Shown: positions 1-64,000 of the stretch, piece by piece
Layout: each line of letters begins with the position of its first letter
Numbering within the stretch: the first letter of the stretch is position 1
Assembly: GCA_902776365.1 (NCBI GenBank)
Contig: CACYPU010000002.1
Span: 257,180 to 321,179, forward strand
DNA from: an uncultured Bacteroidota bacterium
Lineage (GTDB): Bacteria > Bacteroidota > Bacteroidia > Bacteroidales > P3
Direction: 5' to 3'
Length of the DNA: 64,000 bases
Translations under genes and position numbers: made by a program
Notes under the pieces: generated by a model
Told to the model about the DNA's origin: nothing
Seen by the model: the letters and a program-made list of their open reading frames with translations, nothing else
Databases searched by the model: none

Positions 1-672
1 TATGCCACACATGTGAGGATGCGCTCTTCGGCCAATGCCAACACCACGGCCAATGTCATAGCCATGCCGTCATACGGCTCCGAAATCAGAATCCCCCATC
101 CCGACCAGTCCACTTCCGACGGCAACAACACATTCTACTATGCCTATTACGACTCCGTGGACTCCTACGGTAACAAGAGAACCTACGAAGGCTATGTGGC
201 GTCGGACTTCCTGATGTCCAGGGACGATTTCCTCTACCTCAACAGCATCCTGGGCAACGCGAACGCCGTGAACCTCATTGGCCGCGGTTCCAACGCCAAA
301 GGCTGCGGCGAGGCACGCTACAAGAGGGCACTCCTCACCTATTTCAAGAGGAACAACTACGTCGGCAACCTCAGCGACAGCGACATCAGACAGTTGGGTC
401 TCGACCCCTCTGATGTCCAGCGCTGGCAAGTCTCCTGCCGCTATCCGGAATCCAGCACCAACTACGTCTATCACGGTGATCCCAACAACGGAGAGATAGA
501 GTTCGCCGTCATCATCCAGAACACCTATTCCGGCGACCGGAAGTTGCTCTGCTTCGACTTCGACTCCTACGGCAACGTCTCCTTCTCCCACTCCGAGGAC
601 ATCTACACCAGCGGCTATCTGTATAGTGTCTACCGATATGGCAATTCAGTTCAAGTATATTATGAACAATAA
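1..672 (+). CDS. SH3b-domain protein, C-terminal part (cut by window edge)
   Basis: The reading frame is open from base 1, so the gene begins outside the window. The visible N-terminal part (THVRMRSSANANTTANVIAM, later EGYVASDFL) has the layout of a bacterial SH3 domain: an LNVRSGPS-like strand, then a GYVxSxYL end. SH3b domains usually bind peptidoglycan or peptides in the periplasm. The remaining 130 or so residues are rich in Tyr, Ser and Asn and I do not recognise them. An L,D-transpeptidase gene follows after 6 nt, which suggests a shared transcript and a cell-wall context. The function beyond wall binding is unknown. Confidence 0.6.
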   Translation, partial: YATHVRMRSSANANTTANVIAMPSYGSEIRIPHPDQSTSDGNNTFYYAYYDSVDSYGNKRTYEGYVASDFLMSRDDFLYLNSILGNANAVNLIGRGSNAKGCGEARYKRALLTYFKRNNYVGNLSDSDIRQLGLDPSDVQRWQVSCRYPESSTNYVYHGDPNNGEIEFAVIIQNTYSGDRKLLCFDFDSYGNVSFSHSEDIYTSGYLYSVYRYGNSVQVYYEQ

Positions 673-678
673 AAGATT

Positions 679-1323
679 ATGAAAACAAGAAACAATAAAA
701 ACAAACTCCTCATCGTACTGGCGGTCATTGCGATAGCCGTCGTGGCATTCCTTATTTTCAGAAACAAGGGCAACGCGGAAGCCCCGGCGCCCGCAACGCC
801 GCCGCAGGACTCGGTCACCGACAGCGTCCAGGCCACGCAACCTGCGCTGCCGGCAGATACGGTGGAGGCCGCCTTCATCATCATCGACAAGCAGACGATG
901 ACGCTGCAGCTCTATGACGTCAGCGGAAAACGCCTGATGAACGTGGGTGTCGCCTGCGGCCGCAACTTCGGCAACAAGCTGTGCACGGGTGACATGCGCA
1001 CGCCCGAGGGTGTCTTCACCATCGAGGCCATCCAGGATGCCTCCACGTGGACCCACGACTTCAAGGACGGCAAGGGCGAAATCCCCGGAGCCTACGGCCA
1101 TTGGTTCATCCGCCTTCGCTGCCCCGGCCACAACGGCATCGGCATCCACGGCACCCACGACCCCACCTCCATCGGCAAGCGCTGCACCGAAGGATGCATC
1201 CGCCTGAAAAACGAGAACCTCGACAAGCTGAAGCCGATGGTCCGTCCCGGCATGGTCGTCATCATCCTCCCCTCCAACCGCGACGTCACGGTGAACGACT
1301 CGGTGCTGAACCTCGCAAAATAA
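679..1323 (+). CDS. L,D-transpeptidase (YkuD family), membrane-anchored
   Basis: The 214-residue protein has an N-terminal membrane segment (about residues 9-27), a Pro/Ala-rich linker and a YkuD catalytic domain. The active-site signature is clear: HGTHDPTSIGKRCTEGCIRL, with the His and the nucleophilic Cys of the HGT...GCIRL motif. The family cross-links or modifies peptidoglycan by attacking L,D bonds in the periplasm; some members anchor proteins to the wall. The start ATG lies 6 nt after the SH3b gene, so the two are probably co-transcribed. A strong terminator follows the stop. The exact acceptor cannot be told from sequence. Confidence 0.9.
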   Translation: MKTRNNKNKLLIVLAVIAIAVVAFLIFRNKGNAEAPAPATPPQDSVTDSVQATQPALPADTVEAAFIIIDKQTMTLQLYDVSGKRLMNVGVACGRNFGNKLCTGDMRTPEGVFTIEAIQDASTWTHDFKDGKGEIPGAYGHWFIRLRCPGHNGIGIHGTHDPTSIGKRCTEGCIRLKNENLDKLKPMVRPGMVVIILPSNRDVTVNDSVLNLAK

Positions 1324-1341
1324 TTACCACACTGAAAACCT

Positions 1342-1382
1342 AACACGCATTCCGCCAATTTTTTGGCGGAATGCGTGTTTTT
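1342..1382 (+). terminator. Rho-independent terminator after the L,D-transpeptidase
   Basis: A perfect 17-bp stem (1342-1358 with 1363-1379) encloses a TTTT loop and is followed by a short T run. It lies 18 nt after the transpeptidase stop and closes that transcript. Confidence 0.9.
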
Positions 1383-1428
1383 AGCATATCATATCTTTCT
1401 GTATTTCAATATCATATTATCACCTTGT

Positions 1429-1461
1429 CTTACTCCTCTCTTACTCCTCTCTTACTCCTCT
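1429..1461 (+). repeat. Three tandem copies of an 11-nt unit
   Basis: CTTACTCCTCT is repeated three times without change in the intergenic region before the DUF6266 gene. It resembles the GAGGAGT-type arrays found elsewhere in the window, read on the other strand. The rest of the 1383-1544 gap is AT-rich and shows no other feature I can name. Confidence 0.9.
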
Positions 1462-1544
1462 CCTAATAAAATTTTTCTTGAGTAAGCAATAATAAAGAGA
1501 AAATAACGTTAGAATAAATAAATAATCAATAAAAACATATTCTT

Positions 1545-2315
1545 ATGGCTAAGCAACAGTCTGGTATTCTGGGAGGTTACGTCGGAAAGGTGGGGACCGT
1601 GGTGGGGTATTTCTGGAACGGGAAGCCCTGCATGCGGGCCTACAAACGGCAGGTGAGGAACCCGCGCACGGCGGCGCAGATGGAGCACCGCAGGATGTTC
1701 AAGCAGGAGGTGCAGCTGGCGGCGAAGATGCGTTGGGCCGTGAACACGACGCTGCGCGATGCGGCACGCGAGGCCGGCATGACGGCCTACAACCTCTTCG
1801 TCAAGGTCAACCAGCCGGCCTTCGGCATAGCCGACGAGCGGCTGCTGGTGGACTACAGCGCGCTGATTCTCAGCATGGGCGACGTGGCGCAGGTGCAGCT
1901 CCAGGCGATGGAGTGGACGGCCGACAACGTGCTGAGCGTCAGGTTCGACCGCGGCCGGGGCAGCGGCTACGACCACGTGTACCTATATGTATATGTACCG
2001 GAACTGGGGACGGGCTTCCTGTCGGCGCCGGCCTACCGGCGCGACAAGCGCATAGCCCTCGCCTTGCCCGACGAGTATGCCGGCCACGACGCCCAGGTGT
2101 ACCTCATGGTGCAGTCGCCCGACGGACGCTGGAGCGACTCGCTCTACGCCGGCGAGATAGCGCTGAATAAGATTGTTGCAATGGAGGAAGAGGACCTTGA
2201 ATCTACGCCAGCAGCTCCGGATTTTGTCGCTTCTACAGCCTCGGTTCCCACAGCACAGGGTGTCTCCGCTGTAGGTGCTGAGAAATCCTCGATACCGAAG
2301 CGAGGACTGCCGTAA
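1545..2315 (+). CDS. DUF6266 family protein
   Basis: The N-terminus (MAKQQSGILGGYVGKVGTVV, then GYFWNGKPCMRAYKRQVRNPRT) carries the GILGGFxGKVGTVVGxxWxG and NPRTxAQ pattern of DUF6266, a Bacteroidota family of unknown function often found in several copies per genome. The protein has 256 residues. The middle contains beta-strand-like stretches and an odd YLYVYVPELG segment; the C-terminal 35 residues are of different composition and possibly unstructured. No signal peptide or membrane segment is evident. It lies alone between a terminator and a decayed toxin-antitoxin pair on the opposite strand. Confidence 0.75.
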   Translation: MAKQQSGILGGYVGKVGTVVGYFWNGKPCMRAYKRQVRNPRTAAQMEHRRMFKQEVQLAAKMRWAVNTTLRDAAREAGMTAYNLFVKVNQPAFGIADERLLVDYSALILSMGDVAQVQLQAMEWTADNVLSVRFDRGRGSGYDHVYLYVYVPELGTGFLSAPAYRRDKRIALALPDEYAGHDAQVYLMVQSPDGRWSDSLYAGEIALNKIVAMEEEDLESTPAAPDFVASTASVPTAQGVSAVGAEKSSIPKRGLP

Positions 2316-2321
2316 CTCTTG

Positions 2322-2689
2322 TTATATTTCGATGAGCATTTGTTCTATGGTGGCCTTGACCAGAGGAATGTCTTCCTTGATAGTAAGGAGAACCACCTCG
2401 GCATCGACTTAGAAATAGTGATGTGCTATCTTGTCTCTCATACGCATCATGCTACCCCATTGTAATTGTGGATAGCGTGGGAGTAATTCTCCGTCGGAGA
2501 CCTTGTCAAGATTCTTGACGGCCTCACCCATGGCTATCAGGTTCATGCACACAGCATCAAGTATCACCATGCCACTGGGAGTGCTGAGGATGTCATTGAT
2601 GTCGTTTATGTTCGCTGTGCGTTTGTCGATAGTGTCAACAAGCGTTTTTTTTGTTGCAAAGCATTGATGGCTAAATCCCGGTCAAACAT
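2322..2689 (-). pseudogene. hepT: HepT-like toxin RNase, broken by frameshift and stop
   Basis: Minus-strand reading gives MFDRDLAINALQQ, then an A8 tract where one extra A would continue into VDTIDKRTANINDINDILST and the rest of a HepT/DUF86 protein. The RX4HXY signature is kept (RDKIAHHY), but three codons after it a TAA stands where HepT proteins continue (HHYF-stop-VDAEVVLL); reading resumes in frame to a natural stop at 2322. HepT is the RNase toxin of the HepT/MntA system. Two independent lesions argue for a true pseudogene rather than one sequencing error. The start overlaps the mntA stop by 8 nt, the normal arrangement. Confidence 0.85.
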
Positions 2690-2975
2690 AGCAGCCCTCC
2701 TCGGTGATTCGTTTGCGAAGCATGGAATTCATATTATCTCTCATACGGACGATGTCTACTTTGCACCCCAGCAGCTTTTCAAGTTCGCATTGGAAGTTGT
2801 CCAGGGTGAACAAGGATAGTGCTTTCCCGATATAGAAAATATCTACATCGCTGTTCGTTGTCTGCTCTCCGCGAGCCGCGGAGCCAAACACGCCAATTTT
2901 GTCGACGCCATAACGGTCCATGGCATACGGCTTAAACTGTCCAAGAGTGTCTAATATCTCTTTCGTCGTCTTCAT
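2682..2975 (-). CDS. mntA: MntA-like nucleotidyltransferase antitoxin
   Basis: This 97-residue minimal nucleotidyltransferase carries the GSX10DXD motif (GS-AARGEQTTNS-DVD, about residues 31-45). MntA antitoxins transfer AMP to the tyrosine of the HepT RX4HXY motif and so neutralise the toxin. The reading frame is intact although the downstream hepT is broken, so the antitoxin has outlived its toxin here. A Bacteroidota-type promoter lies just upstream at 2995-3026. Confidence 0.85.
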   Translation of the reverse strand: MKTTKEILDTLGQFKPYAMDRYGVDKIGVFGSAARGEQTTNSDVDIFYIGKALSLFTLDNFQCELEKLLGCKVDIVRMRDNMNSMLRKRITEEGCYV

Positions 2976-2994
2976 TTCGGAATCATTTCAATTT

Positions 2995-3026
2995 GCAAAA
3001 ATACGAAAAAAAAATGAACTGGCAAA
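2995..3026 (-). promoter_or_regulatory. Promoter of mntA-hepT
   Basis: On the minus strand TTTG (3026-3023) is followed after 19 nt by TATTTTTGC (3003-2995), matching the Bacteroidota -33/-7 pattern. The mntA start is about 20 nt downstream. Confidence 0.7.
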
Positions 3027-3062
3027 AAAAAATGGTACGCAGGCATGGGAGTCTGCGTACCA
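3022..3062 (-). terminator. Terminator after pepD
   Basis: A 10-bp stem (TGGTACGCAG at 3033-3042 with its complement at 3053-3062) is followed, in minus-strand direction, by a run of T. It lies 21 nt after the pepD stop. The T run overlaps the -33 element of the mntA promoter. Confidence 0.8.
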
Positions 3063-3082
3063 ATTGGATAAATGCCGGTCGC

Positions 3083-4549
3083 TTATTTCTTCACCGGGAT
3101 GGCGGCGAGGGTAGCGAGGAGGTAGTCGTAGAACTTCTTGGCGCTGGGGATGTTGCAGCGCTCGTCGGGGCTGTGGGGGCTCTGGAGGGTGGGGCCGAAG
3201 GAGATCATCTCCATGTCGGGGTACTTGCCACCGAGGAGGCCGCACTCGAGGCCGGCGTGGATGGCCATGACGGCGGGTTCTTTCTTGTAGAGTTTCTTGT
3301 AGGTGGCCTTCATGGTCTTGAGGAGCTGGCTCTCCATGTTGGGCTTCCAGCCGGGGTAGGCGCCGCTGAGCTGGCAACGGCCGCCGGCGAGCTCGGCGAG
3401 GCAGACGAGGCGCTCGGCGAGGGCTTCCTTGGCGGTGTCGACGGAGGAGCGCAGGAGGGCGTAGACGACGAATTTCTTGCTGGCGGTGGTCTTGGCGATG
3501 GCCAGGTTCAGCGAGGTCTCCACGAGGCCTTCCATGTCTTTGCTCATGCGGATGACGCCGTTGGGGGCCACCATCATGAGGTTGATGATTTTCTGGGTGC
3601 CCTCGTTGTCGATGACGGTGGGGTTCATGCGCACCTTCTCGTATTTCATGAAGAAGTCGGGCTCGACGTTGGCGAGTTCTTTCTTAACCCATCCGGCCAC
3701 TTTGTCGAATTCCTTGAGGATGCAGTCCTCGTGTTCCTTGGGCATGGCGACGACGGCTTCGGCGTCGCGGGGGATGGCGTTGCGCATGTTGCCGCCCTCG
3801 AGGCTGATGAGGCGGATGCCGCATTCGGCCACCCAGCGGAGGTGGCGGAAGAGGAGCTTGTTGGCGTTGGCGCGGCCGGTGTTGATTTCCATGCCGGAGT
3901 GGCCGCCTTTGAGGCCGCCGATGGTGAGCTTGTAGGCCACCATGCCCTTGGGGGCTTTCTCGGTCTTGTAGGGGATGGAGAGGGCAGCGTCGATACCGCC
4001 GGCGCAGCCTACATAGAGCTCGCCCTCGGTCTCGGAGTCGAGGTTGAGGAGGTAGTCGCCGTGAAGCTCGCCTTTCTTGAGGCCGAAGGCGCCGGTCATG
4101 CCGGTCTCCTCGTCGGTGGTGATGAGGGCCTCCAGGGGGCCGTGCTTGACGGTCTTGCTGGCGAAGACAGCCATGATGGCGGCCACGCCCATGCCGTCGT
4201 CGGCGCCGAGGGTGGTGTCGCAGGCGTAGACCCAGTCGCCGACAATCTTGGTCTCGATGGGGTCTTTCTCGAAATTGTGTTTCTTGCCGGCACGGGCCTG
4301 GGGCACCATGTCCATGTGGGCCTGCAGCACCACGGGATGCACTTTCTCCATGCCCTTGGTGGCGGGCTTGCTGAGGATGACGTTGCCAACGGAGTCAACA
4401 CGGCAGGCTATCTTGTTCTTTTTGGCCCAGTCGACGAGGAATTTGCGCACTTTCTCTTCATGTTTCGAGGGACGGGGCTGACGGGTGAGGGAATAGAAAT
4501 TCTCCCACAACTCTTTGGGTTCAAGGTCTTTAATTGTTTTTGTTGCCAT
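3083..4549 (-). CDS. pepD: Aminoacyl-histidine dipeptidase (PepD, M20 family)
   Basis: The 488-residue enzyme has the dinuclear-zinc M20 ligands in order: QAHMDM (His, Asp), LGADDGMG (bridging Asp), TTDEETG (catalytic Glu pair), NLDSET (Asp) and a C-terminal SPHSPDE His. PepD cleaves Xaa-His dipeptides and other dipeptides in the cytoplasm. The start chosen is ATG at 4549 (MATKTIKDLEPKELWENFY), because the longer reading (26 more residues) runs through the promoter leader. It has its own promoter and terminator, so it is a single-gene unit. Confidence 0.93.
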   Translation of the reverse strand: MATKTIKDLEPKELWENFYSLTRQPRPSKHEEKVRKFLVDWAKKNKIACRVDSVGNVILSKPATKGMEKVHPVVLQAHMDMVPQARAGKKHNFEKDPIETKIVGDWVYACDTTLGADDGMGVAAIMAVFASKTVKHGPLEALITTDEETGMTGAFGLKKGELHGDYLLNLDSETEGELYVGCAGGIDAALSIPYKTEKAPKGMVAYKLTIGGLKGGHSGMEINTGRANANKLLFRHLRWVAECGIRLISLEGGNMRNAIPRDAEAVVAMPKEHEDCILKEFDKVAGWVKKELANVEPDFFMKYEKVRMNPTVIDNEGTQKIINLMMVAPNGVIRMSKDMEGLVETSLNLAIAKTTASKKFVVYALLRSSVDTAKEALAERLVCLAELAGGRCQLSGAYPGWKPNMESQLLKTMKATYKKLYKKEPAVMAIHAGLECGLLGGKYPDMEMISFGPTLQSPHSPDERCNIPSAKKFYDYLLATLAAIPVKK

Positions 4550-4595
4550 AGTTGTTTTTATTTTAGGTTGATTTTTTCTCCACAGGATTGAAAGT

Positions 4596-4628
4596 GCAAA
4601 GGTACGAATAAAAAATGTAAAGTGCAAA
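4596..4628 (-). promoter_or_regulatory. Promoter of pepD
   Basis: Minus-strand TTTG (4628-4625), 20-nt spacer, TACCTTTGC (4604-4596): a good Bacteroidota -33/-7 match 46 nt before the pepD ATG. Confidence 0.75.
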
Positions 4629-4643
4629 TTTTTTTTTTTTGAG

Positions 4644-4670
4644 GAGTTCAGGGAATTCCAGGAGTTCGAG
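4644..4670 (+). repeat. Three 9-nt units of the GAGTTCAGG type
   Basis: GAGTTCAGG, GAATTCCAG and GAGTTCGAG follow one another between the pepD promoter and the end of the T9SS gene. They are relatives of the larger GAGTGCA arrays in the window. Confidence 0.7.
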
Positions 4671-4671
4671 G

Positions 4672-5946
4672 TTAGTGTATGATGAGTTTTTTTGAGGCGG
4701 AGCCTTGGGGGGTGTGGAGGCGGAGGAGGTAGACGCCGGGGGCTAGCGTGCTGACGTCAATGGTGATTGTCTGATTGCGTGAATGCTTGAATGCTTGAGT
4801 GTAGACTTCGCGGCCCTCCAGGTCAAGAATCTGCAGCCACTTTTCGCCTTCCGTGTTCTCGAAGCACTCCACAGTGACGGTATTGGTGGCGGGATTGGGG
4901 GAGAGGGAGAAGAGCGGAGCGTGGAGGTCGGGGTTGTCGATGCCCACGGGGGCGGGGGCGTAGTAGAACATGCGGGCGTAGCTCCAGGGGCTCCAAAGGA
5001 GGGTGTCGAAGGGCGAGTCCATGTAGTTGCAGGCGCGCTGGAGACGTATGTAGTAGCGCCCTTCGGGGAGGCCCATGTGGGCCATGAGGCTGTCGGTGAG
5101 GTGGAAGGTGCTGTCGGTGAGGGTGTCGGAGAGGAAGATGAGCGTGGAGTCGGGGTAGGAGTGGATGGCGATGCGGTAGAGGTTGGTGTCGCCCTCCCAC
5201 CAAGCGAAGCGCACGCTGCCCTGCTGGCTCTCGACGATTTCGGGCCTCGAGGCCGGCGGACACGGCAAGCTGAGGATGGGAAAGATGCCGCCCCAGGTGT
5301 AGAACGCAAAACCACCGAGGGGGCCATATTCTTCGTATTCATAGTGAGAATAACCACCAGTCCCATTTGCGCATTCTGTCCTAAAAGTGCTGTCCTTATA
5401 ACATGAAAGTTCACGGAGGCTGAATGGTTGCTCTATGGCCGTTGTCTTGTAGAAAAAGGTGTCCGGGACAAGGACTGGATAATTGAATAGATAGATATGA
5501 CAGGGCGCTGTGGCGTTATATGTAGTGGTGTCCACACTCTCGTAAAACTTGTTACTCCATTGGTATTTATAAAACATTTTTTTGTGGTAGAAGTTATCGC
5601 TGCAATTAAGTGAGTCAATGGGTTGAGGATGTTCCCAGAAGTAAATAGGTTCCCAATAAAGACCCACCGTCAATTCGGCCGGCAAAGTTGAGTCCGATGT
5701 GATGGCGATACCATATACTTTAATGCTGCTACCGTCTTTACTGTGTACAATATTTTCTATGTAGTATTTATTATGAATATAATTGGGAGGATAACGAAAT
5801 GTTTTTAGGCCTGTGCTCCGGTTTTCCCCCAACAAAATATGTGAATTCGGGTAACAGAAACACGGATCCCTAAAGGGAATTGTATCCTGTGCTGACAGGA
5901 AGTTTGCCAGCAATAAACAAACTAATAAAAAGAGGTATTTTTTCAT
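4672..5946 (-). CDS. Secreted protein with type IX sorting domain
   Basis: The protein begins with a signal peptide (MKKYLFLLVCLLLANFLSAQ) and ends with a type A C-terminal sorting domain: SLSPNPATNTVTVE, LDLEGREVY, LAPGVYLLRL, KKLIIH. Such proteins cross the outer membrane through the type IX system and are attached to the surface or released. The roughly 320 residues between contain a fibronectin-like stretch (PPASRPEIVESQQGSVRFAW, later YYIRLQRAC), but no enzyme signature is recognisable. ATG at 5946 (MKK) is preferred over 5952. It is the last gene of a minus-strand run starting with GH20. Confidence 0.85.
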   Translation of the reverse strand: MKKYLFLLVCLLLANFLSAQDTIPFRDPCFCYPNSHILLGENRSTGLKTFRYPPNYIHNKYYIENIVHSKDGSSIKVYGIAITSDSTLPAELTVGLYWEPIYFWEHPQPIDSLNCSDNFYHKKMFYKYQWSNKFYESVDTTTYNATAPCHIYLFNYPVLVPDTFFYKTTAIEQPFSLRELSCYKDSTFRTECANGTGGYSHYEYEEYGPLGGFAFYTWGGIFPILSLPCPPASRPEIVESQQGSVRFAWWEGDTNLYRIAIHSYPDSTLIFLSDTLTDSTFHLTDSLMAHMGLPEGRYYIRLQRACNYMDSPFDTLLWSPWSYARMFYYAPAPVGIDNPDLHAPLFSLSPNPATNTVTVECFENTEGEKWLQILDLEGREVYTQAFKHSRNQTITIDVSTLAPGVYLLRLHTPQGSASKKLIIH

Positions 5947-5963
5947 AATCATAAGATTTTTTT

Positions 5964-6491
5964 TTACAGGTGGTTGAGGTCGAGGTAATCGATGATGGAG
6001 GTGAGGAGGTTGTCGAGTTCCTGGCGTTCCTTGGCGGCTTTGGCGGAGTGGTTGGGAGGCAGAGGGGAGTAGAGGGTGACAGGGGTGAGGGTCTGCTGGT
6101 AGGTGAGGCGTATGTCGTCGCGGAGCTGTAGGTCGGGGTTGTGGGGGTCGGCTTCGGCGGGAGGCTCGTTGAAGTCGCTGAGAATCTCCTTGACGGTGTC
6201 GCCGGTGTCTTCGCCACGGATGATGAGGACTTTCGACTGTGTGGGTGTTAGGTCGATCAGGTAGTAGTCGAGGTACTCCAGCCGGTTGTGGTAGATGTAG
6301 AGCGGGAGCGGCTGAGCGGCGGGAAGTGCGACGTCGTCGACGCGTGCGAGGGCGAGCCGATAGAGGTGGTTGAGGTCGTCGGCGAAGAGGTAGTTGGGGG
6401 TGTCGGTGCGGAAGAAGAGTATGGCGATGTTGTCGAGGAGCGGGCTCTCGTCGTCGAAGTCTTCGTCAAGGGTGAAGGTGTGTTTTTTCAT
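5964..6491 (-). CDS. Conserved hypothetical, possibly IPExxxVDY-like
   Basis: A 175-residue acidic protein with no signal peptide. The order of short blocks (LFADDLNHLYRLALARVDDV, PLYIYHNRLEYLDYYLIDL, KVLIIRGED) loosely recalls the Bacteroidota IPExxxVDY family, but the naming motif itself is not present, so this is only a suggestion. It lies 17 nt from the T9SS gene and 31 nt from the radical SAM gene, in the same minus-strand run. Confidence 0.5.
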   Translation of the reverse strand: MKKHTFTLDEDFDDESPLLDNIAILFFRTDTPNYLFADDLNHLYRLALARVDDVALPAAQPLPLYIYHNRLEYLDYYLIDLTPTQSKVLIIRGEDTGDTVKEILSDFNEPPAEADPHNPDLQLRDDIRLTYQQTLTPVTLYSPLPPNHSAKAAKERQELDNLLTSIIDYLDLNHL

Positions 6492-6521
6492 AGTTGATAG
6501 ATAAAAGTTAATAGATAATAG

Positions 6522-7460
6522 TTAGAGGGTTTCGAAGGGGTTTGTTTGGGTGAAGTTGGGGCGGTAGTTGTTTTCGGATTGGAGTTCTTGGAGCCAGCCG
6601 TTGAAGCCCAGCTCGTTGTAGAGGTTGGCGACGGTGGCGTATTCCTCTTCGGTGAGGGTGCGGTCGAGAGGGGAGGGGAGGCCGGGCCGTGGGGGGAAGT
6701 ATTGGGACATGAGGGAGAGGTGAAAGGTGAAAGGTGAAAGGTGAGAGGTGAGAGCGTGGAGGTGGTGGAGGACGTGGAGGGAGTTGTCGATGTGGCCGGG
6801 GAGGACGAGGTGGCGGACGATGAGTCCGCGGTAGGCGATGCCGTCGTCGTCGACCTTGAGGCCGCCGCCGACCTGGCGTATCATCTCCTGTAGGGCGGCG
6901 GTGGCGACTTCGGGGTAGTCGGGGGCGTGGCTGTAGAGGCGTGCGAGGTCGGGGTCCATGTATTTGAAGTCGGGGAGGTAGATGTCGACGAGGCCTTCGA
7001 GGGAGCGGAGGGTGTCGACGGATTCGTAGCCGCTGCTGTTGTAGACCACCGTGGGGTAGAGTCCGCGTTGGTGGATGGCCTCGAGGAGTTCGGGGATGTG
7101 GTCGGCATAGTGGGCGGCGGTGACGAGACCGAGGAGGGAAGGTGAATGGTGAGAGGTGAGAGGTGAGAGGTGAGAAACAATCTGGTCGGCGAGTTGGTCG
7201 ACGGAATATCTTTCACTTTTCACCTTTTTACCGCTGATTTGGTGGTTCTGGCAGTAGATACATTGGAGGTTGCAGTGGGCGAAGAAGACGTTGACGATGG
7301 GGTTGAGTGGGGGCTCCTCGCCGCGGTGGAGTACGACGGAGGCCACCTCGAGGTCGGAGGAGGCACCGCAGAAGCCGCGAGAGGCAGCATCACCCTCCTG
7401 GGGGAGGGGGCGTCGGTCAGCGCCGCATCTTCTGGGACATAATGTACAACCGCCAGTCAT
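6522..7460 (-). CDS. Radical SAM protein, PflA/YgaF-like activase family
   Basis: The protein has an N-terminal Cys-rich segment (CTLCPRRCGADR) and the radical SAM cluster motif CNLQCIYC followed by QNHQIS, as in the putative pyruvate-formate-lyase-activating family. The later VYNSSGYESVDTLRSLEG and PDFKYMDPDLA blocks fit the family. The start is taken at ATG 7460; a TTG two codons upstream is also possible. Two GGTGAAA/GGTGAGA arrays lie within the gene and are translated as HLSPLTSHHSP (after the cluster domain) and TSHLSPFTFHLS (near the C-terminus). The substrate is unknown. The closeness of hydE is suggestive but not proof of a joint role. Confidence 0.8.
   Translation of the reverse strand: MTGGCTLCPRRCGADRRPLPQEGDAASRGFCGASSDLEVASVVLHRGEEPPLNPIVNVFFAHCNLQCIYCQNHQISGKKVKSERYSVDQLADQIVSHLSPLTSHHSPSLLGLVTAAHYADHIPELLEAIHQRGLYPTVVYNSSGYESVDTLRSLEGLVDIYLPDFKYMDPDLARLYSHAPDYPEVATAALQEMIRQVGGGLKVDDDGIAYRGLIVRHLVLPGHIDNSLHVLHHLHALTSHLSPFTFHLSLMSQYFPPRPGLPSPLDRTLTEEEYATVANLYNELGFNGWLQELQSENNYRPNFTQTNPFETL
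6719..6753 (+). repeat. Five 7-nt units (GGTGAAA family) inside the radical SAM gene
   Basis: Three GGTGAAA and two GGTGAGA units follow directly on one another. On the coding (minus) strand they read TTTCACC/TCTCACC and encode part of TSHLSPFTFHLS. The total of 35 nt is not a multiple of three. Confidence 0.95.
7141..7175 (+). repeat. Five 7-nt units (GGTGAGA) inside the radical SAM gene
   Basis: GGTGAAT and four GGTGAGA units, the same family as 6719-6753 and in the same gene. The coding strand gives SHLSPLTSHHSP. Confidence 0.95.
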
Positions 7461-7487
7461 TTTCAATTTTCAATTTTCAATTTTAAA
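7460..7487 (+). repeat. Four 7-nt units (TTTTCAA) at a start codon
   Basis: TTTTCAA is repeated (last unit TTTTAAA) exactly up to the ATG of the radical SAM gene. It fills most of the gap to the small lipoprotein gene. Confidence 0.85.
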
Positions 7488-7494
7488 TTCGTCC

Positions 7495-7713
7495 TCATTC
7501 CCAGTCGCACACGGCATAGAATTGTTGTCCGGCCTGGAAGACCATGTTGGTGCAGGTGACGCCGCGGGCGTCGACCTCGTCGGCGGAGTAGGTGTAGGAG
7601 CTGCCGTCGTAGCCTTGGCAGACGCAGTTCTTGTGGCAGGCGGTGAGGAGAGCTAAGAGGGAAGAACTAAGAACTAAGAGGTTTCTTAATGATTTAAAGG
7701 ACTTTAGTTTCAT
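7495..7713 (-). CDS. Small cysteine-rich lipoprotein
   Basis: A 72-residue product with a lipobox (LLALLTAC) after a hydrophobic segment, so the mature lipoprotein starts at Cys26. The rest (HKNCVCQGYDGSSYTYSADE, then VTCTNM) has a CxC pair and one later Cys. The lipoprotein at 60493-60720 has the same build (LCYC...TPCNSM). The N-terminal hydrophobic part is encoded by AACTAAG-type heptamers. Function unknown. Confidence 0.7.
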   Translation of the reverse strand: MKLKSFKSLRNLLVLSSSLLALLTACHKNCVCQGYDGSSYTYSADEVDARGVTCTNMVFQAGQQFYAVCDWE

Positions 7714-7721
7714 ACTTTATT

Positions 7722-8738
7722 TCAATTTTCAAGTTTCATTTTTTTATGGTCTCCGCGGTCGATGGGGGCGTCGAAGCCTATGGCGAGGAGTCGGGCGCGG
7801 ATGTCGGCGACGGTCTCGGCGGCTTCGGAGAGTGTGGAGAGTTTGTTGTTGTAGATGGAGTAGAGTGCGCGGGTGTCCTGAGGCGAGAGGTTGGGCATGA
7901 TGACGTTGGCGCCGGCGGCGATGGCGCGTTCGCGCCCTGAGGGGTGGAGGGTGCCGAGTGCCGTGGTGGCGGGGAGTAGCACGTCGGGGAGTAGGAGTCG
8001 GAGGATGGCGAGGAGTCGGAGGGTGAGGTCGATGCTGCCGGCGGGGCGGTTGGCGAAGGGGGTGCCGTCGGCGGGGATGAAGGGACCGATGCCTACCATG
8101 TCGGGGTGGAATTCGGCGATGAAGGCGAGGTCTTTCTTGAGGGTGTCGAGGGTCTGGAAGGGTGAGCCCACCATGAATCCGGTGCCCACCTGGTAGCCGA
8201 GGTCGCGGAGGTCGTAGAGGCATTGCATGCGGTGCTCGAAACTCATCTCGGCGGGGTGCAGCAGGGCGTAGTGTGAGGCGTCGGCGGTCTCGTGGCGGAG
8301 GAGGTAGCGGTCGGCGCCGGCCTCGCGGAGGCGCCGGAAGCTGTCGCGGCCGCGCTCGCCGAGCGAGAGCGTGACGGCGCAGTCGGGGAAGCGGTGTTTG
8401 ATGTCGGCGACGATGTCGCAGAGCACCTCGTCGGTGAACCACGCATCTTCGCCGCCCTGGAGGACGAAGGTGCGGAAGCCGAGGTTGTGGCCCGTCTGGC
8501 AGCAGTCGAGAATCTGTTCCTTACTCAAGCGGTATCTCTGAGTTTTCACATCGCGGCGGATGCCGCAGTAAAGGCAGTTGTTGCGGCAGTGGTTGGAGAT
8601 TTCGATGAGGCCGCGGAGGAAAATGGTGCGTCCATAGACACGGTTGCGGAGGGCGGCAGCCTCGGCGAAGAGGTTGTCGACGGCCGTGGGGTCGGAGGTG
8701 GTCAGCAGATAGTCGATGTCAAGGGAGGATATATTCAT
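7722..8738 (-). CDS. hydE: [FeFe]-hydrogenase maturase HydE (radical SAM)
   Basis: At 338 residues it has HydE length and order: FLRGLIEISNHCRNNCLYCG with the CX3CX2C cluster motif, RYRLSKEQILDCC, FRTFVLQGGEDAWFTDE, RYLLRHETAD, GFMVGSPFQT and GIGPFIPADGTPF. HydE acts with HydF and HydG in building the H-cluster of [FeFe] hydrogenase. Start ATG 8738 is chosen because upstream sequence in this frame is low-complexity and overlaps GH20; the first 20 nt overlap the GH20 gene. hydF, hydG and a hydrogenase are not in the window. A BioB-like relative is less likely given the HETA and MVGSP motifs. Confidence 0.9.
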   Translation of the reverse strand: MNISSLDIDYLLTTSDPTAVDNLFAEAAALRNRVYGRTIFLRGLIEISNHCRNNCLYCGIRRDVKTQRYRLSKEQILDCCQTGHNLGFRTFVLQGGEDAWFTDEVLCDIVADIKHRFPDCAVTLSLGERGRDSFRRLREAGADRYLLRHETADASHYALLHPAEMSFEHRMQCLYDLRDLGYQVGTGFMVGSPFQTLDTLKKDLAFIAEFHPDMVGIGPFIPADGTPFANRPAGSIDLTLRLLAILRLLLPDVLLPATTALGTLHPSGRERAIAAGANVIMPNLSPQDTRALYSIYNNKLSTLSEAAETVADIRARLLAIGFDAPIDRGDHKKMKLEN

Positions 8739-10599
8739 AGACGGAGTCTTGCTGTTTGTCGTGATAGACGGAGAGGATTTTGAGGGTGGTGTTGGGGTTG
8801 ATTTGTATGGGGCTGACGTAGACCTGGGAGTTGCGCGAGGGGGTGGTGCCGTCGGTGGTGTAGAAGATGTAGGTGTTGGGGACTTCGGTGGAGACGGTGA
8901 CGGAGAGGGTGTTGTTGTCGATTTTGCGGGTGTGGACGATGGGCATGAAGGAGCCTTCGCAGTAGTTGTAGCTTTTGGCCCTGAGGCGTATCTTCTGTTC
9001 CTCGACATTGCGGCGGAAGCGGTTCCAGTTCTTGCCCTCGCCGGAGGACCAGAGGGCTTCGCTGAAGGCTAGGAGTCGGGGGAGGAGCATGTATTCGGCG
9101 ATGTCTTCGGTGCGGAAGTGTTCGGTGGTGAGGAGGCATTGGGCGCCGATGATGTTGCTGGCGGAGAACTTGGGGGTGGAGAGTGGCACGGGGTCGAAGG
9201 AGTAGACATGTGCGAGTGTGGTGATGCCGTCGTTGGCACGGGGCTGGTGGTCGGGGTTGGCTTGGTAGCGGCTGAAGAGGCAGTAGTCGGGCGGGCACAT
9301 GACCACCTGGTTGCCGGCCTGTGCGGCGCCGATGCCGGAGGAGATGGATTGTGCGGTGACGATGGCCCCGGGGATGAGGGTGGCGTTGTCGGGGAGGTCC
9401 CAGGTGAGGGGGACGCGTCCCAGCTTGTTGAGGTGTTGTGCGGCCTGGCGGAGGAGCCAGACGAAGAGTTGGTCGTTGTGGGTCAGGTGGTTCTCCATCA
9501 TGCGTTTGCGACATTTGGGACAGCTGCGCCAGTTGTCGAGGGGAGCTTCGCTGCCGCCGATGTGGATGTGTTTGGCGGGGAAGAGGTCGGTAATCTCGTC
9601 GAGGATGTTGTTGAGGAAGAGAAGCGTGGAGTCGTTGCCGGCGCAGAGGATGGGCGTGGTGGAGGAGTAGGCGCCGTAGGGGATGGGGTAGTCGCCGCTG
9701 TCGCAGGAGAGTTGGGGGTAGGCGGCGAGGATGGGGGAGCAGAGGCCCGGGAGCTCGATGGAAGGGATGACCTCGATGTTGCGCGAGGCGGCGTAGTCAA
9801 CGATGTCGGTGATGTCCTGCTTGGAGTAGAATCCGCCGTAGGTGGGTTTCTCGTTGGGACGAGGGACGACGGTGTCGTACCAGTCGGCGTGGCGGCGGTT
9901 GACGCGCCAGGCTCCCACGGAGTCGAGGGCGGGGTACTTCTGCGAGGGTATGCGCCAGCCGTGGTCGTCGGCGAGGTGCCAGACGAGGCGGTTCATCTTG
10001 TAGTTGGCCATGATGTCGATGACCTTCTTGATGAAGTTGGGCGAGTAGTAGTGGCTGCAGACGTCGAGGTAGACGGCGCGCCAAGGGTAGCGTGGGTAGT
10101 CGACAATGTTGCAGAGCGGCAGCTCGATGGTGCTGTAGGAGTGCTCGACGATATCGGAGGGGAGCATCTGTATGAAGGTCTGGTAGGCGTAGAAGAGTCC
10201 CTGCTCGGTGTTGGCGGAGAAGACGATGCCGTCGGGGGTGATTTCGAGATGGTAGCCTTCGTCGCCCAGACGGAGGTCGAGGGAGTCGTGGACGATGATT
10301 TGCATGACGCTCTTCTCGTTGTGGCTGACGAGGTTGGGCTGGATGCGTGCGTGGCGGAGGGAGTTGAGGATGTATTTGACGGTGTTGGAGTTCTGCCCAA
10401 GGCCTGAGATGGAGATGGAGATGTTGTCCTCGAGGAGGAAGGCGTTGTCGCCCTTCTCGATGGATATCGGCTCGGGGATGATTTTCAGGTCGTTGACGTG
10501 TGTGGTCTTGGTGCAGGCGGAGAGAAGGAGCAGGGGAAGGAGGAACGGGAGAATCCGTGGTTTTATATGGAGAACGAAAAAAGGATGTGTATGTTTCAT
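8719..10599 (-). CDS. GH20 beta-N-acetylhexosaminidase-like lipoprotein
   Basis: The protein has a lipobox signal (LLLLSAC), a GH20b-type N-terminal domain, the catalytic barrel (YPWRAVYLDVCSHY, WHLADDHGWRIPSQKYPALD, EVIPSIELPGLC) and a chitobiase C-terminal domain (TDGTTPSRNSQVY). The family removes terminal GlcNAc or GalNAc through a substrate-assisted mechanism. In the usual GGDE signature the Asp is Ser here (HIGGSEAPLDNW, around residue 350), while the acid Glu stays. The start is ATG 10599 or 10608. It probably heads the minus-strand run toward hydE. Confidence 0.88.
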   Translation of the reverse strand: MKHTHPFFVLHIKPRILPFLLPLLLLSACTKTTHVNDLKIIPEPISIEKGDNAFLLEDNISISISGLGQNSNTVKYILNSLRHARIQPNLVSHNEKSVMQIIVHDSLDLRLGDEGYHLEITPDGIVFSANTEQGLFYAYQTFIQMLPSDIVEHSYSTIELPLCNIVDYPRYPWRAVYLDVCSHYYSPNFIKKVIDIMANYKMNRLVWHLADDHGWRIPSQKYPALDSVGAWRVNRRHADWYDTVVPRPNEKPTYGGFYSKQDITDIVDYAASRNIEVIPSIELPGLCSPILAAYPQLSCDSGDYPIPYGAYSSTTPILCAGNDSTLLFLNNILDEITDLFPAKHIHIGGSEAPLDNWRSCPKCRKRMMENHLTHNDQLFVWLLRQAAQHLNKLGRVPLTWDLPDNATLIPGAIVTAQSISSGIGAAQAGNQVVMCPPDYCLFSRYQANPDHQPRANDGITTLAHVYSFDPVPLSTPKFSASNIIGAQCLLTTEHFRTEDIAEYMLLPRLLAFSEALWSSGEGKNWNRFRRNVEEQKIRLRAKSYNYCEGSFMPIVHTRKIDNNTLSVTVSTEVPNTYIFYTTDGTTPSRNSQVYVSPIQINPNTTLKILSVYHDKQQDSVYEYILP

Positions 10600-10637
10600 T
10601 TTTAACATTTTTTTTTACAACGCAGAAAAAGATGTTT

Positions 10638-10655
10638 TATTGTGTCGACACAATA
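10638..10655. promoter_or_regulatory. 18-bp perfect palindrome between divergent genes
   Basis: TATTGTGTCGACACAATA reads the same on both strands. It lies in the 83-nt gap between the GH20 gene (minus) and the flippase gene (plus), 28 nt before the flippase ATG, where an operator for a dimeric regulator would sit. No regulator gene is adjacent, so the role is inference. Confidence 0.45.
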
Positions 10656-10682
10656 TTTCTTTCGCGAAGGCGTTATGGAGGC

Positions 10683-12185
10683 ATGGCATCATTGAAGAAA
10701 CTCTTGTCGGACTCGCTCGTATACGGGCTGAGCAGTATAGTGGGCAGGTTCTTGAACTACCTGCTTGTCCCGCTCTACACCTACCATATCTCCGCCGCCT
10801 CGGGCGGCTACGGTGTAGTCACTAACATCTACGCCTACACGGCGTTGCTGCTGGTGATTCTCACCTTCGGCATGGAGACTACCTTCTTTTATTTTGCGAA
10901 TAAGAAGAGTGAGCCGTCGTCAGTGGAAAGTGGGCAGTTGGGTCCTGTTTTTTCCACTGTTTTGGGCTCTGTGGGGACGGTGTGTGTGGTTTTTGTCCTC
11001 GGTGTCCTCGCGCTGCTGGGCCCTATCTCGGAAGCAATGGGCTACAGCGCTCATCCCGAGTATATTGCGGTGATGGCCATCGTGGTGGCGCTGGATGCTT
11101 TCCAGGCCATCTTGTTTGCCCGGCTGCGTTTCGAGAACAAGGCGTGGAAATTCGCTGCGCTGAAGCTCGCCTTCATCGTCCTCAATATCGGACTGAACCT
11201 CTTCGTCTTCCTCCTCGCTCCCAAGCTGCAGCATCTGCCCTTCATGCAGTGGTATGACGAGCAGAACAACGTCGGCTATATCTTCTATATCAACCTGATA
11301 TGCACCGCCCTCGTCACCTTCGGATTCTGGAAGGAACTCAAGGGTTTCCGTTTCTCGTTTTTCAATTTTCAATTGCTTAAGCGCATGCTTAAGTACACGT
11401 GGCCGCTGCTGGTCTTCGGCATCGTAGGCATCCTCAACCAAGTGCTGGACAAGATACTCTTCCCCTTCCTCTACCCCGGGGCCGACATGCACGAGCAGCT
11501 TGGCATTTATGGCGCTTGTGTGAAGATAGCCATGATTATGGCGATGATTACCCAGGCTTTTCGCTATGCCTACGAGCCTTTCGTCTTCTCCAATGGACGT
11601 GATACGAAAAGTAGAGAAAGTCAGGCTCTTGTGATGAAATATTTTGTCATGTTCACCTTGCTGGCTTTCATGGTGGTGGTGTGCTACATCGATGTCTTCA
11701 AGTATATCATCAAGCAGGACTACTGGGAGGGCTTGCGGGCGGTGCCCATCGTGATGATGGCCGAGATACTGATGGGCGTTTACTTCAACCTCTCGTTCTG
11801 GTACAAGCTGACGGAGAAGACCTACTGGGGTGCCGTGATGAGTGCTGTGGGGTGTGGTGTGCTGGTGCTGGTCAATGTGTTGCTGGTGCCCCGAATTGGC
11901 TATATGGCCTGCGCCTGGGGTGGCCTGGCGGGCTATGGCACCTGTGTGCTGTTGAGCTATTTCATCGGTCAGCGGCACTACCGAGTACCCTATCCTGTGG
12001 CGTCCATTCTGGGCTGGTTCGCACTGGCTCTGGCACTCTATGCCGTCAGCACGCTGGTCTATATCGACAACCTCTGGCTCCGTCTGGCCTATAACACCCT
12101 GCTCTTTGCCATCTTCCTCGGAGCCCTCCTCTGGAGTGAGCGCGCCCTGGTGGGTCGGGTGGTGAAGAGGTTTTTGAAAAGATAG
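10683..12185 (+). CDS. Wzx-type oligosaccharide flippase
   Basis: A 500-residue integral membrane protein with about 12-14 hydrophobic segments, opening with KKLLSDSLVYGLSSIVGRFL and LNYLLVPLYTYHISAASGGY, typical of polysaccharide-biosynthesis (MVF/MATE-like) flippases. Such proteins flip lipid-linked glycans across the inner membrane. The start ATG 10683 has a GGAG motif in front. A TTTTCAATTTTCAATTG stretch inside the gene (near 11358) looks like a trace of the TTTTCAA repeat family. It is next to, but separated by a promoter from, the polyene operon. Confidence 0.85.
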   Translation: MASLKKLLSDSLVYGLSSIVGRFLNYLLVPLYTYHISAASGGYGVVTNIYAYTALLLVILTFGMETTFFYFANKKSEPSSVESGQLGPVFSTVLGSVGTVCVVFVLGVLALLGPISEAMGYSAHPEYIAVMAIVVALDAFQAILFARLRFENKAWKFAALKLAFIVLNIGLNLFVFLLAPKLQHLPFMQWYDEQNNVGYIFYINLICTALVTFGFWKELKGFRFSFFNFQLLKRMLKYTWPLLVFGIVGILNQVLDKILFPFLYPGADMHEQLGIYGACVKIAMIMAMITQAFRYAYEPFVFSNGRDTKSRESQALVMKYFVMFTLLAFMVVVCYIDVFKYIIKQDYWEGLRAVPIVMMAEILMGVYFNLSFWYKLTEKTYWGAVMSAVGCGVLVLVNVLLVPRIGYMACAWGGLAGYGTCVLLSYFIGQRHYRVPYPVASILGWFALALALYAVSTLVYIDNLWLRLAYNTLLFAIFLGALLWSERALVGRVVKRFLKR

Positions 12186-12210
12186 TGGGTAGTTGGTAGT
12201 GGTCAGTGGG
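12183..12210 (+). repeat. Four 7-nt units (TAGTGGG family) after the flippase gene
   Basis: TAGTGGG, TAGTTGG, TAGTGGT and CAGTGGG begin over the flippase stop codon. The following 12211-12341 stretch is AT-rich and holds a weak inverted repeat (GTTAAAA...TTTTAAC near 12246-12267) of unknown meaning. Confidence 0.85.
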
Positions 12211-12341
12211 TAGGGAAAAATGGGGAAAGTGTGAGGTCTTATGGGGTTAAAAACATTAGGTTTTAACGGCTGAAAAGTTAAAACTTATCACGTAATCCGT
12301 TGATTTTCGTTTGTTTGCGTTTTATATTCCAATATTAATCT

Positions 12342-12371
12342 GTTGGAATGGAAAAAATTGCATATATTTGC
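12342..12371 (+). promoter_or_regulatory. Promoter of the aryl-polyene-type operon
   Basis: TATATTTGC (12363-12371) is a full -7 match; GTTG (12342-12345) is a weak, slightly close -33. The leader to the ATG at 12451 is about 75-80 nt. No other clear promoter was seen in the next 24 kb on this strand. Confidence 0.6.
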
Positions 12372-12450
12372 ATCTCAAAAAGAGAAAAAAAATAAGGAAA
12401 TCAAAAATAATATTTAGTATATAAAAAGTAGTCAGTTACAAACCGCCTTT

Positions 12451-13965
12451 ATGAAAAGAATTACGTTTGACGACATCATAGACATCATCTTTGGCCGGAA
12501 GGCGTTGTCACTCACCGACACCGAGCTTGCCGAGGTGGAGAATTGTTACCTCTTCCTGAAGGAATTCGCCAAAGAGAAGGTTATCTACGGCATCAACACG
12601 GGCTTCGGCCCCATGGCACAGTGGCGTGTCGACGACCGCTATCTGAGCGACCTGCAGTACAACATCATCCGCAGCCACTCCACTGGCGCCGGCCAGCCCC
12701 TGGACCGCACCGATGTCCGTGCCGCCATGCTTGCCCGCACCACCAACCTCCTCCAGTGCCGTTCCGGTGTCCATCCCAGTGTTGTCAAGCTCCTGTCCGA
12801 ATTCATCGCACGCGACATCTGCCCTTTTATCCCGGAACATGGCTCTGTGGGTGCCAGTGGCGACCTCGTCCAGCTCGCCCATATCGCCCTCACCCTTATC
12901 GGCGAAGGGCAGGTGTTCTACCAGGGCGCCTGGCGCAACACCGCCGATGTGATGCGTGAATGCGGTCTCGAACCCCTCCGCATCTACATCCGTGAGGGCC
13001 TTTCCATCACCAACGGCACCTCTGTGATGACAGGACTCTCCGCCGTCAACCAGCACTATGCCGAGCGCCTCCTCGACCTCTCCCTCCTCGCTGCCGTATG
13101 GATAAACGAAATCGCGGGTTCCTATGACGACTGGATGGCCGACGAACTCAATACCGTCCGTCGCCAGCCCGGCCAGCAGGAGATGGCTCGCCGCATGCGT
13201 CAGATGGCTGAGGGCAGCCGTTGCCTCATCAAGCGTGAGCACCACCTCTACAGTGAGGAGCAGAAAGGTAAGACCTATTTCGAGCACAAGGTCCAGGCCT
13301 ATTACTCCCTTCGTTGCACGCCGCAGATCCTCGGTCCCGTCTACGATACCCTGATGAACAGCCGCATCGTCATCGAAAACGAGTTCAACTCAGCATGCGA
13401 TAATCCCATCGTCGACCCCGTTGCCAAGAATGTCTTCCACGGCGGCAACTTCCACGGCGACTACATCTCGCTGGAGGCCGACAAGATGAAAATCGCTGTC
13501 ACCCGCCTGGCAATGACCGCCGAGCGTCAGATGAACTACCTCTTCCATGACCGCATCAACGGCATTCTCCCGCCGTTCCTGAATATGGGCACCCTCGGCC
13601 TCAACTACGGCATGCAGGCGTGCCAGTTCACCGCCACCAGCACCACGGCCGAGTGCCAGACGCTGTCGATGCCCAACTATGTGCACAGCATACCCAACAA
13701 CAACGACAACCAGGACATCGTCTCGATGGGCACCAACAGCGCCCTGCTCTGCAAGCGCGTGATAAACAACGCCTATCAGGTCATGGCCATCCACATGATT
13801 GCCCTCGCCCAGGCCACCGACTGCCTTAAGAAATCCGAGATGCTCTGTCCGACGACGAAGGCGATGTACGACAAAGTGCGTGCCATCATCCCGCTGTTTG
13901 TGGAGGATACGCCGTTCTACGAAGAAATTGCACGTGTCGAAGAAATGTTGAGAATTAAAAATTAA
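12451..13965 (+). CDS. Tyrosine ammonia-lyase (HAL/PAL/TAL family)
   Basis: The 504-residue lyase has the MIO-forming Ala-Ser-Gly (residues 135-137 in HGSVGASGDLVQ) and YGINTGFGP with the catalytic Tyr. The substrate-selectivity loop reads YNIIRSHSTGAG, and the C-terminal part HSIPNNNDNQDIVSMG. From memory it is closely similar along its length to the Flavobacterium johnsoniae tyrosine ammonia-lyase (QLQYNLIRSHSSGTG, GGNFHGDYISLE), so 4-coumarate from tyrosine is the likely product; histidine deamination is less likely. As first gene of the operon it would supply the aryl starter of an aryl polyene. Confidence 0.88.
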   Translation: MKRITFDDIIDIIFGRKALSLTDTELAEVENCYLFLKEFAKEKVIYGINTGFGPMAQWRVDDRYLSDLQYNIIRSHSTGAGQPLDRTDVRAAMLARTTNLLQCRSGVHPSVVKLLSEFIARDICPFIPEHGSVGASGDLVQLAHIALTLIGEGQVFYQGAWRNTADVMRECGLEPLRIYIREGLSITNGTSVMTGLSAVNQHYAERLLDLSLLAAVWINEIAGSYDDWMADELNTVRRQPGQQEMARRMRQMAEGSRCLIKREHHLYSEEQKGKTYFEHKVQAYYSLRCTPQILGPVYDTLMNSRIVIENEFNSACDNPIVDPVAKNVFHGGNFHGDYISLEADKMKIAVTRLAMTAERQMNYLFHDRINGILPPFLNMGTLGLNYGMQACQFTATSTTAECQTLSMPNYVHSIPNNNDNQDIVSMGTNSALLCKRVINNAYQVMAIHMIALAQATDCLKKSEMLCPTTKAMYDKVRAIIPLFVEDTPFYEEIARVEEMLRIKN

Positions 13966-13978
13966 GAATTAAAAATTG
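13951..13978 (+). repeat. Four 7-nt units over a stop codon (AGAATTA/AAAATTA)
   Basis: Alternating AGAATTA and AAAATTA (last AAAATTG) units cover the end of the ammonia-lyase gene, including its last residues (LRIKN) and stop. Confidence 0.8.
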
Positions 13979-13997
13979 AGATTCGACTTTTAAACCC

Positions 13998-14726
13998 ATG
14001 GAATATGCAATGATAACAGGAGCCTCGAGGGGCATTGGCAAGGCGATAGCGCTGCGGTTGGCCAAGGAAGGTCTGCCGGTGGTGATCAACTATCGCAGCA
14101 ACCATGCCGCCGCCGAGGAAACCAAACAGGCCATAGAAGAGGCTGGCGGCCGCTGTGAACTCCTCCCCTTCGACACCGCAGACCCCAAGGCCATTGAGGC
14201 GGCTATCGAACAATGGGAGTCGGCACACCCCGATGACTATGTGTCGGTACTTGTCAACAACGCCGGCATCCGACAAGACAACATCTTTGTCTTCATGACC
14301 GACGAGCAGTGGCATTCCGTCCTCGACACCACCCTCAACGGCTTCTTCTACCTCACCCGTCGCATCGTCAAAGGGATGATGACCAAACGTTTCGGACGCA
14401 TAGTGAACGTCGTGTCGCTGAGTGGCATCAAGGGACTCCCCGGTCAGGCCAACTACAGTGCGGCGAAGGCGGCCCTTATCGGCGCCACCAAAGCGCTGGC
14501 ACAGGAGGTGGCCCCCCGCAAAGTCACCGTCAATGCCGTCGCTCCTGGCTTCATTACCACCGACATGACCAAGGACCTCGACGAGGAGCAGCTGAAAAAG
14601 ATGATTCCTGCCGGCCGTTTCGGCAAGCCCGACGAAGTAGCCTCCCTGGTGGCGTTCCTAGCCTCCAAGGAAGCCTCCTATATCACAGGCGAAGTTGTAA
14701 ACATTAACGGTGGCCTTTATACCTAA
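13998..14726 (+). CDS. 3-oxoacyl-ACP reductase (FabG-like SDR)
   Basis: A 242-residue short-chain dehydrogenase with TGASRGIG (NADPH site), NNAGI, the Ser...YSAAKAA catalytic group (SLSGIKGLPGQANYSAAKAA) and the C-terminal GEVVNINGGLYT. In this operon it would reduce 3-oxo groups after each ketosynthase cycle, before dehydration creates the conjugated double bond. Confidence 0.92.
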   Translation: MEYAMITGASRGIGKAIALRLAKEGLPVVINYRSNHAAAEETKQAIEEAGGRCELLPFDTADPKAIEAAIEQWESAHPDDYVSVLVNNAGIRQDNIFVFMTDEQWHSVLDTTLNGFFYLTRRIVKGMMTKRFGRIVNVVSLSGIKGLPGQANYSAAKAALIGATKALAQEVAPRKVTVNAVAPGFITTDMTKDLDEEQLKKMIPAGRFGKPDEVASLVAFLASKEASYITGEVVNINGGLYT

Positions 14727-14749
14727 TCTTTCAAACCCCTGAAAACTCA

Positions 14750-15976
14750 ATGAACAGACGTGTTGTAATCACTGGAATGGGAATATGGTCGTGCCTCGGA
14801 AAAAATCTTGACGAGGTGCGCCAATCGTTATACGAAGGCCGCTCCGGCATCGGCATTGAGCCTGAGCGCAAAGACTACGGATACCAGTCCACCCTCACGG
14901 GCATCGTCGAGCGTCCCGTGCTCAAAGGTCTGCTCGACCGGCGTATCCGCACCGGTATGTCCGAAGAGTCAGAATACGCCTATATGGCCTCGCGTGAGGC
15001 TTTTGCCCTCGCCGGCATCGACGAGGATTACCTCCTCCACAACGAGGTGGGAATACTGATGGGCAACGACTCCTCAGCCAAAGCCGTCGTGGAGTCGTCG
15101 CGCATTATGGAAGAGAAGCGTGATTCGGCGCTGCTGGGCAGTGGCTGGATTTTCCAGTCCATGAACTCGACGGTCAACATGAACCTCAGCACCATTTTCC
15201 ACCTCCGCGGCATCAACTTTACCGTCAGTGCCGCCTGTGCCAGTGGCAGCCACGCCATCGGTGTCGGTGCCATGTTCATCCGGCAGGGCTGGCAGGACAT
15301 GGTGCTCTGTGGCGGTGCACAGGAGGTGAACTACTACAGCATGGCCTCCTTCGACGCCCTGGGAGCCTTCAGCAAGCGTATGGATGAGCCTACCAAAGCC
15401 TCGCGTCCCTTCGACCGTGACCGCGACGGCCTCATCCCCAGCGGCGGTGCTGCTGCCCTCGTCCTCGAGGAGTATGAACATGCCGTCAAGCGTGGCGCCA
15501 CCATTCTCGGCGAAGTCTGTGGCTACGGTTTTTCCTCCAACGGCGGTGGCATCTCCCAGGCCAGCGACGCAGGCAGTATCCTTGCCATGCAGCGCGCCCT
15601 CGACGACGCCCAGATGGCTGTGAAAGATATCGATTACGTCAATGCACATGCCACCTCCACGCCGCAGGGCGATGCCTTCGAGGCCCGCGCCCTCAATCAC
15701 CTCTTCGGCCCCAGCCACACTCCCATCTCCTCCACCAAGGGCATGACTGGCCACGAATGCTGGATGGCCGGTGCCAGCGAGGCTGTCTATTCTCTCCTGA
15801 TGATGCATGGCGGTTTCATTGCTCCCAACCTCAACTTCGAGCACCCCGACGCCGACAGCGAAGGTCTCAACATCGTCGCCCACACCCTCGAGGGGAAGGT
15901 CGACACCGTCCTCTCCAACTCCTTCGGTTTCGGCGGCACCAACTCAGCGTTAGTCTTGAAAAGAGTTAAGAACTAA
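14750..15976 (+). CDS. Beta-ketoacyl-ACP synthase (FabF/KAS II-like), full catalytic triad
   Basis: At 408 residues it is a plain condensing enzyme with Cys163 (SAACASGSH), His300 (VNAHATSTPQGD), Lys330 and His335 (STKGMTGHE). It carries no extra domain, unlike the two other ketosynthases of the operon. It would condense malonyl-ACP onto the growing chain. The gene ends in AAGAGTT-type heptamers that run on to the next start. Confidence 0.92.
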   Translation: MNRRVVITGMGIWSCLGKNLDEVRQSLYEGRSGIGIEPERKDYGYQSTLTGIVERPVLKGLLDRRIRTGMSEESEYAYMASREAFALAGIDEDYLLHNEVGILMGNDSSAKAVVESSRIMEEKRDSALLGSGWIFQSMNSTVNMNLSTIFHLRGINFTVSAACASGSHAIGVGAMFIRQGWQDMVLCGGAQEVNYYSMASFDALGAFSKRMDEPTKASRPFDRDRDGLIPSGGAAALVLEEYEHAVKRGATILGEVCGYGFSSNGGGISQASDAGSILAMQRALDDAQMAVKDIDYVNAHATSTPQGDAFEARALNHLFGPSHTPISSTKGMTGHECWMAGASEAVYSLLMMHGGFIAPNLNFEHPDADSEGLNIVAHTLEGKVDTVLSNSFGFGGTNSALVLKRVKN

Positions 15977-15988
15977 GAGGTAAGAAGT
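15961..15988 (+). repeat. Four 7-nt units spanning a stop and filling the gap to the next ATG
   Basis: AAGAGTT, AAGAACT, AAGAGGT and AAGAAGT run from the end of the ketosynthase to the base before the methyltransferase ATG (15989). The purine-rich units might also act as ribosome binding sequence. Confidence 0.85.
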
Positions 15989-17092
15989 ATGTATCTCAAT
16001 CCCAAACTCAAAGAAGTCTACGGCAGCGAACAGCTCACTGCCCGACAAGCCCAAGAAAAAGCCGAGTGGATAGCCTTCGGCCCCATCGTCTTTCAGGTCA
16101 GCCGTCTGATGAAAAAGTTCGGCATCCTCGACCTCCTGCGCGACAATGACAAGGGTCTGACGGAGGACGAGGTTGTGCAGGCCACGGGTCTCAGCCCCTA
16201 TGCCGTCAAGGTCATGCTCGAGGCCAGCCTTTGCATCGGCACTGTGCTTGTCGACACCGACACTGACCGCTACTCGCTCAGTAAGACGGGCTGGTGTCTC
16301 CTCACCGACCCTGCCACCAGCGTTAACCTCGATTTCAACCATGATGTCAACTATGAAGGCTGGTTCCGGCTCGAGGAGGCCTTGAAAGAGGGTCGTCCTG
16401 CCGGGTTGGAGCATTTCGGCGACTGGCCCACCGTTTATGAAGGCCTCTCGCAGCTGCCGCCGCAGGTGCAGAAGAGCTGGTTCGGCTTCGACCACTTCTA
16501 CAGCGACAGCTCGTTTCCCCAGGCACTGGAGATAGTCTTCGCCAGCAAGCCGCGGACGCTGCTCGACGTGGGTGGCAACACAGGCCGCTGGGCATTGCAG
16601 TGTGTGGGATATGACGAGCAGGTGCAGGTGACCATCGTTGACCTGCCGCAGCAGTTGGAGATGATGCGCAGTCAGACGAAGGGACTTCCGGGTGCCGACC
16701 GCATTGGCGGCTACGGCATGAACCTCCTCGACCCCCAGGCGGCATTCCCCACGGACAAGCACTACGACGCCCTCTGGATGAGCCAGTTCCTCGACTGTTT
16801 TGGTGAGGAGGAGATTGTCAGCATCCTCAGCCGTGCAGCGAAGATTATGGATGGCGACAGCCGCCTGTATATCATGGAGACTTTCTGGGACCGCCAGCGT
16901 TTTGCTCCGGCGGCCTTCTGCCTCACGATGACCAGCCTCTATTTCACTGCCATTGCCAATGGCAACAGCAAGATGTACCATTCCGACGACATGTCCCGTC
17001 TCGTTACGCGCGCCGGCCTCGAAGTTGAAGGACTCCACGACAACCTGGGACAGGGACACTCCATTATGGTGTGTAGGAAAAGTGGTCAGTGA
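15989..17092 (+). CDS. SAM-dependent methyltransferase, winged-helix type
   Basis: The 367-residue protein has an N-terminal winged-helix dimerisation region (IVFQVSRLMKKFGILDLL, VVQATGLSPYAVKVMLEASL) and a class I SAM domain with LLDVGGNTGRWALQC, like O-methyltransferase family 2 enzymes. In aryl polyene pathways a methyltransferase modifies the aromatic head group; whether O- or C-methylation occurs here cannot be told. The last residues (CRKSGQ) are encoded by the AGTGGTC repeat. Confidence 0.85.
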   Translation: MYLNPKLKEVYGSEQLTARQAQEKAEWIAFGPIVFQVSRLMKKFGILDLLRDNDKGLTEDEVVQATGLSPYAVKVMLEASLCIGTVLVDTDTDRYSLSKTGWCLLTDPATSVNLDFNHDVNYEGWFRLEEALKEGRPAGLEHFGDWPTVYEGLSQLPPQVQKSWFGFDHFYSDSSFPQALEIVFASKPRTLLDVGGNTGRWALQCVGYDEQVQVTIVDLPQQLEMMRSQTKGLPGADRIGGYGMNLLDPQAAFPTDKHYDALWMSQFLDCFGEEEIVSILSRAAKIMDGDSRLYIMETFWDRQRFAPAAFCLTMTSLYFTAIANGNSKMYHSDDMSRLVTRAGLEVEGLHDNLGQGHSIMVCRKSGQ

Positions 17093-17108
17093 TTAGTGGT
17101 TGGTGGTC
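17081..17108 (+). repeat. Four 7-nt units (AGTGGTC family) over a stop codon
   Basis: AGTGGTC, AGTGATT, AGTGGTT and GGTGGTC supply the end of the methyltransferase gene, including its TGA, and part of the gap to the ACP gene. A looser TTTGAAA/GTTGAAA run follows. Confidence 0.85.
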
Positions 17109-17155
17109 AATGAAAATTTGAAAGTTGAAAATTAAAACATAAAACACAAATACAA

Positions 17156-17404
17156 ATGACTAGACAAGAGATTGAAGAAAAAGTCAAGAATTTCCTCGTT
17201 GAGGAACTCGAGTTCGACGAAGAGAAGATTAAGCCCGAAGCACGCCTGAAAGAGGATATTGGCATCGACAGCCTCGACCTCGTTGACATTGTTGTCATTG
17301 TCGAGAAAACCTTCGGCTTCAAAATCAAACCCGAGGAGATGGGCGAAGTGAAGACCTTCTCCAACTTCTGCGACTATATCGAATCGAAAACGAATAACGG
17401 TTAA
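17156..17404 (+). CDS. Acyl carrier protein 1
   Basis: An 82-residue acidic protein with the phosphopantetheine attachment motif GIDSLDLVD and the usual four-helix ACP pattern. It is one of two carrier proteins in the operon and would hold starter or growing polyene chains. Confidence 0.93.
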   Translation: MTRQEIEEKVKNFLVEELEFDEEKIKPEARLKEDIGIDSLDLVDIVVIVEKTFGFKIKPEEMGEVKTFSNFCDYIESKTNNG

Positions 17405-17425
17405 AGTTTTACACGGATACTGTTT

Positions 17426-18325
17426 ATGAAGGAGCCGGTACATCGCAAATGGCAGGGGCGTACAGACGGCACGCCGACCATGCAGCGCGCTTTGGTGCTG
17501 CTGTTCAAGGTCGTGCCGCTGGAAGTCATCTATGTCCTCATGGCCTTTGTCGTACCCTTCTACATGGTCGTCAACCGCAAGGGCTTCCTGGCGATTTACC
17601 ATTTCTTCCGTCAGCGACTCGGGAAAAACGCTTTCGCGTCGGTGTTCCACGTCTATGGCAACCACTTTGCCTTCGGCCAGGTCGTCCTCGACCGCTTCGC
17701 AGCCTATGCTGGTCGAAGATTCAAGGTCACGGCCGTCGGGAACGAGCACTTCCTGGACCTCGCAAGCCAGCCGGGAGGCTTTATGATGCTCTCCTCGCAT
17801 GTGGGCTGTTTCGAGATGGCAGGCTACACGCTGCTTTCCGAGACCAAGCAACTCTATGCTTTGGTCTATGGTGGCGAATCAGAAGTCGTCGCCCAGGGGA
17901 GACAACACCGTTTTCAGGACCATCGTGTCGTCACCGTCCCCGTCAGCCAGGATCTCTCACACCTTTTCCTCCTCAATAAGGCTCTCGACGAAGGACAGGT
18001 CGTCACCATGCCTGCCGACCGCATCTATGGCTCCTCGAAGTGTCTGGAGTGCCACTTCTTCGGTGCCCAAGCCAAATTCCCCATGGGTCCTTTTGCCACA
18101 GCGGTACAGAAACAGGTTCCCGTGTTGGCCGTCACCGTCACCAAAGAGGGACGTCGCCACTATGTGGCCCATGTCGCTCTTCTCGAGACCGACAGTGGAG
18201 CCGCGCCGCGCCAGCAGATGCAGGCTTTGGCTCAGGCCTATGCCTCGGCCTTGGAGGAAGAAGTGAGAAAGCATCCGCACCAATGGTATAACTTCTATCA
18301 ATTCTGGAACGATGCAGACGATTGA
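17426..18325 (+). CDS. LpxL/HtrB-like lysophospholipid acyltransferase
   Basis: A 299-residue protein with a membrane segment near the N-terminus (VPLEVIYVLMAFVVPFYMVV) and the HX4E active-site motif in SSHVGCFEMAG, as in lipid A acyltransferases. Aryl polyene operons carry such an enzyme, thought to join the polyene acyl chain to a lipid core. The 3' end overlaps the next gene by 14 nt. Confidence 0.85.
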   Translation: MKEPVHRKWQGRTDGTPTMQRALVLLFKVVPLEVIYVLMAFVVPFYMVVNRKGFLAIYHFFRQRLGKNAFASVFHVYGNHFAFGQVVLDRFAAYAGRRFKVTAVGNEHFLDLASQPGGFMMLSSHVGCFEMAGYTLLSETKQLYALVYGGESEVVAQGRQHRFQDHRVVTVPVSQDLSHLFLLNKALDEGQVVTMPADRIYGSSKCLECHFFGAQAKFPMGPFATAVQKQVPVLAVTVTKEGRRHYVAHVALLETDSGAAPRQQMQALAQAYASALEEEVRKHPHQWYNFYQFWNDADD

Positions 18326-18722
18326 CATATTGACACTAATACCCCAGCGCCCACCGATGGTCATGGTCGATGCCCTTGTACATTTCGACCCCGTGGCCAG
18401 CGAGACCTCGCTGGTGGTCCGTCACGACAATATACTTGTCGAAGAGGGCAAGCTTACCCCCTATGGTCTTCTCGAAAATATTGCCCAGTCCTGCGCCGCC
18501 CGCATAGGATATATCAACCTCTGCCATGCAGAAACCGTACGCATCGGCGTTATCGGCGCCCTGCAAAATATGACGATACATGCGCTTCCCGCTGTCGGCG
18601 AGAAGATCGAGACACGTATCGAGGTGCGGGAAGAAGTGTTTGGGATGACCCTTGCTGCTGCCACCTGCCGTTGTGGAGAACGGCTGTTGGTTGATGGAAC
18701 CATAAAAATAGCACTGTTGTAA
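18312..18722 (+). CDS. Hotdog 3-hydroxyacyl-ACP dehydratase, ApeP-like
   Basis: A 136-residue hotdog protein with IPQRPPMVMVDALV at the start and LTPYGLLENIAQSCAARIGY, the ApeP pattern (PHRPPMLLLD, then ExxAQ). The GHFPG histidine of FabZ is absent, which is normal for ApeP relatives; these pair with an ApeI-type partner. The partner is probably the product of 24220-24582. Confidence 0.75.
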   Translation: MQTIDILTLIPQRPPMVMVDALVHFDPVASETSLVVRHDNILVEEGKLTPYGLLENIAQSCAARIGYINLCHAETVRIGVIGALQNMTIHALPAVGEKIETRIEVREEVFGMTLAAATCRCGERLLVDGTIKIALL

Positions 18723-18740
18723 TGGTTTAAGGTTATTGAA

Positions 18741-19148
18741 ATGAATACTTTGAGCATAAAGAAACAGCTTCACATACGCTTCAGCGAGGTAGACTCCATG
18801 GGGGTTGTATGGCATGGCAACTACGTCACCTACCTCGAGGACGCACGTGAAGCCTTCGGTGAGAAATACGACCTGGGTTACCTTCGGATTTTCGGGGAAG
18901 GCTACTATGCCCCCCTCGTTGATGTACACCTTCAGCACAAGCGTCCCATCATCTATGGGATGCATCCGGAGATAGAGATAGTGTACCGTCCTACCGATGC
19001 GGCAAAAATCATTTTCGACTACCGTATCACTGACGGAGAGACTCTTGTGGCCACCGCCCGAACCATGCAAGTATTTATGGACAAGGAGTACAAATTGGTG
19101 TTGACCAATCCTCCTTTTTTCGAAGAATGGAAAAATAAATGGTTGTAA
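18741..19148 (+). CDS. Acyl-CoA/ACP thioesterase (4HBT hotdog family)
   Basis: A 135-residue protein with the 4-hydroxybenzoyl-CoA thioesterase signature FSEVDSMGVVWHGNYVTYLE, including the catalytic Asp. It could release or edit chains from the carrier protein. It overlaps the next ketosynthase gene by 10 nt. Confidence 0.88.
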   Translation: MNTLSIKKQLHIRFSEVDSMGVVWHGNYVTYLEDAREAFGEKYDLGYLRIFGEGYYAPLVDVHLQHKRPIIYGMHPEIEIVYRPTDAAKIIFDYRITDGETLVATARTMQVFMDKEYKLVLTNPPFFEEWKNKWL

Positions 19149-20842
19149 AACTGGCAGATAATATCTATTCGCCTCTTGGGGTGACGACACGGGCCAACTA
19201 TGACGCCGTGATGGAGGGCCGTTGTGCCCTCAGGCAGTATGCCCTGCCTGACGGCTCGCTCTACACCGCCTCGCTTTTCCCCGATGCCGAACGACGCGAC
19301 GACGACCACTACACCTTCTTCGAGCAACTCTGCATTGCCTCGGCGTCCGACGCCCTGACCCGCGCCGATGTCGACCCGCGCAGTCCCGACGTGCGCTTCT
19401 TCCTCTCCACCACCAAGGGAAATGTCCATCTGCTCAGGGCGCAGGGTGAGGTTGACGAGCGTGTGCTACTGGGAGCCTCGGCGCGTGTGATCTGCCGCTT
19501 CTTTGGCAACCCCAATCCTCCGGTGGTCGTTTCCAACGCCTGCATATCGGGTCTTAGCGCCCAGATTGTGGCTGTCAGAAGCCTCGAGGCAGGATACTGC
19601 ACGACGGCGGTGGTGATAGGCTGCGATGTGCAGAGCGACTTTATCATCAGTGGCTTCCAGAGTCTGCATGCGCTGTCGCCCGACGAGTGCCGCCCCTTCG
19701 ACCGTGACCGCTGTGGATTGAACCTCGGCGAAGCCGCCGCAACCATTGTTTATAGTGGCCAGTGTCCAGTGGGCAGTGGTCAGTGGGTGGTCCGTGGTGG
19801 CGCCATGTGCAATGACGCGAACCATATCAGTGGACCTTCGCGTACGGGCGAAGGGTCGTACCGTTGCCTGCAGGCTTTGAACCTCCGGACCGACGAACTG
19901 GCTTTTGTCTCGGTGCATGGTACCTCGACACTATACAATGACGAGATGGAAAGCATAGCGCTGGAGCGTGCCGGTCTGTCGTCGGTCCCCGTGTTTAGCC
20001 TCAAGGGTGTCTACGGCCACACCATGGGTGCTGCCGGTGTGCTCGAGACTATACTTTCGATGAAGGCCGTCGAGCACGGTGTTGTTTTCGGGACGCGAGG
20101 CTTCGAGAATAAGGGAGTAACTGGAGATGTGTTGGTGAGTGCCGAGCCACGGAAGACCGATAAGCAGAACTTTGTGAAGCTGCTGTCGGGTTTCGGAGGC
20201 TGCAATGCCGCGATGTTGTTTGAGAAGTTTAGGGAGTGCAAGGGAGTGCAGGAGAGTGCAGGGAAGAGCAGGGAGTGCAGTGAGTGGCCTGTGGTCAGTT
20301 TGCAGCTGGAAATGAGGACAGAGGAGTTGGTGGAGATGTATCGAAGCCATATTGGAGATTATCCGAAGTTTTTCAAGATGGATCCGCTGAGCCGCTTGGG
20401 TTTTGTGGCTTCGGAATTGTTGCTGAAGAAAGTGGCCAGTGAGGCCGATGGCCAACTAAACACAGAACATTTAACACTAAACACAGAATTCGGTGTGCTT
20501 CTTTTCAACCGGAGCGGATCTCTGGCAGACGATCGGGCGTATGTGGCGACTACTGAGGGGGAGGACCGTTTCCCGTCGCCGTCGTTGTTTGTCTATACAC
20601 TCCCAAATATCGTGACAGGGGAGATCGCCATTCGCAACCATTTCCTGACGGAGACGAATTTCATTGTACTAGAGAAACTGGATGAAGAGGTGATGGCAGA
20701 ACAGATAGCACTTGCGGCAGAACGGGGACCCCAGATTGCAGGCTGGTGCGAAGTGGACGCGACGGGGCAATGCTCGGCAATGCTCCTCGCAGTGCCGCAA
20801 CATATTTCAAAAGAGAGAATTCTGAGAGAATTAAGAAATTAA
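19139..20842 (+). CDS. Ketosynthase fused to a second KS-like (chain-length-factor-like) domain
   Basis: Residues 1-355 form a condensing enzyme with Cys135 (NACISG), His260 (VHGTST) and His294 (GVYGHTMGAAG). Residues 385-567 form a second, partial KS-like domain (FGVLLFNRSGSLADD, PSLFVYTLPNIVTGEI) without a catalytic Cys, which I take as chain-length-factor-like. The linker is largely encoded by 10-nt and 7-nt repeat arrays (RECKGVQESAGKSREC, DGQLNTEHLTLNTE), and another array lies inside the KS (SGQCPVGSGQWVV). Aryl polyene systems use KS/CLF pairs; here both seem to be on one chain. Confidence 0.85.
   Translation: MVVKLADNIYSPLGVTTRANYDAVMEGRCALRQYALPDGSLYTASLFPDAERRDDDHYTFFEQLCIASASDALTRADVDPRSPDVRFFLSTTKGNVHLLRAQGEVDERVLLGASARVICRFFGNPNPPVVVSNACISGLSAQIVAVRSLEAGYCTTAVVIGCDVQSDFIISGFQSLHALSPDECRPFDRDRCGLNLGEAAATIVYSGQCPVGSGQWVVRGGAMCNDANHISGPSRTGEGSYRCLQALNLRTDELAFVSVHGTSTLYNDEMESIALERAGLSSVPVFSLKGVYGHTMGAAGVLETILSMKAVEHGVVFGTRGFENKGVTGDVLVSAEPRKTDKQNFVKLLSGFGGCNAAMLFEKFRECKGVQESAGKSRECSEWPVVSLQLEMRTEELVEMYRSHIGDYPKFFKMDPLSRLGFVASELLLKKVASEADGQLNTEHLTLNTEFGVLLFNRSGSLADDRAYVATTEGEDRFPSPSLFVYTLPNIVTGEIAIRNHFLTETNFIVLEKLDEEVMAEQIALAAERGPQIAGWCEVDATGQCSAMLLAVPQHISKERILRELRN
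19753..19787 (+). repeat. Five 7-nt units (CAGTGGT family) in ketosynthase gene
   Basis: TAGTGGC, CAGTGTC, CAGTGGG, CAGTGGT and CAGTGGG in direct succession, read through in frame as SGQCPVGSGQWVV between KS beta strands. Confidence 0.95.
20231..20280 (+). repeat. Five 10-nt units (AGGGAGTGCA) in ketosynthase linker
   Basis: Two exact AGGGAGTGCA units and three variants, 50 nt in all, sit just after the KS domain and encode ECKGVQESAGKSREC. Confidence 0.95.
20456..20490 (+). repeat. Five 7-nt units (CTAAACA family) in ketosynthase linker
   Basis: CTAAACA, CAGAACA, TTTAACA, CTAAACA and CAGAATT encode LNTEHLTLNTE at the start of the second KS-like domain. Confidence 0.95.
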
Positions 20843-20856
20843 AAATCAATACAATA

Positions 20857-21114
20857 ATGGAAGAACTGATTTTACAATTGAAAAAAGAGATTATCGAGGT
20901 GCTGAACCTCGAGGATATCAAACCTGAAGATATCGACGAGAACGCCTCGCTTTTCGGTGAGGGTCTGGGGCTCGATTCCATCGACGCACTGGAACTTATC
21001 GTTCTGATGGAGAAGAACTATGGCATCCGCCTGAAAGACCCCAACGAAGGTAAGGCCATCTTCAAGTCCATTGCCGTGATGGCAGACTATATCAGCAAGA
21101 ACCGTACGAAGTGA
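20857..21114 (+). CDS. Acyl carrier protein 2
   Basis: An 85-residue carrier protein with GLDSIDALEL around the phosphopantetheine Ser. Start ATG 20857 is chosen; the longer open frame upstream overlaps the ketosynthase. The stop overlaps the GTG start of the next ketosynthase (GTGA), so translation is probably coupled. Confidence 0.93.
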   Translation: MEELILQLKKEIIEVLNLEDIKPEDIDENASLFGEGLGLDSIDALELIVLMEKNYGIRLKDPNEGKAIFKSIAVMADYISKNRTK

Positions 21115-23276
21115 GAATTGTTGTCACAGGAGCCGGCATCGTTTCTGCCATTGGCATTGGCAAGAAAGAGACCCTCGACTCGCTAGTCGAGGGAAGGAGT
21201 GGTATCCGCCCCGTGCGCTACCTGGAGACCACGCACCACGAGTTTCCCGTCGGCGAGGTACAGCTGAGCAATGACGAGATGTGTAGCCTTCTTGGAATTG
21301 ACCCCCAAGAGCCCACCACACGCACAGCACTGATGGGAATGCTAGCCCTCAAAGAGGCCCTTGAACAGGCACAACTACCCACTGCCCACTATCCACTATC
21401 CACTATACCTCTCATTTCGGGTACCACGGTGGGTGGCATGGACAAGAGTGAGAAGTACTACCTCGACTTCTGCGAGAATGACACACATAACGAGTTTATC
21501 CGTACCCACGACTGTGGAGCCTGCACCGAGATGATGGCCGACCATTTTGGTCGTTTCCATCGTGTCACCACGCTCTCCACCGCTTGCTCCTCGGCAGCCA
21601 ATGCCGTGATACTGGGAGCCCGGATGTTGCAAAACGGAGAAACTGACTGTGTCGTGGTGGGAGGCAGCGAGTGCATCACCAAGTTCCACCTCAACGGTTT
21701 TGCCTCGCTGATGATTCTTGACCGCAAACCTTGTCGCCCCTTTGACGACAGTCGTGCCGGACTGAACCTTGGCGAGGGTGCCGCATGGCTAGTGCTCGAG
21801 AGCGAGGAACATGCCCGTCGCCGCGGTATACAGCCGTTGGCCGTCCTCGCCGGATATGGAAATGCCTGCGATGCCTTTCACCAGACGGCCACGTCGCCTG
21901 ACGGCGAAGGACCTTACAGAGCCATGAAGGAGGCTTTGGAAATGGCAGGAGTGACACCCGAGAAGGTCGACTACATCAATGCCCATGGCACGGGGACAGG
22001 AAACAACGACCAGAGTGAGAGTGTGGCTATCCGCCGCCTTTTCGGCGAACAGGTACCTCCCGTCTCCTCCACCAAGGCTTTCACGGGTCACACCACCAGT
22101 GCTTCGGGCACCGTCGAGGCTGTCATTTGCCTGCTCGCCATGCAGCATGGATTCCTGCCTGCGAACCTAAGGTTCAAAAGCACCTCCGACTGCATTGTGC
22201 CCGTCACTCAAACGCCAAATCTTCAAAACCCACAACCCCTCCGCTATGTGCTCAGCAATGCCTTTGGTTTCGGAGGCAACGACAGCGCCCTGCTCTTCGA
22301 GAAAGTGGCCAGTGGCCAGTGGTCAGTGGTCAGTGAAGGCGACAGACAACTAAACACTGAACACTTAACACTAAACGCTAACAAGGTGTATCTGCTGTCT
22401 GCCGAACAGATATCGGCGCAGGAGCCCCTCTGCGAGGACTGGAAGGAGAACCCCATACCCCTTACAGAGCCCTTGACGCGTAGCCGTGAGGCCGACTACA
22501 AGCAATTTATTCCGCCTCTCGAGGCTCGCCGACTGGGAAAAATCTTGAAGCGAGCCATCGCTACAGCCCAAGTTGCCCTTTCTCATGCTTCTATCACCAC
22601 ACCTGAGGCAATCATTACCGGCACGGGACTCGGATGTATAGAAAACACCGAAATCTTCCTCGATGCCCTCTGCCGTCAGGGAGAGGACCAGATGATGCCC
22701 ACGCGCTTTATGCAGTCCACCCACAACACTATATCCTCCCTTGTCGCCATCCGCCTCAAAGCCCATGGCTACAACGCCACCTACGCCCATAATACAATTT
22801 CGTTCCAGAGTGCCCTTCATGACGCCCTCCTGCAGCTCGCTGCAGGCAAAATCGGAAATGCCCTTGTCTGTGCCCACGACGAGATGACGCCCTCGTACCA
22901 TACGCTGCTTTGCAAAGGCGGTTTCCTTGCTGGACGTCACGCCGCCGAGTGTGCCGTCAGCATGGTCCTCTCAACTCAACCCACGCCACAGGCATTGTGC
23001 GAGATAGTGGGCATGCGTATGCTCTACCGTCCCACGGAGGCTGAGAAACAGCAAGCCCTTGACTCCTTGCGCTCCCTTGCACTCCCTTGTACTACTCTGC
23101 ACTGCATAAACTCCATGAACTCAGAATTTTCAACTTTCTTTGGTACCTCCTACACCGCTCCCGCCCTCGACCTCTATGCCGCCGCACATATAATCGAATC
23201 GCGTCCCGTGCTACTATGTCACGACGATGGTCGCCATTACACATTAATATTACTTGCCCCATGTTTGAAATCTTAA
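21111..23276 (+). CDS. Ketosynthase fused to ketoacyl-synt_2-like domain, GTG start
   Basis: Residues 1-400 are a condensing enzyme with Cys159 (STACSS), His292 (NAHGTGTGNND), Lys322 and His327 (STKAFTGHT). Residues 430-640 form a second domain (FIPPLEARRLGKILKRAIAT, IITGTGLGCIENTEIFLDAL, QSTHNTISSLVAIRLK, AHDEMTPSYHTLL), as found in the Ketoacyl-synt_2 family of Bacteroidota polyene clusters. The linker is made of two repeat arrays (SGQWSVVSEGD, QLNTEHLTLNANK). GTG 21111 is the only start that keeps RIVVTGAG at the N-terminus. Confidence 0.85.
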   Translation: MRIVVTGAGIVSAIGIGKKETLDSLVEGRSGIRPVRYLETTHHEFPVGEVQLSNDEMCSLLGIDPQEPTTRTALMGMLALKEALEQAQLPTAHYPLSTIPLISGTTVGGMDKSEKYYLDFCENDTHNEFIRTHDCGACTEMMADHFGRFHRVTTLSTACSSAANAVILGARMLQNGETDCVVVGGSECITKFHLNGFASLMILDRKPCRPFDDSRAGLNLGEGAAWLVLESEEHARRRGIQPLAVLAGYGNACDAFHQTATSPDGEGPYRAMKEALEMAGVTPEKVDYINAHGTGTGNNDQSESVAIRRLFGEQVPPVSSTKAFTGHTTSASGTVEAVICLLAMQHGFLPANLRFKSTSDCIVPVTQTPNLQNPQPLRYVLSNAFGFGGNDSALLFEKVASGQWSVVSEGDRQLNTEHLTLNANKVYLLSAEQISAQEPLCEDWKENPIPLTEPLTRSREADYKQFIPPLEARRLGKILKRAIATAQVALSHASITTPEAIITGTGLGCIENTEIFLDALCRQGEDQMMPTRFMQSTHNTISSLVAIRLKAHGYNATYAHNTISFQSALHDALLQLAAGKIGNALVCAHDEMTPSYHTLLCKGGFLAGRHAAECAVSMVLSTQPTPQALCEIVGMRMLYRPTEAEKQQALDSLRSLALPCTTLHCINSMNSEFSTFFGTSYTAPALDLYAAAHIIESRPVLLCHDDGRHYTLILLAPCLKS
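21375..21409 (+). repeat. Five 7-nt units (CTATCCA family) in ketosynthase gene
   Basis: CTACCCA, CTGCCCA, two CTATCCA and CTATACC encode PTAHYPLSTIP in the KS domain. The unit is the reverse complement of the TAGTGGG family. Confidence 0.95.
22304..22338 (+). repeat. Five 7-nt units (AGTGGTC family) in ketosynthase linker
   Basis: Two AGTGGCC, two AGTGGTC and one AGTGAAG encode ASGQWSVVSE just after the KS domain ends. Confidence 0.95.
22350..22384 (+). repeat. Five 7-nt units (CTAAACA family) in ketosynthase linker
   Basis: CTAAACA, CTGAACA, CTTAACA, CTAAACG and CTAACAA, 11 nt after the previous array, encode LNTEHLTLNANK. The same array type stands at the matching linker of the ketosynthase at 19139-20842. 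Confidence 0.95.
23061..23100 (+). repeat. Four 10-nt units (ACTCCCTTGC family) in ketosynthase gene
   Basis: GACTCCTTGC, GCTCCCTTGC, ACTCCCTTGT and ACTACTCTGC encode DSLRSLALPCTTLH near the C-terminus. The unit is the reverse complement of the AGGGAGTGCA family. Confidence 0.9.
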
Positions 23277-23614
23277 TCCTAGTCACTATTCAGACCTTGC
23301 TCTTCAGCGCAGGTCAGGTCCTTTTGAAGAAAGCAATGATGACATTGCCCTCTTTCTCATGGCATTGGGACTACTTCAGAGATATTTTGGCCAACGGATG
23401 GCTTCTTGCCAGCGGCGTCAGCTTCGGAGTCGCCACTGTCCTGTGGCTTTATATCATCAGACATTTCCCCCTCTCGCAGGCCTATCCCCTTTCCGCGCTC
23501 AGCTACATCATCGTGATGATTGCCGCCATCTTCGTCTTTGGCGAGACCGTGCCCATCTCGCGCTGGATTGGCGTGCTGCTCATCGTTGTCGGTTGCTTCT
23601 TTATATTGAAATAA
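23261..23614 (+). CDS. Four-helix small drug/metabolite (EamA/SMR-like) membrane protein
   Basis: A 117-residue protein with four hydrophobic segments (FEILILVTIQTLLFSAGQVL, LLASGVSFGVATVLWLYII, PLSALSYIIVMIAAIFVFGE, WIGVLLIVVGCFFIL), like half of an EamA transporter or an ArnE/ArnF-type flippase subunit. ATG 23261 is chosen, overlapping the ketosynthase end by 16 nt. It might move a lipid-linked intermediate across the inner membrane. Confidence 0.8.
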   Translation: MFEILILVTIQTLLFSAGQVLLKKAMMTLPSFSWHWDYFRDILANGWLLASGVSFGVATVLWLYIIRHFPLSQAYPLSALSYIIVMIAAIFVFGETVPISRWIGVLLIVVGCFFILK

Positions 23615-23626
23615 AAACGCCTCAGT

Positions 23627-24223
23627 ATGAAAAAGATGCTCTTTGCTGCCGCGCTGGCTTTCACCTTTTACCTTTCACCTTTCACTTTGAAAGCACAGGA
23701 GGCAACCCCCTCCTCGGTGCTCACTTCCATTGCACAGACCCAGCGTCAGAATGCCACAGAGGTACAGAAATACCAGTTCAAGCAGACGAAGCATACACCT
23801 ATGTTGGCCACCGATGCCGTCAGGATGGGGTATATGGTTGTCGGACCTCAGAAATACATGGAGTGGCACTACACCGATGCCGACCCCTACGCCTTGGTCA
23901 TGGAAGGTGACAAATGCTTTATGCTCAAGGACGGAGAAAAGAAGCCTCTCAAAGGCCGCAGTGGCCGCATGGCCAGCCGTCTGGCTGCGCTGATGATGGA
24001 ACTGGCCGCAGGTGGGGAACTCGTCGATGGCAAACATTTCGATTCCTCGTTGGCCGAAACATCGAATACATGGGTTGTCACTCTCAACCCTCGTTCCCGC
24101 GATATGCGGAAAATGATGGAAAGCGCCGTATTGACGTTTGACAAAAAAACACTGGGAATCCTCACGGTAAAGATTGTCGATCAGGACGCTGGTTTCACCT
24201 TAATAGAATTTGAAAAAAAATGA
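23627..24223 (+). CDS. LolA-like periplasmic outer-membrane carrier
   Basis: A 198-residue protein with a signal peptide and the LolA-like fold pattern (SSVLTSIAQTQ, YQFKQTKHTPML, MGYMVVGPQKYMEWHYTDAD). Aryl polyene operons carry a LolA relative thought to carry the lipid-linked pigment across the periplasm. The hydrophobic core of the signal peptide (FTFYLSPFTLKAQ) is encoded by TTTCACC heptamers, exactly as in the unrelated gene at 50542-51750. The stop overlaps the next start (ATGA). Confidence 0.85.
   Translation: MKKMLFAAALAFTFYLSPFTLKAQEATPSSVLTSIAQTQRQNATEVQKYQFKQTKHTPMLATDAVRMGYMVVGPQKYMEWHYTDADPYALVMEGDKCFMLKDGEKKPLKGRSGRMASRLAALMMELAAGGELVDGKHFDSSLAETSNTWVVTLNPRSRDMRKMMESAVLTFDKKTLGILTVKIVDQDAGFTLIEFEKK
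23659..23686 (+). repeat. Four 7-nt units (TTTCACC) encoding a signal peptide core
   Basis: TTTCACC, TTTTACC, TTTCACC and TTTCACT, followed by TTGAAAG, form the hydrophobic segment of the LolA-like signal peptide. Confidence 0.95.
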
Positions 24224-24582
24224 TGGTATTGTCAGATTTGTTCAAAATAGTATCGCTGGAAACTTCGGACAACGGCTGCACCGCAGTCCTTTCTCCCTGT
24301 AGGGAAAGCGAAGTCTACAAAGGCCATTTCCCTGACAAGCCCATCACCCCGGGTGTCTTGATGATTAAAGGAGCCGTCGAACTGATGGAGAGGGTTTCGG
24401 GGAAACACCTGACGCTTCGCGAAGTGAAAAATATCAAGTACCTCTCGCTGATGACACCCGATGATGTCGAGGGGTGCACTCTGGAGGCGAAGATGGATGC
24501 CGACGGCATTCTGTCGGCTACCTACAAGAAAGACGATGCCATTTTTGCCAAAATGAAACTACTCTTAACTCGTAATACTTAA
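24220..24582 (+). CDS. FabZ/ApeI-like 3-hydroxyacyl-ACP dehydratase
   Basis: A 120-residue hotdog protein with the GHFPDKPITPGVLMIKGAVELM signature, here keeping the catalytic His of GHFP and a downstream Glu. It probably works with the ApeP-like product of 18312-18722 to introduce the trans double bonds. It overlaps the LolA-like gene by 4 nt. Confidence 0.88.
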   Translation: MMVLSDLFKIVSLETSDNGCTAVLSPCRESEVYKGHFPDKPITPGVLMIKGAVELMERVSGKHLTLREVKNIKYLSLMTPDDVEGCTLEAKMDADGILSATYKKDDAIFAKMKLLLTRNT

Positions 24583-24585
24583 TTT

Positions 24586-25320
24586 ATGACCCATTGCATC
24601 CTCATACCCACCTATAACAACGCTACGACACTCTTCGATGTCGTCAGCCGTGTCTTGGCGGTATGTGGAGATGTGTTGGTAGTGAATGATGGCAGCACGG
24701 ATGCGACGATGGAAGTGCTGCAGCCACTGGAGGATAGGATTCATGTAATCTCCTATGAGCGAAACAAAGGGAAAGGCTATGCCTTGCGGAAAGGATTTGA
24801 GTGGGCTCGTGCCAATGGTTATGACTACGCCATAACAATCGATTCCGACGGCCAGCACAATCCCGGGGACATCCCGTTGCTTGTTCAAGCAATCAAACAA
24901 TCAAACAATCAAGCAATCCTCGTCGTAGGTAGTCGCAACCTTGCCGCTGACGGAATGCCTGCACAAAACAGTTTTGCAAACCGTTTTTCCAACTTCTGGT
25001 TCCTCCTGCAGACCGGTACCCGTTTGCCCGACACCCAGACAGGTTTCCGAGCCTACCCATTGAAGAGACTACCCTGCCTGAAATTGATGCTCCACCGCTA
25101 TGAAAGCGAATTGCAGCTGCTGGTGCTCTCCGCCTGGAAGGGTGTGAGGCTGGTACCTGAGGAGGTAAGTGTGCGTTATGCCCCCGATAGGGTGACCCAT
25201 TTCCGTCCCTTTATGGATTTCTTCCGCATTTCAATCCTGAATACTGTGCTGTGCCTTTTGGCATTGGTCTATGGATGGCCGCGTATGGCCATTCAAAAGA
25301 TGAAAGGAGGTAGCCGATGA
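24586..25320 (+). CDS. Family 2 glycosyltransferase (polyprenol-phosphate type)
   Basis: A 244-residue GT-A enzyme: ILIPTYNNATTL, VVNDGSTDAT, RNKGKGYALRKGFE, ITIDSDGQHNP (DXD-like), and DTQTGFRAYP, as in DPM1/GtrB-like transferases. A hydrophobic C-terminal segment (ISILNTVLCLLALVYG) suggests membrane contact. It may glycosylate the polyene lipid. Three to four 8-nt CAATCAAA units encode QAIKQSNNQAI. The last codons overlap the MMPL gene start (ATGA). Confidence 0.88.
   Translation: MTHCILIPTYNNATTLFDVVSRVLAVCGDVLVVNDGSTDATMEVLQPLEDRIHVISYERNKGKGYALRKGFEWARANGYDYAITIDSDGQHNPGDIPLLVQAIKQSNNQAILVVGSRNLAADGMPAQNSFANRFSNFWFLLQTGTRLPDTQTGFRAYPLKRLPCLKLMLHRYESELQLLVLSAWKGVRLVPEEVSVRYAPDRVTHFRPFMDFFRISILNTVLCLLALVYGWPRMAIQKMKGGSR
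24890..24913 (+). repeat. Three 8-nt units (CAATCAAA) in glycosyltransferase gene
   Basis: Two CAATCAAA and one CAATCAAG, followed by CAATCC, encode AIKQSNNQAI. The 8-nt period is the rarest in the window. Confidence 0.85.
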
Positions 25321-28300
25321 AAGGATTGCTGCTGCGGGTGCACGACTATCTGGCCAGCCATCGTCTGCTGGCATTTCTGCTGCTGGTTTTGTTGCTTGCT
25401 GCCGGCATATTTGGAACCACCAGGCTGCGTTATGAGGAGGACATCTCCAAGTTCCTGCCGCATAGTGGCGAAAGCACCCGAAGTGCCGCTGTCTTTGAAA
25501 GTCTTGGCAACCAAGGAAAAATCACAGTCCTTTTCCGTCCTGCCGAGGGCGCGACGCGAGAGGATGTAATGGAAACCATCGACCTCTTTGCCGAGGCCGT
25601 CGACAGCAATCTCCACGTTCTGGCGAGAGTCGACGAGAGCCACGCTATGGCGGCTATTGAGCAGGTAGGAGAGAACATCGCCCTCTATCTGACAGAGGAC
25701 GACTATCGCCGAATCGACACCCTCTTGTCCGACAGCACCTATATCGCCAGAAAGTTGGCGGAGCAGAAGCAGGTCCTTTCGATGCCTGTGCCTTCCATCG
25801 TGGTGCGGACCATAGCCGCCGATCCCCTCGACCTCTTCTCTCCCGCGCTCAGCAGACTAGAAAGTCTGAACCCCTCCGCGAATTTCGATGTTGAGGATGG
25901 CTATTTGTTCGACCAAGAGGGCAATGGATATGCGTTCCTGACGAGTCCCTACGGCAGTGCCGATACGCGCCACAACGGCGAGCTCGCCGAGCGGCTGCAG
26001 AGACATATTGACACCGTCAAGGCTGCTGTGGAGGGGAGGGTGAAGGTGAGTGCCGTGGGAGCGCCCCTGATAGCGGCCACCAATGCCCAGCAGATTAAAC
26101 ACGACAGCTTTGTGTCGACGCTTATCGCCATCCTGCTCATCGCGGCGGTGCTGTGGTTCTCGATGCCGAGGCGGCGCAACGTGCTGTGGATGGCCTTCTC
26201 GCTGGTCTGTGGCTGGATTTTCGCCCTGGCTGTAATCTCGGTGTTCAAGACCGAAATATCGATTATCGTCGTCGGCATAGGTTCGGTGTTGCTGGGCATA
26301 GCGGTGAACTATCCGCTGCATTATCTCGACCATCTGAAAGAGTGTCCGGACCGGCGAGAGACGCTGAAGGAGATGATAGAGCCGCTGGTGACGGGCAACG
26401 TGACGACGGTGGCAGCTTTCGCCTGCCTGCTCTTCGTGAAGGCAGAGGCCATGCGCGATTTGGGCCTTTTCGCCTCGCTGCTGCTGCTGGGTACCATCGC
26501 CTTCGTGATGGTGTTCCTGCCACTGTGGGCGAGAGCAGGGAGTTCGAGGAGTTTAGGGAGTTCGAGGAGTTTAGGGAGTGCAGAGGAGTGCAAGGAAGTG
26601 CAGGGGAGTGCAGGGAGTCCTGGGAGGGGGAAGTGGAGGTTTTGGATTATTGTGGCAATTACGGCCGTGTTGGGGTATTTCAGCACAGGTGTGGAGTTTG
26701 ATAGCGATTTGCACAATATCAACTATATGACTGCTGAGCAGAAGGCCGATTTGGATTTGCTGAGCAGCCAGATGGGGGAAGAGGAACTGACGTATGTCGT
26801 CGCTGAAGGTCGGGATTTGGAGGAGGCATTGGAGCGGAACGACAGTCTGAACCTGCCGGGTGTGGCGTCGCTCCTGCCGTCGGTATCGAGACAGGAGCGT
26901 TCTCTGAAAGGATGGGAGAGGATGAAAGAGAACTATCCCGACTTGGTCGAGAGGGTGGATCGTGAGGCGCGGAAGGCTGGTTTTGCGGAAGGAGCATTCG
27001 AGCCGTTCTATCGGAGAGTTCGGAATACGGAATTTGAAATTCGGAACTACGAGGAGGGTGGGATTCCTGCGGTGGCAGAGGACTATGTGGTGCGTGCCGA
27101 CACGGGGGTGTTCGTGGTGAACTATGTGAGTTCAGGGAGTTCAGAGGAGTGCAAGGGAGTGCAGGGGAGTGCAGGGGAGTTCGAGGAGTTGCCGGAAGGA
27201 ACGTTCGCGTTTACGCAGGGCGACGTGGGTTCGTCGCTTGTGAGTGCTTTGAACGACGATTTCAATTATATTCTCTTCGTCTGTTCCCTCGTGGTGTTTC
27301 TCTTCCTTTGGCTGGCGCTGGGGCGGCTCGAGCTTGCCTTGCTGGCCTTCCTTCCCATGGCAATGGGATGGCTTTGGATTTTGGGCTTGATGGCGCTCAC
27401 TGGAATCAAGTTTAATATTGTGAACGTCATTCTTGCCACCTTTATCTTTGGTCAGGGCGATGACTACACCATCTTCATCACCGAGGGGTTGATGTATGAA
27501 TATGCCTACGGACGTAAGCGTTTGAAGCTTTACCGCCGCAGTGTCATCCTCTCGGCTGTGCTGATGACTGTCGGCATCGGCGTGCTGGTGATTGCCAAGC
27601 ATCCGGCCATGCGCTCGCTTGGCGAGGTGGCGGTGGTGGGTATGGCTTCGGTGATAGTGATGGCCTGCGTGGTTCCGCCGCTGGTGTTCAACTGGCTGAC
27701 CACCAAGGGCGGCCGCCGGCGCGATGTGCCGCTGACACTGAGGAGGCTGCTGTATACGGGGTGGATTATTTTGGTCTTCGTGCTCTTTGCTCTCGTCATC
27801 TTCACACCCTATACGATATTCTATAGGCTCATTGGCCGCGACAGTGAGCGGAAACGTGAACGTTACCACCGGACCATTTACCGCTGCGCAGCCTTCGCCT
27901 TGCGACATCTGCCGGGTGTGAAGTACCATCTGCACAACGAGAGGGGAGAGACGTTCGAGAAGCCTGCCGTCATCATTGCCAACCACCAGTCGCATCTCGA
28001 CTTGCTGTGTATCCTCAGCCTGACGCCGAAGGTGGTGGTGTTGACGAACGACTGGGTGTGGCGCAATCCCGTCTATGGCGCCATTATCCGTTATGCGGAG
28101 TTCTATCCCGCCAGTAACGGCTTCGACAGTAATCTGCCCAGATTGAAGCGTCTGATGGAGCGTGGCTATTCGGTTGTGGTGTTCCCCGAGGGCACGCGGA
28201 GTGTGGACGGCAGCATCGGCCGTTTCCACAAGGGTGCTTTCGCCCTGGCCCAGGCGTGTGGTGTGGATGTGCTGGAGGTTTACCTGCATGGCAACAGCGA

Positions 28301-28673
28301 CGTGATGCCGAAGAACGACATCGTATTGCGACAGGGAACCATCGATATGGCTATAGGGCGTAGGTATGCGGTATCAGGGACTCCTCAGGAGATGAGGGCA
28401 GATTTTGTGGCGGAATATGAGAGATTCTGTGCAAAGGTGGAGACGGAGGATTATTTCCGTCCTTGGGTGCGTTACCAATACCTGTACAAGGGAAGGGAAG
28501 TGGCACGCCGCCGTCCGGGAGAGGAAGCTCTGCAGAAGGCTCTGGCGCATCCTGCCGAGCATGTCGTTGTCGAGTTGGAGAGTGAAGAAGAAAGACTGGT
28601 GGTTGAAAGAATTAAGAATGCGGAAATTGGAATTCAGAATTTAGAAATAAGAGCTTTAACCGTTAAACCTTAA
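25317..28673 (+). CDS. MMPL-type exporter fused to a PlsC-like acyltransferase
   Basis: The 1118-residue protein has the RND/MMPL layout: a first membrane helix, a periplasmic loop (YEEDISKFLPHSGES), five or six helices (LLIAAVLWFSMPRR ... VGIGSVLLGIAVNYPLHYLDH), a second loop and a second helix bundle (FIFGQGDDYTIFITEG). After about residue 830 follows a PlsC domain with NHQSHLD (residue 889 on) and FPEGTRS (residue 956 on). MMPL proteins export lipids; the fusion would couple acyl transfer to export. Two GAGTGCAGG arrays lie at loop junctions (residues about 407-435 and 604-623). Confidence 0.9.
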   Translation: MKGLLLRVHDYLASHRLLAFLLLVLLLAAGIFGTTRLRYEEDISKFLPHSGESTRSAAVFESLGNQGKITVLFRPAEGATREDVMETIDLFAEAVDSNLHVLARVDESHAMAAIEQVGENIALYLTEDDYRRIDTLLSDSTYIARKLAEQKQVLSMPVPSIVVRTIAADPLDLFSPALSRLESLNPSANFDVEDGYLFDQEGNGYAFLTSPYGSADTRHNGELAERLQRHIDTVKAAVEGRVKVSAVGAPLIAATNAQQIKHDSFVSTLIAILLIAAVLWFSMPRRRNVLWMAFSLVCGWIFALAVISVFKTEISIIVVGIGSVLLGIAVNYPLHYLDHLKECPDRRETLKEMIEPLVTGNVTTVAAFACLLFVKAEAMRDLGLFASLLLLGTIAFVMVFLPLWARAGSSRSLGSSRSLGSAEECKEVQGSAGSPGRGKWRFWIIVAITAVLGYFSTGVEFDSDLHNINYMTAEQKADLDLLSSQMGEEELTYVVAEGRDLEEALERNDSLNLPGVASLLPSVSRQERSLKGWERMKENYPDLVERVDREARKAGFAEGAFEPFYRRVRNTEFEIRNYEEGGIPAVAEDYVVRADTGVFVVNYVSSGSSEECKGVQGSAGEFEELPEGTFAFTQGDVGSSLVSALNDDFNYILFVCSLVVFLFLWLALGRLELALLAFLPMAMGWLWILGLMALTGIKFNIVNVILATFIFGQGDDYTIFITEGLMYEYAYGRKRLKLYRRSVILSAVLMTVGIGVLVIAKHPAMRSLGEVAVVGMASVIVMACVVPPLVFNWLTTKGGRRRDVPLTLRRLLYTGWIILVFVLFALVIFTPYTIFYRLIGRDSERKRERYHRTIYRCAAFALRHLPGVKYHLHNERGETFEKPAVIIANHQSHLDLLCILSLTPKVVVLTNDWVWRNPVYGAIIRYAEFYPASNGFDSNLPRLKRLMERGYSVVVFPEGTRSVDGSIGRFHKGAFALAQACGVDVLEVYLHGNSDVMPKNDIVLRQGTIDMAIGRRYAVSGTPQEMRADFVAEYERFCAKVETEDYFRPWVRYQYLYKGREVARRRPGEEALQKALAHPAEHVVVELESEEERLVVERIKNAEIGIQNLEIRALTVKP
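26537..26620 (+). repeat. Nine or so 9-10-nt units (GAGTTCGAG/GAGTGCAGGG) in the MMPL gene
   Basis: An 18-nt double unit is repeated exactly (AGGGAGTTCGAGGAGTTT twice), then five 9-10-nt GAGTGC units. The protein stretch reads SSRSLGSSRSLGSAEECKEV and QGSAGSP, in a loop between membrane segments. Confidence 0.95.
27128..27186 (+). repeat. Six 9-10-nt units (GAGTGCAGGG) in the MMPL gene
   Basis: GAGTTCAGG, GAGTTCAGAG, GAGTGCAAGG, two GAGTGCAGGG and GAGTTCGAGG encode SSGSSEECKGVQGSAGEFEE in the second periplasmic loop. Confidence 0.95.
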
Positions 28674-28688
28674 ACTTTAAACCTTAAA
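28654..28688 (+). repeat. Five 7-nt units (CCTTAAA) between MMPL and oxidoreductase genes
   Basis: CTTTAAC, CGTTAAA, CCTTAAA, CTTTAAA and CCTTAAA provide the last codons and stop of the MMPL gene and nearly the whole gap to the next start. Confidence 0.95.
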
Positions 28689-28693
28689 CTAAA

Positions 28694-31681
28694 TTGAAAA
28701 GGTGTGTTGTCATAGGCAGTGGATTGGGTGGCCTCTCGGTGGGAGTGGTGCTGGCCAGGAACGGCTATGAGGTGACGATTCTGGAACAGGGTCACCAAGT
28801 GGGCGGATGCCTGCAGTGCTTCACACGGGGAGGTGCGAAGTTTGAGACGGGAATGCACGTGGTGGGAAGTCTGGACGAAGGACAGGTGTTTTCAAACTAT
28901 CTGAACTTCCTGGGCATCAAGGACCGTGTGGCATTCTCTCGACTCAACCCCGAAGGCTATGACATTGTGTCGATTGGAGGACAGCAGTTCCCCTTTGCTA
29001 ATGGCCGCGAGGCGATGATTGAGAAGCTGGGTGTCTTCTTCCCGAAGGAGAAGGACCACCTGGCAGCCTATTGGCAGATGGTGGACACCATTGCGCAAGC
29101 CACACCATACTATAGAACTCCGAACTCCGAACACTCCGAACTCCCCCAGTGGGCATTCAGCAGGAGCTTGGACGAGGTGTTGGAGTCGACATTCGACGAT
29201 CCCCTCCTAAGGGATGTCCTCGTGGGCAACAGTGCCCTCTATGCCGCCAGACGAGGGAAGACACCTTTCGCGTCGCACGCCTTCATTGCAGACCTTTACA
29301 ATAGCAGCGCTTTCCGCATTATGGGGAGTAGCGACAGCCTTGCCCGAGCCTTGGTGGAGGAATTCCGCCGTCACGGCGGAACGGTGAGGACGGACGCTAG
29401 AGTGGTGAAGGCAGAGTGCGGTCCCCAGGGAGTCTCTGCTCTCCTGCTCGAGGATGGTGAGAGGGTAGAGGGAGACCTGTTCGTTTCCGACATACATCCT
29501 GCACAGATGACTCGGCTCTTCGACGAGGGGGTGCTGAGGCCCGCCTACGTGAGTCGAATACGATCGATACCGAACACACCGTCGGTCTTTTCGCTCTTCC
29601 TGAAATTTCACCCTGGGACGGTGGAATATATGAACAGCAATTTCTTCGGTTTTGCCGATTGCTCGCCATGGGACATGGAGGATTACAACGAGGGTAACTG
29701 GCCGCGAGGCTATCTCTATATGCACCAGTGCCCGGAGGTCAGTGGTCAGTGGTCAGTGTCCAGTGGTCAGTTTGCGGAGACGGGAGTTGTGTTGGCTTAT
29801 ATGTCGCCTAAGGAGTTGACTAAGTGGGTTGACACGCGTGTTGGGAAACGTGGTGACGACTACGAGGCATTCAAACGCGAGCGCGCTGCCAAGTTGCTGG
29901 CGAGGGTCGAGAAGGATTTTCCCGGACTGAGTGGAAAAATCGAGGCCATCTATTCGGCCACCCCCTTGACCTACCGTGACTACACATTGACCCCCGACGG
30001 CTCCATCTATGGTATTGCGAAAGACGTTACCCTCGGTGCCGGCGGACGCGTCTCCTATCGCACCAAGCTGGGCAATCTCTATCTCGTGGGACAAAATATC
30101 GCGGCTCATGGCATCCTCGGTGTGCTCGTTGGCACCGTCAACACCTGCACGGCCATCCTGGGCGAAGAGGTCGTCCGTTCCGACTTCCAAACTCCGCACT
30201 CCCCACAGGTGCTGGTCATGGGAGGTGGCGTGGGAGGCCTCATCAGTGGCGCTCTCCTGGCAAAGAAAGGCTACCGGGTGACGGTGTTGGAGAAGGAGGC
30301 GAAAGCCGGTGGAGGCCTCAGTTGCTTCTCGCGGCAGGGAAGACTGTTCCCCACGGGGATGCATATCTTCGGCGGATTCCAGGAGGGTGGACAGCTCGAC
30401 CTCCTCTGCCGCTACCTCGGTATCCGCGACCGGCTAAAAGTGCAGGACTGCGAAGACGAAGTCGTGCTAAACTCCGAACTCCGATACCGCCTGCCCCGTG
30501 GACGCGAGGCCTTCACACGTTATCTGCAAGAATCCTTCCCTCACCAGAGGGTCAACATACGCTCCTATATCGAGGCCCTCTATCGCCTCGCCAACGAGGA
30601 GGATCTCTTCTTCCTGCGTCCCGACAGTCGTTCCCCGTGGGAACACAGCGAGGAGTTCGTCATGCCCGCCGACCGTTTCGTGGCGAGCTACATCGACGAC
30701 CCCACGCTGCGGACACTCCTGGCGCACCTGACGCCCCTGTGTGGCGGCATTGGGGGCGAGACCCCTGCCTACATCCTTGCGTTGGTGAGCCTGCTACATA
30801 TCGAGGGAGCCTCGCGTTTCCAAGGCGAGAGTCAGCAACTGGCCGACCTGCTCAGCGAGATTATCATTAACGCCGGCGGACGTGTCCTCTGTGGCGAGGA
30901 GATAACCACCATAGAGGTGGAGAACCGCTGCATTCGACAGGTGGGTACCAGCAAAGGCCATCGCTATAGCGCCGACAGCTATCTCTCTGCCTTGCCGACA
31001 GGGGAAATGATTCGGCTCATGCCCAAGGGCGCTTTCCCACCCAGTTTCCGTCGACGTCTGGAAGAGGCCCCGCTGAGCTATTCGGCCTTCAAGGTACACC
31101 TCAGTCTTGCCGACGGCAAGGTCCCCTACAGTCCTGTGGCCACATTCTGCACCTGTGGCGAGAGCGAGGTGTGGACTCCCTTTGAGGGAGGCGAGGCGGC
31201 TTGGCCGAAAATGTTGATGTACACCGCGCATCCCGACGCATCAGGGCGCTATGCCGAGGGTGTTACCCTCATCAGCCCCATGCCGTTCGAATGGGTAAAA
31301 CCCTGGGAGGAGAGTCGCGTGGGACATCGTGGACAGGACTACGAGGAATGGAAGGAGAACAAGAGTCGGCAGTTGCTCGAGCTGCTCGCACGTGTATGGC
31401 CCGAAGCGGCAGCGGCGGTCGTCTCCCTTACAGCCTCCTCGCCCCTGACCATCCGCGACTACCTCGGCAACAAGGAGGGCGCTATGTACGGCCTCCACAA
31501 AGACTGCAACAACATGATGCAGACGGAACTCTCCGTGCGTACAAAGGTACAGAACCTTTACCTCACGGGTCAGGACGTCAACATCCACGGCCTCTGCGGC
31601 GTGGCCCTTACGGCCATCTCCACCGTCGAGACCCTGACGGGCGACACCTCATTAAGGGAAGAAATAAGAACTAAGAAATAA
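28694..31681 (+). CDS. Tandem CrtI-like FAD oxidoreductase (two copies fused), TTG start
   Basis: The 995-residue protein is two phytoene-desaturase-like flavoproteins in line. Copy 1 starts at residue 4 (VVIGSGLGGLSVGVVLARNG, GGCLQCF), copy 2 at about 505 (VLVMGGGVGGLISGALLAKK, GGGLSCF). Each has a C-terminal FAD block (NLYLVGQNIAAHGILGVLVG; NLYLTGQDVNIHGLCGVALT). The family oxidises or isomerises polyenes. Roles in this pathway are inference: desaturation, or cis-trans isomerisation as in CrtISO. TTG 28694 is the only start near the dinucleotide motif; an in-frame stop lies just upstream. Confidence 0.85.
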   Translation: MKRCVVIGSGLGGLSVGVVLARNGYEVTILEQGHQVGGCLQCFTRGGAKFETGMHVVGSLDEGQVFSNYLNFLGIKDRVAFSRLNPEGYDIVSIGGQQFPFANGREAMIEKLGVFFPKEKDHLAAYWQMVDTIAQATPYYRTPNSEHSELPQWAFSRSLDEVLESTFDDPLLRDVLVGNSALYAARRGKTPFASHAFIADLYNSSAFRIMGSSDSLARALVEEFRRHGGTVRTDARVVKAECGPQGVSALLLEDGERVEGDLFVSDIHPAQMTRLFDEGVLRPAYVSRIRSIPNTPSVFSLFLKFHPGTVEYMNSNFFGFADCSPWDMEDYNEGNWPRGYLYMHQCPEVSGQWSVSSGQFAETGVVLAYMSPKELTKWVDTRVGKRGDDYEAFKRERAAKLLARVEKDFPGLSGKIEAIYSATPLTYRDYTLTPDGSIYGIAKDVTLGAGGRVSYRTKLGNLYLVGQNIAAHGILGVLVGTVNTCTAILGEEVVRSDFQTPHSPQVLVMGGGVGGLISGALLAKKGYRVTVLEKEAKAGGGLSCFSRQGRLFPTGMHIFGGFQEGGQLDLLCRYLGIRDRLKVQDCEDEVVLNSELRYRLPRGREAFTRYLQESFPHQRVNIRSYIEALYRLANEEDLFFLRPDSRSPWEHSEEFVMPADRFVASYIDDPTLRTLLAHLTPLCGGIGGETPAYILALVSLLHIEGASRFQGESQQLADLLSEIIINAGGRVLCGEEITTIEVENRCIRQVGTSKGHRYSADSYLSALPTGEMIRLMPKGAFPPSFRRRLEEAPLSYSAFKVHLSLADGKVPYSPVATFCTCGESEVWTPFEGGEAAWPKMLMYTAHPDASGRYAEGVTLISPMPFEWVKPWEESRVGHRGQDYEEWKENKSRQLLELLARVWPEAAAAVVSLTASSPLTIRDYLGNKEGAMYGLHKDCNNMMQTELSVRTKVQNLYLTGQDVNIHGLCGVALTAISTVETLTGDTSLREEIRTKK
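29115..29146 (+). repeat. GAACTCC units in oxidoreductase gene
   Basis: Two exact GAACTCC units and two longer variants encode RTPNSEHSELPQ in copy 1. Shorter traces occur near 30470 (AACTCCGAACTCCG). Confidence 0.8.
29734..29768 (+). repeat. Five 7-nt units (AGTGGTC) in oxidoreductase gene
   Basis: GGAGGTC, two AGTGGTC, AGTGTCC and AGTGGTC encode EVSGQWSVSSGQ. The same peptide pattern SGQW.V occurs in both ketosynthase fusions. Confidence 0.95.
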
Positions 31682-32988
31682 TGAATATGGATACTATTAA
31701 ATTGAAACTCATCTATCCCCGCTGGAAGAAACTTCCTGGGCAGACCACCTTCACCCTGCCGCCTCATGGCCCAGTGGCTTTCGCTGCCACCCTGCCCGAG
31801 TATGTGGATATCGATTTCATCGACGAGAATGTCGAGGACATCAATTTCGACGACCCCTGCGACCTCGTGGCTCTCTCCACCATGCTCTCCACGCAGGTGA
31901 AGCGCGCCTGGGAGATTGCCGCCGAATACCATAAGCGTGGCAAGAAGGTCATCGCCGGCGGCATCTCGGCGATGCTGCATGCCGAGGAGTATGTCAACCA
32001 TGTCGACTCCCTCTTCCTCGGCGAGAGCGAGGGGCGCTCCGAACAGGTAATCCTCGACTGGAAGAACGGCTGCCTGAAAAAGGTCTACAACTACCTGGGC
32101 AAGCAGCCACCGATAGAGAGCGTGGGTCCCTGCCGTCGCGACCTCTACAAGCGTGAACTCTACAACCACAAGGGCGTTCAGATGGTCGACCTCTTCCATG
32201 CCTCGCGAGGATGCCGTTTCTCGTGCTATCCCTGCGCAGTGAGCTACCTTGGCGGTCGCAAGTTCCGTCCACGCCCCGTCGACAAGGTGGTGGAGGACAT
32301 GGCCGGCATCGACAACAACCGCCTCTTCATAGTCGACAACTCGCTGGCTCAGGACAAGGAGTGGGAGAAGGAACTGTTCCGCGCCATTGCACCGCTGAAA
32401 AAGAAGTGGATATCGCACACAATCGAGGACGACCCCGAGGTGCTGGATCTTGCCGCGAAGGCCGGCGCTTGGTATGTCTATCAGGCTGTCTATGATACTT
32501 CCGACTATATCAAAGAGCGTGTGAAACGCTATCATGACAACGGCATCGGCGTCGAAGGCACCATCCTCCTCGGTCTCGACAACCAGACGGTTGACGACTG
32601 CAAACGTCTCATCGACTTCCTTGGCGAGATAGACCTTGACCTTGCCGAGTTCACCATTATGACCCCCTTCCCCCACACCAAGGCCTACGACGACTACCTC
32701 CGCCAGGGACGTATTTTCGACTTCGACTGGAACCACTACAATGCAGGCCAGGTCGTCTTCAAGCCGGCCTTGATGACTCCCGATGAGTTGCAGGGCGTCT
32801 ACGAATATGCCTGGAAGAGTTTCTATGCCTCCGAGACCCAGGAGTCGAAGATGTTCCGCCTCTTCTGCAATGTGGCTCTCCGCGAGATGAACGAAGGCAC
32901 CTATCGTCCCCGCAATCGTGCCCTCGCCAACAAATCGTTTGGCAGAGACGTTGACCGCACCGTCAAAACCCACCAAAACGCTTTCTAA
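31681..32988 (+). CDS. B12-binding radical SAM protein
   Basis: The 435-residue protein has an N-terminal cobalamin-binding-like Rossmann domain (LKLIYPRWKKLPG, FIDENVEDINFDDPCDLVAL, GKKVIAGGISAMLH) and a radical SAM core with CRFSCYPC (about residues 177-184). The layout matches class B (B12-dependent) radical SAM enzymes, several of which methylate unactivated carbons. Its position next to the desaturase-like gene suggests tailoring of the polyene or the aryl ring; the reaction is unknown. The start overlaps the preceding TAA by one base. Confidence 0.85.
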   Translation: MNMDTIKLKLIYPRWKKLPGQTTFTLPPHGPVAFAATLPEYVDIDFIDENVEDINFDDPCDLVALSTMLSTQVKRAWEIAAEYHKRGKKVIAGGISAMLHAEEYVNHVDSLFLGESEGRSEQVILDWKNGCLKKVYNYLGKQPPIESVGPCRRDLYKRELYNHKGVQMVDLFHASRGCRFSCYPCAVSYLGGRKFRPRPVDKVVEDMAGIDNNRLFIVDNSLAQDKEWEKELFRAIAPLKKKWISHTIEDDPEVLDLAAKAGAWYVYQAVYDTSDYIKERVKRYHDNGIGVEGTILLGLDNQTVDDCKRLIDFLGEIDLDLAEFTIMTPFPHTKAYDDYLRQGRIFDFDWNHYNAGQVVFKPALMTPDELQGVYEYAWKSFYASETQESKMFRLFCNVALREMNEGTYRPRNRALANKSFGRDVDRTVKTHQNAF

Positions 32989-33011
32989 ACATTGAACACT
33001 TAATACTGAAA
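32985..33011 (+). repeat. Four CTAAACA-family units bridging two genes
   Basis: CTAAACA, TTGAACA, CTTAATA and CTGAAAA start over the radical SAM stop codon and end at the next ATG (33012; the last unit shares its first base). Confidence 0.85.
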
Positions 33012-33371
33012 ATGAAGGTATCAGAAAAATATTACGACGAGCAGTTCCCTTTCCTTGGCGAATGGGACATGGAATCGCTCTGTGGACTTAAGATTCGCAC
33101 CGTCGATGGAAGCACCTACGTCATCGTCACCGAACTCTATCAGGAAAATCCTGGAACCTCCGTCACCTATGCCGGACAGAAGCTCCGCGACCAGATATGT
33201 CATGCCAAAGGCCTCAGTGCCGACGAGATTGTCTATATCGAGTGCACTCCGGATACCAACTCGAAACTCTCTTTCTACGACGAGGAGTACTACGAGGTGG
33301 ATTTCTCTGCAGACCCGCAACACCGCTATCGCCGCCTCACAACCGACGAAGTAAAACACATCCTTGACTAA
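33012..33371 (+). CDS. Hypothetical 119-residue protein in polyene operon
   Basis: I do not recognise this protein. It is acidic, has no signal peptide or membrane segment, and has alternating strand-like stretches (LKIRTVDGSTYVIVTELY, EIVYIECTPDTNSKLSFYDE) ending in RRLTTDEVKHILD. Gaps of 23 and 18 nt to its neighbours place it firmly in the operon. A small accessory or binding protein is possible, but nothing in the sequence shows a reaction. Confidence 0.75.
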   Translation: MKVSEKYYDEQFPFLGEWDMESLCGLKIRTVDGSTYVIVTELYQENPGTSVTYAGQKLRDQICHAKGLSADEIVYIECTPDTNSKLSFYDEEYYEVDFSADPQHRYRRLTTDEVKHILD

Positions 33372-33389
33372 CGCATTAACACATTCACC

Positions 33390-34148
33390 GTGTCCACAGT
33401 TCTCCAACTCCCCACTGGCGCCGACCTACACTGCTTCCCTGTCGAATCCTCTTCGCTAGGTATCATTGTCTGTCCCGGAGGCAGCTATTGCTGGCTCGAC
33501 TTCAAGACCGAAGGTCTCGAGGTGGCTCGCCGCCTCAACTCCTTTGGCATCTCGGCCTATGTCCTCCGCTACCATGTCTCTGGCTGGCTCGCTTGGGCCA
33601 CCCACTATCGGCTGCTCTTTCCCAGTCAACTCCATCCTCTCCCCATCAACGACATTCAAGCCGCCTTCCAAGTCCTCCGCAACTCAAGCAATCAGTCCCT
33701 CGGCGTGATGGGCTTCTCCGCCGGCGGCCACCTTGCCCTCTATTCCGCACTCTCCTGCAAGCCCGACTTCATTGCCGCCATATATCCCGTGGTCTCCTTG
33801 ACCCATCCCTGCACCCATCGCCGTTCACGCCGCTCCCTTCTCGGGGAATATGGAAAATACAAAAGAGTCCTCTGTCAGAGCCTTTCCATCGAGCACCGTA
33901 TCACCTCCCAGTATCCACCCGTCTTTCTCGTCAACTGCCTCGACGACCCCATTGTCGACTATCGCAACTCCGTCATCCTCGACCAGGCGCTCACAGATCA
34001 TCATATCCCTCACCGCTACATCCAGTATCGTACCGGCGGGCATGGATTCGGCATGTCCGACACCAAGGGCACTCCCGAATGCCGCCCTTGGCGCAACGAA
34101 TTCCTCCAATGGCTCCGAGCGTTAGAACAAAACAAACAAGTGTCTTAA
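33390..34148 (+). CDS. Alpha/beta hydrolase, acetyl-esterase-like, GTG start
   Basis: A 252-residue hydrolase with the oxyanion part CPGGSYCWLD, the nucleophile elbow GFSAGGH, an Asp in LVNCLDDPIVDY and the His in GGHGFG: a complete catalytic triad of the BD-FAE/acetyl-xylan-esterase-like type. In the operon it might deacylate an intermediate or release product. GTG 33390 is the start that puts the first strand (LHCFPVESSSLGIIVCPGGS) at the expected place; no ATG is available upstream in frame near the previous stop. Confidence 0.8.
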   Translation: MSTVLQLPTGADLHCFPVESSSLGIIVCPGGSYCWLDFKTEGLEVARRLNSFGISAYVLRYHVSGWLAWATHYRLLFPSQLHPLPINDIQAAFQVLRNSSNQSLGVMGFSAGGHLALYSALSCKPDFIAAIYPVVSLTHPCTHRRSRRSLLGEYGKYKRVLCQSLSIEHRITSQYPPVFLVNCLDDPIVDYRNSVILDQALTDHHIPHRYIQYRTGGHGFGMSDTKGTPECRPWRNEFLQWLRALEQNKQVS

Positions 34149-34164
34149 TACTAAACACTATAAA
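34144..34164 (+). repeat. Three CTTAATA/CTAAACA units before a start codon
   Basis: CTTAATA, CTAAACA and CTATAAA cover the esterase stop and run exactly to the ATG of the ligase gene at 34165. Confidence 0.85.
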
Positions 34165-35457
34165 ATGAACGACATCGAATACAAATCCCCCGAAGAAATC
34201 AAGGCCTTCCAGGAAGAAAAACTCCACCAGGCCCTGCAATATCTCGCTGCCCACTCGCCCTATTATCAGCGCATGTTCCGCAGCTACGGCATCGACGTCA
34301 ATAAAATCCTATCCCTCGAGGACCTCGTCAAAATCCCCTTTACCGAGAAGAAAGACCTGCAACTCTTCAACGACGACTTCCTCTGCTGCCCTCGTGAGAA
34401 GATTATCGACTATATCACCACCTCAGGCACCCTCGGCGACCCCGTCACTTTCGGATGCACCGAACTCGACCTCCAACGTCTCGCCTACAACGAAAAGAAA
34501 AGCTTCGAATGCGCAGGCCTCCGTCCCGGCAACATCGTCCAACTCATGACCACCCTCGACAAACGCTTCATGGCCGGACTTGCCTACTTCCTTGGCATCC
34601 GCGAGATGGGAGCTTCCATCATCCGTGTAGGCAACGGCATCCCCGAACTCCAGTGGGACACCATCCAGCGCATCCACCCCGACACCGTTATGTGTGTTCC
34701 CTCCTTCATCCTCCGGCTCATCGAGTACGCCGAGCAGCACAACATCGACTATCGTTCCTCTTCTGTCCGCCGCATCATCGGCATAGGCGAAGGTCTCCGC
34801 GAGCAGGACCTCTCCCTCAACCTCCTCGGCCGTCGCATCAAGGAGAAATGGGACGTCCAGCTCTTCGCCACCTATTCCTCTACCGAGATGGGTGCCACCT
34901 TCAGCGAATGCCCCTACGGTTGCGGTGGTCACGTCCACCCCGAACTCATTATCGTCGAAATCATCGGCGACGACGACCTCCCTGTCCCCGACGGACAACC
35001 CGGCGAAATTGTCGTCACCACCCTCGGCGTCGAAGGCATGCCGCTCCTCCGTTTCCGCACGGGCGACATTGCGGCCAAAATCGTCGACCCCTGCCCCTGC
35101 GGACGCAACAGCTACCGCCTCACGCCACTCGTCGGCCGCAAAAACAATATGATTAAACTCAAAGGCACCACACTCTATCCGCCTGCCATCAACGATGTTC
35201 TCGACAACACCGACTACGTCGCATCCTACCTCATCGAGGTCTCTACAAACGATGCCGGCACCGACGATGTCCTTGTCAAGATAGCCCTCCGCGAGGGCTT
35301 CGACCCCTCCGTCGTCAAACAACTCAAAGACTCCTTCCGCTCGCGCCTCCGTGTCGCTCCCCGAGTCGAGATCCTCCCTGCCGACGAACTCCAGCGCATC
35401 ATCTATCCCGCCAAAAGCCGCAAACCCGTCAAATTCATCGACCTCCGCAAAAAGTAA
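34165..35457 (+). CDS. PaaK-like aryl-CoA/acyl ligase
   Basis: A 430-residue adenylating enzyme of the phenylacetate-CoA ligase family: YITTSGTLGDP (P-loop-like), FATYSSTEMG (acyl-adenylate motif), LRFRTGDIA, and the C-terminal GRKNNMIKLKGTTLYPPAI. The family activates aromatic acids to AMP- then CoA- or carrier-bound thioesters. In an operon that begins with tyrosine ammonia-lyase the most natural substrate is 4-coumarate or a methylated relative, giving the starter unit; this is inference. Confidence 0.85.
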   Translation: MNDIEYKSPEEIKAFQEEKLHQALQYLAAHSPYYQRMFRSYGIDVNKILSLEDLVKIPFTEKKDLQLFNDDFLCCPREKIIDYITTSGTLGDPVTFGCTELDLQRLAYNEKKSFECAGLRPGNIVQLMTTLDKRFMAGLAYFLGIREMGASIIRVGNGIPELQWDTIQRIHPDTVMCVPSFILRLIEYAEQHNIDYRSSSVRRIIGIGEGLREQDLSLNLLGRRIKEKWDVQLFATYSSTEMGATFSECPYGCGGHVHPELIIVEIIGDDDLPVPDGQPGEIVVTTLGVEGMPLLRFRTGDIAAKIVDPCPCGRNSYRLTPLVGRKNNMIKLKGTTLYPPAINDVLDNTDYVASYLIEVSTNDAGTDDVLVKIALREGFDPSVVKQLKDSFRSRLRVAPRVEILPADELQRIIYPAKSRKPVKFIDLRKK

Positions 35458-35460
35458 TAT

Positions 35461-36555
35461 ATGTACGACAATATCCGCCCCCTCAACGACAGCGAGCTCC
35501 CGCAGGCCCTTGCCCAGATAGCCGCCTCGCCTCTCCTCGCGCCCATCGCGAAATTCCTCTATCCCGACCGCGACCCCGCGCTCTTCGCCAAGGAACTCTG
35601 CGCCATCAGCGACATCCACACCCTTCAGGACACCGTCATGCGCGCCGCCATCAATCGCATCCTCTCGCTGACCGTCACCCAGTTTACCCATAGCGGCGTC
35701 GAGAAACTCTCCCCTCACGCGCCCTACCTCTTCATCTCCAACCACCGCGACATCACCCTCGACGCTTTCCTGCTCCAATACCTGCTCTTCCACCACAACG
35801 AGCTCTACATCACCTTCGGAGCCAACCTCATGCAGGACCCCATCATTAGCCTCATGGGTCGCGCCAACCGCATGTTCCGTGTCGAACGCGGCGGAACACC
35901 CAAGGAGTTCTACCACAACATGACGCAGGTCTCCTCCTATATCCGTCATGTTATCGTCTCCGCCCGCCACTCCGTCTGGATTGCCCAGCGCAACGGCCGC
36001 ACCAAAGACGGCATCGACACCACCGAGGTCTCCCTGCTCAAGATGCTGGCCCTCAGCGGACGTCCCTCCCGGCAGGACCCCCTCTCGCCGCTCAAAGCCC
36101 TCAACCTCGTCCCCGTCTCCATCAGCTATGAATGGGAACCCTGCGACATTCTCAAAACCCGCGAGCTCTACTCCCGCGCCCAAGGACCCTACCGCAAGGC
36201 TCCCGGCGAAGACATCAACAGCGTCCTCACGGGCATCCTCCAACCCAAAGGTCACGTCCACCTCGCCATCGCCGACCCTCTCTCCGCTGCCGAAATCGAC
36301 AGTTGCTCCAATACCGACTCCCCATTCGAGAACCTCGCCGCACTCATCGACCGCCGCATCCGCTCCAACTACTTTCTCCACCCCACCAACTATGCCGCCT
36401 ACGACTACAAGCACAACTCCGACTTCTTCGCCGGTAAATATACCCCCGAGCTGCGCAACAGCCTCCTCGACCGCATCTCCTCTGCCCCCTCCTCCGCCCG
36501 CCACATACTCGTCGACATCTACGCCAACCCCATCGACCGCCTGAACATTCTCTAA
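35461..36555 (+). CDS. 1-acyl-glycerol-3-phosphate acyltransferase-like protein (PlsB/PlsC superfamily)
   Basis: A 364-residue protein with the acyltransferase histidine motif SNHRDITLDAFLL and the second motif in NRMFRVERGG, followed by WIAQRNGRTKDG. This longer type is common in Bacteroidota and is annotated as acyltransferase. It lies 3 nt after the ligase and is the last gene of the operon. It may help place the polyene in its lipid, or may act in general phospholipid synthesis. Confidence 0.8.
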   Translation: MYDNIRPLNDSELPQALAQIAASPLLAPIAKFLYPDRDPALFAKELCAISDIHTLQDTVMRAAINRILSLTVTQFTHSGVEKLSPHAPYLFISNHRDITLDAFLLQYLLFHHNELYITFGANLMQDPIISLMGRANRMFRVERGGTPKEFYHNMTQVSSYIRHVIVSARHSVWIAQRNGRTKDGIDTTEVSLLKMLALSGRPSRQDPLSPLKALNLVPVSISYEWEPCDILKTRELYSRAQGPYRKAPGEDINSVLTGILQPKGHVHLAIADPLSAAEIDSCSNTDSPFENLAALIDRRIRSNYFLHPTNYAAYDYKHNSDFFAGKYTPELRNSLLDRISSAPSSARHILVDIYANPIDRLNIL

Positions 36556-36604
36556 CCCAGTTTGAAGAGAAAAAGAGTCTAGTTAAATTAAGGAAAACTA
36601 GTGC

Positions 36605-36697
36605 ACTTGTACGATAGTTGTCCGTTAGTTGTCCGATACTTGTACGATAAATCATCGGACAAGTATCGGACAAGTATCGTACAAATGACGTACAACG
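36605..36697. repeat. Hairpin built of four 11-nt units per arm (copy 1)
   Basis: Left arm: four 11-nt units of the type CTTGTACGATA/GTTGTCCGATA (36606-36649). Loop AATC. Right arm: four units of the type ATCGGACAAGT/ATCGTACAAAT (36654-36697). The arms are largely complementary, giving a stem of about 40 bp. It stands between the polyene operon and the acyl-CoA synthetase promoter. A sister copy is at 50432-50523. It may end transcription of the operon; no protein is encoded. Confidence 0.9.
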
Positions 36698-36750
36698 GGA
36701 CTACTTTTTGTTGGGTTGGTTCTATTTTGTCGGGGCGTTTTAAAAAATAT

Positions 36751-36782
36751 TTTGTCAGTTGGATTTTTTTTCGTATCTTTGC
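36751..36782 (+). promoter_or_regulatory. Promoter of the acyl-CoA synthetase gene
   Basis: TTTG (36751-36754), 19-nt spacer and TATCTTTGC (36774-36782) form the best Bacteroidota-type promoter of the window, 37 nt before the ATG. Confidence 0.8.
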
Positions 36783-36818
36783 ATTTTATTAGAAATAAAA
36801 ATAAAAACGATAAATAGT

Positions 36819-38891
36819 ATGATTGCAAAAGAATTACTGAATCCCCGTAGCATCGTCATCTGCGGTGCTTCGTCCGACATTCATAAACCCGGCGGTAAGT
36901 CGCTGAAGAACCTCTTGGAGAGCCCCTTCAAGGGTCAGGTCTACGCCGTGAATCCCAAGGAGACCGAGGTGCAGGGCGTGAAGTGCTACACCAAGGTCGA
37001 GGACCTGCCTCAGGTCGACTGCGCCATCCTCTGCATCGCCGCCAAGTTCTGCGCCCAGACGGTCGACGTGCTGGCCAAGGAGAAGGGCTGCAAGGGCTTC
37101 ATCATCGTCAGCGCCGGTTTCTCGGAGGAGAGCCACGAGGGCGCCGAAATCGAGAAGCATATCGTCGACACCATCAACAGCGTCGGCGGCTCGCTCATCG
37201 GCCCCAATTGCACCGGCTTCCTCAATGTGAACTACGCCGGTTGCTTCGACACCCCCATTCCTCCGCTGGATCCCAAGGGTGTGGACTTCATCACCGGTAG
37301 CGGCGCCACCGCCGTGTTTATTAAGGAATACGGCATGAGCAACGGCCTTAAGTTCAACAGCGTGTGGGCCGTGGGCAACAGCGCCCAGCTGGGTATCGAG
37401 GATGTCCTCGAGCACCTCGACGAGACCTTCGACCCCGTGAAGTCGTCGCACGTCATCATGCTTTATATGGAGAAAATCGGCGACCCGCAGCGTCTGCTCA
37501 AGCACAGCCGCAGTCTCATCAATAAGGGTTGCCATATCGCCGCCATCAAGAGCGGCGGTTCCGCCGCAGGCTCCCGCGCTGCTTCGTCGCACACGGGCGC
37601 TCTGGCCACCAACGACGCCGCTGTCGATGCCCTGTTCCGCAAGGCCGGCATCGTGCGTTGCCAGAACCGTCAGGAGCTGACCACCGTCTGCGGTGTCTTC
37701 ATGTATCCCGAACTGAAGGGCAAGCGCTGTGCCGTCGTCACTCACGCCGGCGGTCCCGCTGTGATGCTCACCGACGTGCTGTCGAACGGTGGTATGGAGG
37801 TTCCCTCGCTGAAGGACCATCCCGCCAGCCCCGCCCTGCTGGAGAAGCTCTTCGGGGGCTCCTCGGTGGGCAATCCCATCGACTTCCTCGCTACCGGCAC
37901 CGCCGAGCAGCTGGGTTATATCCTCGACACCGTCGAGAACGAGTACACCGACATCGACTTCTCGGTGGTCATCTTCGGCTCGCCCGGACTCTTTTCCAAC
38001 AAGGAGGTCTACGACCTGCTCGACCAGAAGATGCGCACCTGCAAGAAGCCCATCTTCCCCGTGCTACCCTCCATCATCAACGTCAAAGACGAAATCAACG
38101 ACTTTATCGCCAAAGGCAATATTAACTTCCCCGAGGAGTGCGTGCTCGGCAACGCCCTCGTGAAAGTCTACAATACTCCCAAGCCCCAGCCCGAAAACGT
38201 GGAGCAGCCCAAGATTGACGTGGCCCGCATCCGCGCCACCGTTGACCGCTGCAAGGACGGCTACCTGGAGATTGCTGACTACAACGAGTTGCTCGACGCC
38301 GCCGGCATCAGCCGCAAGAAGAGCATTGAGGTGAGCAAGAAAGAGGACGCTCTGGCCTTCGCCAAGGAGGTGGGCTGCTCGAAGGATGTGCCCCTCGTGA
38401 TGAAGGTCGTCGGCCCGCTGCACAAGAGCGACGTGGGCGGCGTGACCCTCGGCGTGAAGGACCTCGACACTGTGGCCAAGGAGTTCGACCGCCTCATCGT
38501 CATCCCCGAGACCTACGCTGTGGAGATGTACCCCATGCTCGATGGTATCGACGTCTACATCGGCGCCATCCGCGACCCGAAGTTTGGCCATCAGATATTC
38601 TTCGGTTTGGGCGGTATCTTCATCGAGGTGCTGAAGGACGTGCAGAGCGCTCTGGCACCCATCACCGCCACCGAGGCCAAGGAGATGCTCAAACAGCTCA
38701 AGGGCTATAAGATTCTCGAGGGTGTGCGTGGTCAGGAGGGTGTGAACCTTGACCTCTATGCCGACCAGGTGGCCCGCGTGAGCGCCCTCGTGCAGGCCGC
38801 TCCCGAGATTGCCGAGATGGACCTCAACCCGCTCCTCGGTAACCCGCGCTACGTCACCGCCGTCGACGCCCGTATCCGTTTGGAGAAATAA
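36819..38891 (+). CDS. ADP-forming acetyl/acyl-CoA synthetase, fused alpha-beta
   Basis: The 690-residue protein joins an alpha part (NPRSIVICGASSDIHKPGG CoA-binding Rossmann; LIGPNCTGFLN; SSHTGALA with the phosphorylated His at about residue 258) and a beta ATP-grasp part (ELLDAAGISRKKS, VMKVVGPLHKSDVGGV, FFGLGGIFIEVLKDV, EMDLNPLL). The enzyme converts acyl-CoA, ADP and phosphate to acid, CoA and ATP, a fermentation energy step common in anaerobes. ATG 36819 is chosen over an upstream frame that runs through the promoter. Confidence 0.92.
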   Translation: MIAKELLNPRSIVICGASSDIHKPGGKSLKNLLESPFKGQVYAVNPKETEVQGVKCYTKVEDLPQVDCAILCIAAKFCAQTVDVLAKEKGCKGFIIVSAGFSEESHEGAEIEKHIVDTINSVGGSLIGPNCTGFLNVNYAGCFDTPIPPLDPKGVDFITGSGATAVFIKEYGMSNGLKFNSVWAVGNSAQLGIEDVLEHLDETFDPVKSSHVIMLYMEKIGDPQRLLKHSRSLINKGCHIAAIKSGGSAAGSRAASSHTGALATNDAAVDALFRKAGIVRCQNRQELTTVCGVFMYPELKGKRCAVVTHAGGPAVMLTDVLSNGGMEVPSLKDHPASPALLEKLFGGSSVGNPIDFLATGTAEQLGYILDTVENEYTDIDFSVVIFGSPGLFSNKEVYDLLDQKMRTCKKPIFPVLPSIINVKDEINDFIAKGNINFPEECVLGNALVKVYNTPKPQPENVEQPKIDVARIRATVDRCKDGYLEIADYNELLDAAGISRKKSIEVSKKEDALAFAKEVGCSKDVPLVMKVVGPLHKSDVGGVTLGVKDLDTVAKEFDRLIVIPETYAVEMYPMLDGIDVYIGAIRDPKFGHQIFFGLGGIFIEVLKDVQSALAPITATEAKEMLKQLKGYKILEGVRGQEGVNLDLYADQVARVSALVQAAPEIAEMDLNPLLGNPRYVTAVDARIRLEK

Positions 38892-38911
38892 ATTTTAAAA
38901 AGACCATCGTC

Positions 38912-39541
38912 ATGAAAAGGTTCTTGTCTTTCGTATGTCTTTCGGCTGCCTTGTTGTTTTCCGGCAGGGCCTCAGCCCAGATTAGCATCAACGCTGGCTA
39001 CATCCACCAGGAGCATACCTTCAACTATCAGAATGGTAATCTCGACAGTTTGTTGGGTCATCTTGATTATATGAATGGTGGCATACTGGGGGTGTCGCTG
39101 AATGTGCCATTGCTGGGAGATATCGGCCTCGCCCCCGGTGCCTACATCAGTTTTGCGCAGGCGAAGACCATCGTCCAAGACTCGGCCTGGAACTTCACCA
39201 CCTCCAACTTCAATCTGAAGCTTCCGTTCTTCTTGAACTTCAAGGTGAATCTGGGAGCACATGCCGATTTGATTGTCTTCGGAGGTCCGGTGTTCAATGT
39301 GGGTCTCTCCAAGTTGACCAACTACAAGGATGTCGCCGATCAGGTGGACCTGCATTGCGATATGGGCGGCACTATCGGTGTCGGTGTCCAGTTCAGCATA
39401 GTCAGGGTCTATGTTGGCTACAATGTCGATATGATTGACCGCGAGGACTTCTCGTTGGCGAACAAGCAGTCGGTGAAGAAAGCCTGGGAAGGCAGCACGC
39501 TCTTCGCCGGCTTGGGAGTCTCCCTGGGCTCACGTGATTAA
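38912..39541 (+). CDS. Outer-membrane beta-barrel protein
   Basis: A 209-residue protein with a signal peptide (MKRFLSFVCLSAALLFSGRASA) and alternating strands of an eight-stranded-type barrel (INAGYIHQEHTFNY, GVSLNVPLLGDIGLAPGAYI, VRVYVGYNVDMIDRE, STLFAGLGVSLGS). No enzyme motif. It follows the synthetase by 20 nt and is closed by a strong two-way terminator. Confidence 0.75.
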   Translation: MKRFLSFVCLSAALLFSGRASAQISINAGYIHQEHTFNYQNGNLDSLLGHLDYMNGGILGVSLNVPLLGDIGLAPGAYISFAQAKTIVQDSAWNFTTSNFNLKLPFFLNFKVNLGAHADLIVFGGPVFNVGLSKLTNYKDVADQVDLHCDMGGTIGVGVQFSIVRVYVGYNVDMIDREDFSLANKQSVKKAWEGSTLFAGLGVSLGSRD

Positions 39542-39545
39542 CTTC

Positions 39546-39577
39546 AGTCCCCGCAGGAATTCCTGCGGGGACTTTTC
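39546..39577. terminator. Two-way terminator between convergent genes
   Basis: A perfect 28-bp palindrome (39546-39573) rich in GC (AGTCCCCGCAGGAA and its complement) is followed by a short T run. It lies between the plus-strand barrel gene and the minus-strand gene at 39580. Confidence 0.9.
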
Positions 39578-39579
39578 GT

Positions 39580-40161
39580 TTAGAAGGCCAGTCCGATTTT
39601 GACAGCCACCTGCTGGGTGAGGCCAAAAGCCATCTTGGCGTCGGACATCAGACCGCTGTCGTCTTCTGTCTGGTGCCATTGTTTGGAGAGCGGTATCGCC
39701 CCTGAGCATTCGATGACCAGCCGTCCGGCAACGATACGGAAGCCGTAGCCGAAAGTGGGGGCGATGCGATGCTCATCGTAGTGGTAGCTGCGTGTCTGGA
39801 TGTCCCAGCCGTTGCTGCCGGTGTAGAGGTCGTAGGTGCCCCACGTGTAGATGAAGCATCCGCCTCCCGAGAGGAACAGATGAAAGTGGGACCACTGGGC
39901 GAAGTACCAGCGATAGCTGAGGGTGCCGAAGAGCATGTTGGCAGGATGGACTCGAGGCAGCAGTCCTTCCGGTGCTCCGCCGATGGAGGCCTCGATGGCG
40001 TGTCGCCTGGCAAGCCCCTGCTCGTAGAACACGGCTGGATGGGTCCATGCATAAGGGTTGATTTTGATGGTCCTCATGGGGACAAAAACGGAATCCTCCG
40101 ACTGGGATTGTGCAGTGGGGATAAAGGCCAGCAAAAGGGCTATCAATACCAGTCGTCTCAT
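39580..40161 (-). CDS. Putative outer-membrane protein
   Basis: A 193-residue protein with a signal peptide (MRRLVLIALLLAFIPTAQS) and amphipathic strands (HAIEASIGGAPEGLLPRV, HFHLFLSGGGCFIYTWGTYD, FGYGFRIVAGRLVIE, QQVAVKIGLAF), the pattern of a small barrel. It overlaps the lipoprotein gene at 40158 by 4 nt (ATGA), so the two are coupled and may work together at the envelope. Confidence 0.65.
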   Translation of the reverse strand: MRRLVLIALLLAFIPTAQSQSEDSVFVPMRTIKINPYAWTHPAVFYEQGLARRHAIEASIGGAPEGLLPRVHPANMLFGTLSYRWYFAQWSHFHLFLSGGGCFIYTWGTYDLYTGSNGWDIQTRSYHYDEHRIAPTFGYGFRIVAGRLVIECSGAIPLSKQWHQTEDDSGLMSDAKMAFGLTQQVAVKIGLAF

Positions 40162-40490
40162 TTCCTGTGCCTCCTTACTTTATTGCATCCCGGATAGAGT
40201 AGCAGCGTGTGGATGATGTAAAGCCAGCTGTATTCTATTTTGAGCTTGGCGTCGCGTCGGGCGATGGGGTCGATGCCGACGTTGAAGGCAAATCCGAAGT
40301 GTCCTTGGTTGTCGGTGCGGATGGTGCCCAGAGAGTCTTTCTCGAGCACGAATTTAAGGTCCTCGCCGGCCAAAGGTGTCGTAAGGGTGCTGTCGGTGTA
40401 AAGTGTTCCGCACACGATGTGCAGCTCTGTGTCTGTGCAGGCTGTTGCCAAAAGAGCGGCAAGGAGTGGCAGAAACAATCTTCGTTTCAT
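40158..40490 (-). CDS. Small lipoprotein with carboxypeptidase-regulatory-like fold
   Basis: A 110-residue lipoprotein with lipobox LLATAC. The mature part (CGTLYTDSTLTTPLAGEDLK, then SLGTIRTDNQGHFGFAF) reads like a transthyretin/carboxypeptidase-regulatory domain: a modified beta sandwich with the TDNxGxF turn. Translation is coupled to the membrane protein downstream. Function unknown. Confidence 0.65.
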   Translation of the reverse strand: MKRRLFLPLLAALLATACTDTELHIVCGTLYTDSTLTTPLAGEDLKFVLEKDSLGTIRTDNQGHFGFAFNVGIDPIARRDAKLKIEYSWLYIIHTLLLYPGCNKVRRHRK

Positions 40491-40492
40491 GT

Positions 40493-41765
40493 CTACTTGT
40501 TGAATTTCAATGGCTTACCTATTCCGACGGAGTCTTGTCCGTTCACCCACACGTGTTCGATGTGGGTGTGGAATGTCTGTCCTTCAAGGGGGCTCCAGCC
40601 GCACTTATATAATAATGATTCGCGCGTGACGGTCTCCTCTACTCCCGGGCGCACCAGTACGAGGTCGGCCTTGTAGCCTTTGCGGATGAATCCACGTCCC
40701 TCGATGCCGAAGAGCAGCGCAGGATTGTGACACATCTTTTGCACTGTCATAAGCAATAATTCATTATTGTTTATGGCAGGTTCCAACATCATCTGCAGCG
40801 AGTGCTGGATGCTGGGGATGCCGCTTGGGGCGTCGAAGTAGGGCTTCTGCTTGGCTTCGAGAGGGTGGGGGGCATGGTCGGTGGCGATGGTGTCGATGAG
40901 GTCGTCCTCGAGGGCGGCCCACAGCGGCATAGTCGCGGTCGTCGAACCACAGGTGGTTGGGTGTCACCTCAGCGGTGATATGCTTTTTCTCGAGGTCGAA
41001 ATTGCTTAGCAGGCTGAGTTCCGTGGCGGTGGAGATATGCGCCACATGGAAGCGGGTGCCGTACTTGCGGGCGCGTTCGACGGCGTGGTAGGTGGAGAGG
41101 AAGCAGGCTTCGCTGTTGCGAATCTTGGGGTGCAAGGCTGCGGTCTCCTCGGGGGTGTCCTGATATTCGCGTTTGGCATTGAATAGGTTGGCCTGGATGA
41201 CCTCCTCTTGCTCGCAATGGGCCACGATGAGTTTTTGGGCATCGCGGAACAGGTGGTCGAGCTGCTCGGAGTTGTTCACCAGCATGTTGCCCGTCGAGGA
41301 GCCGAGGAAGAGTTTGATGGCGGCGTAGCGTGTGGGGTCTAGGGCCAGCAGGTCGTCGATATTGTCGTTGGTGGCGCCGAGCATGAAGCCGTAGTTGACT
41401 GCGGAATCGCGTGCCGCGAGGGCTTCCTTGGCCTCCAGAGCTTCCTGTGTGGTGGTCTGTGGCTTGGTGTTCGGCATGTCGACGACGGAAGTTACGCCAC
41501 CGGCTCGTGCCGCTCGAGATTCAGAATAGAAAGTTCCCGCAGGGTTCTCGCTTTGTCCGCCGTCGCGGAAATGTACATGTGTGTCGATGACACCCGGCAT
41601 GAGAATCATGCCAGTGGCATCGATGGTTTCTCCTGGGAAATCCGAAGATTCTGGGAAATCCGGTTTCTCGATGATGTCAACTATTTTGTCGTCCTCAATG
41701 ACGACGGAACCGACAAAAATGCGACCCTCGTTGACGATGGTCGCATTATGAATCAGTGTTTTCAA
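40493..41765 (-). pseudogene. pyrC: Dihydroorotase, broken by internal deletion/frameshift
   Basis: The N-terminal reading (41765 to about 40933) has all early class I dihydroorotase motifs: TGMILMPGVIDTHVHFRDGG, the metal-bridging Lys in AAIKLFLGSS, IVAHCEQE, FHVAHIST. After HLWFDDRDYA the frame is lost. The rest follows in another frame from about 40930 (LWAALEDDLIDTIATDHAPH ... KADLVLVRPG) to the stop at 40493. Compared with the family about 20 residues around the KxNPAxK substrate-binding segment are missing, so this is more than a single-base slip. Either a true pseudogene or an assembly fault. The third step of pyrimidine synthesis would be lost. Confidence 0.85.
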
Positions 41766-41800
41766 AATTCTTAATTCTTAATTCTAAACTCTTAATTCTA
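41766..41800 (+). repeat. Five 7-nt units (AATTCTT) filling an entire intergenic gap
   Basis: Two AATTCTT, AATTCTA, AACTCTT and AATTCTA occupy exactly the 35 nt between the dihydroorotase start and the stop of the WG-repeat gene; no other intergenic base exists. Confidence 0.95.
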
Positions 41801-43153
41801 TCAAAATTTCTTTCCTTCTGCCCAGCGGCGTCCGGCGATGGCGGCTTCTGCCGAGGTATTGTATTGGTTCTTCACCACGAACTGGCCGGTGTGGTCGATG
41901 CAACCCCATTTGCCGTCCATCTTGGCGGGGGCCACGCGGTCGTTCCACACATAGGTGAAGAGTTTGGCGTCCTGAAGGGTGGGCTTGATGACCCACATGC
42001 CCTTGTAGTTGACATAGCCCCAAGCCTGAGTGCCGGGGTCCATGATGGGATAGAGCCAGTGGCCGAGTTCCTGATGGGTGTCCCACTCGTTGCCCGCCAG
42101 CCATGCTTCGCTGCTGAGGTTGAAGACATTGCGCGAGAGCACCTCGCCGGTGTCGCCCACCACCATCCAGTAGCCGTCATATTTCGCTGTGGCGAAGAGG
42201 CCTGTGTCGTTGGCGAAATGGGAGGCGTCTTCATAGATGGGCTGGATGCGCCATTCGCCGCTCCAGTCCACCCAGCCCCATTTACCGTCGGAGGGGTTGG
42301 ACACGGGTAGGCGCCAGCCTTCCAAGGTGCGGCCGTGCTCATACTGGCGCAGGGCGTAGGCGGCATCTTCCTTGGTGAAGAAGATGAAGGTGGAGATGAT
42401 TTCACCGTCGCGGTTGATGTTGCCCCAGCGGCCTTCCTGTTTTACCTGTGTGTATTCGTAGGAGTGGTCTTCGCCGAAGGGCACTTGGTCGGAGAATTGG
42501 GGTTGGATGACCCAGCGGCCTAGATAATCCACAAAGCCCCAGAGGCCTGTCTGAGGGTTGGTGACGGGGGTACGCCACTTGTAGTAGTTGCGTCCGATAG
42601 CCCACTGTTCGCCAGCTTCGAGAGCTTGCTCGGGGGTCATGAAGATGTTGTTGATGACCAGCACGCCGCGACCGTCGATGCAGCCCCAGCGGCCCTCTTT
42701 CTTCACAGGTGCGTAGCGTTTGGGGTCGATGCCTTCGTGCGGAAGGGCTTTCTCATACACAGGCTGGTATTTCCAGCGGCCGTAGTAGTCCACGAAACCC
42801 CACAGACCGTCGCTTTGGTTGCGGGCGGGATAGACCCATTTGCCGGGTTCACTCATAATCTCCCACTCATGGCCTGCCTCGCGGGCAACCTCCTTGCTGG
42901 GAAAGATGTTGCGGCAGATCAGGTTGCCGTCGACATCGATGCATCCCCAGCCGCCGTCGACCTTCACCGGCGCCCATTTTCGGGTGCCGCCTTCAAACTC
43001 GCCGGCACGTTGGAACGTGGGAGCTATCTTCCATGTACCATTGTCATTTTGGTATCCGAAGCATTGCAGAGAACTCTCATAAACAAGCTTTTGCGCATCG
43101 GCGCAAAGCCCAGTTATCAAGGCTGCGAAAAGCAGTATGCAGGTGCGTTTCAT
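41801..43153 (-). CDS. Secreted WG-repeat protein
   Basis: The 450-residue protein has a signal peptide (MKRTCILLFAALITGLCADA) followed by WG (KWG) repeats: GGWGCIDVDGN, GLWGFVDYYGRWKYQPVY, GRWGCIDGRGV, GLWGFVDYLGRWVIQPQF, GRWGNINRDGE, GKWGWVDWSGEWRIQPIY, AWGYVNYKGMWVIKP, GKWGCIDHTGQ. Long and short repeats alternate, with EALEAGEQWA-like helices between them, so the true unit is a pair of about 100 residues. WG repeats form beta structures of unclear, probably binding, function. Confidence 0.85.
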   Translation of the reverse strand: MKRTCILLFAALITGLCADAQKLVYESSLQCFGYQNDNGTWKIAPTFQRAGEFEGGTRKWAPVKVDGGWGCIDVDGNLICRNIFPSKEVAREAGHEWEIMSEPGKWVYPARNQSDGLWGFVDYYGRWKYQPVYEKALPHEGIDPKRYAPVKKEGRWGCIDGRGVLVINNIFMTPEQALEAGEQWAIGRNYYKWRTPVTNPQTGLWGFVDYLGRWVIQPQFSDQVPFGEDHSYEYTQVKQEGRWGNINRDGEIISTFIFFTKEDAAYALRQYEHGRTLEGWRLPVSNPSDGKWGWVDWSGEWRIQPIYEDASHFANDTGLFATAKYDGYWMVVGDTGEVLSRNVFNLSSEAWLAGNEWDTHQELGHWLYPIMDPGTQAWGYVNYKGMWVIKPTLQDAKLFTYVWNDRVAPAKMDGKWGCIDHTGQFVVKNQYNTSAEAAIAGRRWAEGKKF

Positions 43154-43178
43154 TTATTAAAATGTATTATTTCAAAAT

Positions 43179-43210
43179 GCAAAAATACAAATTTTGCACG
43201 ATATGGCAAA
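43179..43210 (-). promoter_or_regulatory. Promoter of the WG-repeat gene
   Basis: Minus-strand TTTG (43210-43207), 19-nt spacer, TATTTTTGC (43187-43179), 26 nt before the ATG. It is divergent from the promoter at 43240. Confidence 0.75.
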
Positions 43211-43239
43211 ATTTATTTTTCCATGTCGTATTTTTTTTG

Positions 43240-43248
43240 TACTTTTGC
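43240..43248 (+). promoter_or_regulatory. -7 element of the gamma-lyase gene
   Basis: TACTTTTGC matches the -7 element; the -33 position has only TTTT. It lies 44 nt before the ATG at 43292. Confidence 0.6.
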
Positions 43249-43291
43249 ACTCTCAAATTGAGTAAAATTAAACTAAAAAATTGTATAACAA

Positions 43292-44497
43292 ATGAGCAAA
43301 TTTGATCCCGCAACCGCTATTCAGCGTATCGATGGCCGCGATGCCAACCGTGGTGTGAACCCCGCAATCTGCGACAGCGCCACTTTCACCTTTCCTGAGG
43401 CACACCTCATGACTGAAACCTTCCACGGCGAAACCGAGGGTTACTTCCTCTACAGCCGCCACTGGAACCCCTCCAACCTCGCCCTCTGCCAGCGTCTCGC
43501 TGCCATGGAAGGCACCGAGATGGCATGGGTCACCGGTTCTGGTCTGGCTGCCATCACCAGCGCCCTGCTGCACGAAGTCAACGCCGGCGACCACATTGTG
43601 GCCAGCATGACTACCTATGGCGGCACCTTCGCCTTCATGGCAAACTACCTCAAGAAGTTCAACGTGAACACCACATTCGTGAACATGCAGAACCTCGACG
43701 CCGTGAAGAAAGCCCTCGCCGAGCACCCCAACACCAAGGTTGTCTACACCGAGACCATGAACAACCCCCTGCTCCGCATCGCCAACATCCCCGAGCTGAG
43801 CAAGATGGCCCATGCCGCCGGTGCCAAACTCATCGTCGACAACACCTTCACCCCCATGATTTTCAGCCCCTGCCGTCTGGGTGCCGACGTCACCGTCTAC
43901 TCGATGACCAAGTACATCAACGGTACCAACGACTGCGTCGCCGGTGCAATCTGCGGCAGCGCTGAGTATATCAACAGCCTGATTGATGTCAACAATGGCA
44001 CTTGCATGCTCCTCGGTCCCGTGCTGGATCCCATGCGCAGCGCCTCCATCAACAAGAACCTCCACACCCTCCATATCCGCATGAAGAAGCACGGCGAGAA
44101 CGCCATGTACCTCGCCAAGCGCTTCAAAGAGGTGGGCTTCAAGTACAACTATCCCGGTTTGCCCGAGCATCCTGACTACGAGCTGTTCTGCAGCATGATG
44201 AACGAGGGCTACGGCTTCGGCGGCATGATCAGCATCGACATGGGCACTGCCGACCGCGCCAGCAAGATTATGGAGCTCATGCAGCAGAAGGGTGTCGGCT
44301 ACCTCGCCGTCTCGCTGGGTTACTTCAAGACACTCTTCAGCAATAGCGGCAAAAGCACCAGCTCCGAGGTCCCCGAGGATATCCAGAAAGAGATGGGCAT
44401 GAGCGAAGGCCTCATCCGCTTCTCTATGGGTCTCGACAACGACATCGAAGCCACCTTCCAGCTGATTAAAGAGAGCGTCGACGCTTTCAACAAGTAA
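43292..44497 (+). CDS. PLP-dependent methionine gamma-lyase / trans-sulfuration enzyme
   Basis: A 401-residue Cys/Met-metabolism enzyme: VTGSGLAAITSALLHEVNAGDHIV, VYTETMNNPLLRI, VDNTFTPMIFSP and the PLP lysine in VYSMTKYINGTNDCVAGA. The family includes methionine gamma-lyase and O-acetylhomoserine sulfhydrylase. The length and overall pattern fit the gamma-lyase group, but substrate cannot be fixed from sequence. The gene is a single unit with its own promoter. Confidence 0.85.
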   Translation: MSKFDPATAIQRIDGRDANRGVNPAICDSATFTFPEAHLMTETFHGETEGYFLYSRHWNPSNLALCQRLAAMEGTEMAWVTGSGLAAITSALLHEVNAGDHIVASMTTYGGTFAFMANYLKKFNVNTTFVNMQNLDAVKKALAEHPNTKVVYTETMNNPLLRIANIPELSKMAHAAGAKLIVDNTFTPMIFSPCRLGADVTVYSMTKYINGTNDCVAGAICGSAEYINSLIDVNNGTCMLLGPVLDPMRSASINKNLHTLHIRMKKHGENAMYLAKRFKEVGFKYNYPGLPEHPDYELFCSMMNEGYGFGGMISIDMGTADRASKIMELMQQKGVGYLAVSLGYFKTLFSNSGKSTSSEVPEDIQKEMGMSEGLIRFSMGLDNDIEATFQLIKESVDAFNK

Positions 44498-44507
44498 ATA
44501 AAATTTT

Positions 44508-44588
44508 TAGTGGATAGTGGGTAGTTGGTAGTGGGTAGTGCTTGCCGAAAATGCTACCCACTATCCACTACCCACTACCAACTTATAA
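44508..44588. repeat. Inverted pair of five-unit heptamer arrays before elbB
   Basis: Five TAGTGGG-type units (44508-44542) are followed, after TGCCGAAAATG, by five reverse-complement CTACCCA/CTATCCA-type units (44554-44588). The two arms can pair along most of their length, giving a hairpin that ends 4 nt before the elbB ATG. It may terminate the gamma-lyase transcript or affect elbB translation. Confidence 0.9.
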
Positions 44589-44592
44589 TACA

Positions 44593-45273
44593 ATGAAAAA
44601 GATAGCAGTTATCCTTTCCGGCTGCGGCAACCGCGATGGCAGTGAGCTGCAGGAGAGCATCTCCCTGCTCCTGGCTATCGACCGCCGAGGCTGGCAATAC
44701 CAGTGTTTCGCACCTGAAGGTTTCTTCGAGGTGGTGCCCCACATTGATGTCGAGGACGATGAGGAGGAAGGTACCGTGCTCGACATGGAGCAGCGCGATA
44801 TCTTCGTCGAGAGCGCCCGCATCGCTCGTGGCAACCTCCTGCCGCTGGAGCAATACCGTCCTGCCGACTACGATGCCTTGGCTCTTCCCGGCGGCATGGG
44901 TGCCGCCCGCAACCTCTCTACCTTCGCCTTCGACGGTCCTCGCATGGAGGTCGTCGATACCGTGCAGGATGCCATCCTCGAGACCTACCGTGCTGAGAAG
45001 CCTGTCCTGGCCATGTGCATCGCTCCCATGGTGGTGGCCAAGGTGCTGGGGCGCTACGAGGTGGAGCTCACCCTCGGCCCCGACAACAACCAGGCTTCGG
45101 GCGTGGCCAAAGGGTTCGGATGCAAGGTTTGCGCCTGTGGACCCTCCGATGTCTGTGTCGACACCGAGCACAAGGTCCTCACCACCCCGGCTTATATGGC
45201 TGCCACCCGCATCAGTGAGATTTTCGACGGTGCCGAAAACCTTGTCGCAGCCCTCGAACGCATGCTGGGCTAA
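44593..45273 (+). CDS. elbB: ElbB-like glyoxalase (DJ-1/PfpI superfamily)
   Basis: The 226-residue protein opens with KKIAVILSGCGNRDGSELQE and has GNLLPLEQYRPADYDALALP, PGGMGAARNLSTFAF and the nucleophile elbow AMCIAPMV, as in ElbB (formerly linked to isoprenoid synthesis, with weak glyoxalase activity). ATG 44593 is chosen; the longer frame would run through the heptamer hairpin. Confidence 0.9.
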   Translation: MKKIAVILSGCGNRDGSELQESISLLLAIDRRGWQYQCFAPEGFFEVVPHIDVEDDEEEGTVLDMEQRDIFVESARIARGNLLPLEQYRPADYDALALPGGMGAARNLSTFAFDGPRMEVVDTVQDAILETYRAEKPVLAMCIAPMVVAKVLGRYEVELTLGPDNNQASGVAKGFGCKVCACGPSDVCVDTEHKVLTTPAYMAATRISEIFDGAENLVAALERMLG

Positions 45274-45302
45274 TACGAATTTTTAAAATTAATAGTTAGT
45301 AC

Positions 45303-46061
45303 ATGAAAAAAATATTGTCGGTTTTTGCCGTCATGGCGATGCTGTTCATGGGCTTGGTGGCCTGCAGCCCCAAGAGTCGTCTGGAATTGATTGCCAAGGA
45401 GGCGAACAAGATGTGCCCCATCCCTGTTGAAGGGGTGGGAACGACAGAGAAGATTGAATTCAATGGCACCGATATCGTCTATTGGCTTGTAGTTGATGAC
45501 GATGAGGTTGATATCGATGTCCTGGCTCGTAATGAGCAGGAAACCAAAGAGTTCATGCTTCAGGAATTTGTCAATCCCAGTGCTGATATCAAAGAGATGA
45601 TTGATGCCCTCAAACCTGCAGGGGCTGGCATAACGTATGTTTATTCCAGCAAGCTGACAGGCAAGCAGGTAACCATCCATTTGTCCATCGAAGAGATTGA
45701 AGCGGTCTACAACAATCCCTCTGCGCTGGTAAGCCCTGAGAAGAATCTGGAAATGCAGGTGGCCATTGCCAACCGCGAATGTCCCCAGGCTATCGAAGAG
45801 GGCATGGTGGCCACGAGGGTTTATCTCGACGAAGACTATGTCGTCTACGAGTATGAGATGGATGAGGAGATATACGATATGGATATCATGGAATCGAATA
45901 GAAGCGAGATGATGGAGTCGCTGAGAGACACCGAAGGCGATGCCGAGGTCATTGAGTTCCAGTCCGATTGCAAAAAGGCTGGCAAGGGCCTGTCCTACCG
46001 CTATGTGGGAAACACCTCGGGCAAGATGGTCCGATTCGACATCCCCGCTAGCGAATTGTAG
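45303..46061 (+). CDS. Lipoprotein with internal duplication
   Basis: A 252-residue lipoprotein (lipobox GLVACS). Two halves look alike: LIAKEANKMCPIPVEGVGTT followed by VYWLVVDDDEVD, and VAIANRECPQAIEEGMVATR followed by VVYEYEMDEEIYDMD; both continue with a helix and end in a strand (GAGITYVYSSKLTGKQVTIHL; GKGLSYRYVGNTSGKMVRFDI). So it is a tandem repeat of a domain of about 110 residues with one Cys in each copy. Function unknown; it is closed by a two-way terminator. Confidence 0.75.
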   Translation: MKKILSVFAVMAMLFMGLVACSPKSRLELIAKEANKMCPIPVEGVGTTEKIEFNGTDIVYWLVVDDDEVDIDVLARNEQETKEFMLQEFVNPSADIKEMIDALKPAGAGITYVYSSKLTGKQVTIHLSIEEIEAVYNNPSALVSPEKNLEMQVAIANRECPQAIEEGMVATRVYLDEDYVVYEYEMDEEIYDMDIMESNRSEMMESLRDTEGDAEVIEFQSDCKKAGKGLSYRYVGNTSGKMVRFDIPASEL

Positions 46062-46081
46062 CCGTCCACCACAAGCAACAA

Positions 46082-46117
46082 AAAAGAAGAAGAGGCCCGA
46101 AAGCCTCTTCTTCTTTT
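46082..46117. terminator. Two-way terminator between convergent genes
   Basis: A 15-bp perfect stem (46082-46096 with 46103-46117), loop CCGAAA, with A on one side and T on the other. It serves the lipoprotein gene and the TPR gene on the other strand. Confidence 0.9.
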
Positions 46118-46135
46118 CTGTTAATTGCCAGTCGC

Positions 46136-46849
46136 TTATTTGGCTTCGGCGATGCCGATGTAGTAGTCGATGGTGTTGTATTCAAGACTCTGGGGATATT
46201 TGGTCTTGATGGTGGTGAAATGCTTCATGGCACCTTCGTTGTCGTTCAGGGCCAGGCAGCACATGCCAGCCTTGAAGAGGGCGGCGGGAGAGGTGATGTC
46301 GTTGGAGTTGGTCTCGGCCGACTTCACATAGAGTTCCAGAGCCTTCTTGTTGTTGCCTTTCTCCACATAGGCGTCGGCTTCGGCCATGAACTTGATAGCT
46401 GCGGTATAGTATTCTTCACCATCATAGTCATCCAAGTACTTGATGGCCTCGTCGAACTTGCCCAGACGCAATGCGGAAATGCCGGCATAGTATCTATAGG
46501 TGTTCACGACATCGGGGGTGCTGTGGAACAGTCCGCCGGAATGCTTGTCGATGAGTTTCTTGAATCCGGGATGTTTGCCGTCGCCGTCGAGGGCCTTCTG
46601 CAGGTCTTCGGGGTTGTTGTTGTCGATGCCGGAGATGAAGTAGTTCTCAGCATAGAAACCGTCTTTGACGGCGCTCTTCTGCGCATTGGGGGTGAAAACA
46701 AAGCTGCGCAGGCAGAGGAAACCAGCGATGACGACAATGGCACCGCCACAGATGGTAATCATCTTCATGTTCTTCTCAAAGAACTTCTGGAATCGAATCA
46801 CGAAGTTCTCTTCCATCACGGGGGTCTTTTCTTCGATTTTTTCTTTCAT
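46136..46849 (-). CDS. Membrane-anchored TPR protein (YfgM-like)
   Basis: A 237-residue protein with a short cytoplasmic start (MKEKIEEKTPVMEENFVIRF), one membrane helix (MITICGGAIVVIAGFLCLRS) and tetratricopeptide repeats (YRYYAGISALRLGKFDEAIK, IKFMAEADAYVEKGNNKKAL, AALFKAGMCCLALNDNEGAM). The layout is like YfgM, a periplasmic chaperone partner of the Sec translocon. ATG 46849 is chosen because the longer frame spans the promoter. Confidence 0.82.
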   Translation of the reverse strand: MKEKIEEKTPVMEENFVIRFQKFFEKNMKMITICGGAIVVIAGFLCLRSFVFTPNAQKSAVKDGFYAENYFISGIDNNNPEDLQKALDGDGKHPGFKKLIDKHSGGLFHSTPDVVNTYRYYAGISALRLGKFDEAIKYLDDYDGEEYYTAAIKFMAEADAYVEKGNNKKALELYVKSAETNSNDITSPAALFKAGMCCLALNDNEGAMKHFTTIKTKYPQSLEYNTIDYYIGIAEAK

Positions 46850-46893
46850 TATGATTGTATTTTTTCTTTGTTTCAATATAAAAATTTCGAGGT

Positions 46894-46902
46894 GCAAAAG
46901 TA
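46894..46902 (-). promoter_or_regulatory. -7 element of the TPR gene
   Basis: Minus-strand TACTTTTGC, 45 nt before the ATG; no convincing -33. The stretch 46903-47061 is AT-rich and otherwise empty. Confidence 0.6.
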
Positions 46903-47061
46903 CGAAAAAATTGAAAAATAGGAATTGAAAATTGAAAAATATTTTTCCCACACCCTGTTTGTAAAAAAAAATATTTTTCTCATCTTATTGTTAATGAGGT
47001 TGATGATAAAAAAAATGGAATGTGGGATAAATAATTTTTTTTTTCGTAAATATATTTTTCA

Positions 47062-47070
47062 TATCTTTGC
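47062..47070 (+). promoter_or_regulatory. -7 element of the DHOD-like gene
   Basis: TATCTTTGC is a full -7 match, about 77 nt before the ATG. The AT-rich upstream has no clear TTTG at the right distance. Confidence 0.6.
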
Positions 47071-47146
47071 AGATTGAAAAAGTGTGTGTGCAATGAGCCT
47101 TAATGAATAAAATTTGATTAAAAAACAGCAGAAAAAAACTGTCCAA

Positions 47147-48130
47147 ATGAATACACAGACAAAATACCTGGGACTCGACCTCAAGAGCCCGATTATTGCG
47201 GGAAGTTGTGGCCTTACTGCCGACGTGCAGAAGATGGTCGAAATGGAAAAGGCCGGTGCCGGCGCCGTGGTGCTCAAGTCGGTCTTCGAGGAACAGATTA
47301 TCTACGATATCAAGAAGAACACCCATATTGTGGCTCCCACCGACAACTACGGCGACAGCTACGAATACATCGCCGCCCATGTGGCCGACGACTCGCTGGG
47401 CAAACACTTCCAGATGATTCGCGACGCCAAGAGCGCCCTTACCATCCCCGTCATCGGTTCCATCAACTGTTTCTCCTACGAAAACTGGCTCACCTATGCC
47501 ATTAAGTTCCAGGAAGCCGGCTGCGACGCCATCGAGCTCAACATGGCCATCCTGCCTTACGAAACCTCCCTCTCGTCCGACGATGTGGAGCGCACCTTTA
47601 CACAGATAATCAACACCCTGCGCAAATCCATCACCATCCCCATCTCCATCAAGGTGGGCACCTACTTCACCGACATGGCCAAGCAGATGCAGCAGCTCAG
47701 CTGGATGGGCATCCAGGGCGTCACCATGTTCAACAAAAGCGTCCAGGTCGATATCGACATCGAGAACGAGAGCCTCCGCAACGCCTCCTATCTCTCCAAC
47801 CCCGAGGACCTCTACAACACCCTCCGCTGGGTGGCTATCCTGGGCAAGAAGATGCGCTGCGACATCTCCGCCTCCACCGGCGTCTACTCCGCCGACGATG
47901 TGGTCAAGATGCTCCTTGCCGGCGCCACCACTGTCCAGGTTGTCAGCTGCCTCTACAAGAACGGCATCGGCACCCTGCGCCAGCTCAACGACGGCCTCCA
48001 GGCTTGGATGCAGAAAAAAGGCTACGAAGAAATCAGCCAGTTCCGTGGCAAACTTGCCGTCCGCCCCAACGACAACGCCTCGATCGCCATGCGCACCCAG
48101 TTCATGAAATATTTCGCTGAAATTGTCTGA
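47147..48130 (+). CDS. Dihydroorotate dehydrogenase-like flavoprotein
   Basis: The 327-residue TIM-barrel protein has DHOD-family segments (TKYLGLDLKSPIIAGSCGLT, IPVIGSINCFSYENW, ISIKVGTYFTDM, CDISASTGVYSADDVVKML, VSCLYKNGIGTL). The usual active-site stretch NxSCPN is replaced by ELNMAILPY, so the catalytic base Cys or Ser of true DHOD is not evident. Bacteroidota carry this as a DHOD-like protein of unclear role. It is followed after 51 nt by a four-helix-bundle gene. Confidence 0.8.
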   Translation: MNTQTKYLGLDLKSPIIAGSCGLTADVQKMVEMEKAGAGAVVLKSVFEEQIIYDIKKNTHIVAPTDNYGDSYEYIAAHVADDSLGKHFQMIRDAKSALTIPVIGSINCFSYENWLTYAIKFQEAGCDAIELNMAILPYETSLSSDDVERTFTQIINTLRKSITIPISIKVGTYFTDMAKQMQQLSWMGIQGVTMFNKSVQVDIDIENESLRNASYLSNPEDLYNTLRWVAILGKKMRCDISASTGVYSADDVVKMLLAGATTVQVVSCLYKNGIGTLRQLNDGLQAWMQKKGYEEISQFRGKLAVRPNDNASIAMRTQFMKYFAEIV

Positions 48131-48181
48131 ACTTAATGCATAGAACTTAAATCTTAAACTAATAACTTAAACCCTATTACA

Positions 48182-48631
48182 ATGGATCAGCAAGAAGAAA
48201 AAATCGTCAGCTTCTTCCGTTTTGAAGACCTGCGAGTCTACGCCAAAGCCACCGACTATGCCACATGGCTGGCCTCCAACCTGGGCGCTCCCCGCACCGA
48301 CAGCGAAAAAGCCCTCGTGAACTCGTTCTGCCACTCCTCCTACGACATCGCCCTCAACATCGCCGAGGGTTCCAGCCGCAGCAAGAGCCAGTTCGACCAC
48401 TACCTCAAAATCTCCAAGACTGCCATCCGCGAATGCGTTGTCTATACCGAAGTGGCCCACAACCTGGGTCTGATGAATGACGAGCAGTTCGACCAGTCGC
48501 GCGAATTCCTCATGGAACTCACCCGCATGCTCGGCGCCCTCATCATCTCCCTCCAGCGCTCCGCCGAGCGCCGCCACGAGGCCTCCGAGGAAAACGACGA
48601 CTACACTAGCAACGAAGAAATGTCTTACTAG
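48182..48631 (+). CDS. Four-helix bundle protein (23S rRNA-IVP/S23 family)
   Basis: A 149-residue protein with FFRFEDLRVYAKATDYATWL, NSFCHSSYDIALNIAEGSSR and SKSQFDHYLKISKTAIREC, the pattern of the S23/avd-like four-helix family first found in rRNA intervening sequences. Its role is unknown; no rRNA gene is nearby. The kdsA start follows after 3 nt. Confidence 0.85.
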   Translation: MDQQEEKIVSFFRFEDLRVYAKATDYATWLASNLGAPRTDSEKALVNSFCHSSYDIALNIAEGSSRSKSQFDHYLKISKTAIRECVVYTEVAHNLGLMNDEQFDQSREFLMELTRMLGALIISLQRSAERRHEASEENDDYTSNEEMSY

Positions 48632-48634
48632 GAC

Positions 48635-49456
48635 ATGTACCCTAATTTACCAGATTTAAAACACACTGAGACCGGCAATTTCTTTCTGATTGCCGGTCCT
48701 TGTGTCATAGAGGACCGCGAGAACCCCTTCGAGGTCTGCGCACAGCTCAAGGACATCACCGACCGCCTGCAGATACCTTTCGCCTTCAAAGCCTCCTACC
48801 GCAAGGCCAACCGCTCCTCCGTCACCTCCTTCACCGGCATCGGCGACCGCGAGGGACTGGAGCTCCTCGGCGAAATCCGGCGTCAGTTCAATGTCCCGGT
48901 GGTCACCGACATCCACTCCGAGGAGGAAGCCGAGCTGGCAGCCTCCTATGTCGATATCCTGCAGATTCCCGCCTTCCTCTGCCGCCAGACCGAGCTGCTC
49001 CACGCCGCTGCCCGCACAGGCCGCTGCGTGAATGTCAAGAAGGGCCAGTTTCTCTCGCCCGAGGCCATGCAGCAGGTGGCAGGCAAGATGCGCGCCTTCG
49101 ACTGCGACAACTTCATGCTCACCGAGCGCGGCACCACCTTCGGCTATCAGGACCTCGTGGTCGACTTCCGCGGTGTGCCCACCATGCAGCAGAACCATGT
49201 CCCCGTGGTGGTCGACATCACCCACTCGCTCCAGCAGCCCAACCAGAGTGCCGGCGTCACCGGCGGCCGTCCCGACATGATTGAGACCATCGGCCGCGCT
49301 GCCATCGCCGTGGGTGCCGACGGCATCTTCATGGAGACGCACCCCGACCCCGCCCGCGCCAAGAGCGACGGCGCCAACATGCTCCGCCTCGACCTCGCGG
49401 AGAAACTCTTAGAACACCTCACAACGATTAGAAAAACAATAATCAACCTAGGATAA
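48635..49456 (+). CDS. kdsA: 3-deoxy-8-phosphooctulonate synthase KdsA
   Basis: The 273-residue enzyme has FFLIAGPCVIEDRENPFEVC, FKASYRKANRSSVTSFTG, VVTDIHSEEEA, VKKGQFLSPE, LTERGTTFGYQDLVVDFR and THSLQQPNQ. It condenses phosphoenolpyruvate and arabinose 5-phosphate in Kdo/lipid A core synthesis. The Cys in AGPC suggests the metal-dependent class (Asn in the metal-free class). The last residues INLG and the stop come from the first unit of a 10-nt array. Confidence 0.93.
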   Translation: MYPNLPDLKHTETGNFFLIAGPCVIEDRENPFEVCAQLKDITDRLQIPFAFKASYRKANRSSVTSFTGIGDREGLELLGEIRRQFNVPVVTDIHSEEEAELAASYVDILQIPAFLCRQTELLHAAARTGRCVNVKKGQFLSPEAMQQVAGKMRAFDCDNFMLTERGTTFGYQDLVVDFRGVPTMQQNHVPVVVDITHSLQQPNQSAGVTGGRPDMIETIGRAAIAVGADGIFMETHPDPARAKSDGANMLRLDLAEKLLEHLTTIRKTIINLG

Positions 49457-49495
49457 CCTAGGATAGCCTGGGACTTCCTAGGAAAACCTAAATAA
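49446..49495 (+). repeat. Five 10-nt units (ACCTAGGATA) between kdsA and the exonuclease gene
   Basis: Two ACCTAGGATA, GCCTGGGACT, TCCTAGGAAA and ACCTAAATAA run from inside kdsA to 2 nt before the next ATG. Each of the first units contains a CCTAGG palindrome. Confidence 0.95.
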
Positions 49496-49497
49496 GA

Positions 49498-50358
49498 ATG
49501 CAACTCCACCTCACCAAACCCATCGTCTTCTTCGACCTCGAAACTACCGGCGTCGTCGTCGGACACGACCATATCGTCGAAATCTGCCTCCACAAGGTGA
49601 TGCCCGACGGCAGCACCGACACCCGCGTCGAGCGCGTCCGCCCTGTCGACCAAAATGGCAAGACCGTCCACATCCCCGAATTCACCACCGCCATCCACGG
49701 CATCTCCGACGACGATGTCAAGGATAAGCCCACGTTCAAGGAACTGGCCTCCAGTCTTAAGGAATACATTGGCGATGCCGACCTCGCCGGCTACAACTCC
49801 AACAAGTTCGACGTGCCCCTCCTCGTTGAGGAATTCCTCCGCGCGGGCATCGACTTTGACCTCAAGGAACGCCACTGCGTCGATGTGCAGAACATCTTCC
49901 ACCAGATGGAACAGCGCACCCTCGTGGCCGCCTATAAATTCTATTGTGGCAAGGACCTGGAGAACGCCCATTCCGCCGCCGCCGACACCATCGCCACCTA
50001 CGAGGTCCTCATGGCACAGCTCGACCGCTACCAAGGCGTCGACTACAAGGACCGTTCCGGCAAGGTCTCACAGCCCGTCGTCAACGATATGGCCGCCCTC
50101 AGCCGCTTCACCGCCAATAGCCAGTGGGCCGACCTCGTCGGCCACATTGGCTACGACGCCCGCCACCGCGAGGTGTTCAACTTCGGCAAGCACAAGGGCA
50201 AGACCGTTGAGGAAATCTTTGAGCAGGAACCTTCCTACTACGACTGGATGATGAAGTCCGACTTCCCCCTCTCCACCAAGAAGCTCATCACGGAGATTTG
50301 GAACCGTAAGAAACAGCTCAAGCTCGACCAGCTGAAGGCCCATTTCGCTGGAAAATAA
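49498..50358 (+). CDS. DEDDh 3'-5' exonuclease (Pol III epsilon-like)
   Basis: The 286-residue protein has the exonuclease motifs FFDLETTG (Exo I), NSNKFDVPLL (Exo II) and HSAAADTIAT (Exo III, His and Asp). A C-terminal segment FGKHKGKTVEEIFEQEPSYYDWMM resembles a DUF3820-type module. It could proofread or act in repair; no polymerase gene is near. Confidence 0.9.
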   Translation: MQLHLTKPIVFFDLETTGVVVGHDHIVEICLHKVMPDGSTDTRVERVRPVDQNGKTVHIPEFTTAIHGISDDDVKDKPTFKELASSLKEYIGDADLAGYNSNKFDVPLLVEEFLRAGIDFDLKERHCVDVQNIFHQMEQRTLVAAYKFYCGKDLENAHSAAADTIATYEVLMAQLDRYQGVDYKDRSGKVSQPVVNDMAALSRFTANSQWADLVGHIGYDARHREVFNFGKHKGKTVEEIFEQEPSYYDWMMKSDFPLSTKKLITEIWNRKKQLKLDQLKAHFAGK

Positions 50359-50374
50359 CCCTTTGAAAGCATAC

Positions 50375-50412
50375 AAAAGCGGTTGGCTGCATGGCAGACC
50401 AACCGCTTTTTT
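50375..50412 (+). terminator. Terminator after the exonuclease gene
   Basis: A 12-bp stem AAAAGCGGTTGG (50375-50386) with its complement (50399-50410), then T. It lies 16 nt after the stop. Confidence 0.88.
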
Positions 50413-50431
50413 CTTACCCCCAACTAAACCT

Positions 50432-50523
50432 CTTGTACGATTGTTGTACGTTATTTGTCCGTTATTTGTACGATGTTTTATCGTACAAGTATCGTACAAG
50501 TATCGTACAACTAACGTACAAAT
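50432..50523. repeat. Hairpin built of four 11-nt units per arm (copy 2)
   Basis: Left arm: four units of type CTTGTACGATT/GTTGTACGTTA (50432-50475). Loop TTTT (50476-50479). Right arm: four units of type ATCGTACAAGT/AACGTACAAAT (50480-50523). The architecture is identical to 36605-36697. It lies between convergent genes, just after a terminator. Confidence 0.93.
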
Positions 50524-50541
50524 GCACTACATGATATTGAT

Positions 50542-51750
50542 TTAGAAGGTGTAGGTGAGGCCCATCATGCGCGTCTGGGGAGCGTTGGCGGAGGACTTGA
50601 AGGTGGGCAGGAGGTCGATGAAGAACTCTAGTCTGTGCAAGTTTCCAAGGCCGACGCCGATGGAGGCGCGGAGGTTGAAGTGGTTGAGGATGTCGACCTT
50701 CTCATGGGTGGTGTGGCGGTGGTTGTCGGCGTCGAAGGTGGTGGAACTGAGGCGTGGGGTGAAGTTGTAGGTGGGGGCGAGGCTGGCGTAGAGGAGCACA
50801 TACTTCCAAGGGTTGTATTTCAGACGGACGGGCAGGCCGATGGACCAGTAGTAGAGGCTCTGGCGCGGCGGCGTGGCACCGTAGGAGGGGTCGAGCACCA
50901 GCTGGTCGTTCTGGGCGGCGACGACATTGTCGAGCTGCATCCAGGTGGCGCTGGCGTCGATATTGAGGTTCCAGGACCAATGGTTGCTGATGGGGAAGTC
51001 GTTGATTTGCCCTAAAATGTGGAATTCGAAGGCATGGTTGGTGTTGTAGGGCGAGCCCTGCTGGTTGCTGCTGAAGGCCACGGGCAGGGAGATATTGAGG
51101 CCGAGACCGATGGTCATGCCGAGCATTTTCGGAGCGCGCTCGTAGTCGGACTGATGGTATTCACTCTGGATGTCGCCTTTGGTGACAGTGCTGTGGGCGT
51201 AGGCGGTAACGTTGGTCTTGCCGCCCGTGACGTGGCGCAGGTCGAGGGTGGCATTGGTGAGCATGATGCCGGTCGTGCCGCGGTTGAGGAGGGTGTCGAC
51301 GACGAGGACGGCGCCGCTGTCGGCTGTAATGCTGAGGTCGGTGGAGTCGAAGTCGAAGTAGGCGATGGTGAGGCGGGCGTTCTTTTCGAGGGAGATGTCT
51401 TCGATGGGCTGCGCAGTGAATATTTCCACCACCGTGGTGCGGGGCATCCATTGGTTCCGCAGCAGTGTGTAGTAACCGTCGTGCTTGCCGGATTTCTTCA
51501 CGCTCAGCAGGGTGGGCTCCTCGTCAATATTCTCGAAGAAGTGGGCGCAGGGGGTGGTGACCATCACGCGGGTGCGTTCTCCTTCGGGCACTTGGATGAG
51601 ACGGGCGTCCCAGCCGCTCTGGATTTCGAGGTGGTTGACCTTGATGTTGTGGTCGAATTTCTGGTCTATTTGGTAGAGATCCTGCGCTTTCAAGGTGAAA
51701 GGTGAAAGGTGAAAGGTGAAAGTCAGGAGGATGATGGCTATGCGTTTCAT
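50542..51750 (-). CDS. Outer-membrane protein with adhesin-like N-terminal part, ECF-sigma linked
   Basis: The 402-residue protein has a signal peptide whose core (FTFHLSPFTLKAQ) is encoded by TTTCACC heptamers. A DUF2807-like beta helix follows (NHLEIQSGWDARLIQVPEGE, DISLEKNARLTIAYFDFDST, ALVVDTLLNRGTTGIMLTNA), then a barrel (MTIGLGLNISLPVAF, YYWSIGLPVRLKYN, IGVGLGNLHRLEF). It is the third gene after an ECF sigma factor and its anti-sigma protein, so it is probably part of that regulon. Confidence 0.75.
   Translation of the reverse strand: MKRIAIILLTFTFHLSPFTLKAQDLYQIDQKFDHNIKVNHLEIQSGWDARLIQVPEGERTRVMVTTPCAHFFENIDEEPTLLSVKKSGKHDGYYTLLRNQWMPRTTVVEIFTAQPIEDISLEKNARLTIAYFDFDSTDLSITADSGAVLVVDTLLNRGTTGIMLTNATLDLRHVTGGKTNVTAYAHSTVTKGDIQSEYHQSDYERAPKMLGMTIGLGLNISLPVAFSSNQQGSPYNTNHAFEFHILGQINDFPISNHWSWNLNIDASATWMQLDNVVAAQNDQLVLDPSYGATPPRQSLYYWSIGLPVRLKYNPWKYVLLYASLAPTYNFTPRLSSTTFDADNHRHTTHEKVDILNHFNLRASIGVGLGNLHRLEFFIDLLPTFKSSANAPQTRMMGLTYTF
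51691..51725 (+). repeat. Five 7-nt units (AAAGGTG) encoding a signal peptide core
   Basis: CAAGGTG, three AAAGGTG and AAAGTCA. On the coding (minus) strand this is the TTTCACC family and encodes TFTFHLSPFTLK. Confidence 0.95.
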
Positions 51751-51771
51751 GTCGATGCTGTTTTTATATGT

Positions 51772-52404
51772 TTAAAATTCAATGTTTTTCAGTGTGAGCG
51801 GGGGGAGGATCTCGGCGCCGAAGGTGGCGACCAGGAAGTTTTGGAGGGCGGTGTTTGGGGTCGGGACGTTGGTGATGCTGCAGTTGCTGCAGACCATGCG
51901 ACTGCTGGTGCGGCGGTGGATGTGGGGCTCGTCGTTCGATGCGATGGGCGTCTCGATGGGTTCGGGCTGTGCGATGGGCGCCACTGTGGTTTCGGGTTCT
52001 ATGACTGTATCGGGTTCAGGCGTGTTTTCTTCTGCGTAATATTCGGCCTCTTTCGTTACGGTCTTGGCTATCGCCTTTCTTTTCGTGACTCCTTGTTTTT
52101 CTGTCGGCATCTCCTCCTTCGGTGCGATGATTTCCTCTTGCGGAGCGGGGGAGGGTGTCTCGTTGCGGGCCATCAGGAGGGGTGCTGCCTCGGGCTGGCG
52201 GAAGAGGACAGGCAGGGTCAGGAGGAGCAGCAGGATGGCTGCCGCTGCCGCGCTTGCCCATACGGGCCAGAGACGGCGGGTCTTGGGAGAGGCCTCTGGG
52301 GCGGCGGAGGCCTCGAGGAGGCGGCGCAGCTCTTCCTGGCGGCGGCGGTTGGCCTCGGCGGTGCGCTTGGCAGCGAATAGTTCTTGCAATTCTTTATCTT
52401 CCAT
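51772..52404 (-). CDS. Probable anti-sigma factor
   Basis: A 210-residue protein with a charged cytoplasmic N-terminus (ELQELFAAKRTAEANRRRQE), one membrane helix (LWPVWASAAAAAILLLLLTL) and a Pro/Glu/Thr-rich periplasmic part ending in a conserved-looking block (RMVCSNCSITNVPTPNTALQ). Its position directly behind an ECF sigma gene, overlapping it by 11 nt, indicates an anti-sigma role; no zinc motif is seen. Confidence 0.7.
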   Translation of the reverse strand: MEDKELQELFAAKRTAEANRRRQEELRRLLEASAAPEASPKTRRLWPVWASAAAAAILLLLLTLPVLFRQPEAAPLLMARNETPSPAPQEEIIAPKEEMPTEKQGVTKRKAIAKTVTKEAEYYAEENTPEPDTVIEPETTVAPIAQPEPIETPIASNDEPHIHRRTSSRMVCSNCSITNVPTPNTALQNFLVATFGAEILPPLTLKNIEF

Positions 52405-52894
52405 GGTTTGTCATTTTTCTTAGGTTGTCGAGAGCCCTCGAGAGGGTGGTGTAGACGTTGGCGCTGCTCATGCCCAGTTGGTGTTGCATCTCGTTGTGGT
52501 TCAGGTTGTCGATGTATTTCATCTTCACCGCCTCGCGCTGCACTTCGGGCAGGCGTTCCATCATGTGGTCGAGCTGCGCGGCTTGTTCCTCGATGAGGGC
52601 GGCTTCGGCGTTGAGGTCTTCGTCGCTCAGGTTGCTCAGGGCTTCTTCAAGGTTCGGGGTGGCGATGTCGTGGTGTTTGCGCAGGAAGGAGATGCAGCGG
52701 TTTTTGACGGCCTGCATGGCGTAGCCTTCGAGGTTGAGCACATGCTGCAGCTGGTCGCGTCGTTCCCAGAGTTCGATGACGGTCTCCTGCACGGTGTCCT
52801 CGGCGTCGGCAGCCGTCGGCAGCAGCTTCTCTGCTGTGAGCTGCATGACGGGCTGCAGGCTGATGAGGGTGTTGAGGAGTTCGTTTTGGGTCAT
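52394..52894 (-). CDS. ECF-type RNA polymerase sigma factor
   Basis: A 166-residue sigma-70 family protein: region 2 (LLPTAADAEDTVQETVIELW, YAMQAVKNRCISFLRK) and region 4 (LPEVQREAVKMKYIDNLNHN, LGMSSANVYTTLSRALDNLR). It heads a three-gene unit with the anti-sigma and an outer-membrane protein, a common Bacteroidota envelope-response layout. Confidence 0.9.
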   Translation of the reverse strand: MTQNELLNTLISLQPVMQLTAEKLLPTAADAEDTVQETVIELWERRDQLQHVLNLEGYAMQAVKNRCISFLRKHHDIATPNLEEALSNLSDEDLNAEAALIEEQAAQLDHMMERLPEVQREAVKMKYIDNLNHNEMQHQLGMSSANVYTTLSRALDNLRKMTNHGR

Positions 52895-52961
52895 CGTTTT
52901 TCTGTTGATTCACCTATATGACGCAAAACTTGCCAAAATCTTACAAAAAAATGAAAAAAAA

Positions 52962-54512
52962 TTATTTTGCCTCGCAACCAAGGATTTCGATGCGGCGTGC
53001 CATAGCGGCCGGGAGGCCGTAGACAGGGTCGGCGGACTGGCTTTCGGTGGTGGGTTCCACGGCACCGTGTGGCTTTTGCTCGATGGTGAGGCGGTGGGTG
53101 TCAAGGGCTTCTTCGAAGATGCCTTCGCGCCACGCGCGTATCATATTGATAAAGGAGGCGATGCGACGGTGCGAGAGGTTGAGGTTGTAATCGGTCTTGT
53201 AGACAGGGCTTGCATAGCCGGCGATGGTGATGGTGACACTGCGGCCTTCGTCGAGCAGGGCTTCGACATAGTCGAAGAGGGCTTCGACGCGGTTGTAGTT
53301 GCCCACGACGCAGGTGTCGAAGAATAGCGCCATCATGGCAGAGTCGGCGGCGTTGTGCTGGCGGGCGACGTACTCGTTGCGAAGGGAGGCGTAGCGCCGT
53401 TGGCACTGGGTGTAGGTGGTGGCAGTGTTGATGTCGCGACTTTGTGGGTCGGGCTCGTCGTTGTGGAAGTAGAGGAAGAGGGGAAACATAAAGGAGTTAA
53501 GAGTTAAGAGTTTAGAGTTAAGGGTTGAAGTGTCGACGGTATCTAAGGATGCAATGGGTTCTTCAATTACCCACTGGCTACTGTCTACCGCCCAGCGGTA
53601 GAGGTCGTTGCAGCAGGAGGAGTCGGTCTGGTAGTAGCTGTCGGCGCGGTTGGAGGCGAGGTAGCCGCCGAGAGGGCGGTTGTTGGTGCTGTCGTAGGAG
53701 GTGATGGTGAAGTAGAGGTCGTTCTCGGGACTGTTGAGGCAGGCGCATACACTCTCGGTGTGCTGCCAGGTGTTGCGCTGGCCCACGGAGCAGTAGATGT
53801 CGTGGTTGCCGAGGCCTCCGGGTCGGTTGCTGCTGAAGTAGAGGACGCCGTTGCGTTGGTCGTAGAAGGGGGTGAGTTCGTCGTGGGCGGAGTTGATCTG
53901 GGGGCCGAGGTTTACGCACTCTTGTGCGCGGCCGTTCTTGATGAGGCTGTACCAGATGTCCATGCCGCCGAGGCCGCCGGGACGGTCGGAGACGAAGTAG
54001 AGGATGACGGTGCTGTCGGCCAGTCGGGCAACGGCGGGATGGGTGGAGGTTGTCCCCGGGAGGTTCACGGGTCCTTGCAGTTTGACGGGTGTTTCCCATC
54101 CGCGGCGTTTCTTGTGTTTGGCAAAGTATATCTCGCAGTTGAGCGTCTCGACACTGCCGCGGGTGAAGTAGATGTCGAGGGTCCAGGGGTCGAAGGCGAC
54201 GTTGCCGGTATGGTCGCGGCGGCTGTTGAGGCCCCAGCGGTCGGCGTGGGGTTTGCCGTAGCGGCCATTGCGGGCGATACGGGCTTGGTAGACTTGCATC
54301 ACGGGTCCGCCGACATCGAACTGGCTGTTTAGGCTCGCGTCGTGCTCCATGGAAGAGTAGACGAGGACGGTGTCGCCGAGACGGAAGGCGCCGGTCTCGC
54401 TGCCGGTGGTGTTGATGGGCTTCTCAAGGTGCGTCACGGTGTACTGCCCGCGAGCCATCGAGCTCGCCAGCAACACAAACAACAGCAGTATGGACCTCAG
54501 ATGATAGGACAT
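52962..54512 (-). CDS. PD40-OmpA family protein, partner of PorP/SprF
   Basis: The 516-residue protein has a signal peptide (MSYHLRSILLLFVLLASSMA), PD40/WD40-like propeller strands (YFVSDRPGGLGGMDIWYSLI, YFSSNRPGGLGNHDIYCS) and an OmpA-like C-terminal domain (FDYVEALLDEGRSVTITIAG, NLNLSHRRIASFINMI). This pairing with a PorP/SprF gene is typical of type IX secretion of surface proteins. ATG 54512 is chosen; upstream reading is a shadow of the PorP gene. The first 16 nt overlap PorP. A GAGTTAA array splits the two domains (STLNSKLLTLNSF). Confidence 0.85.
   Translation of the reverse strand: MSYHLRSILLLFVLLASSMARGQYTVTHLEKPINTTGSETGAFRLGDTVLVYSSMEHDASLNSQFDVGGPVMQVYQARIARNGRYGKPHADRWGLNSRRDHTGNVAFDPWTLDIYFTRGSVETLNCEIYFAKHKKRRGWETPVKLQGPVNLPGTTSTHPAVARLADSTVILYFVSDRPGGLGGMDIWYSLIKNGRAQECVNLGPQINSAHDELTPFYDQRNGVLYFSSNRPGGLGNHDIYCSVGQRNTWQHTESVCACLNSPENDLYFTITSYDSTNNRPLGGYLASNRADSYYQTDSSCCNDLYRWAVDSSQWVIEEPIASLDTVDTSTLNSKLLTLNSFMFPLFLYFHNDEPDPQSRDINTATTYTQCQRRYASLRNEYVARQHNAADSAMMALFFDTCVVGNYNRVEALFDYVEALLDEGRSVTITIAGYASPVYKTDYNLNLSHRRIASFINMIRAWREGIFEEALDTHRLTIEQKPHGAVEPTTESQSADPVYGLPAAMARRIEILGCEAK
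53494..53528 (+). repeat. Five 7-nt units (GAGTTAA) at a domain linker
   Basis: Two GAGTTAA, GAGTTTA, GAGTTAA and GGGTTGA, between the propeller and OmpA parts of the protein at 52962-54512. The coding strand gives TLNSKLLTLNS. Confidence 0.95.
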
Positions 54513-55540
54513 GGAAGTGCGCGTTTCTTGTTGTCTTTCTTGCCGATGCGGTAGATGACGCCGAGTTCGAAGGCGCCGAGGGTGTGGCTGGCTTCGGCGA
54601 GGGTGGAGAGATTGGCGTCGTAGGAGAAGGCGAAGGTCCAGGAGAGCCAGTCGACGGCGAGGTTGATGGAGAGTGCGTCGCCGTGGCGGCCCAGGAGTCC
54701 GGCGCTGAAGGCGAGGTAGTCGTTGGGGCGCTCGTTGACGTACCATTTCACGTCGGCACCATAGACCAGTTCGCTGAAGCTCTTCTGGTGCTGGAATCCC
54801 ACCACGGGTTGCAGGCCCCATTGCGACAGCCAGCGCCATTCGCCGCGGGCGTAGAGGTTCCATTTGCGGCTGAGGCGGGTGTCGTTCATGCCTAGGTAGG
54901 AGATGTCGGGTTCGTTGATGTTACGGACGGAGAAGCCTACTTTGGTGTAGATGGTCTCGGTATGCTGGCAGAACCAGGCGACGCCGGCGCCGAGGGTGGG
55001 GTAGAGGGCTTTCTCGCGTGAGAAGGGCTCGGTGCCGTCGGGGAGGACGATGTTTTGTGGGTTGAAGCCAGTCTGTCCGATACCCAGCTCCGCGGCCACC
55101 GACACCAGGTTGTCGCCGTTGCCGACGGCCTGGTAGTAGGAGAGGATGGCGGAGGCGGAGGTGGAGCCGTAGTCGAGGTCGCCGGCACGGTCGGCGCTGA
55201 CCCAGAGGCCGGCACTGAGGCCGTTTTTATTACGTTTGCTGCGCATGAGACTGAGCTCGCCGGTGACGCTGATGGTCTGGAAGGGGGTGGTGACTGAGGC
55301 CCACTGGTTGCGGTAGACGGCGCCGAAGCGTGCCTGACCATCGAAGAAACCGCTATAGGCGGGGTTGAAGAGCAGCGGGTCGAGGTCGAGGAAGGAGAAG
55401 TGGATGTCCTGCGCTTTCGTCGGTAAAGGGAGGAGTGCCGGGAGTGCAAGGAGTGCAAGGAGTGCAAGACAATACCTCCTGCTGGTGCATTTGTCTTGCA
55501 CTCCCTGTACTCCTTGTACTCCTTTATACTCCTTTTTCAT
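54497..55540 (-). CDS. PorP/SprF family type IX secretion membrane protein
   Basis: A 347-residue protein with the family mark DIHFSFLDLDPLLFNPAYSG right after the signal peptide, then a barrel (FGAVYRNQWASVTTPFQTIS, SAGLWVSADRAGDLDYGS, YLAFSAGLLGRHGDALSINL). SprF-like proteins help type IX secretion of specific surface proteins. The N-terminus (MKKEYKGVQGVQGVQDKC) and the signal core (LALLALLALPALLPLP) are encoded by two inverted GAGTGCAAG/ACTCCTTGT arrays. The start overlaps the tsaD stop (ATGA). Confidence 0.88.
   Translation of the reverse strand: MKKEYKGVQGVQGVQDKCTSRRYCLALLALLALPALLPLPTKAQDIHFSFLDLDPLLFNPAYSGFFDGQARFGAVYRNQWASVTTPFQTISVTGELSLMRSKRNKNGLSAGLWVSADRAGDLDYGSTSASAILSYYQAVGNGDNLVSVAAELGIGQTGFNPQNIVLPDGTEPFSREKALYPTLGAGVAWFCQHTETIYTKVGFSVRNINEPDISYLGMNDTRLSRKWNLYARGEWRWLSQWGLQPVVGFQHQKSFSELVYGADVKWYVNERPNDYLAFSAGLLGRHGDALSINLAVDWLSWTFAFSYDANLSTLAEASHTLGAFELGVIYRIGKKDNKKRALPCPII
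55432..55532. repeat. Inverted pair of 9-nt unit arrays at the PorP signal peptide
   Basis: Four GGAGTGCAA-type units (55432-55467) and, after a 28-nt spacer, four to five units of type TTGTACTCC (from 55496). The halves are partly complementary. They encode the whole N-terminus and signal peptide core of the PorP-like protein. Confidence 0.9.
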
Positions 55541-56541
55541 CGTGTGTAGGGTGGCAATGATATGTCGGCGAATTCGCCTTTGAGGTACTTGAAATAGCCG
55601 GCGATGCCTACCATGGCGGCATTGTCGGTGCAGAACTTGAAGGGAGGGATGAAGGCCTTCCAGTGATGCTTGTCGCAGATGCGCTGCAGTTCGCTTCGCA
55701 GCAGGCTGTTGGCACTGACGCCGCCGGCAATGGCTACCTGACGTACGTGGTGGTCGATGGCGGCACGCTCCACCTTCTTCAGCAGAAATCCCACGATGGT
55801 TTTCTGGATGGAGGCGCAGAGGTCGGCCTTGTGCTTCTCAATGAAGTCAGGGTCTTCTTTCAGTCTGTCGCGGAGGAAGTAGAGGAAGGAGGTCTTGATG
55901 CCGCTGAAGGAGTAGTTGTAGCCAGGGATTTGTGGTGTGGCGAAGTGGTAGGCGTCGGGGTTGCCTTCCTGGGCCAGGCGGTCGATGACAGGGCCGCCGG
56001 GGTAGCCGAGATCCATGATCTTCGCCGCCTTGTCGATGGCCTCGCCTGCAGCGTCGTCGATGGTCTGTCCGAGGATCTCCATGTCGAAGTGGCTGTGCAG
56101 GAGGAGGATCTGCGTGTGGCCGCCGGAGACAAGTAAACAGATGAACGGGAATTCCGGACATCCTGGATTCTCCGGTTTACGGATGAAGTGGCTGAGAACA
56201 TGGGCTTGGAGGTGGTTAACCTCGATGAGGGGCTTGCCTAATGCTTGGCCGAAGCTTTTGGCGAAGCTGACACCCACCATCAGCGACCCCATGAGCCCCG
56301 GACCGCGGGTGAAGGCGACGGCGTCGATGTCCTCTTTGAGGATGCCTGCTTCGCGGATGGCTCCGTCGACCACAGGGATGATATTTTGTTGGTGGGCACG
56401 GGAGGCCAACTCGGGCACCACGCCACCATATTGTTCGTGAACTTTCTGGCTGGCAATGACATTAGAGAGCAGTGTATCGTCCCTGAGCACTGCCGCCGAT
56501 GTGTCGTCGCAACTGGATTCTATAGCTAAAATGATACTCAT
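55537..56541 (-). CDS. tsaD: tRNA N6-adenosine threonylcarbamoyltransferase TsaD
   Basis: The 334-residue protein has the family start ILAIESSCDDTSAAVL, GGVVPELASRAHQ, the metal-binding NHLQAHVLSHF, VSGGHTQI, NYSFSGIKTSFLYF and IAGGVSANSLLRSEL. TsaD finishes the t6A37 modification of ANN-decoding tRNAs. ATG 56541 is chosen over 56553. A short insertion-like stretch (RKPENPGCPEFPF) in place of the usual loop is encoded by TTCCGGA-like repeats. Confidence 0.95.
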   Translation of the reverse strand: MSIILAIESSCDDTSAAVLRDDTLLSNVIASQKVHEQYGGVVPELASRAHQQNIIPVVDGAIREAGILKEDIDAVAFTRGPGLMGSLMVGVSFAKSFGQALGKPLIEVNHLQAHVLSHFIRKPENPGCPEFPFICLLVSGGHTQILLLHSHFDMEILGQTIDDAAGEAIDKAAKIMDLGYPGGPVIDRLAQEGNPDAYHFATPQIPGYNYSFSGIKTSFLYFLRDRLKEDPDFIEKHKADLCASIQKTIVGFLLKKVERAAIDHHVRQVAIAGGVSANSLLRSELQRICDKHHWKAFIPPFKFCTDNAAMVGIAGYFKYLKGEFADISLPPYTR

Positions 56542-56622
56542 AATAATTTGCAAAATTACACAAAAAAAATGAGATATTTGTTACCACCTGATAATTTTTT
56601 TCGTCATTTGGATTTTTCTTCG

Positions 56623-56631
56623 TATTTTTGC
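56623..56631 (+). promoter_or_regulatory. -7 element of the ROK gene
   Basis: TATTTTTGC, 45 nt before the ATG at 56676. The TTTG at 56607 is too close to be a standard -33. A similar TAATTTTGC on the minus strand (56558-56550) lies only 9 nt before the tsaD ATG and may be its -7. Confidence 0.55.
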
Positions 56632-56675
56632 ATTTCAAAATACTTATAAATAAGAAATAAAAAACAGAAAATAAT

Positions 56676-57644
56676 ATGAAGTATTCTATTGGAGTGGATA
56701 TGGGCGGTACCAACACCGATATGGGTTTGGTGACCGAAAACGGTAATATCATTCTGCGTCGGAACATTCCGACCAACGCTTACACAGAACTGGAACCTTA
56801 TGTTCGCGATATGATGCACGAGATACAGGCAATGGTGGAAGAGCAGCATAGGAAGGACGGTGAGGCTGTGGAATTGGAGGGCATCGGCATCGGCGCCCCC
56901 AACGGCAATTTCTACACCGGCTGTGTGGACAACGCACCGAACCTTACCATCAAAGGCGTGCTGGATTTCGGCAAAGAAATCAGAAAATACCTTCCTGTGC
57001 CCGTGGTGCTTAGCAACGATGCCAACGCGGCGGCCTATGGTGAGTATGTCTACGGAGGTGCCAAGGGTATGAAGCATTTCATTATGTTTACGTTGGGTAC
57101 TGGCGTGGGAAGTGGTATTGTGGTCGATGGGAAGTTGGTGCACGGAAGCACTGGCGGTGCCGGCGAGCTGGGCCACAACATTCTCATTCCCCATGGCCGC
57201 AAATGTTCCTGCGGTCGCGAGGGTTGCCTTGAGACCTACACCTCGGCCCGCGGTATCGTGCAGACCTACTTGGAACTGCGCCGTGAGAATCCTGACCAAG
57301 AGCGAATGCTCAAGGAGGTGCCCGATGGCGATGTGACGAGCAAGCTTATTGGCGAGGCGGCGCATCAGGGAGACCCTGTGGCGTTGAAGACGTGGGAGAA
57401 AGTCGCCGACTGGCTTGGTCTTGCTATGGCCAACAGCGTCACTTTCTCGGCTCCCGAGGCTATCTTCCTCATGGGCGGTCCCGCCCAAGTGGGCGAACCC
57501 CTGCTGAAACCGCTACGTGAGGCTTTCGAGAAATACCTGCTGAATATTTACGCCGGCAGCTGTCAGATACGCATGAGCGAGCTGAAAGCCAACGAGGTGG
57601 CCATCCTTGGTGCCGCGGCATTGATTAAGATGCCCAAAGATTGA
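56676..57644 (+). CDS. ROK family sugar kinase (glucokinase-like)
   Basis: A 322-residue ROK kinase: SIGVDMGGTNTDMGLV (ATP loop), LSNDANAAAYGEYVYG with the catalytic Asp, GTGVGSGIVVDGKL, and the zinc motif CSCGREGCLE after GHNILIPHG. Glucose or another hexose is the likely substrate. The GH92 mannosidase gene follows after 6 nt, so mannose or N-glycan sugar use is a reasonable context. Confidence 0.9.
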   Translation: MKYSIGVDMGGTNTDMGLVTENGNIILRRNIPTNAYTELEPYVRDMMHEIQAMVEEQHRKDGEAVELEGIGIGAPNGNFYTGCVDNAPNLTIKGVLDFGKEIRKYLPVPVVLSNDANAAAYGEYVYGGAKGMKHFIMFTLGTGVGSGIVVDGKLVHGSTGGAGELGHNILIPHGRKCSCGREGCLETYTSARGIVQTYLELRRENPDQERMLKEVPDGDVTSKLIGEAAHQGDPVALKTWEKVADWLGLAMANSVTFSAPEAIFLMGGPAQVGEPLLKPLREAFEKYLLNIYAGSCQIRMSELKANEVAILGAAALIKMPKD

Positions 57645-57650
57645 TAGATT

Positions 57651-60485
57651 ATGAAAAAAATATTTTTTCTTGTAATTTCGGCATTTCTGTTTGCTGCCTG
57701 TGGAGAAAAGACACTGACTTCGTATGTCAACCCCTTAGTTGGCACCGACGGCCACGGGCACACCTTCCCAGGCGCCATCGTACCATTCGGCCAAATACAG
57801 CCTTCTCCCGATACCCGCCTTGAAGGCTGGGACGGCTGCAGTGGTTACCACTACTCCGATGACACCATCTATGGCTTCAGCCACACCCATCTTAGCGGTA
57901 CCGGTTGCTCGGACTACGGAGACGTGCTTCTGATGCCGGTGGACCAGTTGCAGATGCTCGACATGAAGTTCGGCGATTCGATGCGTATGCACTACTGTTT
58001 CGAGTTCTCCCACAACGACGAGGTCGCCCAGGCTGGCTATTACAGTGTGAAACCTCGCAAGGGCAGGATTACCACGGTGAAGCAAGTGGAGCTCACCGTC
58101 GACCGGCGTGTGGCCTACCATCGCTACACTTACGAGCAGATAGATAACGGTATCGTCCTTGACCTTCGCCATCGCGATGTGCTCCTCAGTGGCAAGATTA
58201 TGGAACGCGACGGCATGATTGTGGGCTGGCGCGAGAGCAACGCCTGGAACCCCGACCAGCACCTGTACTATGCTATCCGCAGCAGTGTGCCGTTCGAGAT
58301 TGTGCATTACAGCGACGATTCGACACAGGCTATTCTTCACTTGCCCCCACACACCGAGCAGGTGGAGTTACAGGTGGCCATCAGCGGTGTGGACATCGAG
58401 GGCGCTATAGGCAACCTCAACGCTGCTGAATATAAAAATTTTGATGAGGCCCGCAAGGGTGCCGACAGCACCTGGGAGGCCGCCCTCGGCAAACTGAAGG
58501 TAGAAGGCGGCACCGATGAGCAGAAACGCTGCTTCTATACCGCACTCTATCATTGCATGACGTCGCCTTATCTCTGGAGCGACGCTGATGGCCGTTATCG
58601 TGGTACCGATAATCAGATTCACACCGTCGACCCCGGCCGCGAGGTCTACACAGTTTTCTCCCTCTGGGACACCTACCGCGCCCTGCACCCGCTGCTAACG
58701 CAGATTGAGCCCGAGCGTACCGTCGACTTCGTATATACCGCCATGAAGAACTTTGAGCAGGGCGGAGAATTGCCCATGTGGGAACTGGCTAGCCACGAGA
58801 CCCACTGTATGATAGGCTATCACGCCGTGCCGATGATGCTCGAGGCCTATATTCATTTGGCAGAATCGGATGGTACCCTTGCCGGTTACACGCCACAGCA
58901 GATGCTCGAAGCCATGGTGGCTACCAGTAACCGCACCGAGGCCCACAGAGCCTATGGGACACAGGGTTACCTCTCCTCGGAGCTTGACAACGAGACCGTT
59001 AGCAAAACTCTTGAATACGCCTATGACGACTGGTGCATCGCTCAGATGGCCGAATTTGCCGGCGACACCGCCATGGCCCGCACCTACTGGATTCGTAGCC
59101 AGAGTTGGCAGAACATCATCGACGGCAATGGCTTTGCCCATCCGAAGCGCAACGGTGCCTGGTTGACTCCTTTCGAACCCACCGAGGTGAACAACCACTT
59201 CACCGAGGCCAACTCTTGGCAGTACAGCACCTATGTGCCCCACGATATAGATCAGTGGGTCGAGCATCTGGGAGGAAAAGACAAGGCCATTGAATTCCTC
59301 GACAGTCTCTTCGAGGGCCACAACGCCATGAGTGGCCGCGACCAAGCCGACGTCACTGGCCTTATCGGAATGTACGCCCACGGCAACGAGCCGTCGCACC
59401 ATGCCGCCTGGCTCTATTCCCTCCTTGGTCAGCCGGAGAAGACCGAAAAGTATGTCCACCGCATTCTCAACGAACTCTATACCAGCAAGCCCGACGGCCT
59501 TTGCGGCAACGAGGACTGCGGCCAGATGAGCGCCTGGTATGTCCTCGCCGCCCTCGGCCGCTACGAAGTATGTCCCGGCAGCGGCATTTGGGTCGAAACC
59601 AAACCCATATTTACCTGTCCATCCTCTCTTTTCACCTCTCACCTTTCACCTTTCACCTTGCCCGATTCCCTCCGCATCACCCCCTGTCCCGTCTTCAACG
59701 ACTGGCGGATGCAGCTGGCGGCCGAAAATAGGGATTGCGAGGTGTGTGTGAATACCCAGAAGGAGGTACATTTTTTTGCCCCTGATGACAAAGGAGGATT
59801 GAGACCCATATTTGTCTGTCAAAGGGACAGGGACGATGCTCCGGCAAAAACAAATTGTATTCCATATACGCTGGTTGGCGATGATGAATATCCCAAGATA
59901 ACAGGTCTGCAACCCTCAAGGCGGGATAAAGAGTTTGAGATAACCTATGCAGCGCAGATTGAAGGTCTTCTGGTCTCGCAGCCAGTCACCCAGCGTATCG
60001 TCCGTTCTTCAACCGACAAACATGTCACCTACCTCACGAAGCCCGCTCCCCAGTACACCGAGAACGGCCCCGAAGGCATGGTCGACAACCTTTTTGGCAA
60101 CGCTAACTACCGCATCGGTGGCTGGCAAGGTTGGCAGGGAGACATGGTGGCAACAGTGGAACTCGACAACGAGCAGACCGTCCGCAGCGTGGGCCTCGAT
60201 TGTCTGGAGAACATGCGCTCATGGATATTCTTCCCGAAGAGCATTTCGGTTGAATATAGTCTTGACGGCAAGAACTGGAAACGCTACGGCGAGGTGCAGA
60301 ACACACAGTTCGCTGCTGTACATGCCCGTCAGGAGGAGAGTGTGACGCACACCTTCGCTGTCAACGGCAATGCTCGCGCCAAATACGTAAAGATTACGGC
60401 CAAGAATTTCGGCCCGCTTCCCAACTGGCATGTCAGCGCCGGCGAGCAGGCTTGGCTCTTTGCAGATGAGATAATAATTAAATAG
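57651..60485 (+). CDS. GH92 alpha-mannosidase lipoprotein with C-terminal F5/8-type domain
   Basis: The 944-residue lipoprotein (lipobox FAACG) has GH92 blocks in order: YVNPLVGTDGHGHTFPGAIV, SGYHYSDDTIYGFSHTHLSG, VFSLWDTYRALHPLL, MWELASHETHCMIGYHAVPM, HGNEPSHHAAWLYSLLGQPE, GNEDCGQMSAWYVLAALGRY. GH92 enzymes are calcium-dependent exo-alpha-mannosidases. A C-terminal beta sandwich (VATVELDNEQTVRSVGLDCL, SWIFFPKSISVEYSLDGKNW) looks like an F5/8 type C domain. A TTTCACC array interrupts the late catalytic region (FTSHLSPFTLPDS). Confidence 0.92.
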   Translation: MKKIFFLVISAFLFAACGEKTLTSYVNPLVGTDGHGHTFPGAIVPFGQIQPSPDTRLEGWDGCSGYHYSDDTIYGFSHTHLSGTGCSDYGDVLLMPVDQLQMLDMKFGDSMRMHYCFEFSHNDEVAQAGYYSVKPRKGRITTVKQVELTVDRRVAYHRYTYEQIDNGIVLDLRHRDVLLSGKIMERDGMIVGWRESNAWNPDQHLYYAIRSSVPFEIVHYSDDSTQAILHLPPHTEQVELQVAISGVDIEGAIGNLNAAEYKNFDEARKGADSTWEAALGKLKVEGGTDEQKRCFYTALYHCMTSPYLWSDADGRYRGTDNQIHTVDPGREVYTVFSLWDTYRALHPLLTQIEPERTVDFVYTAMKNFEQGGELPMWELASHETHCMIGYHAVPMMLEAYIHLAESDGTLAGYTPQQMLEAMVATSNRTEAHRAYGTQGYLSSELDNETVSKTLEYAYDDWCIAQMAEFAGDTAMARTYWIRSQSWQNIIDGNGFAHPKRNGAWLTPFEPTEVNNHFTEANSWQYSTYVPHDIDQWVEHLGGKDKAIEFLDSLFEGHNAMSGRDQADVTGLIGMYAHGNEPSHHAAWLYSLLGQPEKTEKYVHRILNELYTSKPDGLCGNEDCGQMSAWYVLAALGRYEVCPGSGIWVETKPIFTCPSSLFTSHLSPFTLPDSLRITPCPVFNDWRMQLAAENRDCEVCVNTQKEVHFFAPDDKGGLRPIFVCQRDRDDAPAKTNCIPYTLVGDDEYPKITGLQPSRRDKEFEITYAAQIEGLLVSQPVTQRIVRSSTDKHVTYLTKPAPQYTENGPEGMVDNLFGNANYRIGGWQGWQGDMVATVELDNEQTVRSVGLDCLENMRSWIFFPKSISVEYSLDGKNWKRYGEVQNTQFAAVHARQEESVTHTFAVNGNARAKYVKITAKNFGPLPNWHVSAGEQAWLFADEIIIK
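59630..59664 (+). repeat. Four to five 7-nt units (TTTCACC) inside the GH92 gene
   Basis: TTTCACC, TCTCACC, two TTTCACC and a decayed TTGCCCG. Translated as LFTSHLSPFTLPDS just after the GSGIWVETKPIF block of GH92. Confidence 0.93.
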
Positions 60486-60492
60486 TAACGAT

Positions 60493-60720
60493 ATGAAAAA
60501 GATTCTTTTGGCTTCCGCAGGTTTGATTGCCTTACTCGCATTGTCTTCGTGCGACAACAAACTGTGCTATTGCTATGAACGCACTTCCGATGGCGTTCTG
60601 CATGAAACGCAGGTTTATACGGATGTGGACACCCCGTGCAATTCGATGTCGAGAGGCAACCGAGGATGTATCGAACGGAACGAGCGTGGTACCATCGATC
60701 CGGAAGACATTGCTAAATAG
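60493..60720 (+). CDS. Small cysteine-rich lipoprotein
   Basis: A 75-residue product with lipobox LLALSSC. The mature part has LCYCYERTSDG, then DTPCNSM and RGNRGCIER. The CxC and the later C-x-x-M match the lipoprotein at 7495-7713, so the two form a family. It follows GH92 by 7 nt and is probably in its transcript. Function unknown. Confidence 0.7.
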   Translation: MKKILLASAGLIALLALSSCDNKLCYCYERTSDGVLHETQVYTDVDTPCNSMSRGNRGCIERNERGTIDPEDIAK

Positions 60721-60724
60721 AGGG

Positions 60725-60759
60725 TAGTGTTTAGTGGTTAGTTAACCATTAACCATTAG
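60725..60759 (+). repeat. Five 7-nt units, inverted inside, between convergent genes
   Basis: TAGTGTT, TAGTGGT, TAGTTAA, CCATTAA and CCATTAG. The halves TAGTGGTTAG and TTAACCATTA are partly complementary. The array fills the gap and covers the stop of the glycosidase gene. Confidence 0.85.
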
Positions 60760-61631
60760 AGTACCAGTATGGCGTTGGAGACAGGGCGTTCGCCTTCGTG
60801 GTCGTGCTGCTTGTTGTCGGAAGGAAAGTTGATTACTCCCTCGTCTTTGATGTACATGGTGCTTGAACCGCCGCCGTCGAGGTTGATGGCCTCGGTGCAA
60901 CCGAGCCAGAGCATTATACGCTCGAGTTCAGGGAGGGTGAATCCCTCAGCGGTGTCTTTGAATCGGCCGTCGGCCACTAACAGAATTGTAGTTCCGTCTT
61001 TTTTGATGCCCAGTGCGGTGCGGTTGTGGCGCACTGTGACGAAGCTGCGGTCATCGCGCTGCGCAACCATCTTGCCACGACGGATAAGCATGGGACCGGC
61101 GGTCATTATGTTTCTTTCTGTCATCTTCTCCTCGCTAAGCCGGTTGCTGTCGGGCACGGTCAGGTGCGGTCGGCCGCCATGCAGCACCAGTGTGGCATAT
61201 TGGTAATATTTCCTGTTTATTGAATCGCTTTTCGATGGGGTGTTCTCTCCCACTTGCTCTCCGTTGATGCGGAGATAGCAAACGGGATTGCCGTATTTCA
61301 TGTCGAAGTAGCTGCCGTTGATGGCCGCCAAGGCTCCTCGGTGCTCTGCGAACACCGACACCTCCGTCAAAGCTGTGTCATGAATGAATGCCAGCCGTCG
61401 GGGAGAATCTTTGGGAATCTCGATAACAAAAAGATGCTGTGCCGAGCAGAACAGTTCGCCCTCGCCGAAGTGGTAGCGTTTCAGAGTAAATCCGTCAAGG
61501 CTGTCGATGCTCCATTCGGCCTTCACCACCCGCAAAGAGTCATTGCTATAGTCGACCTGCGAGCAGGCCGTCAGGTTGACGAGGAGGATAATCAGCAGTG
61601 CGGAAAAATATTTTTTCATCTGGGGTGTCAT
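60756..61631 (-). CDS. Phosphodiester glycosidase (NAGPA family) lipoprotein
   Basis: A 291-residue lipoprotein (lipobox NLTACS) with the NAGPA fold blocks: ALAAINGSYFDMKYGNPVCY, NIMTAGPMLIRRG, RTALGIKKDGTTILLVADGR, LGCTEAINLDGGGSSTMY. The family cleaves sugar phosphodiesters (as in mannose 6-phosphate uncovering) or modifies exopolysaccharide. It overlaps the TamB stop by 4 nt (ATGA), so the two are coupled. ATG 61619 is an alternative start. Confidence 0.88.
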   Translation of the reverse strand: MTPQMKKYFSALLIILLVNLTACSQVDYSNDSLRVVKAEWSIDSLDGFTLKRYHFGEGELFCSAQHLFVIEIPKDSPRRLAFIHDTALTEVSVFAEHRGALAAINGSYFDMKYGNPVCYLRINGEQVGENTPSKSDSINRKYYQYATLVLHGGRPHLTVPDSNRLSEEKMTERNIMTAGPMLIRRGKMVAQRDDRSFVTVRHNRTALGIKKDGTTILLVADGRFKDTAEGFTLPELERIMLWLGCTEAINLDGGGSSTMYIKDEGVINFPSDNKQHDHEGERPVSNAILVL

Positions 61632-64000
61632 TTCTTCTTCTTTTTTCTGAATAGGTCACTCCAACTATCGAATTCCTTGGTCAGCTTCAGTCCGGCTCCT
61701 TGTTTGTAGGGTAGGTCGATGCGGGTATAGTCGTTCGTGTTGGTGCGGTTGTATGCATACAAGTGAATCATTGAACTCAGTCGATATCCAATCAGAGCAT
61801 CGATAATGGTTCCGTTGACTGTGCTGGCATCAAGCTCGCGGCTTTCGCCACCATAGCCGAAAGTGCTCTCGAGGTACCACCGCCCCCAGTCTTTGCTGAT
61901 GTTGACGTCGAACTGTTGGTTGGTCTGTTCGGTGGCGGATTTGTAGTCGATGTTGACGTCGACAAACTGTACCATATCTGTCAAGCTGTTGCCCACAAAC
62001 GATGTTACAATATCTAGAGGGCTTGCTCCAGCTTGGGTCTCATTGTTGACATTGTAGAAATTTCCGGAGATGAGTAGAGAGATGGTTTGGTTCAGCATGT
62101 CGCGCTCGCTGTTGCGGTCGATATAGGCAAATACCTCCTCTTCGACGCTTTGGTCGGCATTGGGCAATCGCAAATCGAAACTGATGTTGGGGTCTTTCAA
62201 TGTGCCGGAGATGGCAATGATATTCTCTACCTGCAGATATTTTTGGGTGTTGTCGACACTCGACAGGCTGCCCGTGAGCGTCGACAGATTGGCACGTTGC
62301 GAATAGACTGCACGGATGTCGAATCGTGCATCTGGCAGGTTTCCTTGGAATGTCAGGTTGCTCCCGTTTTCGATAGCGAAACGCTTTTCATATACCGACA
62401 GCAGGCCAACCCTCATTGTTCCCGACGATATCTCATAGCTTCCCAGCACCTGGGCTGGTGTGGAACTGTTCAGGTTCAGGTGCAGGTCTCCGCTGCCTGT
62501 GCCGCCAACATTCACGGCCACCTCGCGGAAATCCATCGGAAGGTGAATCTTAGCGTCGGATGTGATGCTTAAATCCAAATCTAGGTTGTAGTTGGTCTTC
62601 TTTTTCTTCTGTGTCGGCATTTGGCCCTCGTCGTTTATTTTGTCGCTGACGAAGGTGATGTAGTTCTGCGATTTCACTCGCTGCTGCAGACTGACGGGAA
62701 CTGTCAGGTCGCACCCGGGGTTGGTTCGAGCCCGGATATTGATGTCGAGGTTGTCAATGCTGCCGGTGGCTTGCCCTTCGACCGAAGCTAGCAGTTTTCC
62801 ATAGAATTGTTCGCCATTTTTCCTGTTCAGAACCAATAGATTGTCAGTGTTCAAATTAATGTCCAGAAGGACTTTCTTTTCGTGGGTCAGTTCGATAGTA
62901 CCATTGACGGAAGCCGTATTGTTAAGGGGGTCTAGAATATCGAAGTCTTTCAGCGTGATGATGTTGTTTCTAAGCTGGATGCTGTCTGCAAAGTGGTAGG
63001 TGACATTTGTGATGTCCACCTGCAATGCCCCATTTTCTACAATAGCCATACCTACAAACTGCGGCTGGGAAATGGTTCCGCTGATGTCTATGGCTCCATG
63101 TAGCTGTCCTCCGATGTGACTCGAGAATGTGGCCAGCATTGGCTGAACCAAGGCAAGTTCCAGGCTGTTAAAATCTACTTTGAAGTTCAAGTCAGGGTCT
63201 TTCTTACCCAAGCCTAACCAGCCGAAAGCTTGGATTTGGTCGCCCATCAGCCGTAGGTTGAGGTTGTTGAGCTCTGAGTTCCAGCTGCTGCTCACTCTCA
63301 TGGCCCCCAGATGCTGTCCATTCACCTGGCAGCTGTCTATCTCCAAGTCACTGTTGAAATAGGGGGTGTGGTTAACTCCGTGGAGAGAGAAGTGCCCATT
63401 GATGTCGCCGGCAAAGTGGATGGGGCTGTTTTGAAGCAAGACCTCGCTTAGGAAGTTGAGGTTAAAATGGTCGAAATCGAGTTCCAGACAATCGGTGGGT
63501 TGGCCGTTGAGTTGTAGTCGGGCGTCAATTTGCTGTTCCTGGCTTTCCAATCGTAATCTCTCTCCGTTCACCATCAATTTCCCTTCATCGCTTCTATATA
63601 TCTTAAACTCGTCGGTGCTGAGTTTCCATGGCGTCTTCCCGACATAAAAGTAAGGTTTTGTCACCGATATGTCGCTTCCCTCCAGTTCGAACATCAGGTC
63701 TCCTCGAGTCGTCATCTCGTTGCTTCCCCACTTCAACTCGAGGCTCGAGGCTTCTCGGGTGCTGTTGATTTTCATGGTCACTCGCTCGAACAACTCAATC
63801 TTGCCAATGTCCAATGTTCCGGCGTCGGCTTGAACTTCGTATCTGCTGCCCCAGGGACGGCCGCTCACACCGACATCTTTTAGGACGACAGAGCCTATTC
63901 TTAGCGAGTCGCTCAGTATTACCAACTTAAGCTGTTCACTGAAATTGTACGAGCCGTCGATGACAGAACCTTGGGCAATGGAGACATTTTTTGCCAGTTT
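61628..64000 (-). CDS. TamB-like translocation/assembly protein, C-terminal part (cut by window edge)
   Basis: The frame is open to the window edge, so only the last 790 residues are seen. They form long repeated beta strands (VNGTIELTHEKKVLLDINLN, GSIDNLDINIRARTNPGCDL, GSYEISSGTMRVGLLSVYEK) and end in the TamB/DUF490 domain (YIDRNSERDMLNQTISLLIS, DFKSATEQ-like DVNIDYKSATEQTNQQFDVN, WYLESTFGYGGES). TamB-like bridges span the periplasm and help outer-membrane protein or lipid transport. Confidence 0.88.
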   Translation of the reverse strand, partial: KLAKNVSIAQGSVIDGSYNFSEQLKLVILSDSLRIGSVVLKDVGVSGRPWGSRYEVQADAGTLDIGKIELFERVTMKINSTREASSLELKWGSNEMTTRGDLMFELEGSDISVTKPYFYVGKTPWKLSTDEFKIYRSDEGKLMVNGERLRLESQEQQIDARLQLNGQPTDCLELDFDHFNLNFLSEVLLQNSPIHFAGDINGHFSLHGVNHTPYFNSDLEIDSCQVNGQHLGAMRVSSSWNSELNNLNLRLMGDQIQAFGWLGLGKKDPDLNFKVDFNSLELALVQPMLATFSSHIGGQLHGAIDISGTISQPQFVGMAIVENGALQVDITNVTYHFADSIQLRNNIITLKDFDILDPLNNTASVNGTIELTHEKKVLLDINLNTDNLLVLNRKNGEQFYGKLLASVEGQATGSIDNLDINIRARTNPGCDLTVPVSLQQRVKSQNYITFVSDKINDEGQMPTQKKKKTNYNLDLDLSITSDAKIHLPMDFREVAVNVGGTGSGDLHLNLNSSTPAQVLGSYEISSGTMRVGLLSVYEKRFAIENGSNLTFQGNLPDARFDIRAVYSQRANLSTLTGSLSSVDNTQKYLQVENIIAISGTLKDPNISFDLRLPNADQSVEEEVFAYIDRNSERDMLNQTISLLISGNFYNVNNETQAGASPLDIVTSFVGNSLTDMVQFVDVNIDYKSATEQTNQQFDVNISKDWGRWYLESTFGYGGESRELDASTVNGTIIDALIGYRLSSMIHLYAYNRTNTNDYTRIDLPYKQGAGLKLTKEFDSWSDLFRKKKKK

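Follow-up and report, generated by a model that had tools for sequence, protein, structure and literature searches.

Many families of short tandem arrays, mostly of heptamers, at shared sites in a genus of uncultured Bacteroidales

Introduction

An excess of heptamers among bacterial repeats is known and unexplained. The STRR sequences of cyanobacteria form few fixed families and are used as strain markers. Rehm et al. (2015; PMC4692102) described heptamer repeats of the types GGGNATC and GGGGA(C/T)T in Xanthomonas and Nostoc. In the two Xanthomonas genomes of that account, the GGGNATC repeats belonged to one G-rich family, were 89-93% intergenic and formed close inverted pairs (70 and 75, respectively), and G-quadruplex folding was proposed for them. 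Direct repeats of TAACTGA were reported from Beggiatoaceae, cyanobacteria and five Bacteroidetes (MacGregor 2015; PMC4679880); according to the same source, some of the Bacteroidetes had other heptamer arrays too, the long ones being absent from a close relative. The original prediction for the present DNA, which knew of no such description for Bacteroidota, is superseded on this point by that report.

Two further systems are related in form. Interstitial telomeric sequences are described as inserted at double-strand breaks (PMC2246262), and the ribbon-helix-helix (RHH) ParB protein of pSM19035, Omega, is described as needing at least four gapless contiguous 7-bp repeats for full activity (PMC9499535).

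The window analysed here is a whole stretch of 64,000 nucleotides from the genome of an uncultured gut Bacteroidales bacterium (G000, the source genome). Its genus is represented by at least 99 species genomes, and many families occur together in a single genome, which allowed the same place to be compared across species.

Results

Arrays of the window

A strict scan (ungapped, score ≥ 12) of the window found 18 runs of period 7, 2 of period 8, 2 of period 9, 5 of period 10 and 5 of period 11, that is, 32 runs unmerged across periods, in agreement with the about thirty arrays originally counted by eye. The density was not reproduced by chance: 20 resamples (10 Markov-1 and 10 Markov-3) gave a mean of at most 0.1 run per period from 7 to 11. 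There were no strict runs at periods 4, 5, 12, 13 and 15, and periods 14 and 21 were multiples of 7. Tandem Repeats Finder (TRF; score 30) returned 97 overlapping rows, and an Rfam search of the window gave no match at the gathering threshold.

The predicted dense set of many families, biased to heptamers and lying both inside and between genes, was real (Table 1). All of the families named beforehand were located: TTTCACC (23658 and 59632), AGTGGTC/TAGTGGG (19754, 22304, 29737 and 44508), CTAAAC (22349), CCTTAAA (28656), AATTCTT (41766), GAGTTAA (53494), and the longer units AGGGAGTGCA (20231, 26575 and 27136), ACCTAGGATA (49445) and CAATCAAA (24885). Units were heterogeneous, adjoining directly and differing by 1-2 bases, as had been noted; phase-variable contingency repeats would have near-perfect units with copy numbers that vary among siblings. 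The earlier list of arrays stood with corrections, in that the array at 1428 had a period of 11 and four sites (36607/36654, 44508/44554, 50433/50479 and 55432/55500) were inverted pairs. The period-11 arrays, intergenic in 5/5 cases, look like a class apart from those of periods 7-10.

Arrays of periods 7-11 were present in the source genome and, in stretches of the window's region, in 12/12 congeners. An assembly artefact is unlikely because of this recurrence and because arrays of about 31 nt would be shorter than a sequencing read. The original prediction had allowed that related genomes might be equally dense, and here the outcome was divided: at least one strict period-7 array occurred in 39/80 loci and none in 41/80, the 80 loci belonging to Bacteroidales, congeners included, plus a few other Bacteroidota.

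Table 1. Tandem arrays of the window, with the state of the same site in related genomes (G numbers) where compared
Array	Position	Strand	Location	Relatives and remarks
11-mer TCTTACTCCTC x3.2	1428..1462	.	intergenic	
8-mer, TGATTGCT-type	4764..4798	.	inside minus-strand ORF	
7/14-mer AGTTAATAGATAAA	6492..6524	.	gap between two minus-strand genes	G068, 15 nt instead of 39; G048, 4 nt instead of 41
AGGTGAA x5.3	6718..6754	.	radical-SAM-like gene (below Pfam cut-off)	GAGAGTT array in G048; none detected in G068, G002, G009, G106, G058, G034
AGGTGAG x5	7141..7175	.	same gene as 6718..6754	AGGTGAA in G002, GGAAAGT in G068, 8-mer GATTGTTT in G048; G009, G106, G058, G034 array-free, 6 nt shorter
ATTTTCA x4.4	7459..7489	.	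gap	
TAGTGGG x4.4	12183..12213	.		75% matches, TRF only; left border of a gene cluster absent here from some relatives
AATTAAA	13953..13977	.	3' end of aromatic amino-acid lyase gene	
AGTGGNN x4.7	19754..19786	.	between two ketosynthase domain matches	
10-mer AGGGAGTGCA	20231..20274	.	CDS, after ketosynthase domain	
ACTATCC/ACTACCC	21374..21406	.	ketosynthase gene	AGTGGGT family, antisense
AGTGGCC/AGTGGTC x4.6	22304..22335	.	between two ketosynthase domains	
ACTAAAC x4.7	22349..22381	.	between same two domains as 22304..22335	
10-mer CCTTGCACTC	23065..23093	.	late in ketosynthase gene	
CTTTCAC x4	23658..23685	.	near 5' end of LolA-like gene 23627-24223	probably at signal-peptide position
8-mer TCAAGCAA/TCAAACAA x4.2	24885..24918	.	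glycosyltransferase family 2 gene	
10-mer GGAGTGCAGG	26575..26615	.	MMPL/acyltransferase gene	
10-mer GGAGTGCAGG	27136..27180	.	same gene as 26575..26615	
TTAAACC x4.9	28656..28689	.	spans gene's stop and gap to next gene	
GAACTCC-type	29117..29144	.	FAD oxidoreductase gene	
GGTCAGT x4	29737..29765	.	same gene as 29117..29144	
11-mer hairpin element, left arm	36607..36649	.		four units TTGT(A/C)CG(A/T)TA
11-mer hairpin element, right arm, inverted	36654..36695	.		partner of 36607..36649
AATTCTT x4.9	41766..41799	.	fills stop-to-start gap of two minus-strand genes	G068, 9 nt instead of 42
TAGTGGG x4.7	44508..44540	.	5' arm of intergenic hairpin	
CTACCCA x4.3	44554..44583	.	3' arm of hairpin at 44508..44540	
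10-mer AACCTAGGAT, palindromic CCTAGG core	49445..49473	.	gap ahead of start codon	TCCTAGGCTT array in G002, AACCTAGGAT in G106; none detected in G068, G048, G009, G058, G015, G012, G099, G081, G037
11-mer hairpin element, left arm	50433..50469	.	convergent gap	11-mer array in G002, 22-mer array in G048; terminator-like hairpin only in G068
11-mer hairpin element, right arm	50479..50521	.		partner of 50433..50469
AAGGTGA x4.4, perfect	51692..51722	.	near 5' end of minus-strand gene 50542-51750	
GAGTTAA x4.7	53494..53526	.	CDS	GAGTTAA family in G068, GAGTGGA inverted pair in G002; none detected in G048, G009, G106, G058
9-mer GGAGTGCAA x4.1	55432..55468	.	inverted-pair arm, first 120 nt of PorP/SprF gene	AAGTGGA in G068 and G048, TAAAAAC in G002, AATTGAA in G106
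9-mer ACTCCTTGT	55500..55524	.	other arm of PorP/SprF inverted pair	
TCACCTT x4	59632..59659	.	GH92 gene	G068, ACTTTCC array at this place, segment equally long; G048, none

Distribution and families

Coding sequences held 110/261 heptamer arrays (42%). Per base, co-directional gaps (129 in 141 kb) were 11 times denser in heptamer arrays than coding sequence and 12 times denser than convergent gaps (2 in 25.6 kb); these labels come from in-house dicodon gene calls with errors expected, some start-adjacent gap arrays may be coding, and stop-bearing arrays set the stop of the preceding gene. A contiguous 260 kb of contig 2 of the source genome had 41 period-7 and 17 period-11 arrays. Densities in the 20 stretches from this genome are inflated, as these were partly chosen on known 11-mer or AGTGG hits, and one of the loci (L210) overlaps the window by 2.8 kb, both being counted. 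The densest of five genomes sampled was G002 (36 period-7 arrays in 75 kb).

Many families occurred per genome, with 37 canonical heptamers among 141 arrays in G000 (family labels are consensus units). The commonest were AAAGGTG, AAAATTG, AGTGGGT and AAAGTGG; neither GGGNATC nor GGGGA(C/T)T was the unit here, and two exact copies of TAACTGA in a row occurred in 0/263 loci of the present set. AAAGTGG made up 21/60 heptamer arrays in G068 vs 1/141 in G000 (Fisher p = 9e-12), and AGTGGGT 18/141 in G000, 8/17 in G012 and 0/121 in the other three genomes. One universal family was rejected as a reading, exact AAGGTGA x3.6 occurring in 3/149 genomes drawn from the order, source genome included. Few heptamer units of the genus contained G and C together (24/268), a scarcity less marked in the 80 wider loci (37/106), and 8-nt units were close to the strand-randomised expectation.

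Array length, phase and orientation

The length of period-7 arrays had its mode at 30-33 nt, or about 4.4 units; the corresponding 4.5-unit bin held 146/396 rows, which did not form a falling series from 2.5 units. Median lengths in G000 (score ≥ 13) were 31, 34, 37, 40 and 42 nt for periods 7, 8, 9, 10 and 11, respectively. At a low threshold periods 7 and 11 had a peak near four units and periods 8 and 10 a weaker one; period 9 had no such peak and fell off above 2.5 units. Among heptamer arrays that lacked a relative in their own genome, 6/19 were 29-34 nt long, against 126/232 in large families, and the length difference was not significant (p = 0.09); length may therefore arise without inheritance from a template.

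Of the seven possible phases, arrays of AGTGGGT used two for their starts in 19/23 cases in G000 and 8/8 in G012, and one for their ends in 7/8 cases in G012. End phases of the other families examined (G000 and G068) were less sharp. Among period-7 arrays of G000, the neighbour within 300 nt was inverted for 16/141 and direct for 7, with 3 in the control; close neighbours in G002, at 74 and 119 nt, were direct. In the 7-mer and 9-mer families examined, inverted nearest pairs less than 150 nt apart had the G-rich arm first (11/11).

The 11-mer class built intergenic hairpins. In G000 each arm of these elements consisted of four units that varied at a few positions, and in the two elements of the window the arms were 80-83% complementary. 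Only 2/85 11-mer arrays lay in coding sequence, and density was highest in convergent gaps. These hairpins look like a separate class, and are perhaps protein-binding sites.

Orthologous sites

The mechanism that spreads the arrays was originally said not to be visible; orthologous sites do reveal something of it. An array was present at orthologous coding places in 68/196 pairs (35%) vs 3/1188 control positions (0.3%), and at orthologous operon gaps in 104/173 pairs (60%) vs 43/587 controls (7%), with pairs drawing on sites from both sides. At least one relative had a radically different array at 27/81 coding sites and 22/65 gap sites, counted over non-independent focal sites of all species and with one-step changes counted separately. 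Array places thus outlast array sequences, and the unit or period at a place is often unrelated between species. The position of the hairpin at 44508/44554 was kept in 13/13 species with five kinds of array, which suggests a function at that place.

Compared with array-free relatives, the length difference at coding sites was a multiple of three in 82/85 comparisons, a count limited to sites where array letters were mostly not kept in the relative and omitting 43/128 comparisons with at least 60% of them kept (probably decayed copies). The net gain had a per-site median of +12 nt (44 sites). Arrays in genes take the place of native sequence, with the frame kept.

Copies shared mostly the array, not its flanks. 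A mobile unit larger than the array would be at most occasional: in G000, 3' tails matched at 11/14 or more positions in 5/1,500 same-family and 12/18,338 other pairs. One tail in G068 and the tails of 9-mers were exceptions with matching sequence. At one site an 8-mer, AACGTCAT, was swapped with AAAAGTT between flanks 92-96% identical; such swaps between rare families look like births at the place. A one-step family change inside an array, ACTTTCC/ACTTTCA, kept the register fixed. Median flank identity of species pairs was about 90% at best, and no donor and recipient were close enough for exact junctions.

Discussion

Relation to described systems

The arrays are a variant of the known dispersed heptamer repeats, and differ by many families, periods of 7-11 and family swaps at the same site. 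Cyanobacterial STRR sequences, the nearest parallel in the original prediction, are related in kind, with heptanucleotide units in tandem scattered over the genome. A closer match is found in the GGGNATC repeats of Xanthomonas and Nostoc, with the four-unit mode and inverted pairs in common with the present arrays (PMC4692102). Also shared, on the published description, are the period of 7, units varying at fixed positions, and dispersal mostly to co-directional gaps, and GGGNATC repeats likewise lie mostly at the same places in two Xanthomonas species with variation of sequence and length. Unlike them, the present arrays comprise many families and periods 7-11, have 42% of heptamers in coding sequence, are mostly not capable of G-quadruplex folding, and undergo whole-family swaps at orthologous sites. 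The TAACTGA system resembles them in its heptamer direct repeats, many intergenic and of 2-6 copies in its main genome; in that genome, as described and unlike here, related heptamers are rarely repeated and the majority of sets are found directly ahead of starts.

Interstitial telomeric sequences are comparable as short tandem arrays at non-homologous places, with flank deletion in half of the cases (PMC2246262), but consist of one telomerase-made unit, against many units here and no match to the reverse transcriptase domain RVT_1 in 6/13 genomes. The parS sites of pSM19035 share the 7-bp repeat and the functional minimum of four contiguous units (PMC9499535); they differ as plasmid sites of 7-10 units bound by an RHH protein, the RHH_1 domain being found here in 0/13 genomes.

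Origin of the arrays

The best explanation, to which we hold only tentatively, is ectopic templated copying of modules of about 31 nt, filtered by selection. Modules would be small and dispersed, each made of some four or five units in tandem, chiefly of 7 nt but also of 8-10. The favoured module of a lineage would be copied in trans, as a patch of about 31 nt, into DNA of low constraint (operon gaps, interdomain linkers and N-terminal regions), where it would replace part of the old sequence, older arrays included. The writing step may be template switching akin to gene conversion, or gap repair, with another array as template, and selection would purge copies that break frames, bring in-frame stop triplets or hit regulatory DNA. 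Heptamer module length, lineage-specific families, site persistence, family replacement at one site and in-frame partial replacement of native sequence are what the comparisons establish; the copying step and its trigger we infer. No enzyme was found for it, reverse transcriptase, RAYT and RHH_1 not being common to the array-bearing genomes. The scarcity of heptamers in convergent gaps counts against copying, because neutral insertion does not predict it, and so do the less sharp end phases outside AGTGGGT, the apparent births of rare families in place, flank matches slightly more frequent within a family than outside it, and the hairpin site kept in 13/13 species. The explanation is further weakened by the lack of a four-unit peak at period 9 and by lone arrays not being significantly shorter.

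That last observation agrees with local replication slippage alone, an unlikely though serious contender, by which arrays would grow in place from chance seeds and a balance of expansion and deletion would hold them near four units. The minimum length for recombination is about 23-27 bp, and the balance could arise as self-overlap passes it, one-unit self-overlap at the mode being about 24 nt for period 7. A published guess for the heptamer excess (cited in PMC4692102) is slippage on the stretch of DNA that the polymerase holds, and the ACTTTCC/ACTTTCA change at fixed register fits slippage; left unexplained are one unit at 21/60 arrays of one species (AAAGTGG, G068), the preferred end phases of AGTGGGT, and swaps of unrelated units or periods at one place. 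Site persistence across species would also follow, in an account that we consider unlikely, if the arrays were binding sites of cooperative proteins (or RNAs), with four contiguous units as a functional minimum and units shifting together with the specificity of the binder. The requirement of pSM19035 Omega for at least four contiguous 7-bp repeats (PMC9499535) and the 11-mer elements, with four units per arm, near-absence from coding sequence and highest density in convergent gaps, are consistent with it. Against it are the 37 canonical heptamers in 141 arrays of G000, the 110/261 heptamer arrays in coding sequence, and RHH_1 matches in 0/13 array genomes vs 8/14 control genomes; the search with the Omega protein itself matched no control genome and so had no positive control. 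It is quite unlikely, but conceivable, that an unrecognised activity writes short tandem arrays of fixed size into gaps or breaks of the chromosome, much as interstitial telomeric repeats are inserted, giving every lineage a dominant unit of its own and rewriting the same places, coding sequence included, repeatedly.

A known mobile system, either a REP/RAYT transposase or a repeat-writing reverse transcriptase, is improbable. Y1 transposases were matched in 11/13 genomes and RVT_1 in 7/13, inverted arms with short loops resemble the REP/BIME layout, and 4/6 Y1 loci (2.3-3.3 kb each) held an array of period 7-11 at the low threshold: several heptamer arrays and one 11-mer (L252), a 73-nt 11-mer array (L251), one 8-mer array (L249) and a 21-nt 11-mer array (L250). 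The arrays of these four loci had no common family, however, and 5/6 Y1 loci had 2-6 GC-rich ordinary REP-type palindromes unlike the arrays (8-bp arms; background 0.09 per kb), the sixth (L253) having none by this criterion. With G009 and G106 carrying arrays and no Y1 match (a soft absence, as these are MAGs), RAYT was not supported as common driver. Nor was reverse transcriptase, for which 6/13 genomes, including the array-densest G002, had no RVT_1 match (incomplete MAGs and divergent enzymes being possible). That four-unit arrays exist because of G-quadruplex folding, as proposed for GGGNATC, is hardly credible. AGTGGGT does give four GGG tracts in four units, and 22 of the 28 arrays with GGG/CCC units were 29-34 nt long; however, the 251/279 heptamer arrays without GGG/CCC in the unit had the same peak (144/251 at 29-34 nt), which refutes folding as a general cause of the four-unit length. 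Phage carriage was also considered, exact pattern searches of viral contigs giving 0 hits for AAGGTGA and 9 for AATTGAA.

If templated copying in trans is true, it would be a source of in-frame protein sequence, in linkers and N-terminal regions, that is invisible to homology methods. The genus in which the arrays were compared appears to take in Candidatus Colimorpha onthohippi.

Array Occurrence and Families

The window's genome (2.23 Mb, 18 contigs, completeness 89.65%) belongs to a genus of uncultured Bacteroidales, and its highest-identity named relatives were for the most part rumen and gut MAGs. Tandem Repeats Finder (TRF) returned 97 rows on the window, and a strict scan found 18 period-7 runs, 14 with periods of 8-11 and zero with periods of 4, 5, 12, 13 and 15. 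Resampled sequence (n = 20) gave a mean of at most 0.1 runs per period and did not reproduce the dense short arrays of 7-nt period noted in the original prediction. Inverted pairs of arrays occurred at 4 window sites.

Sequence sampled from five species of the genus came to 1.42 Mb. Period-7 arrays numbered 141 in 664 kb of the window's own genome (G000), and 60 in 290 kb, 25 in 175 kb, 36 in 75 kb and 17 in 219 kb of species G068, G048, G002 and G012, respectively; a contiguous 260 kb of G000, picked without regard to arrays, held 41. A wider sample of 80 loci (1.62 Mb), drawn from Bacteroidales, some congeners among them, and from a small number of other Bacteroidota, held 106, of which 46 were 29-34 nt long. 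The comparison with related genomes, which the original prediction had proposed, gave a divided answer: arrays were also found in relatives (39 of the 80 loci), but not everywhere, with zero period-7 arrays in 23 kb of some relatives at 56-60% protein identity. The array observation is real and strong, and the trait is patchy among relatives.

Families, as defined by the consensus unit, belong to lineages. AAAGTGG accounted for 21/60 arrays in G068 and 1/141 in G000, AGTGGGT for 18/141 in G000, 8/17 in G012 and 0/121 in the remaining three species, and ACTCATC for 5/36 in G002 and none in the other four species. At a lower threshold, only 19 of the heptamer arrays examined stood alone in their genome, with no relative at a distance of one base or less; 6 of these 19 measured 29-34 nt, vs. 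126 of 232 in large families (p = 0.09).

Module Length, Ends and Composition

The length of period-7 arrays peaked at 30-33 nt (146 of 396 rows in the 4.5-unit bin vs. 38 in the 2.5-unit bin). Period 11 peaked likewise at four units (33 rows), and there was a renewed rise at four units with periods 8 (22 rows, its highest bin) and 10 (10 rows); the length distribution of period 9 had no four-unit peak. The AGTGGGT family had preferred ends, e.g., TAG(TGGGTAG)x4: two start phases covered 8/8 G012 copies and one end phase 7/8. End phases were blurrier in other families. G and C were rarely together in the heptamer unit (244/268 had one or neither, vs. half expected with strands randomised). Period-7 arrays of G000 had a close inverted partner in 16/141 cases and a direct partner in 7 (control 3), and in inverted nearest pairs less than 150 nt apart the G-rich arm led in 11/11 (7- and 9-mer families examined).

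Location of Arrays

Arrays fell into two classes by location, heptamers and 11-mers. Heptamers occurred in CDS (110; 0.81 per 10 kb) and in co-directional (129; 9.14 per 10 kb), divergent (18; 3.33 per 10 kb) and convergent gaps (2; 0.78 per 10 kb), and a further 2 spanned gene ends; the corresponding counts of 11-mers were 2, 31, 28 and 24. In CDS, heptamer arrays had a stop triplet in the sense-read unit in 19/110 cases and in the antisense unit in 71/110, as expected if random arrivals were filtered by selection. In co-directional gaps, the upstream stop was within 8 nt of the array (periods 7-10) in 87/174 cases, partly because arrays carry their own stop codons, and 28 of these 87 also lay no more than 12 nt from the following start.

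The 11-mers of G000 had an inverted partner in 36/49 cases and a direct one in none (control 2), with arms of four TTGTACGATA-type units and a short loop between (14 printed pairs). Elements in species G037 had the same plan with a different unit, and G012 arms had two to four units, again different and perfect for the most part. Unit variants differed between the two arms in G000, so that strict pairing is not the conserved feature there.

Persistence of Places and Replacement of Sequences

Where a relative had tight flanks for an array of period 7-10, it carried an array at the orthologous place in 68/196 CDS comparisons, vs. 3/1,188 control positions, and in 104/173 gap comparisons, vs. 43/587. 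A radically different array (unit with at least two changes, or another period) was present in some relative at 27 of 81 CDS focal sites, with a change of at most one step at 6, the same family only at 14 and none at 34; at 65 gap focal sites the figures were 22, 7, 19 and 17. The places of arrays persist and their sequences do not, an unusual, controlled property.

The hairpin gap of the window (Table) folded in 13/13 species, with folding energies from -20.5 to -49.6 kcal/mol; depending on the species, the arms were of TAGTGGG, GGTTTAA, TTAATGGG, palindromic TCCTTAAGG or CTATAG type. The first 120 nt of a PorP/SprF gene carried inverted pairs of AGGAGTGCA (G000), AAGTGGA (G068, G048), TAAAAAC (G002) or AATTGAA (G106); in G009 a hairpin was present with no array detected, and in G058 one 9-mer array with a weak fold.

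In CDS comparisons with array-free relatives (n = 128), 85 (44 sites) retained less than 60% of array letters, and the length difference was a multiple of three in 82 of these. The per-site median difference of 12 nt (44 CDS sites) was less than the array of about 31 nt, and the array therefore usually substitutes for part of the native sequence. Some CDS sites had the look of plain insertion (+36, 13 comparisons) and others of one-for-one replacement (0 difference, 6 comparisons). Differences in gaps ranged from below zero to more than the array length.

Coordinates of features in the window and in other stretches of the genus
Stretch	Position	Feature	Observation
Window	12165-36741	24.5-kb block; aromatic lyase, ketosynthase, LolA-like, MMPL/acyltransferase and FAD oxidoreductase genes	Presumably aryl-polyene/flexirubin-like, going by gene content; borders with heptamer array and 11-mer hairpin; absent at orthologous place in some relatives, flanks matching within 18 bp (G034) or about 100 (G002)
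Window	21111-23276	Single ORF	Two ketosynthase domains
Window	22304-22381	Arrays between these domains	As if bridging former gene borders
Window	28694-31681	Single ORF	Repeated FAD/NAD-binding matches
Window	44498-44592	Hairpin gap	
Window	49441-49497	Pre-start gap and orthologs	CTAG-centred units about 10 nt apart in several species (by eye); exact arrays vary by species (CCTAGG, CTAG, CTATAG types)
Window	59632	TCACCTT array (G000)	ACTTTCC array in G068, segment lengths equal
L141 (G000 contig 3)	10237-10494	258-bp AATGCGTT/AATGTGTT array, about 32 units	Intergenic, adjoins 11-mer hairpin; longest among stretches scanned
L239 (G002 contig 8)	16046-19938	Several long mixed heptamer arrays, 68-127 nt	Similar composites recur within 4 kb

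Published Parallels and Possible Mechanism

Searches of the open literature turned up no paper on Bacteroidales with four-unit arrays of several families, or on one family taking the place of another at an orthologous site. GGGNATC repeats of Xanthomonas and Nostoc, linked to G-quadruplexes, have a mode at four units, occur in inverted pairs and favour gaps (PMC4692102), as here; in contrast, 251/279 arrays here had no G3 tract in the unit, with the length peak unchanged. MacGregor described heptamer direct repeats in five Bacteroidetes (PMC4679880), and a survey across life noted that prokaryotic phyla show an enrichment of units of 6-9 bp and that Bacteroidota have a high density of repeats (PMC12699852). 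The arrays are a variant of this known heptamer-repeat kind, one in which the place persists while the sequence is replaced. One plasmid parS has a functional minimum of four contiguous heptads (PMC9499535), which is the best hint at a binding function.

The evidence points to templated copying of array patches as a candidate mechanism, in which patches would be copied from a template and then sieved by selection. Unit sequence common to unrelated loci, a shared module size, few flanks in common and repeated replacement at one place argue for such copying, whereas heptamers are depleted in convergent gaps, some swaps are to rare families, period 9 lacks a four-unit peak and no enzyme was found, all of which speaks against it. 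Among 13 genomes, the reverse transcriptase domain RVT_1 was found in 7 and not in the densest, the candidate binder RHH_1 in none, and Y1 transposases in 11. Ordinary REP-type palindromes occurred at 5 of 6 Y1 loci read, and some array, at a low threshold, at 4 of 6. L253 had zero palindromes by the criterion used for the other five loci (L249-L252 and L254), where RAYT-type Y1 genes had GC-rich palindromes nearby, e.g., CCAGCCAATGAATTGGCTGG and CCCCAGACTGCCGTCTGGGG, with 2-6 at each locus against a background of 0.09 per kb; these are an ordinary REP system.
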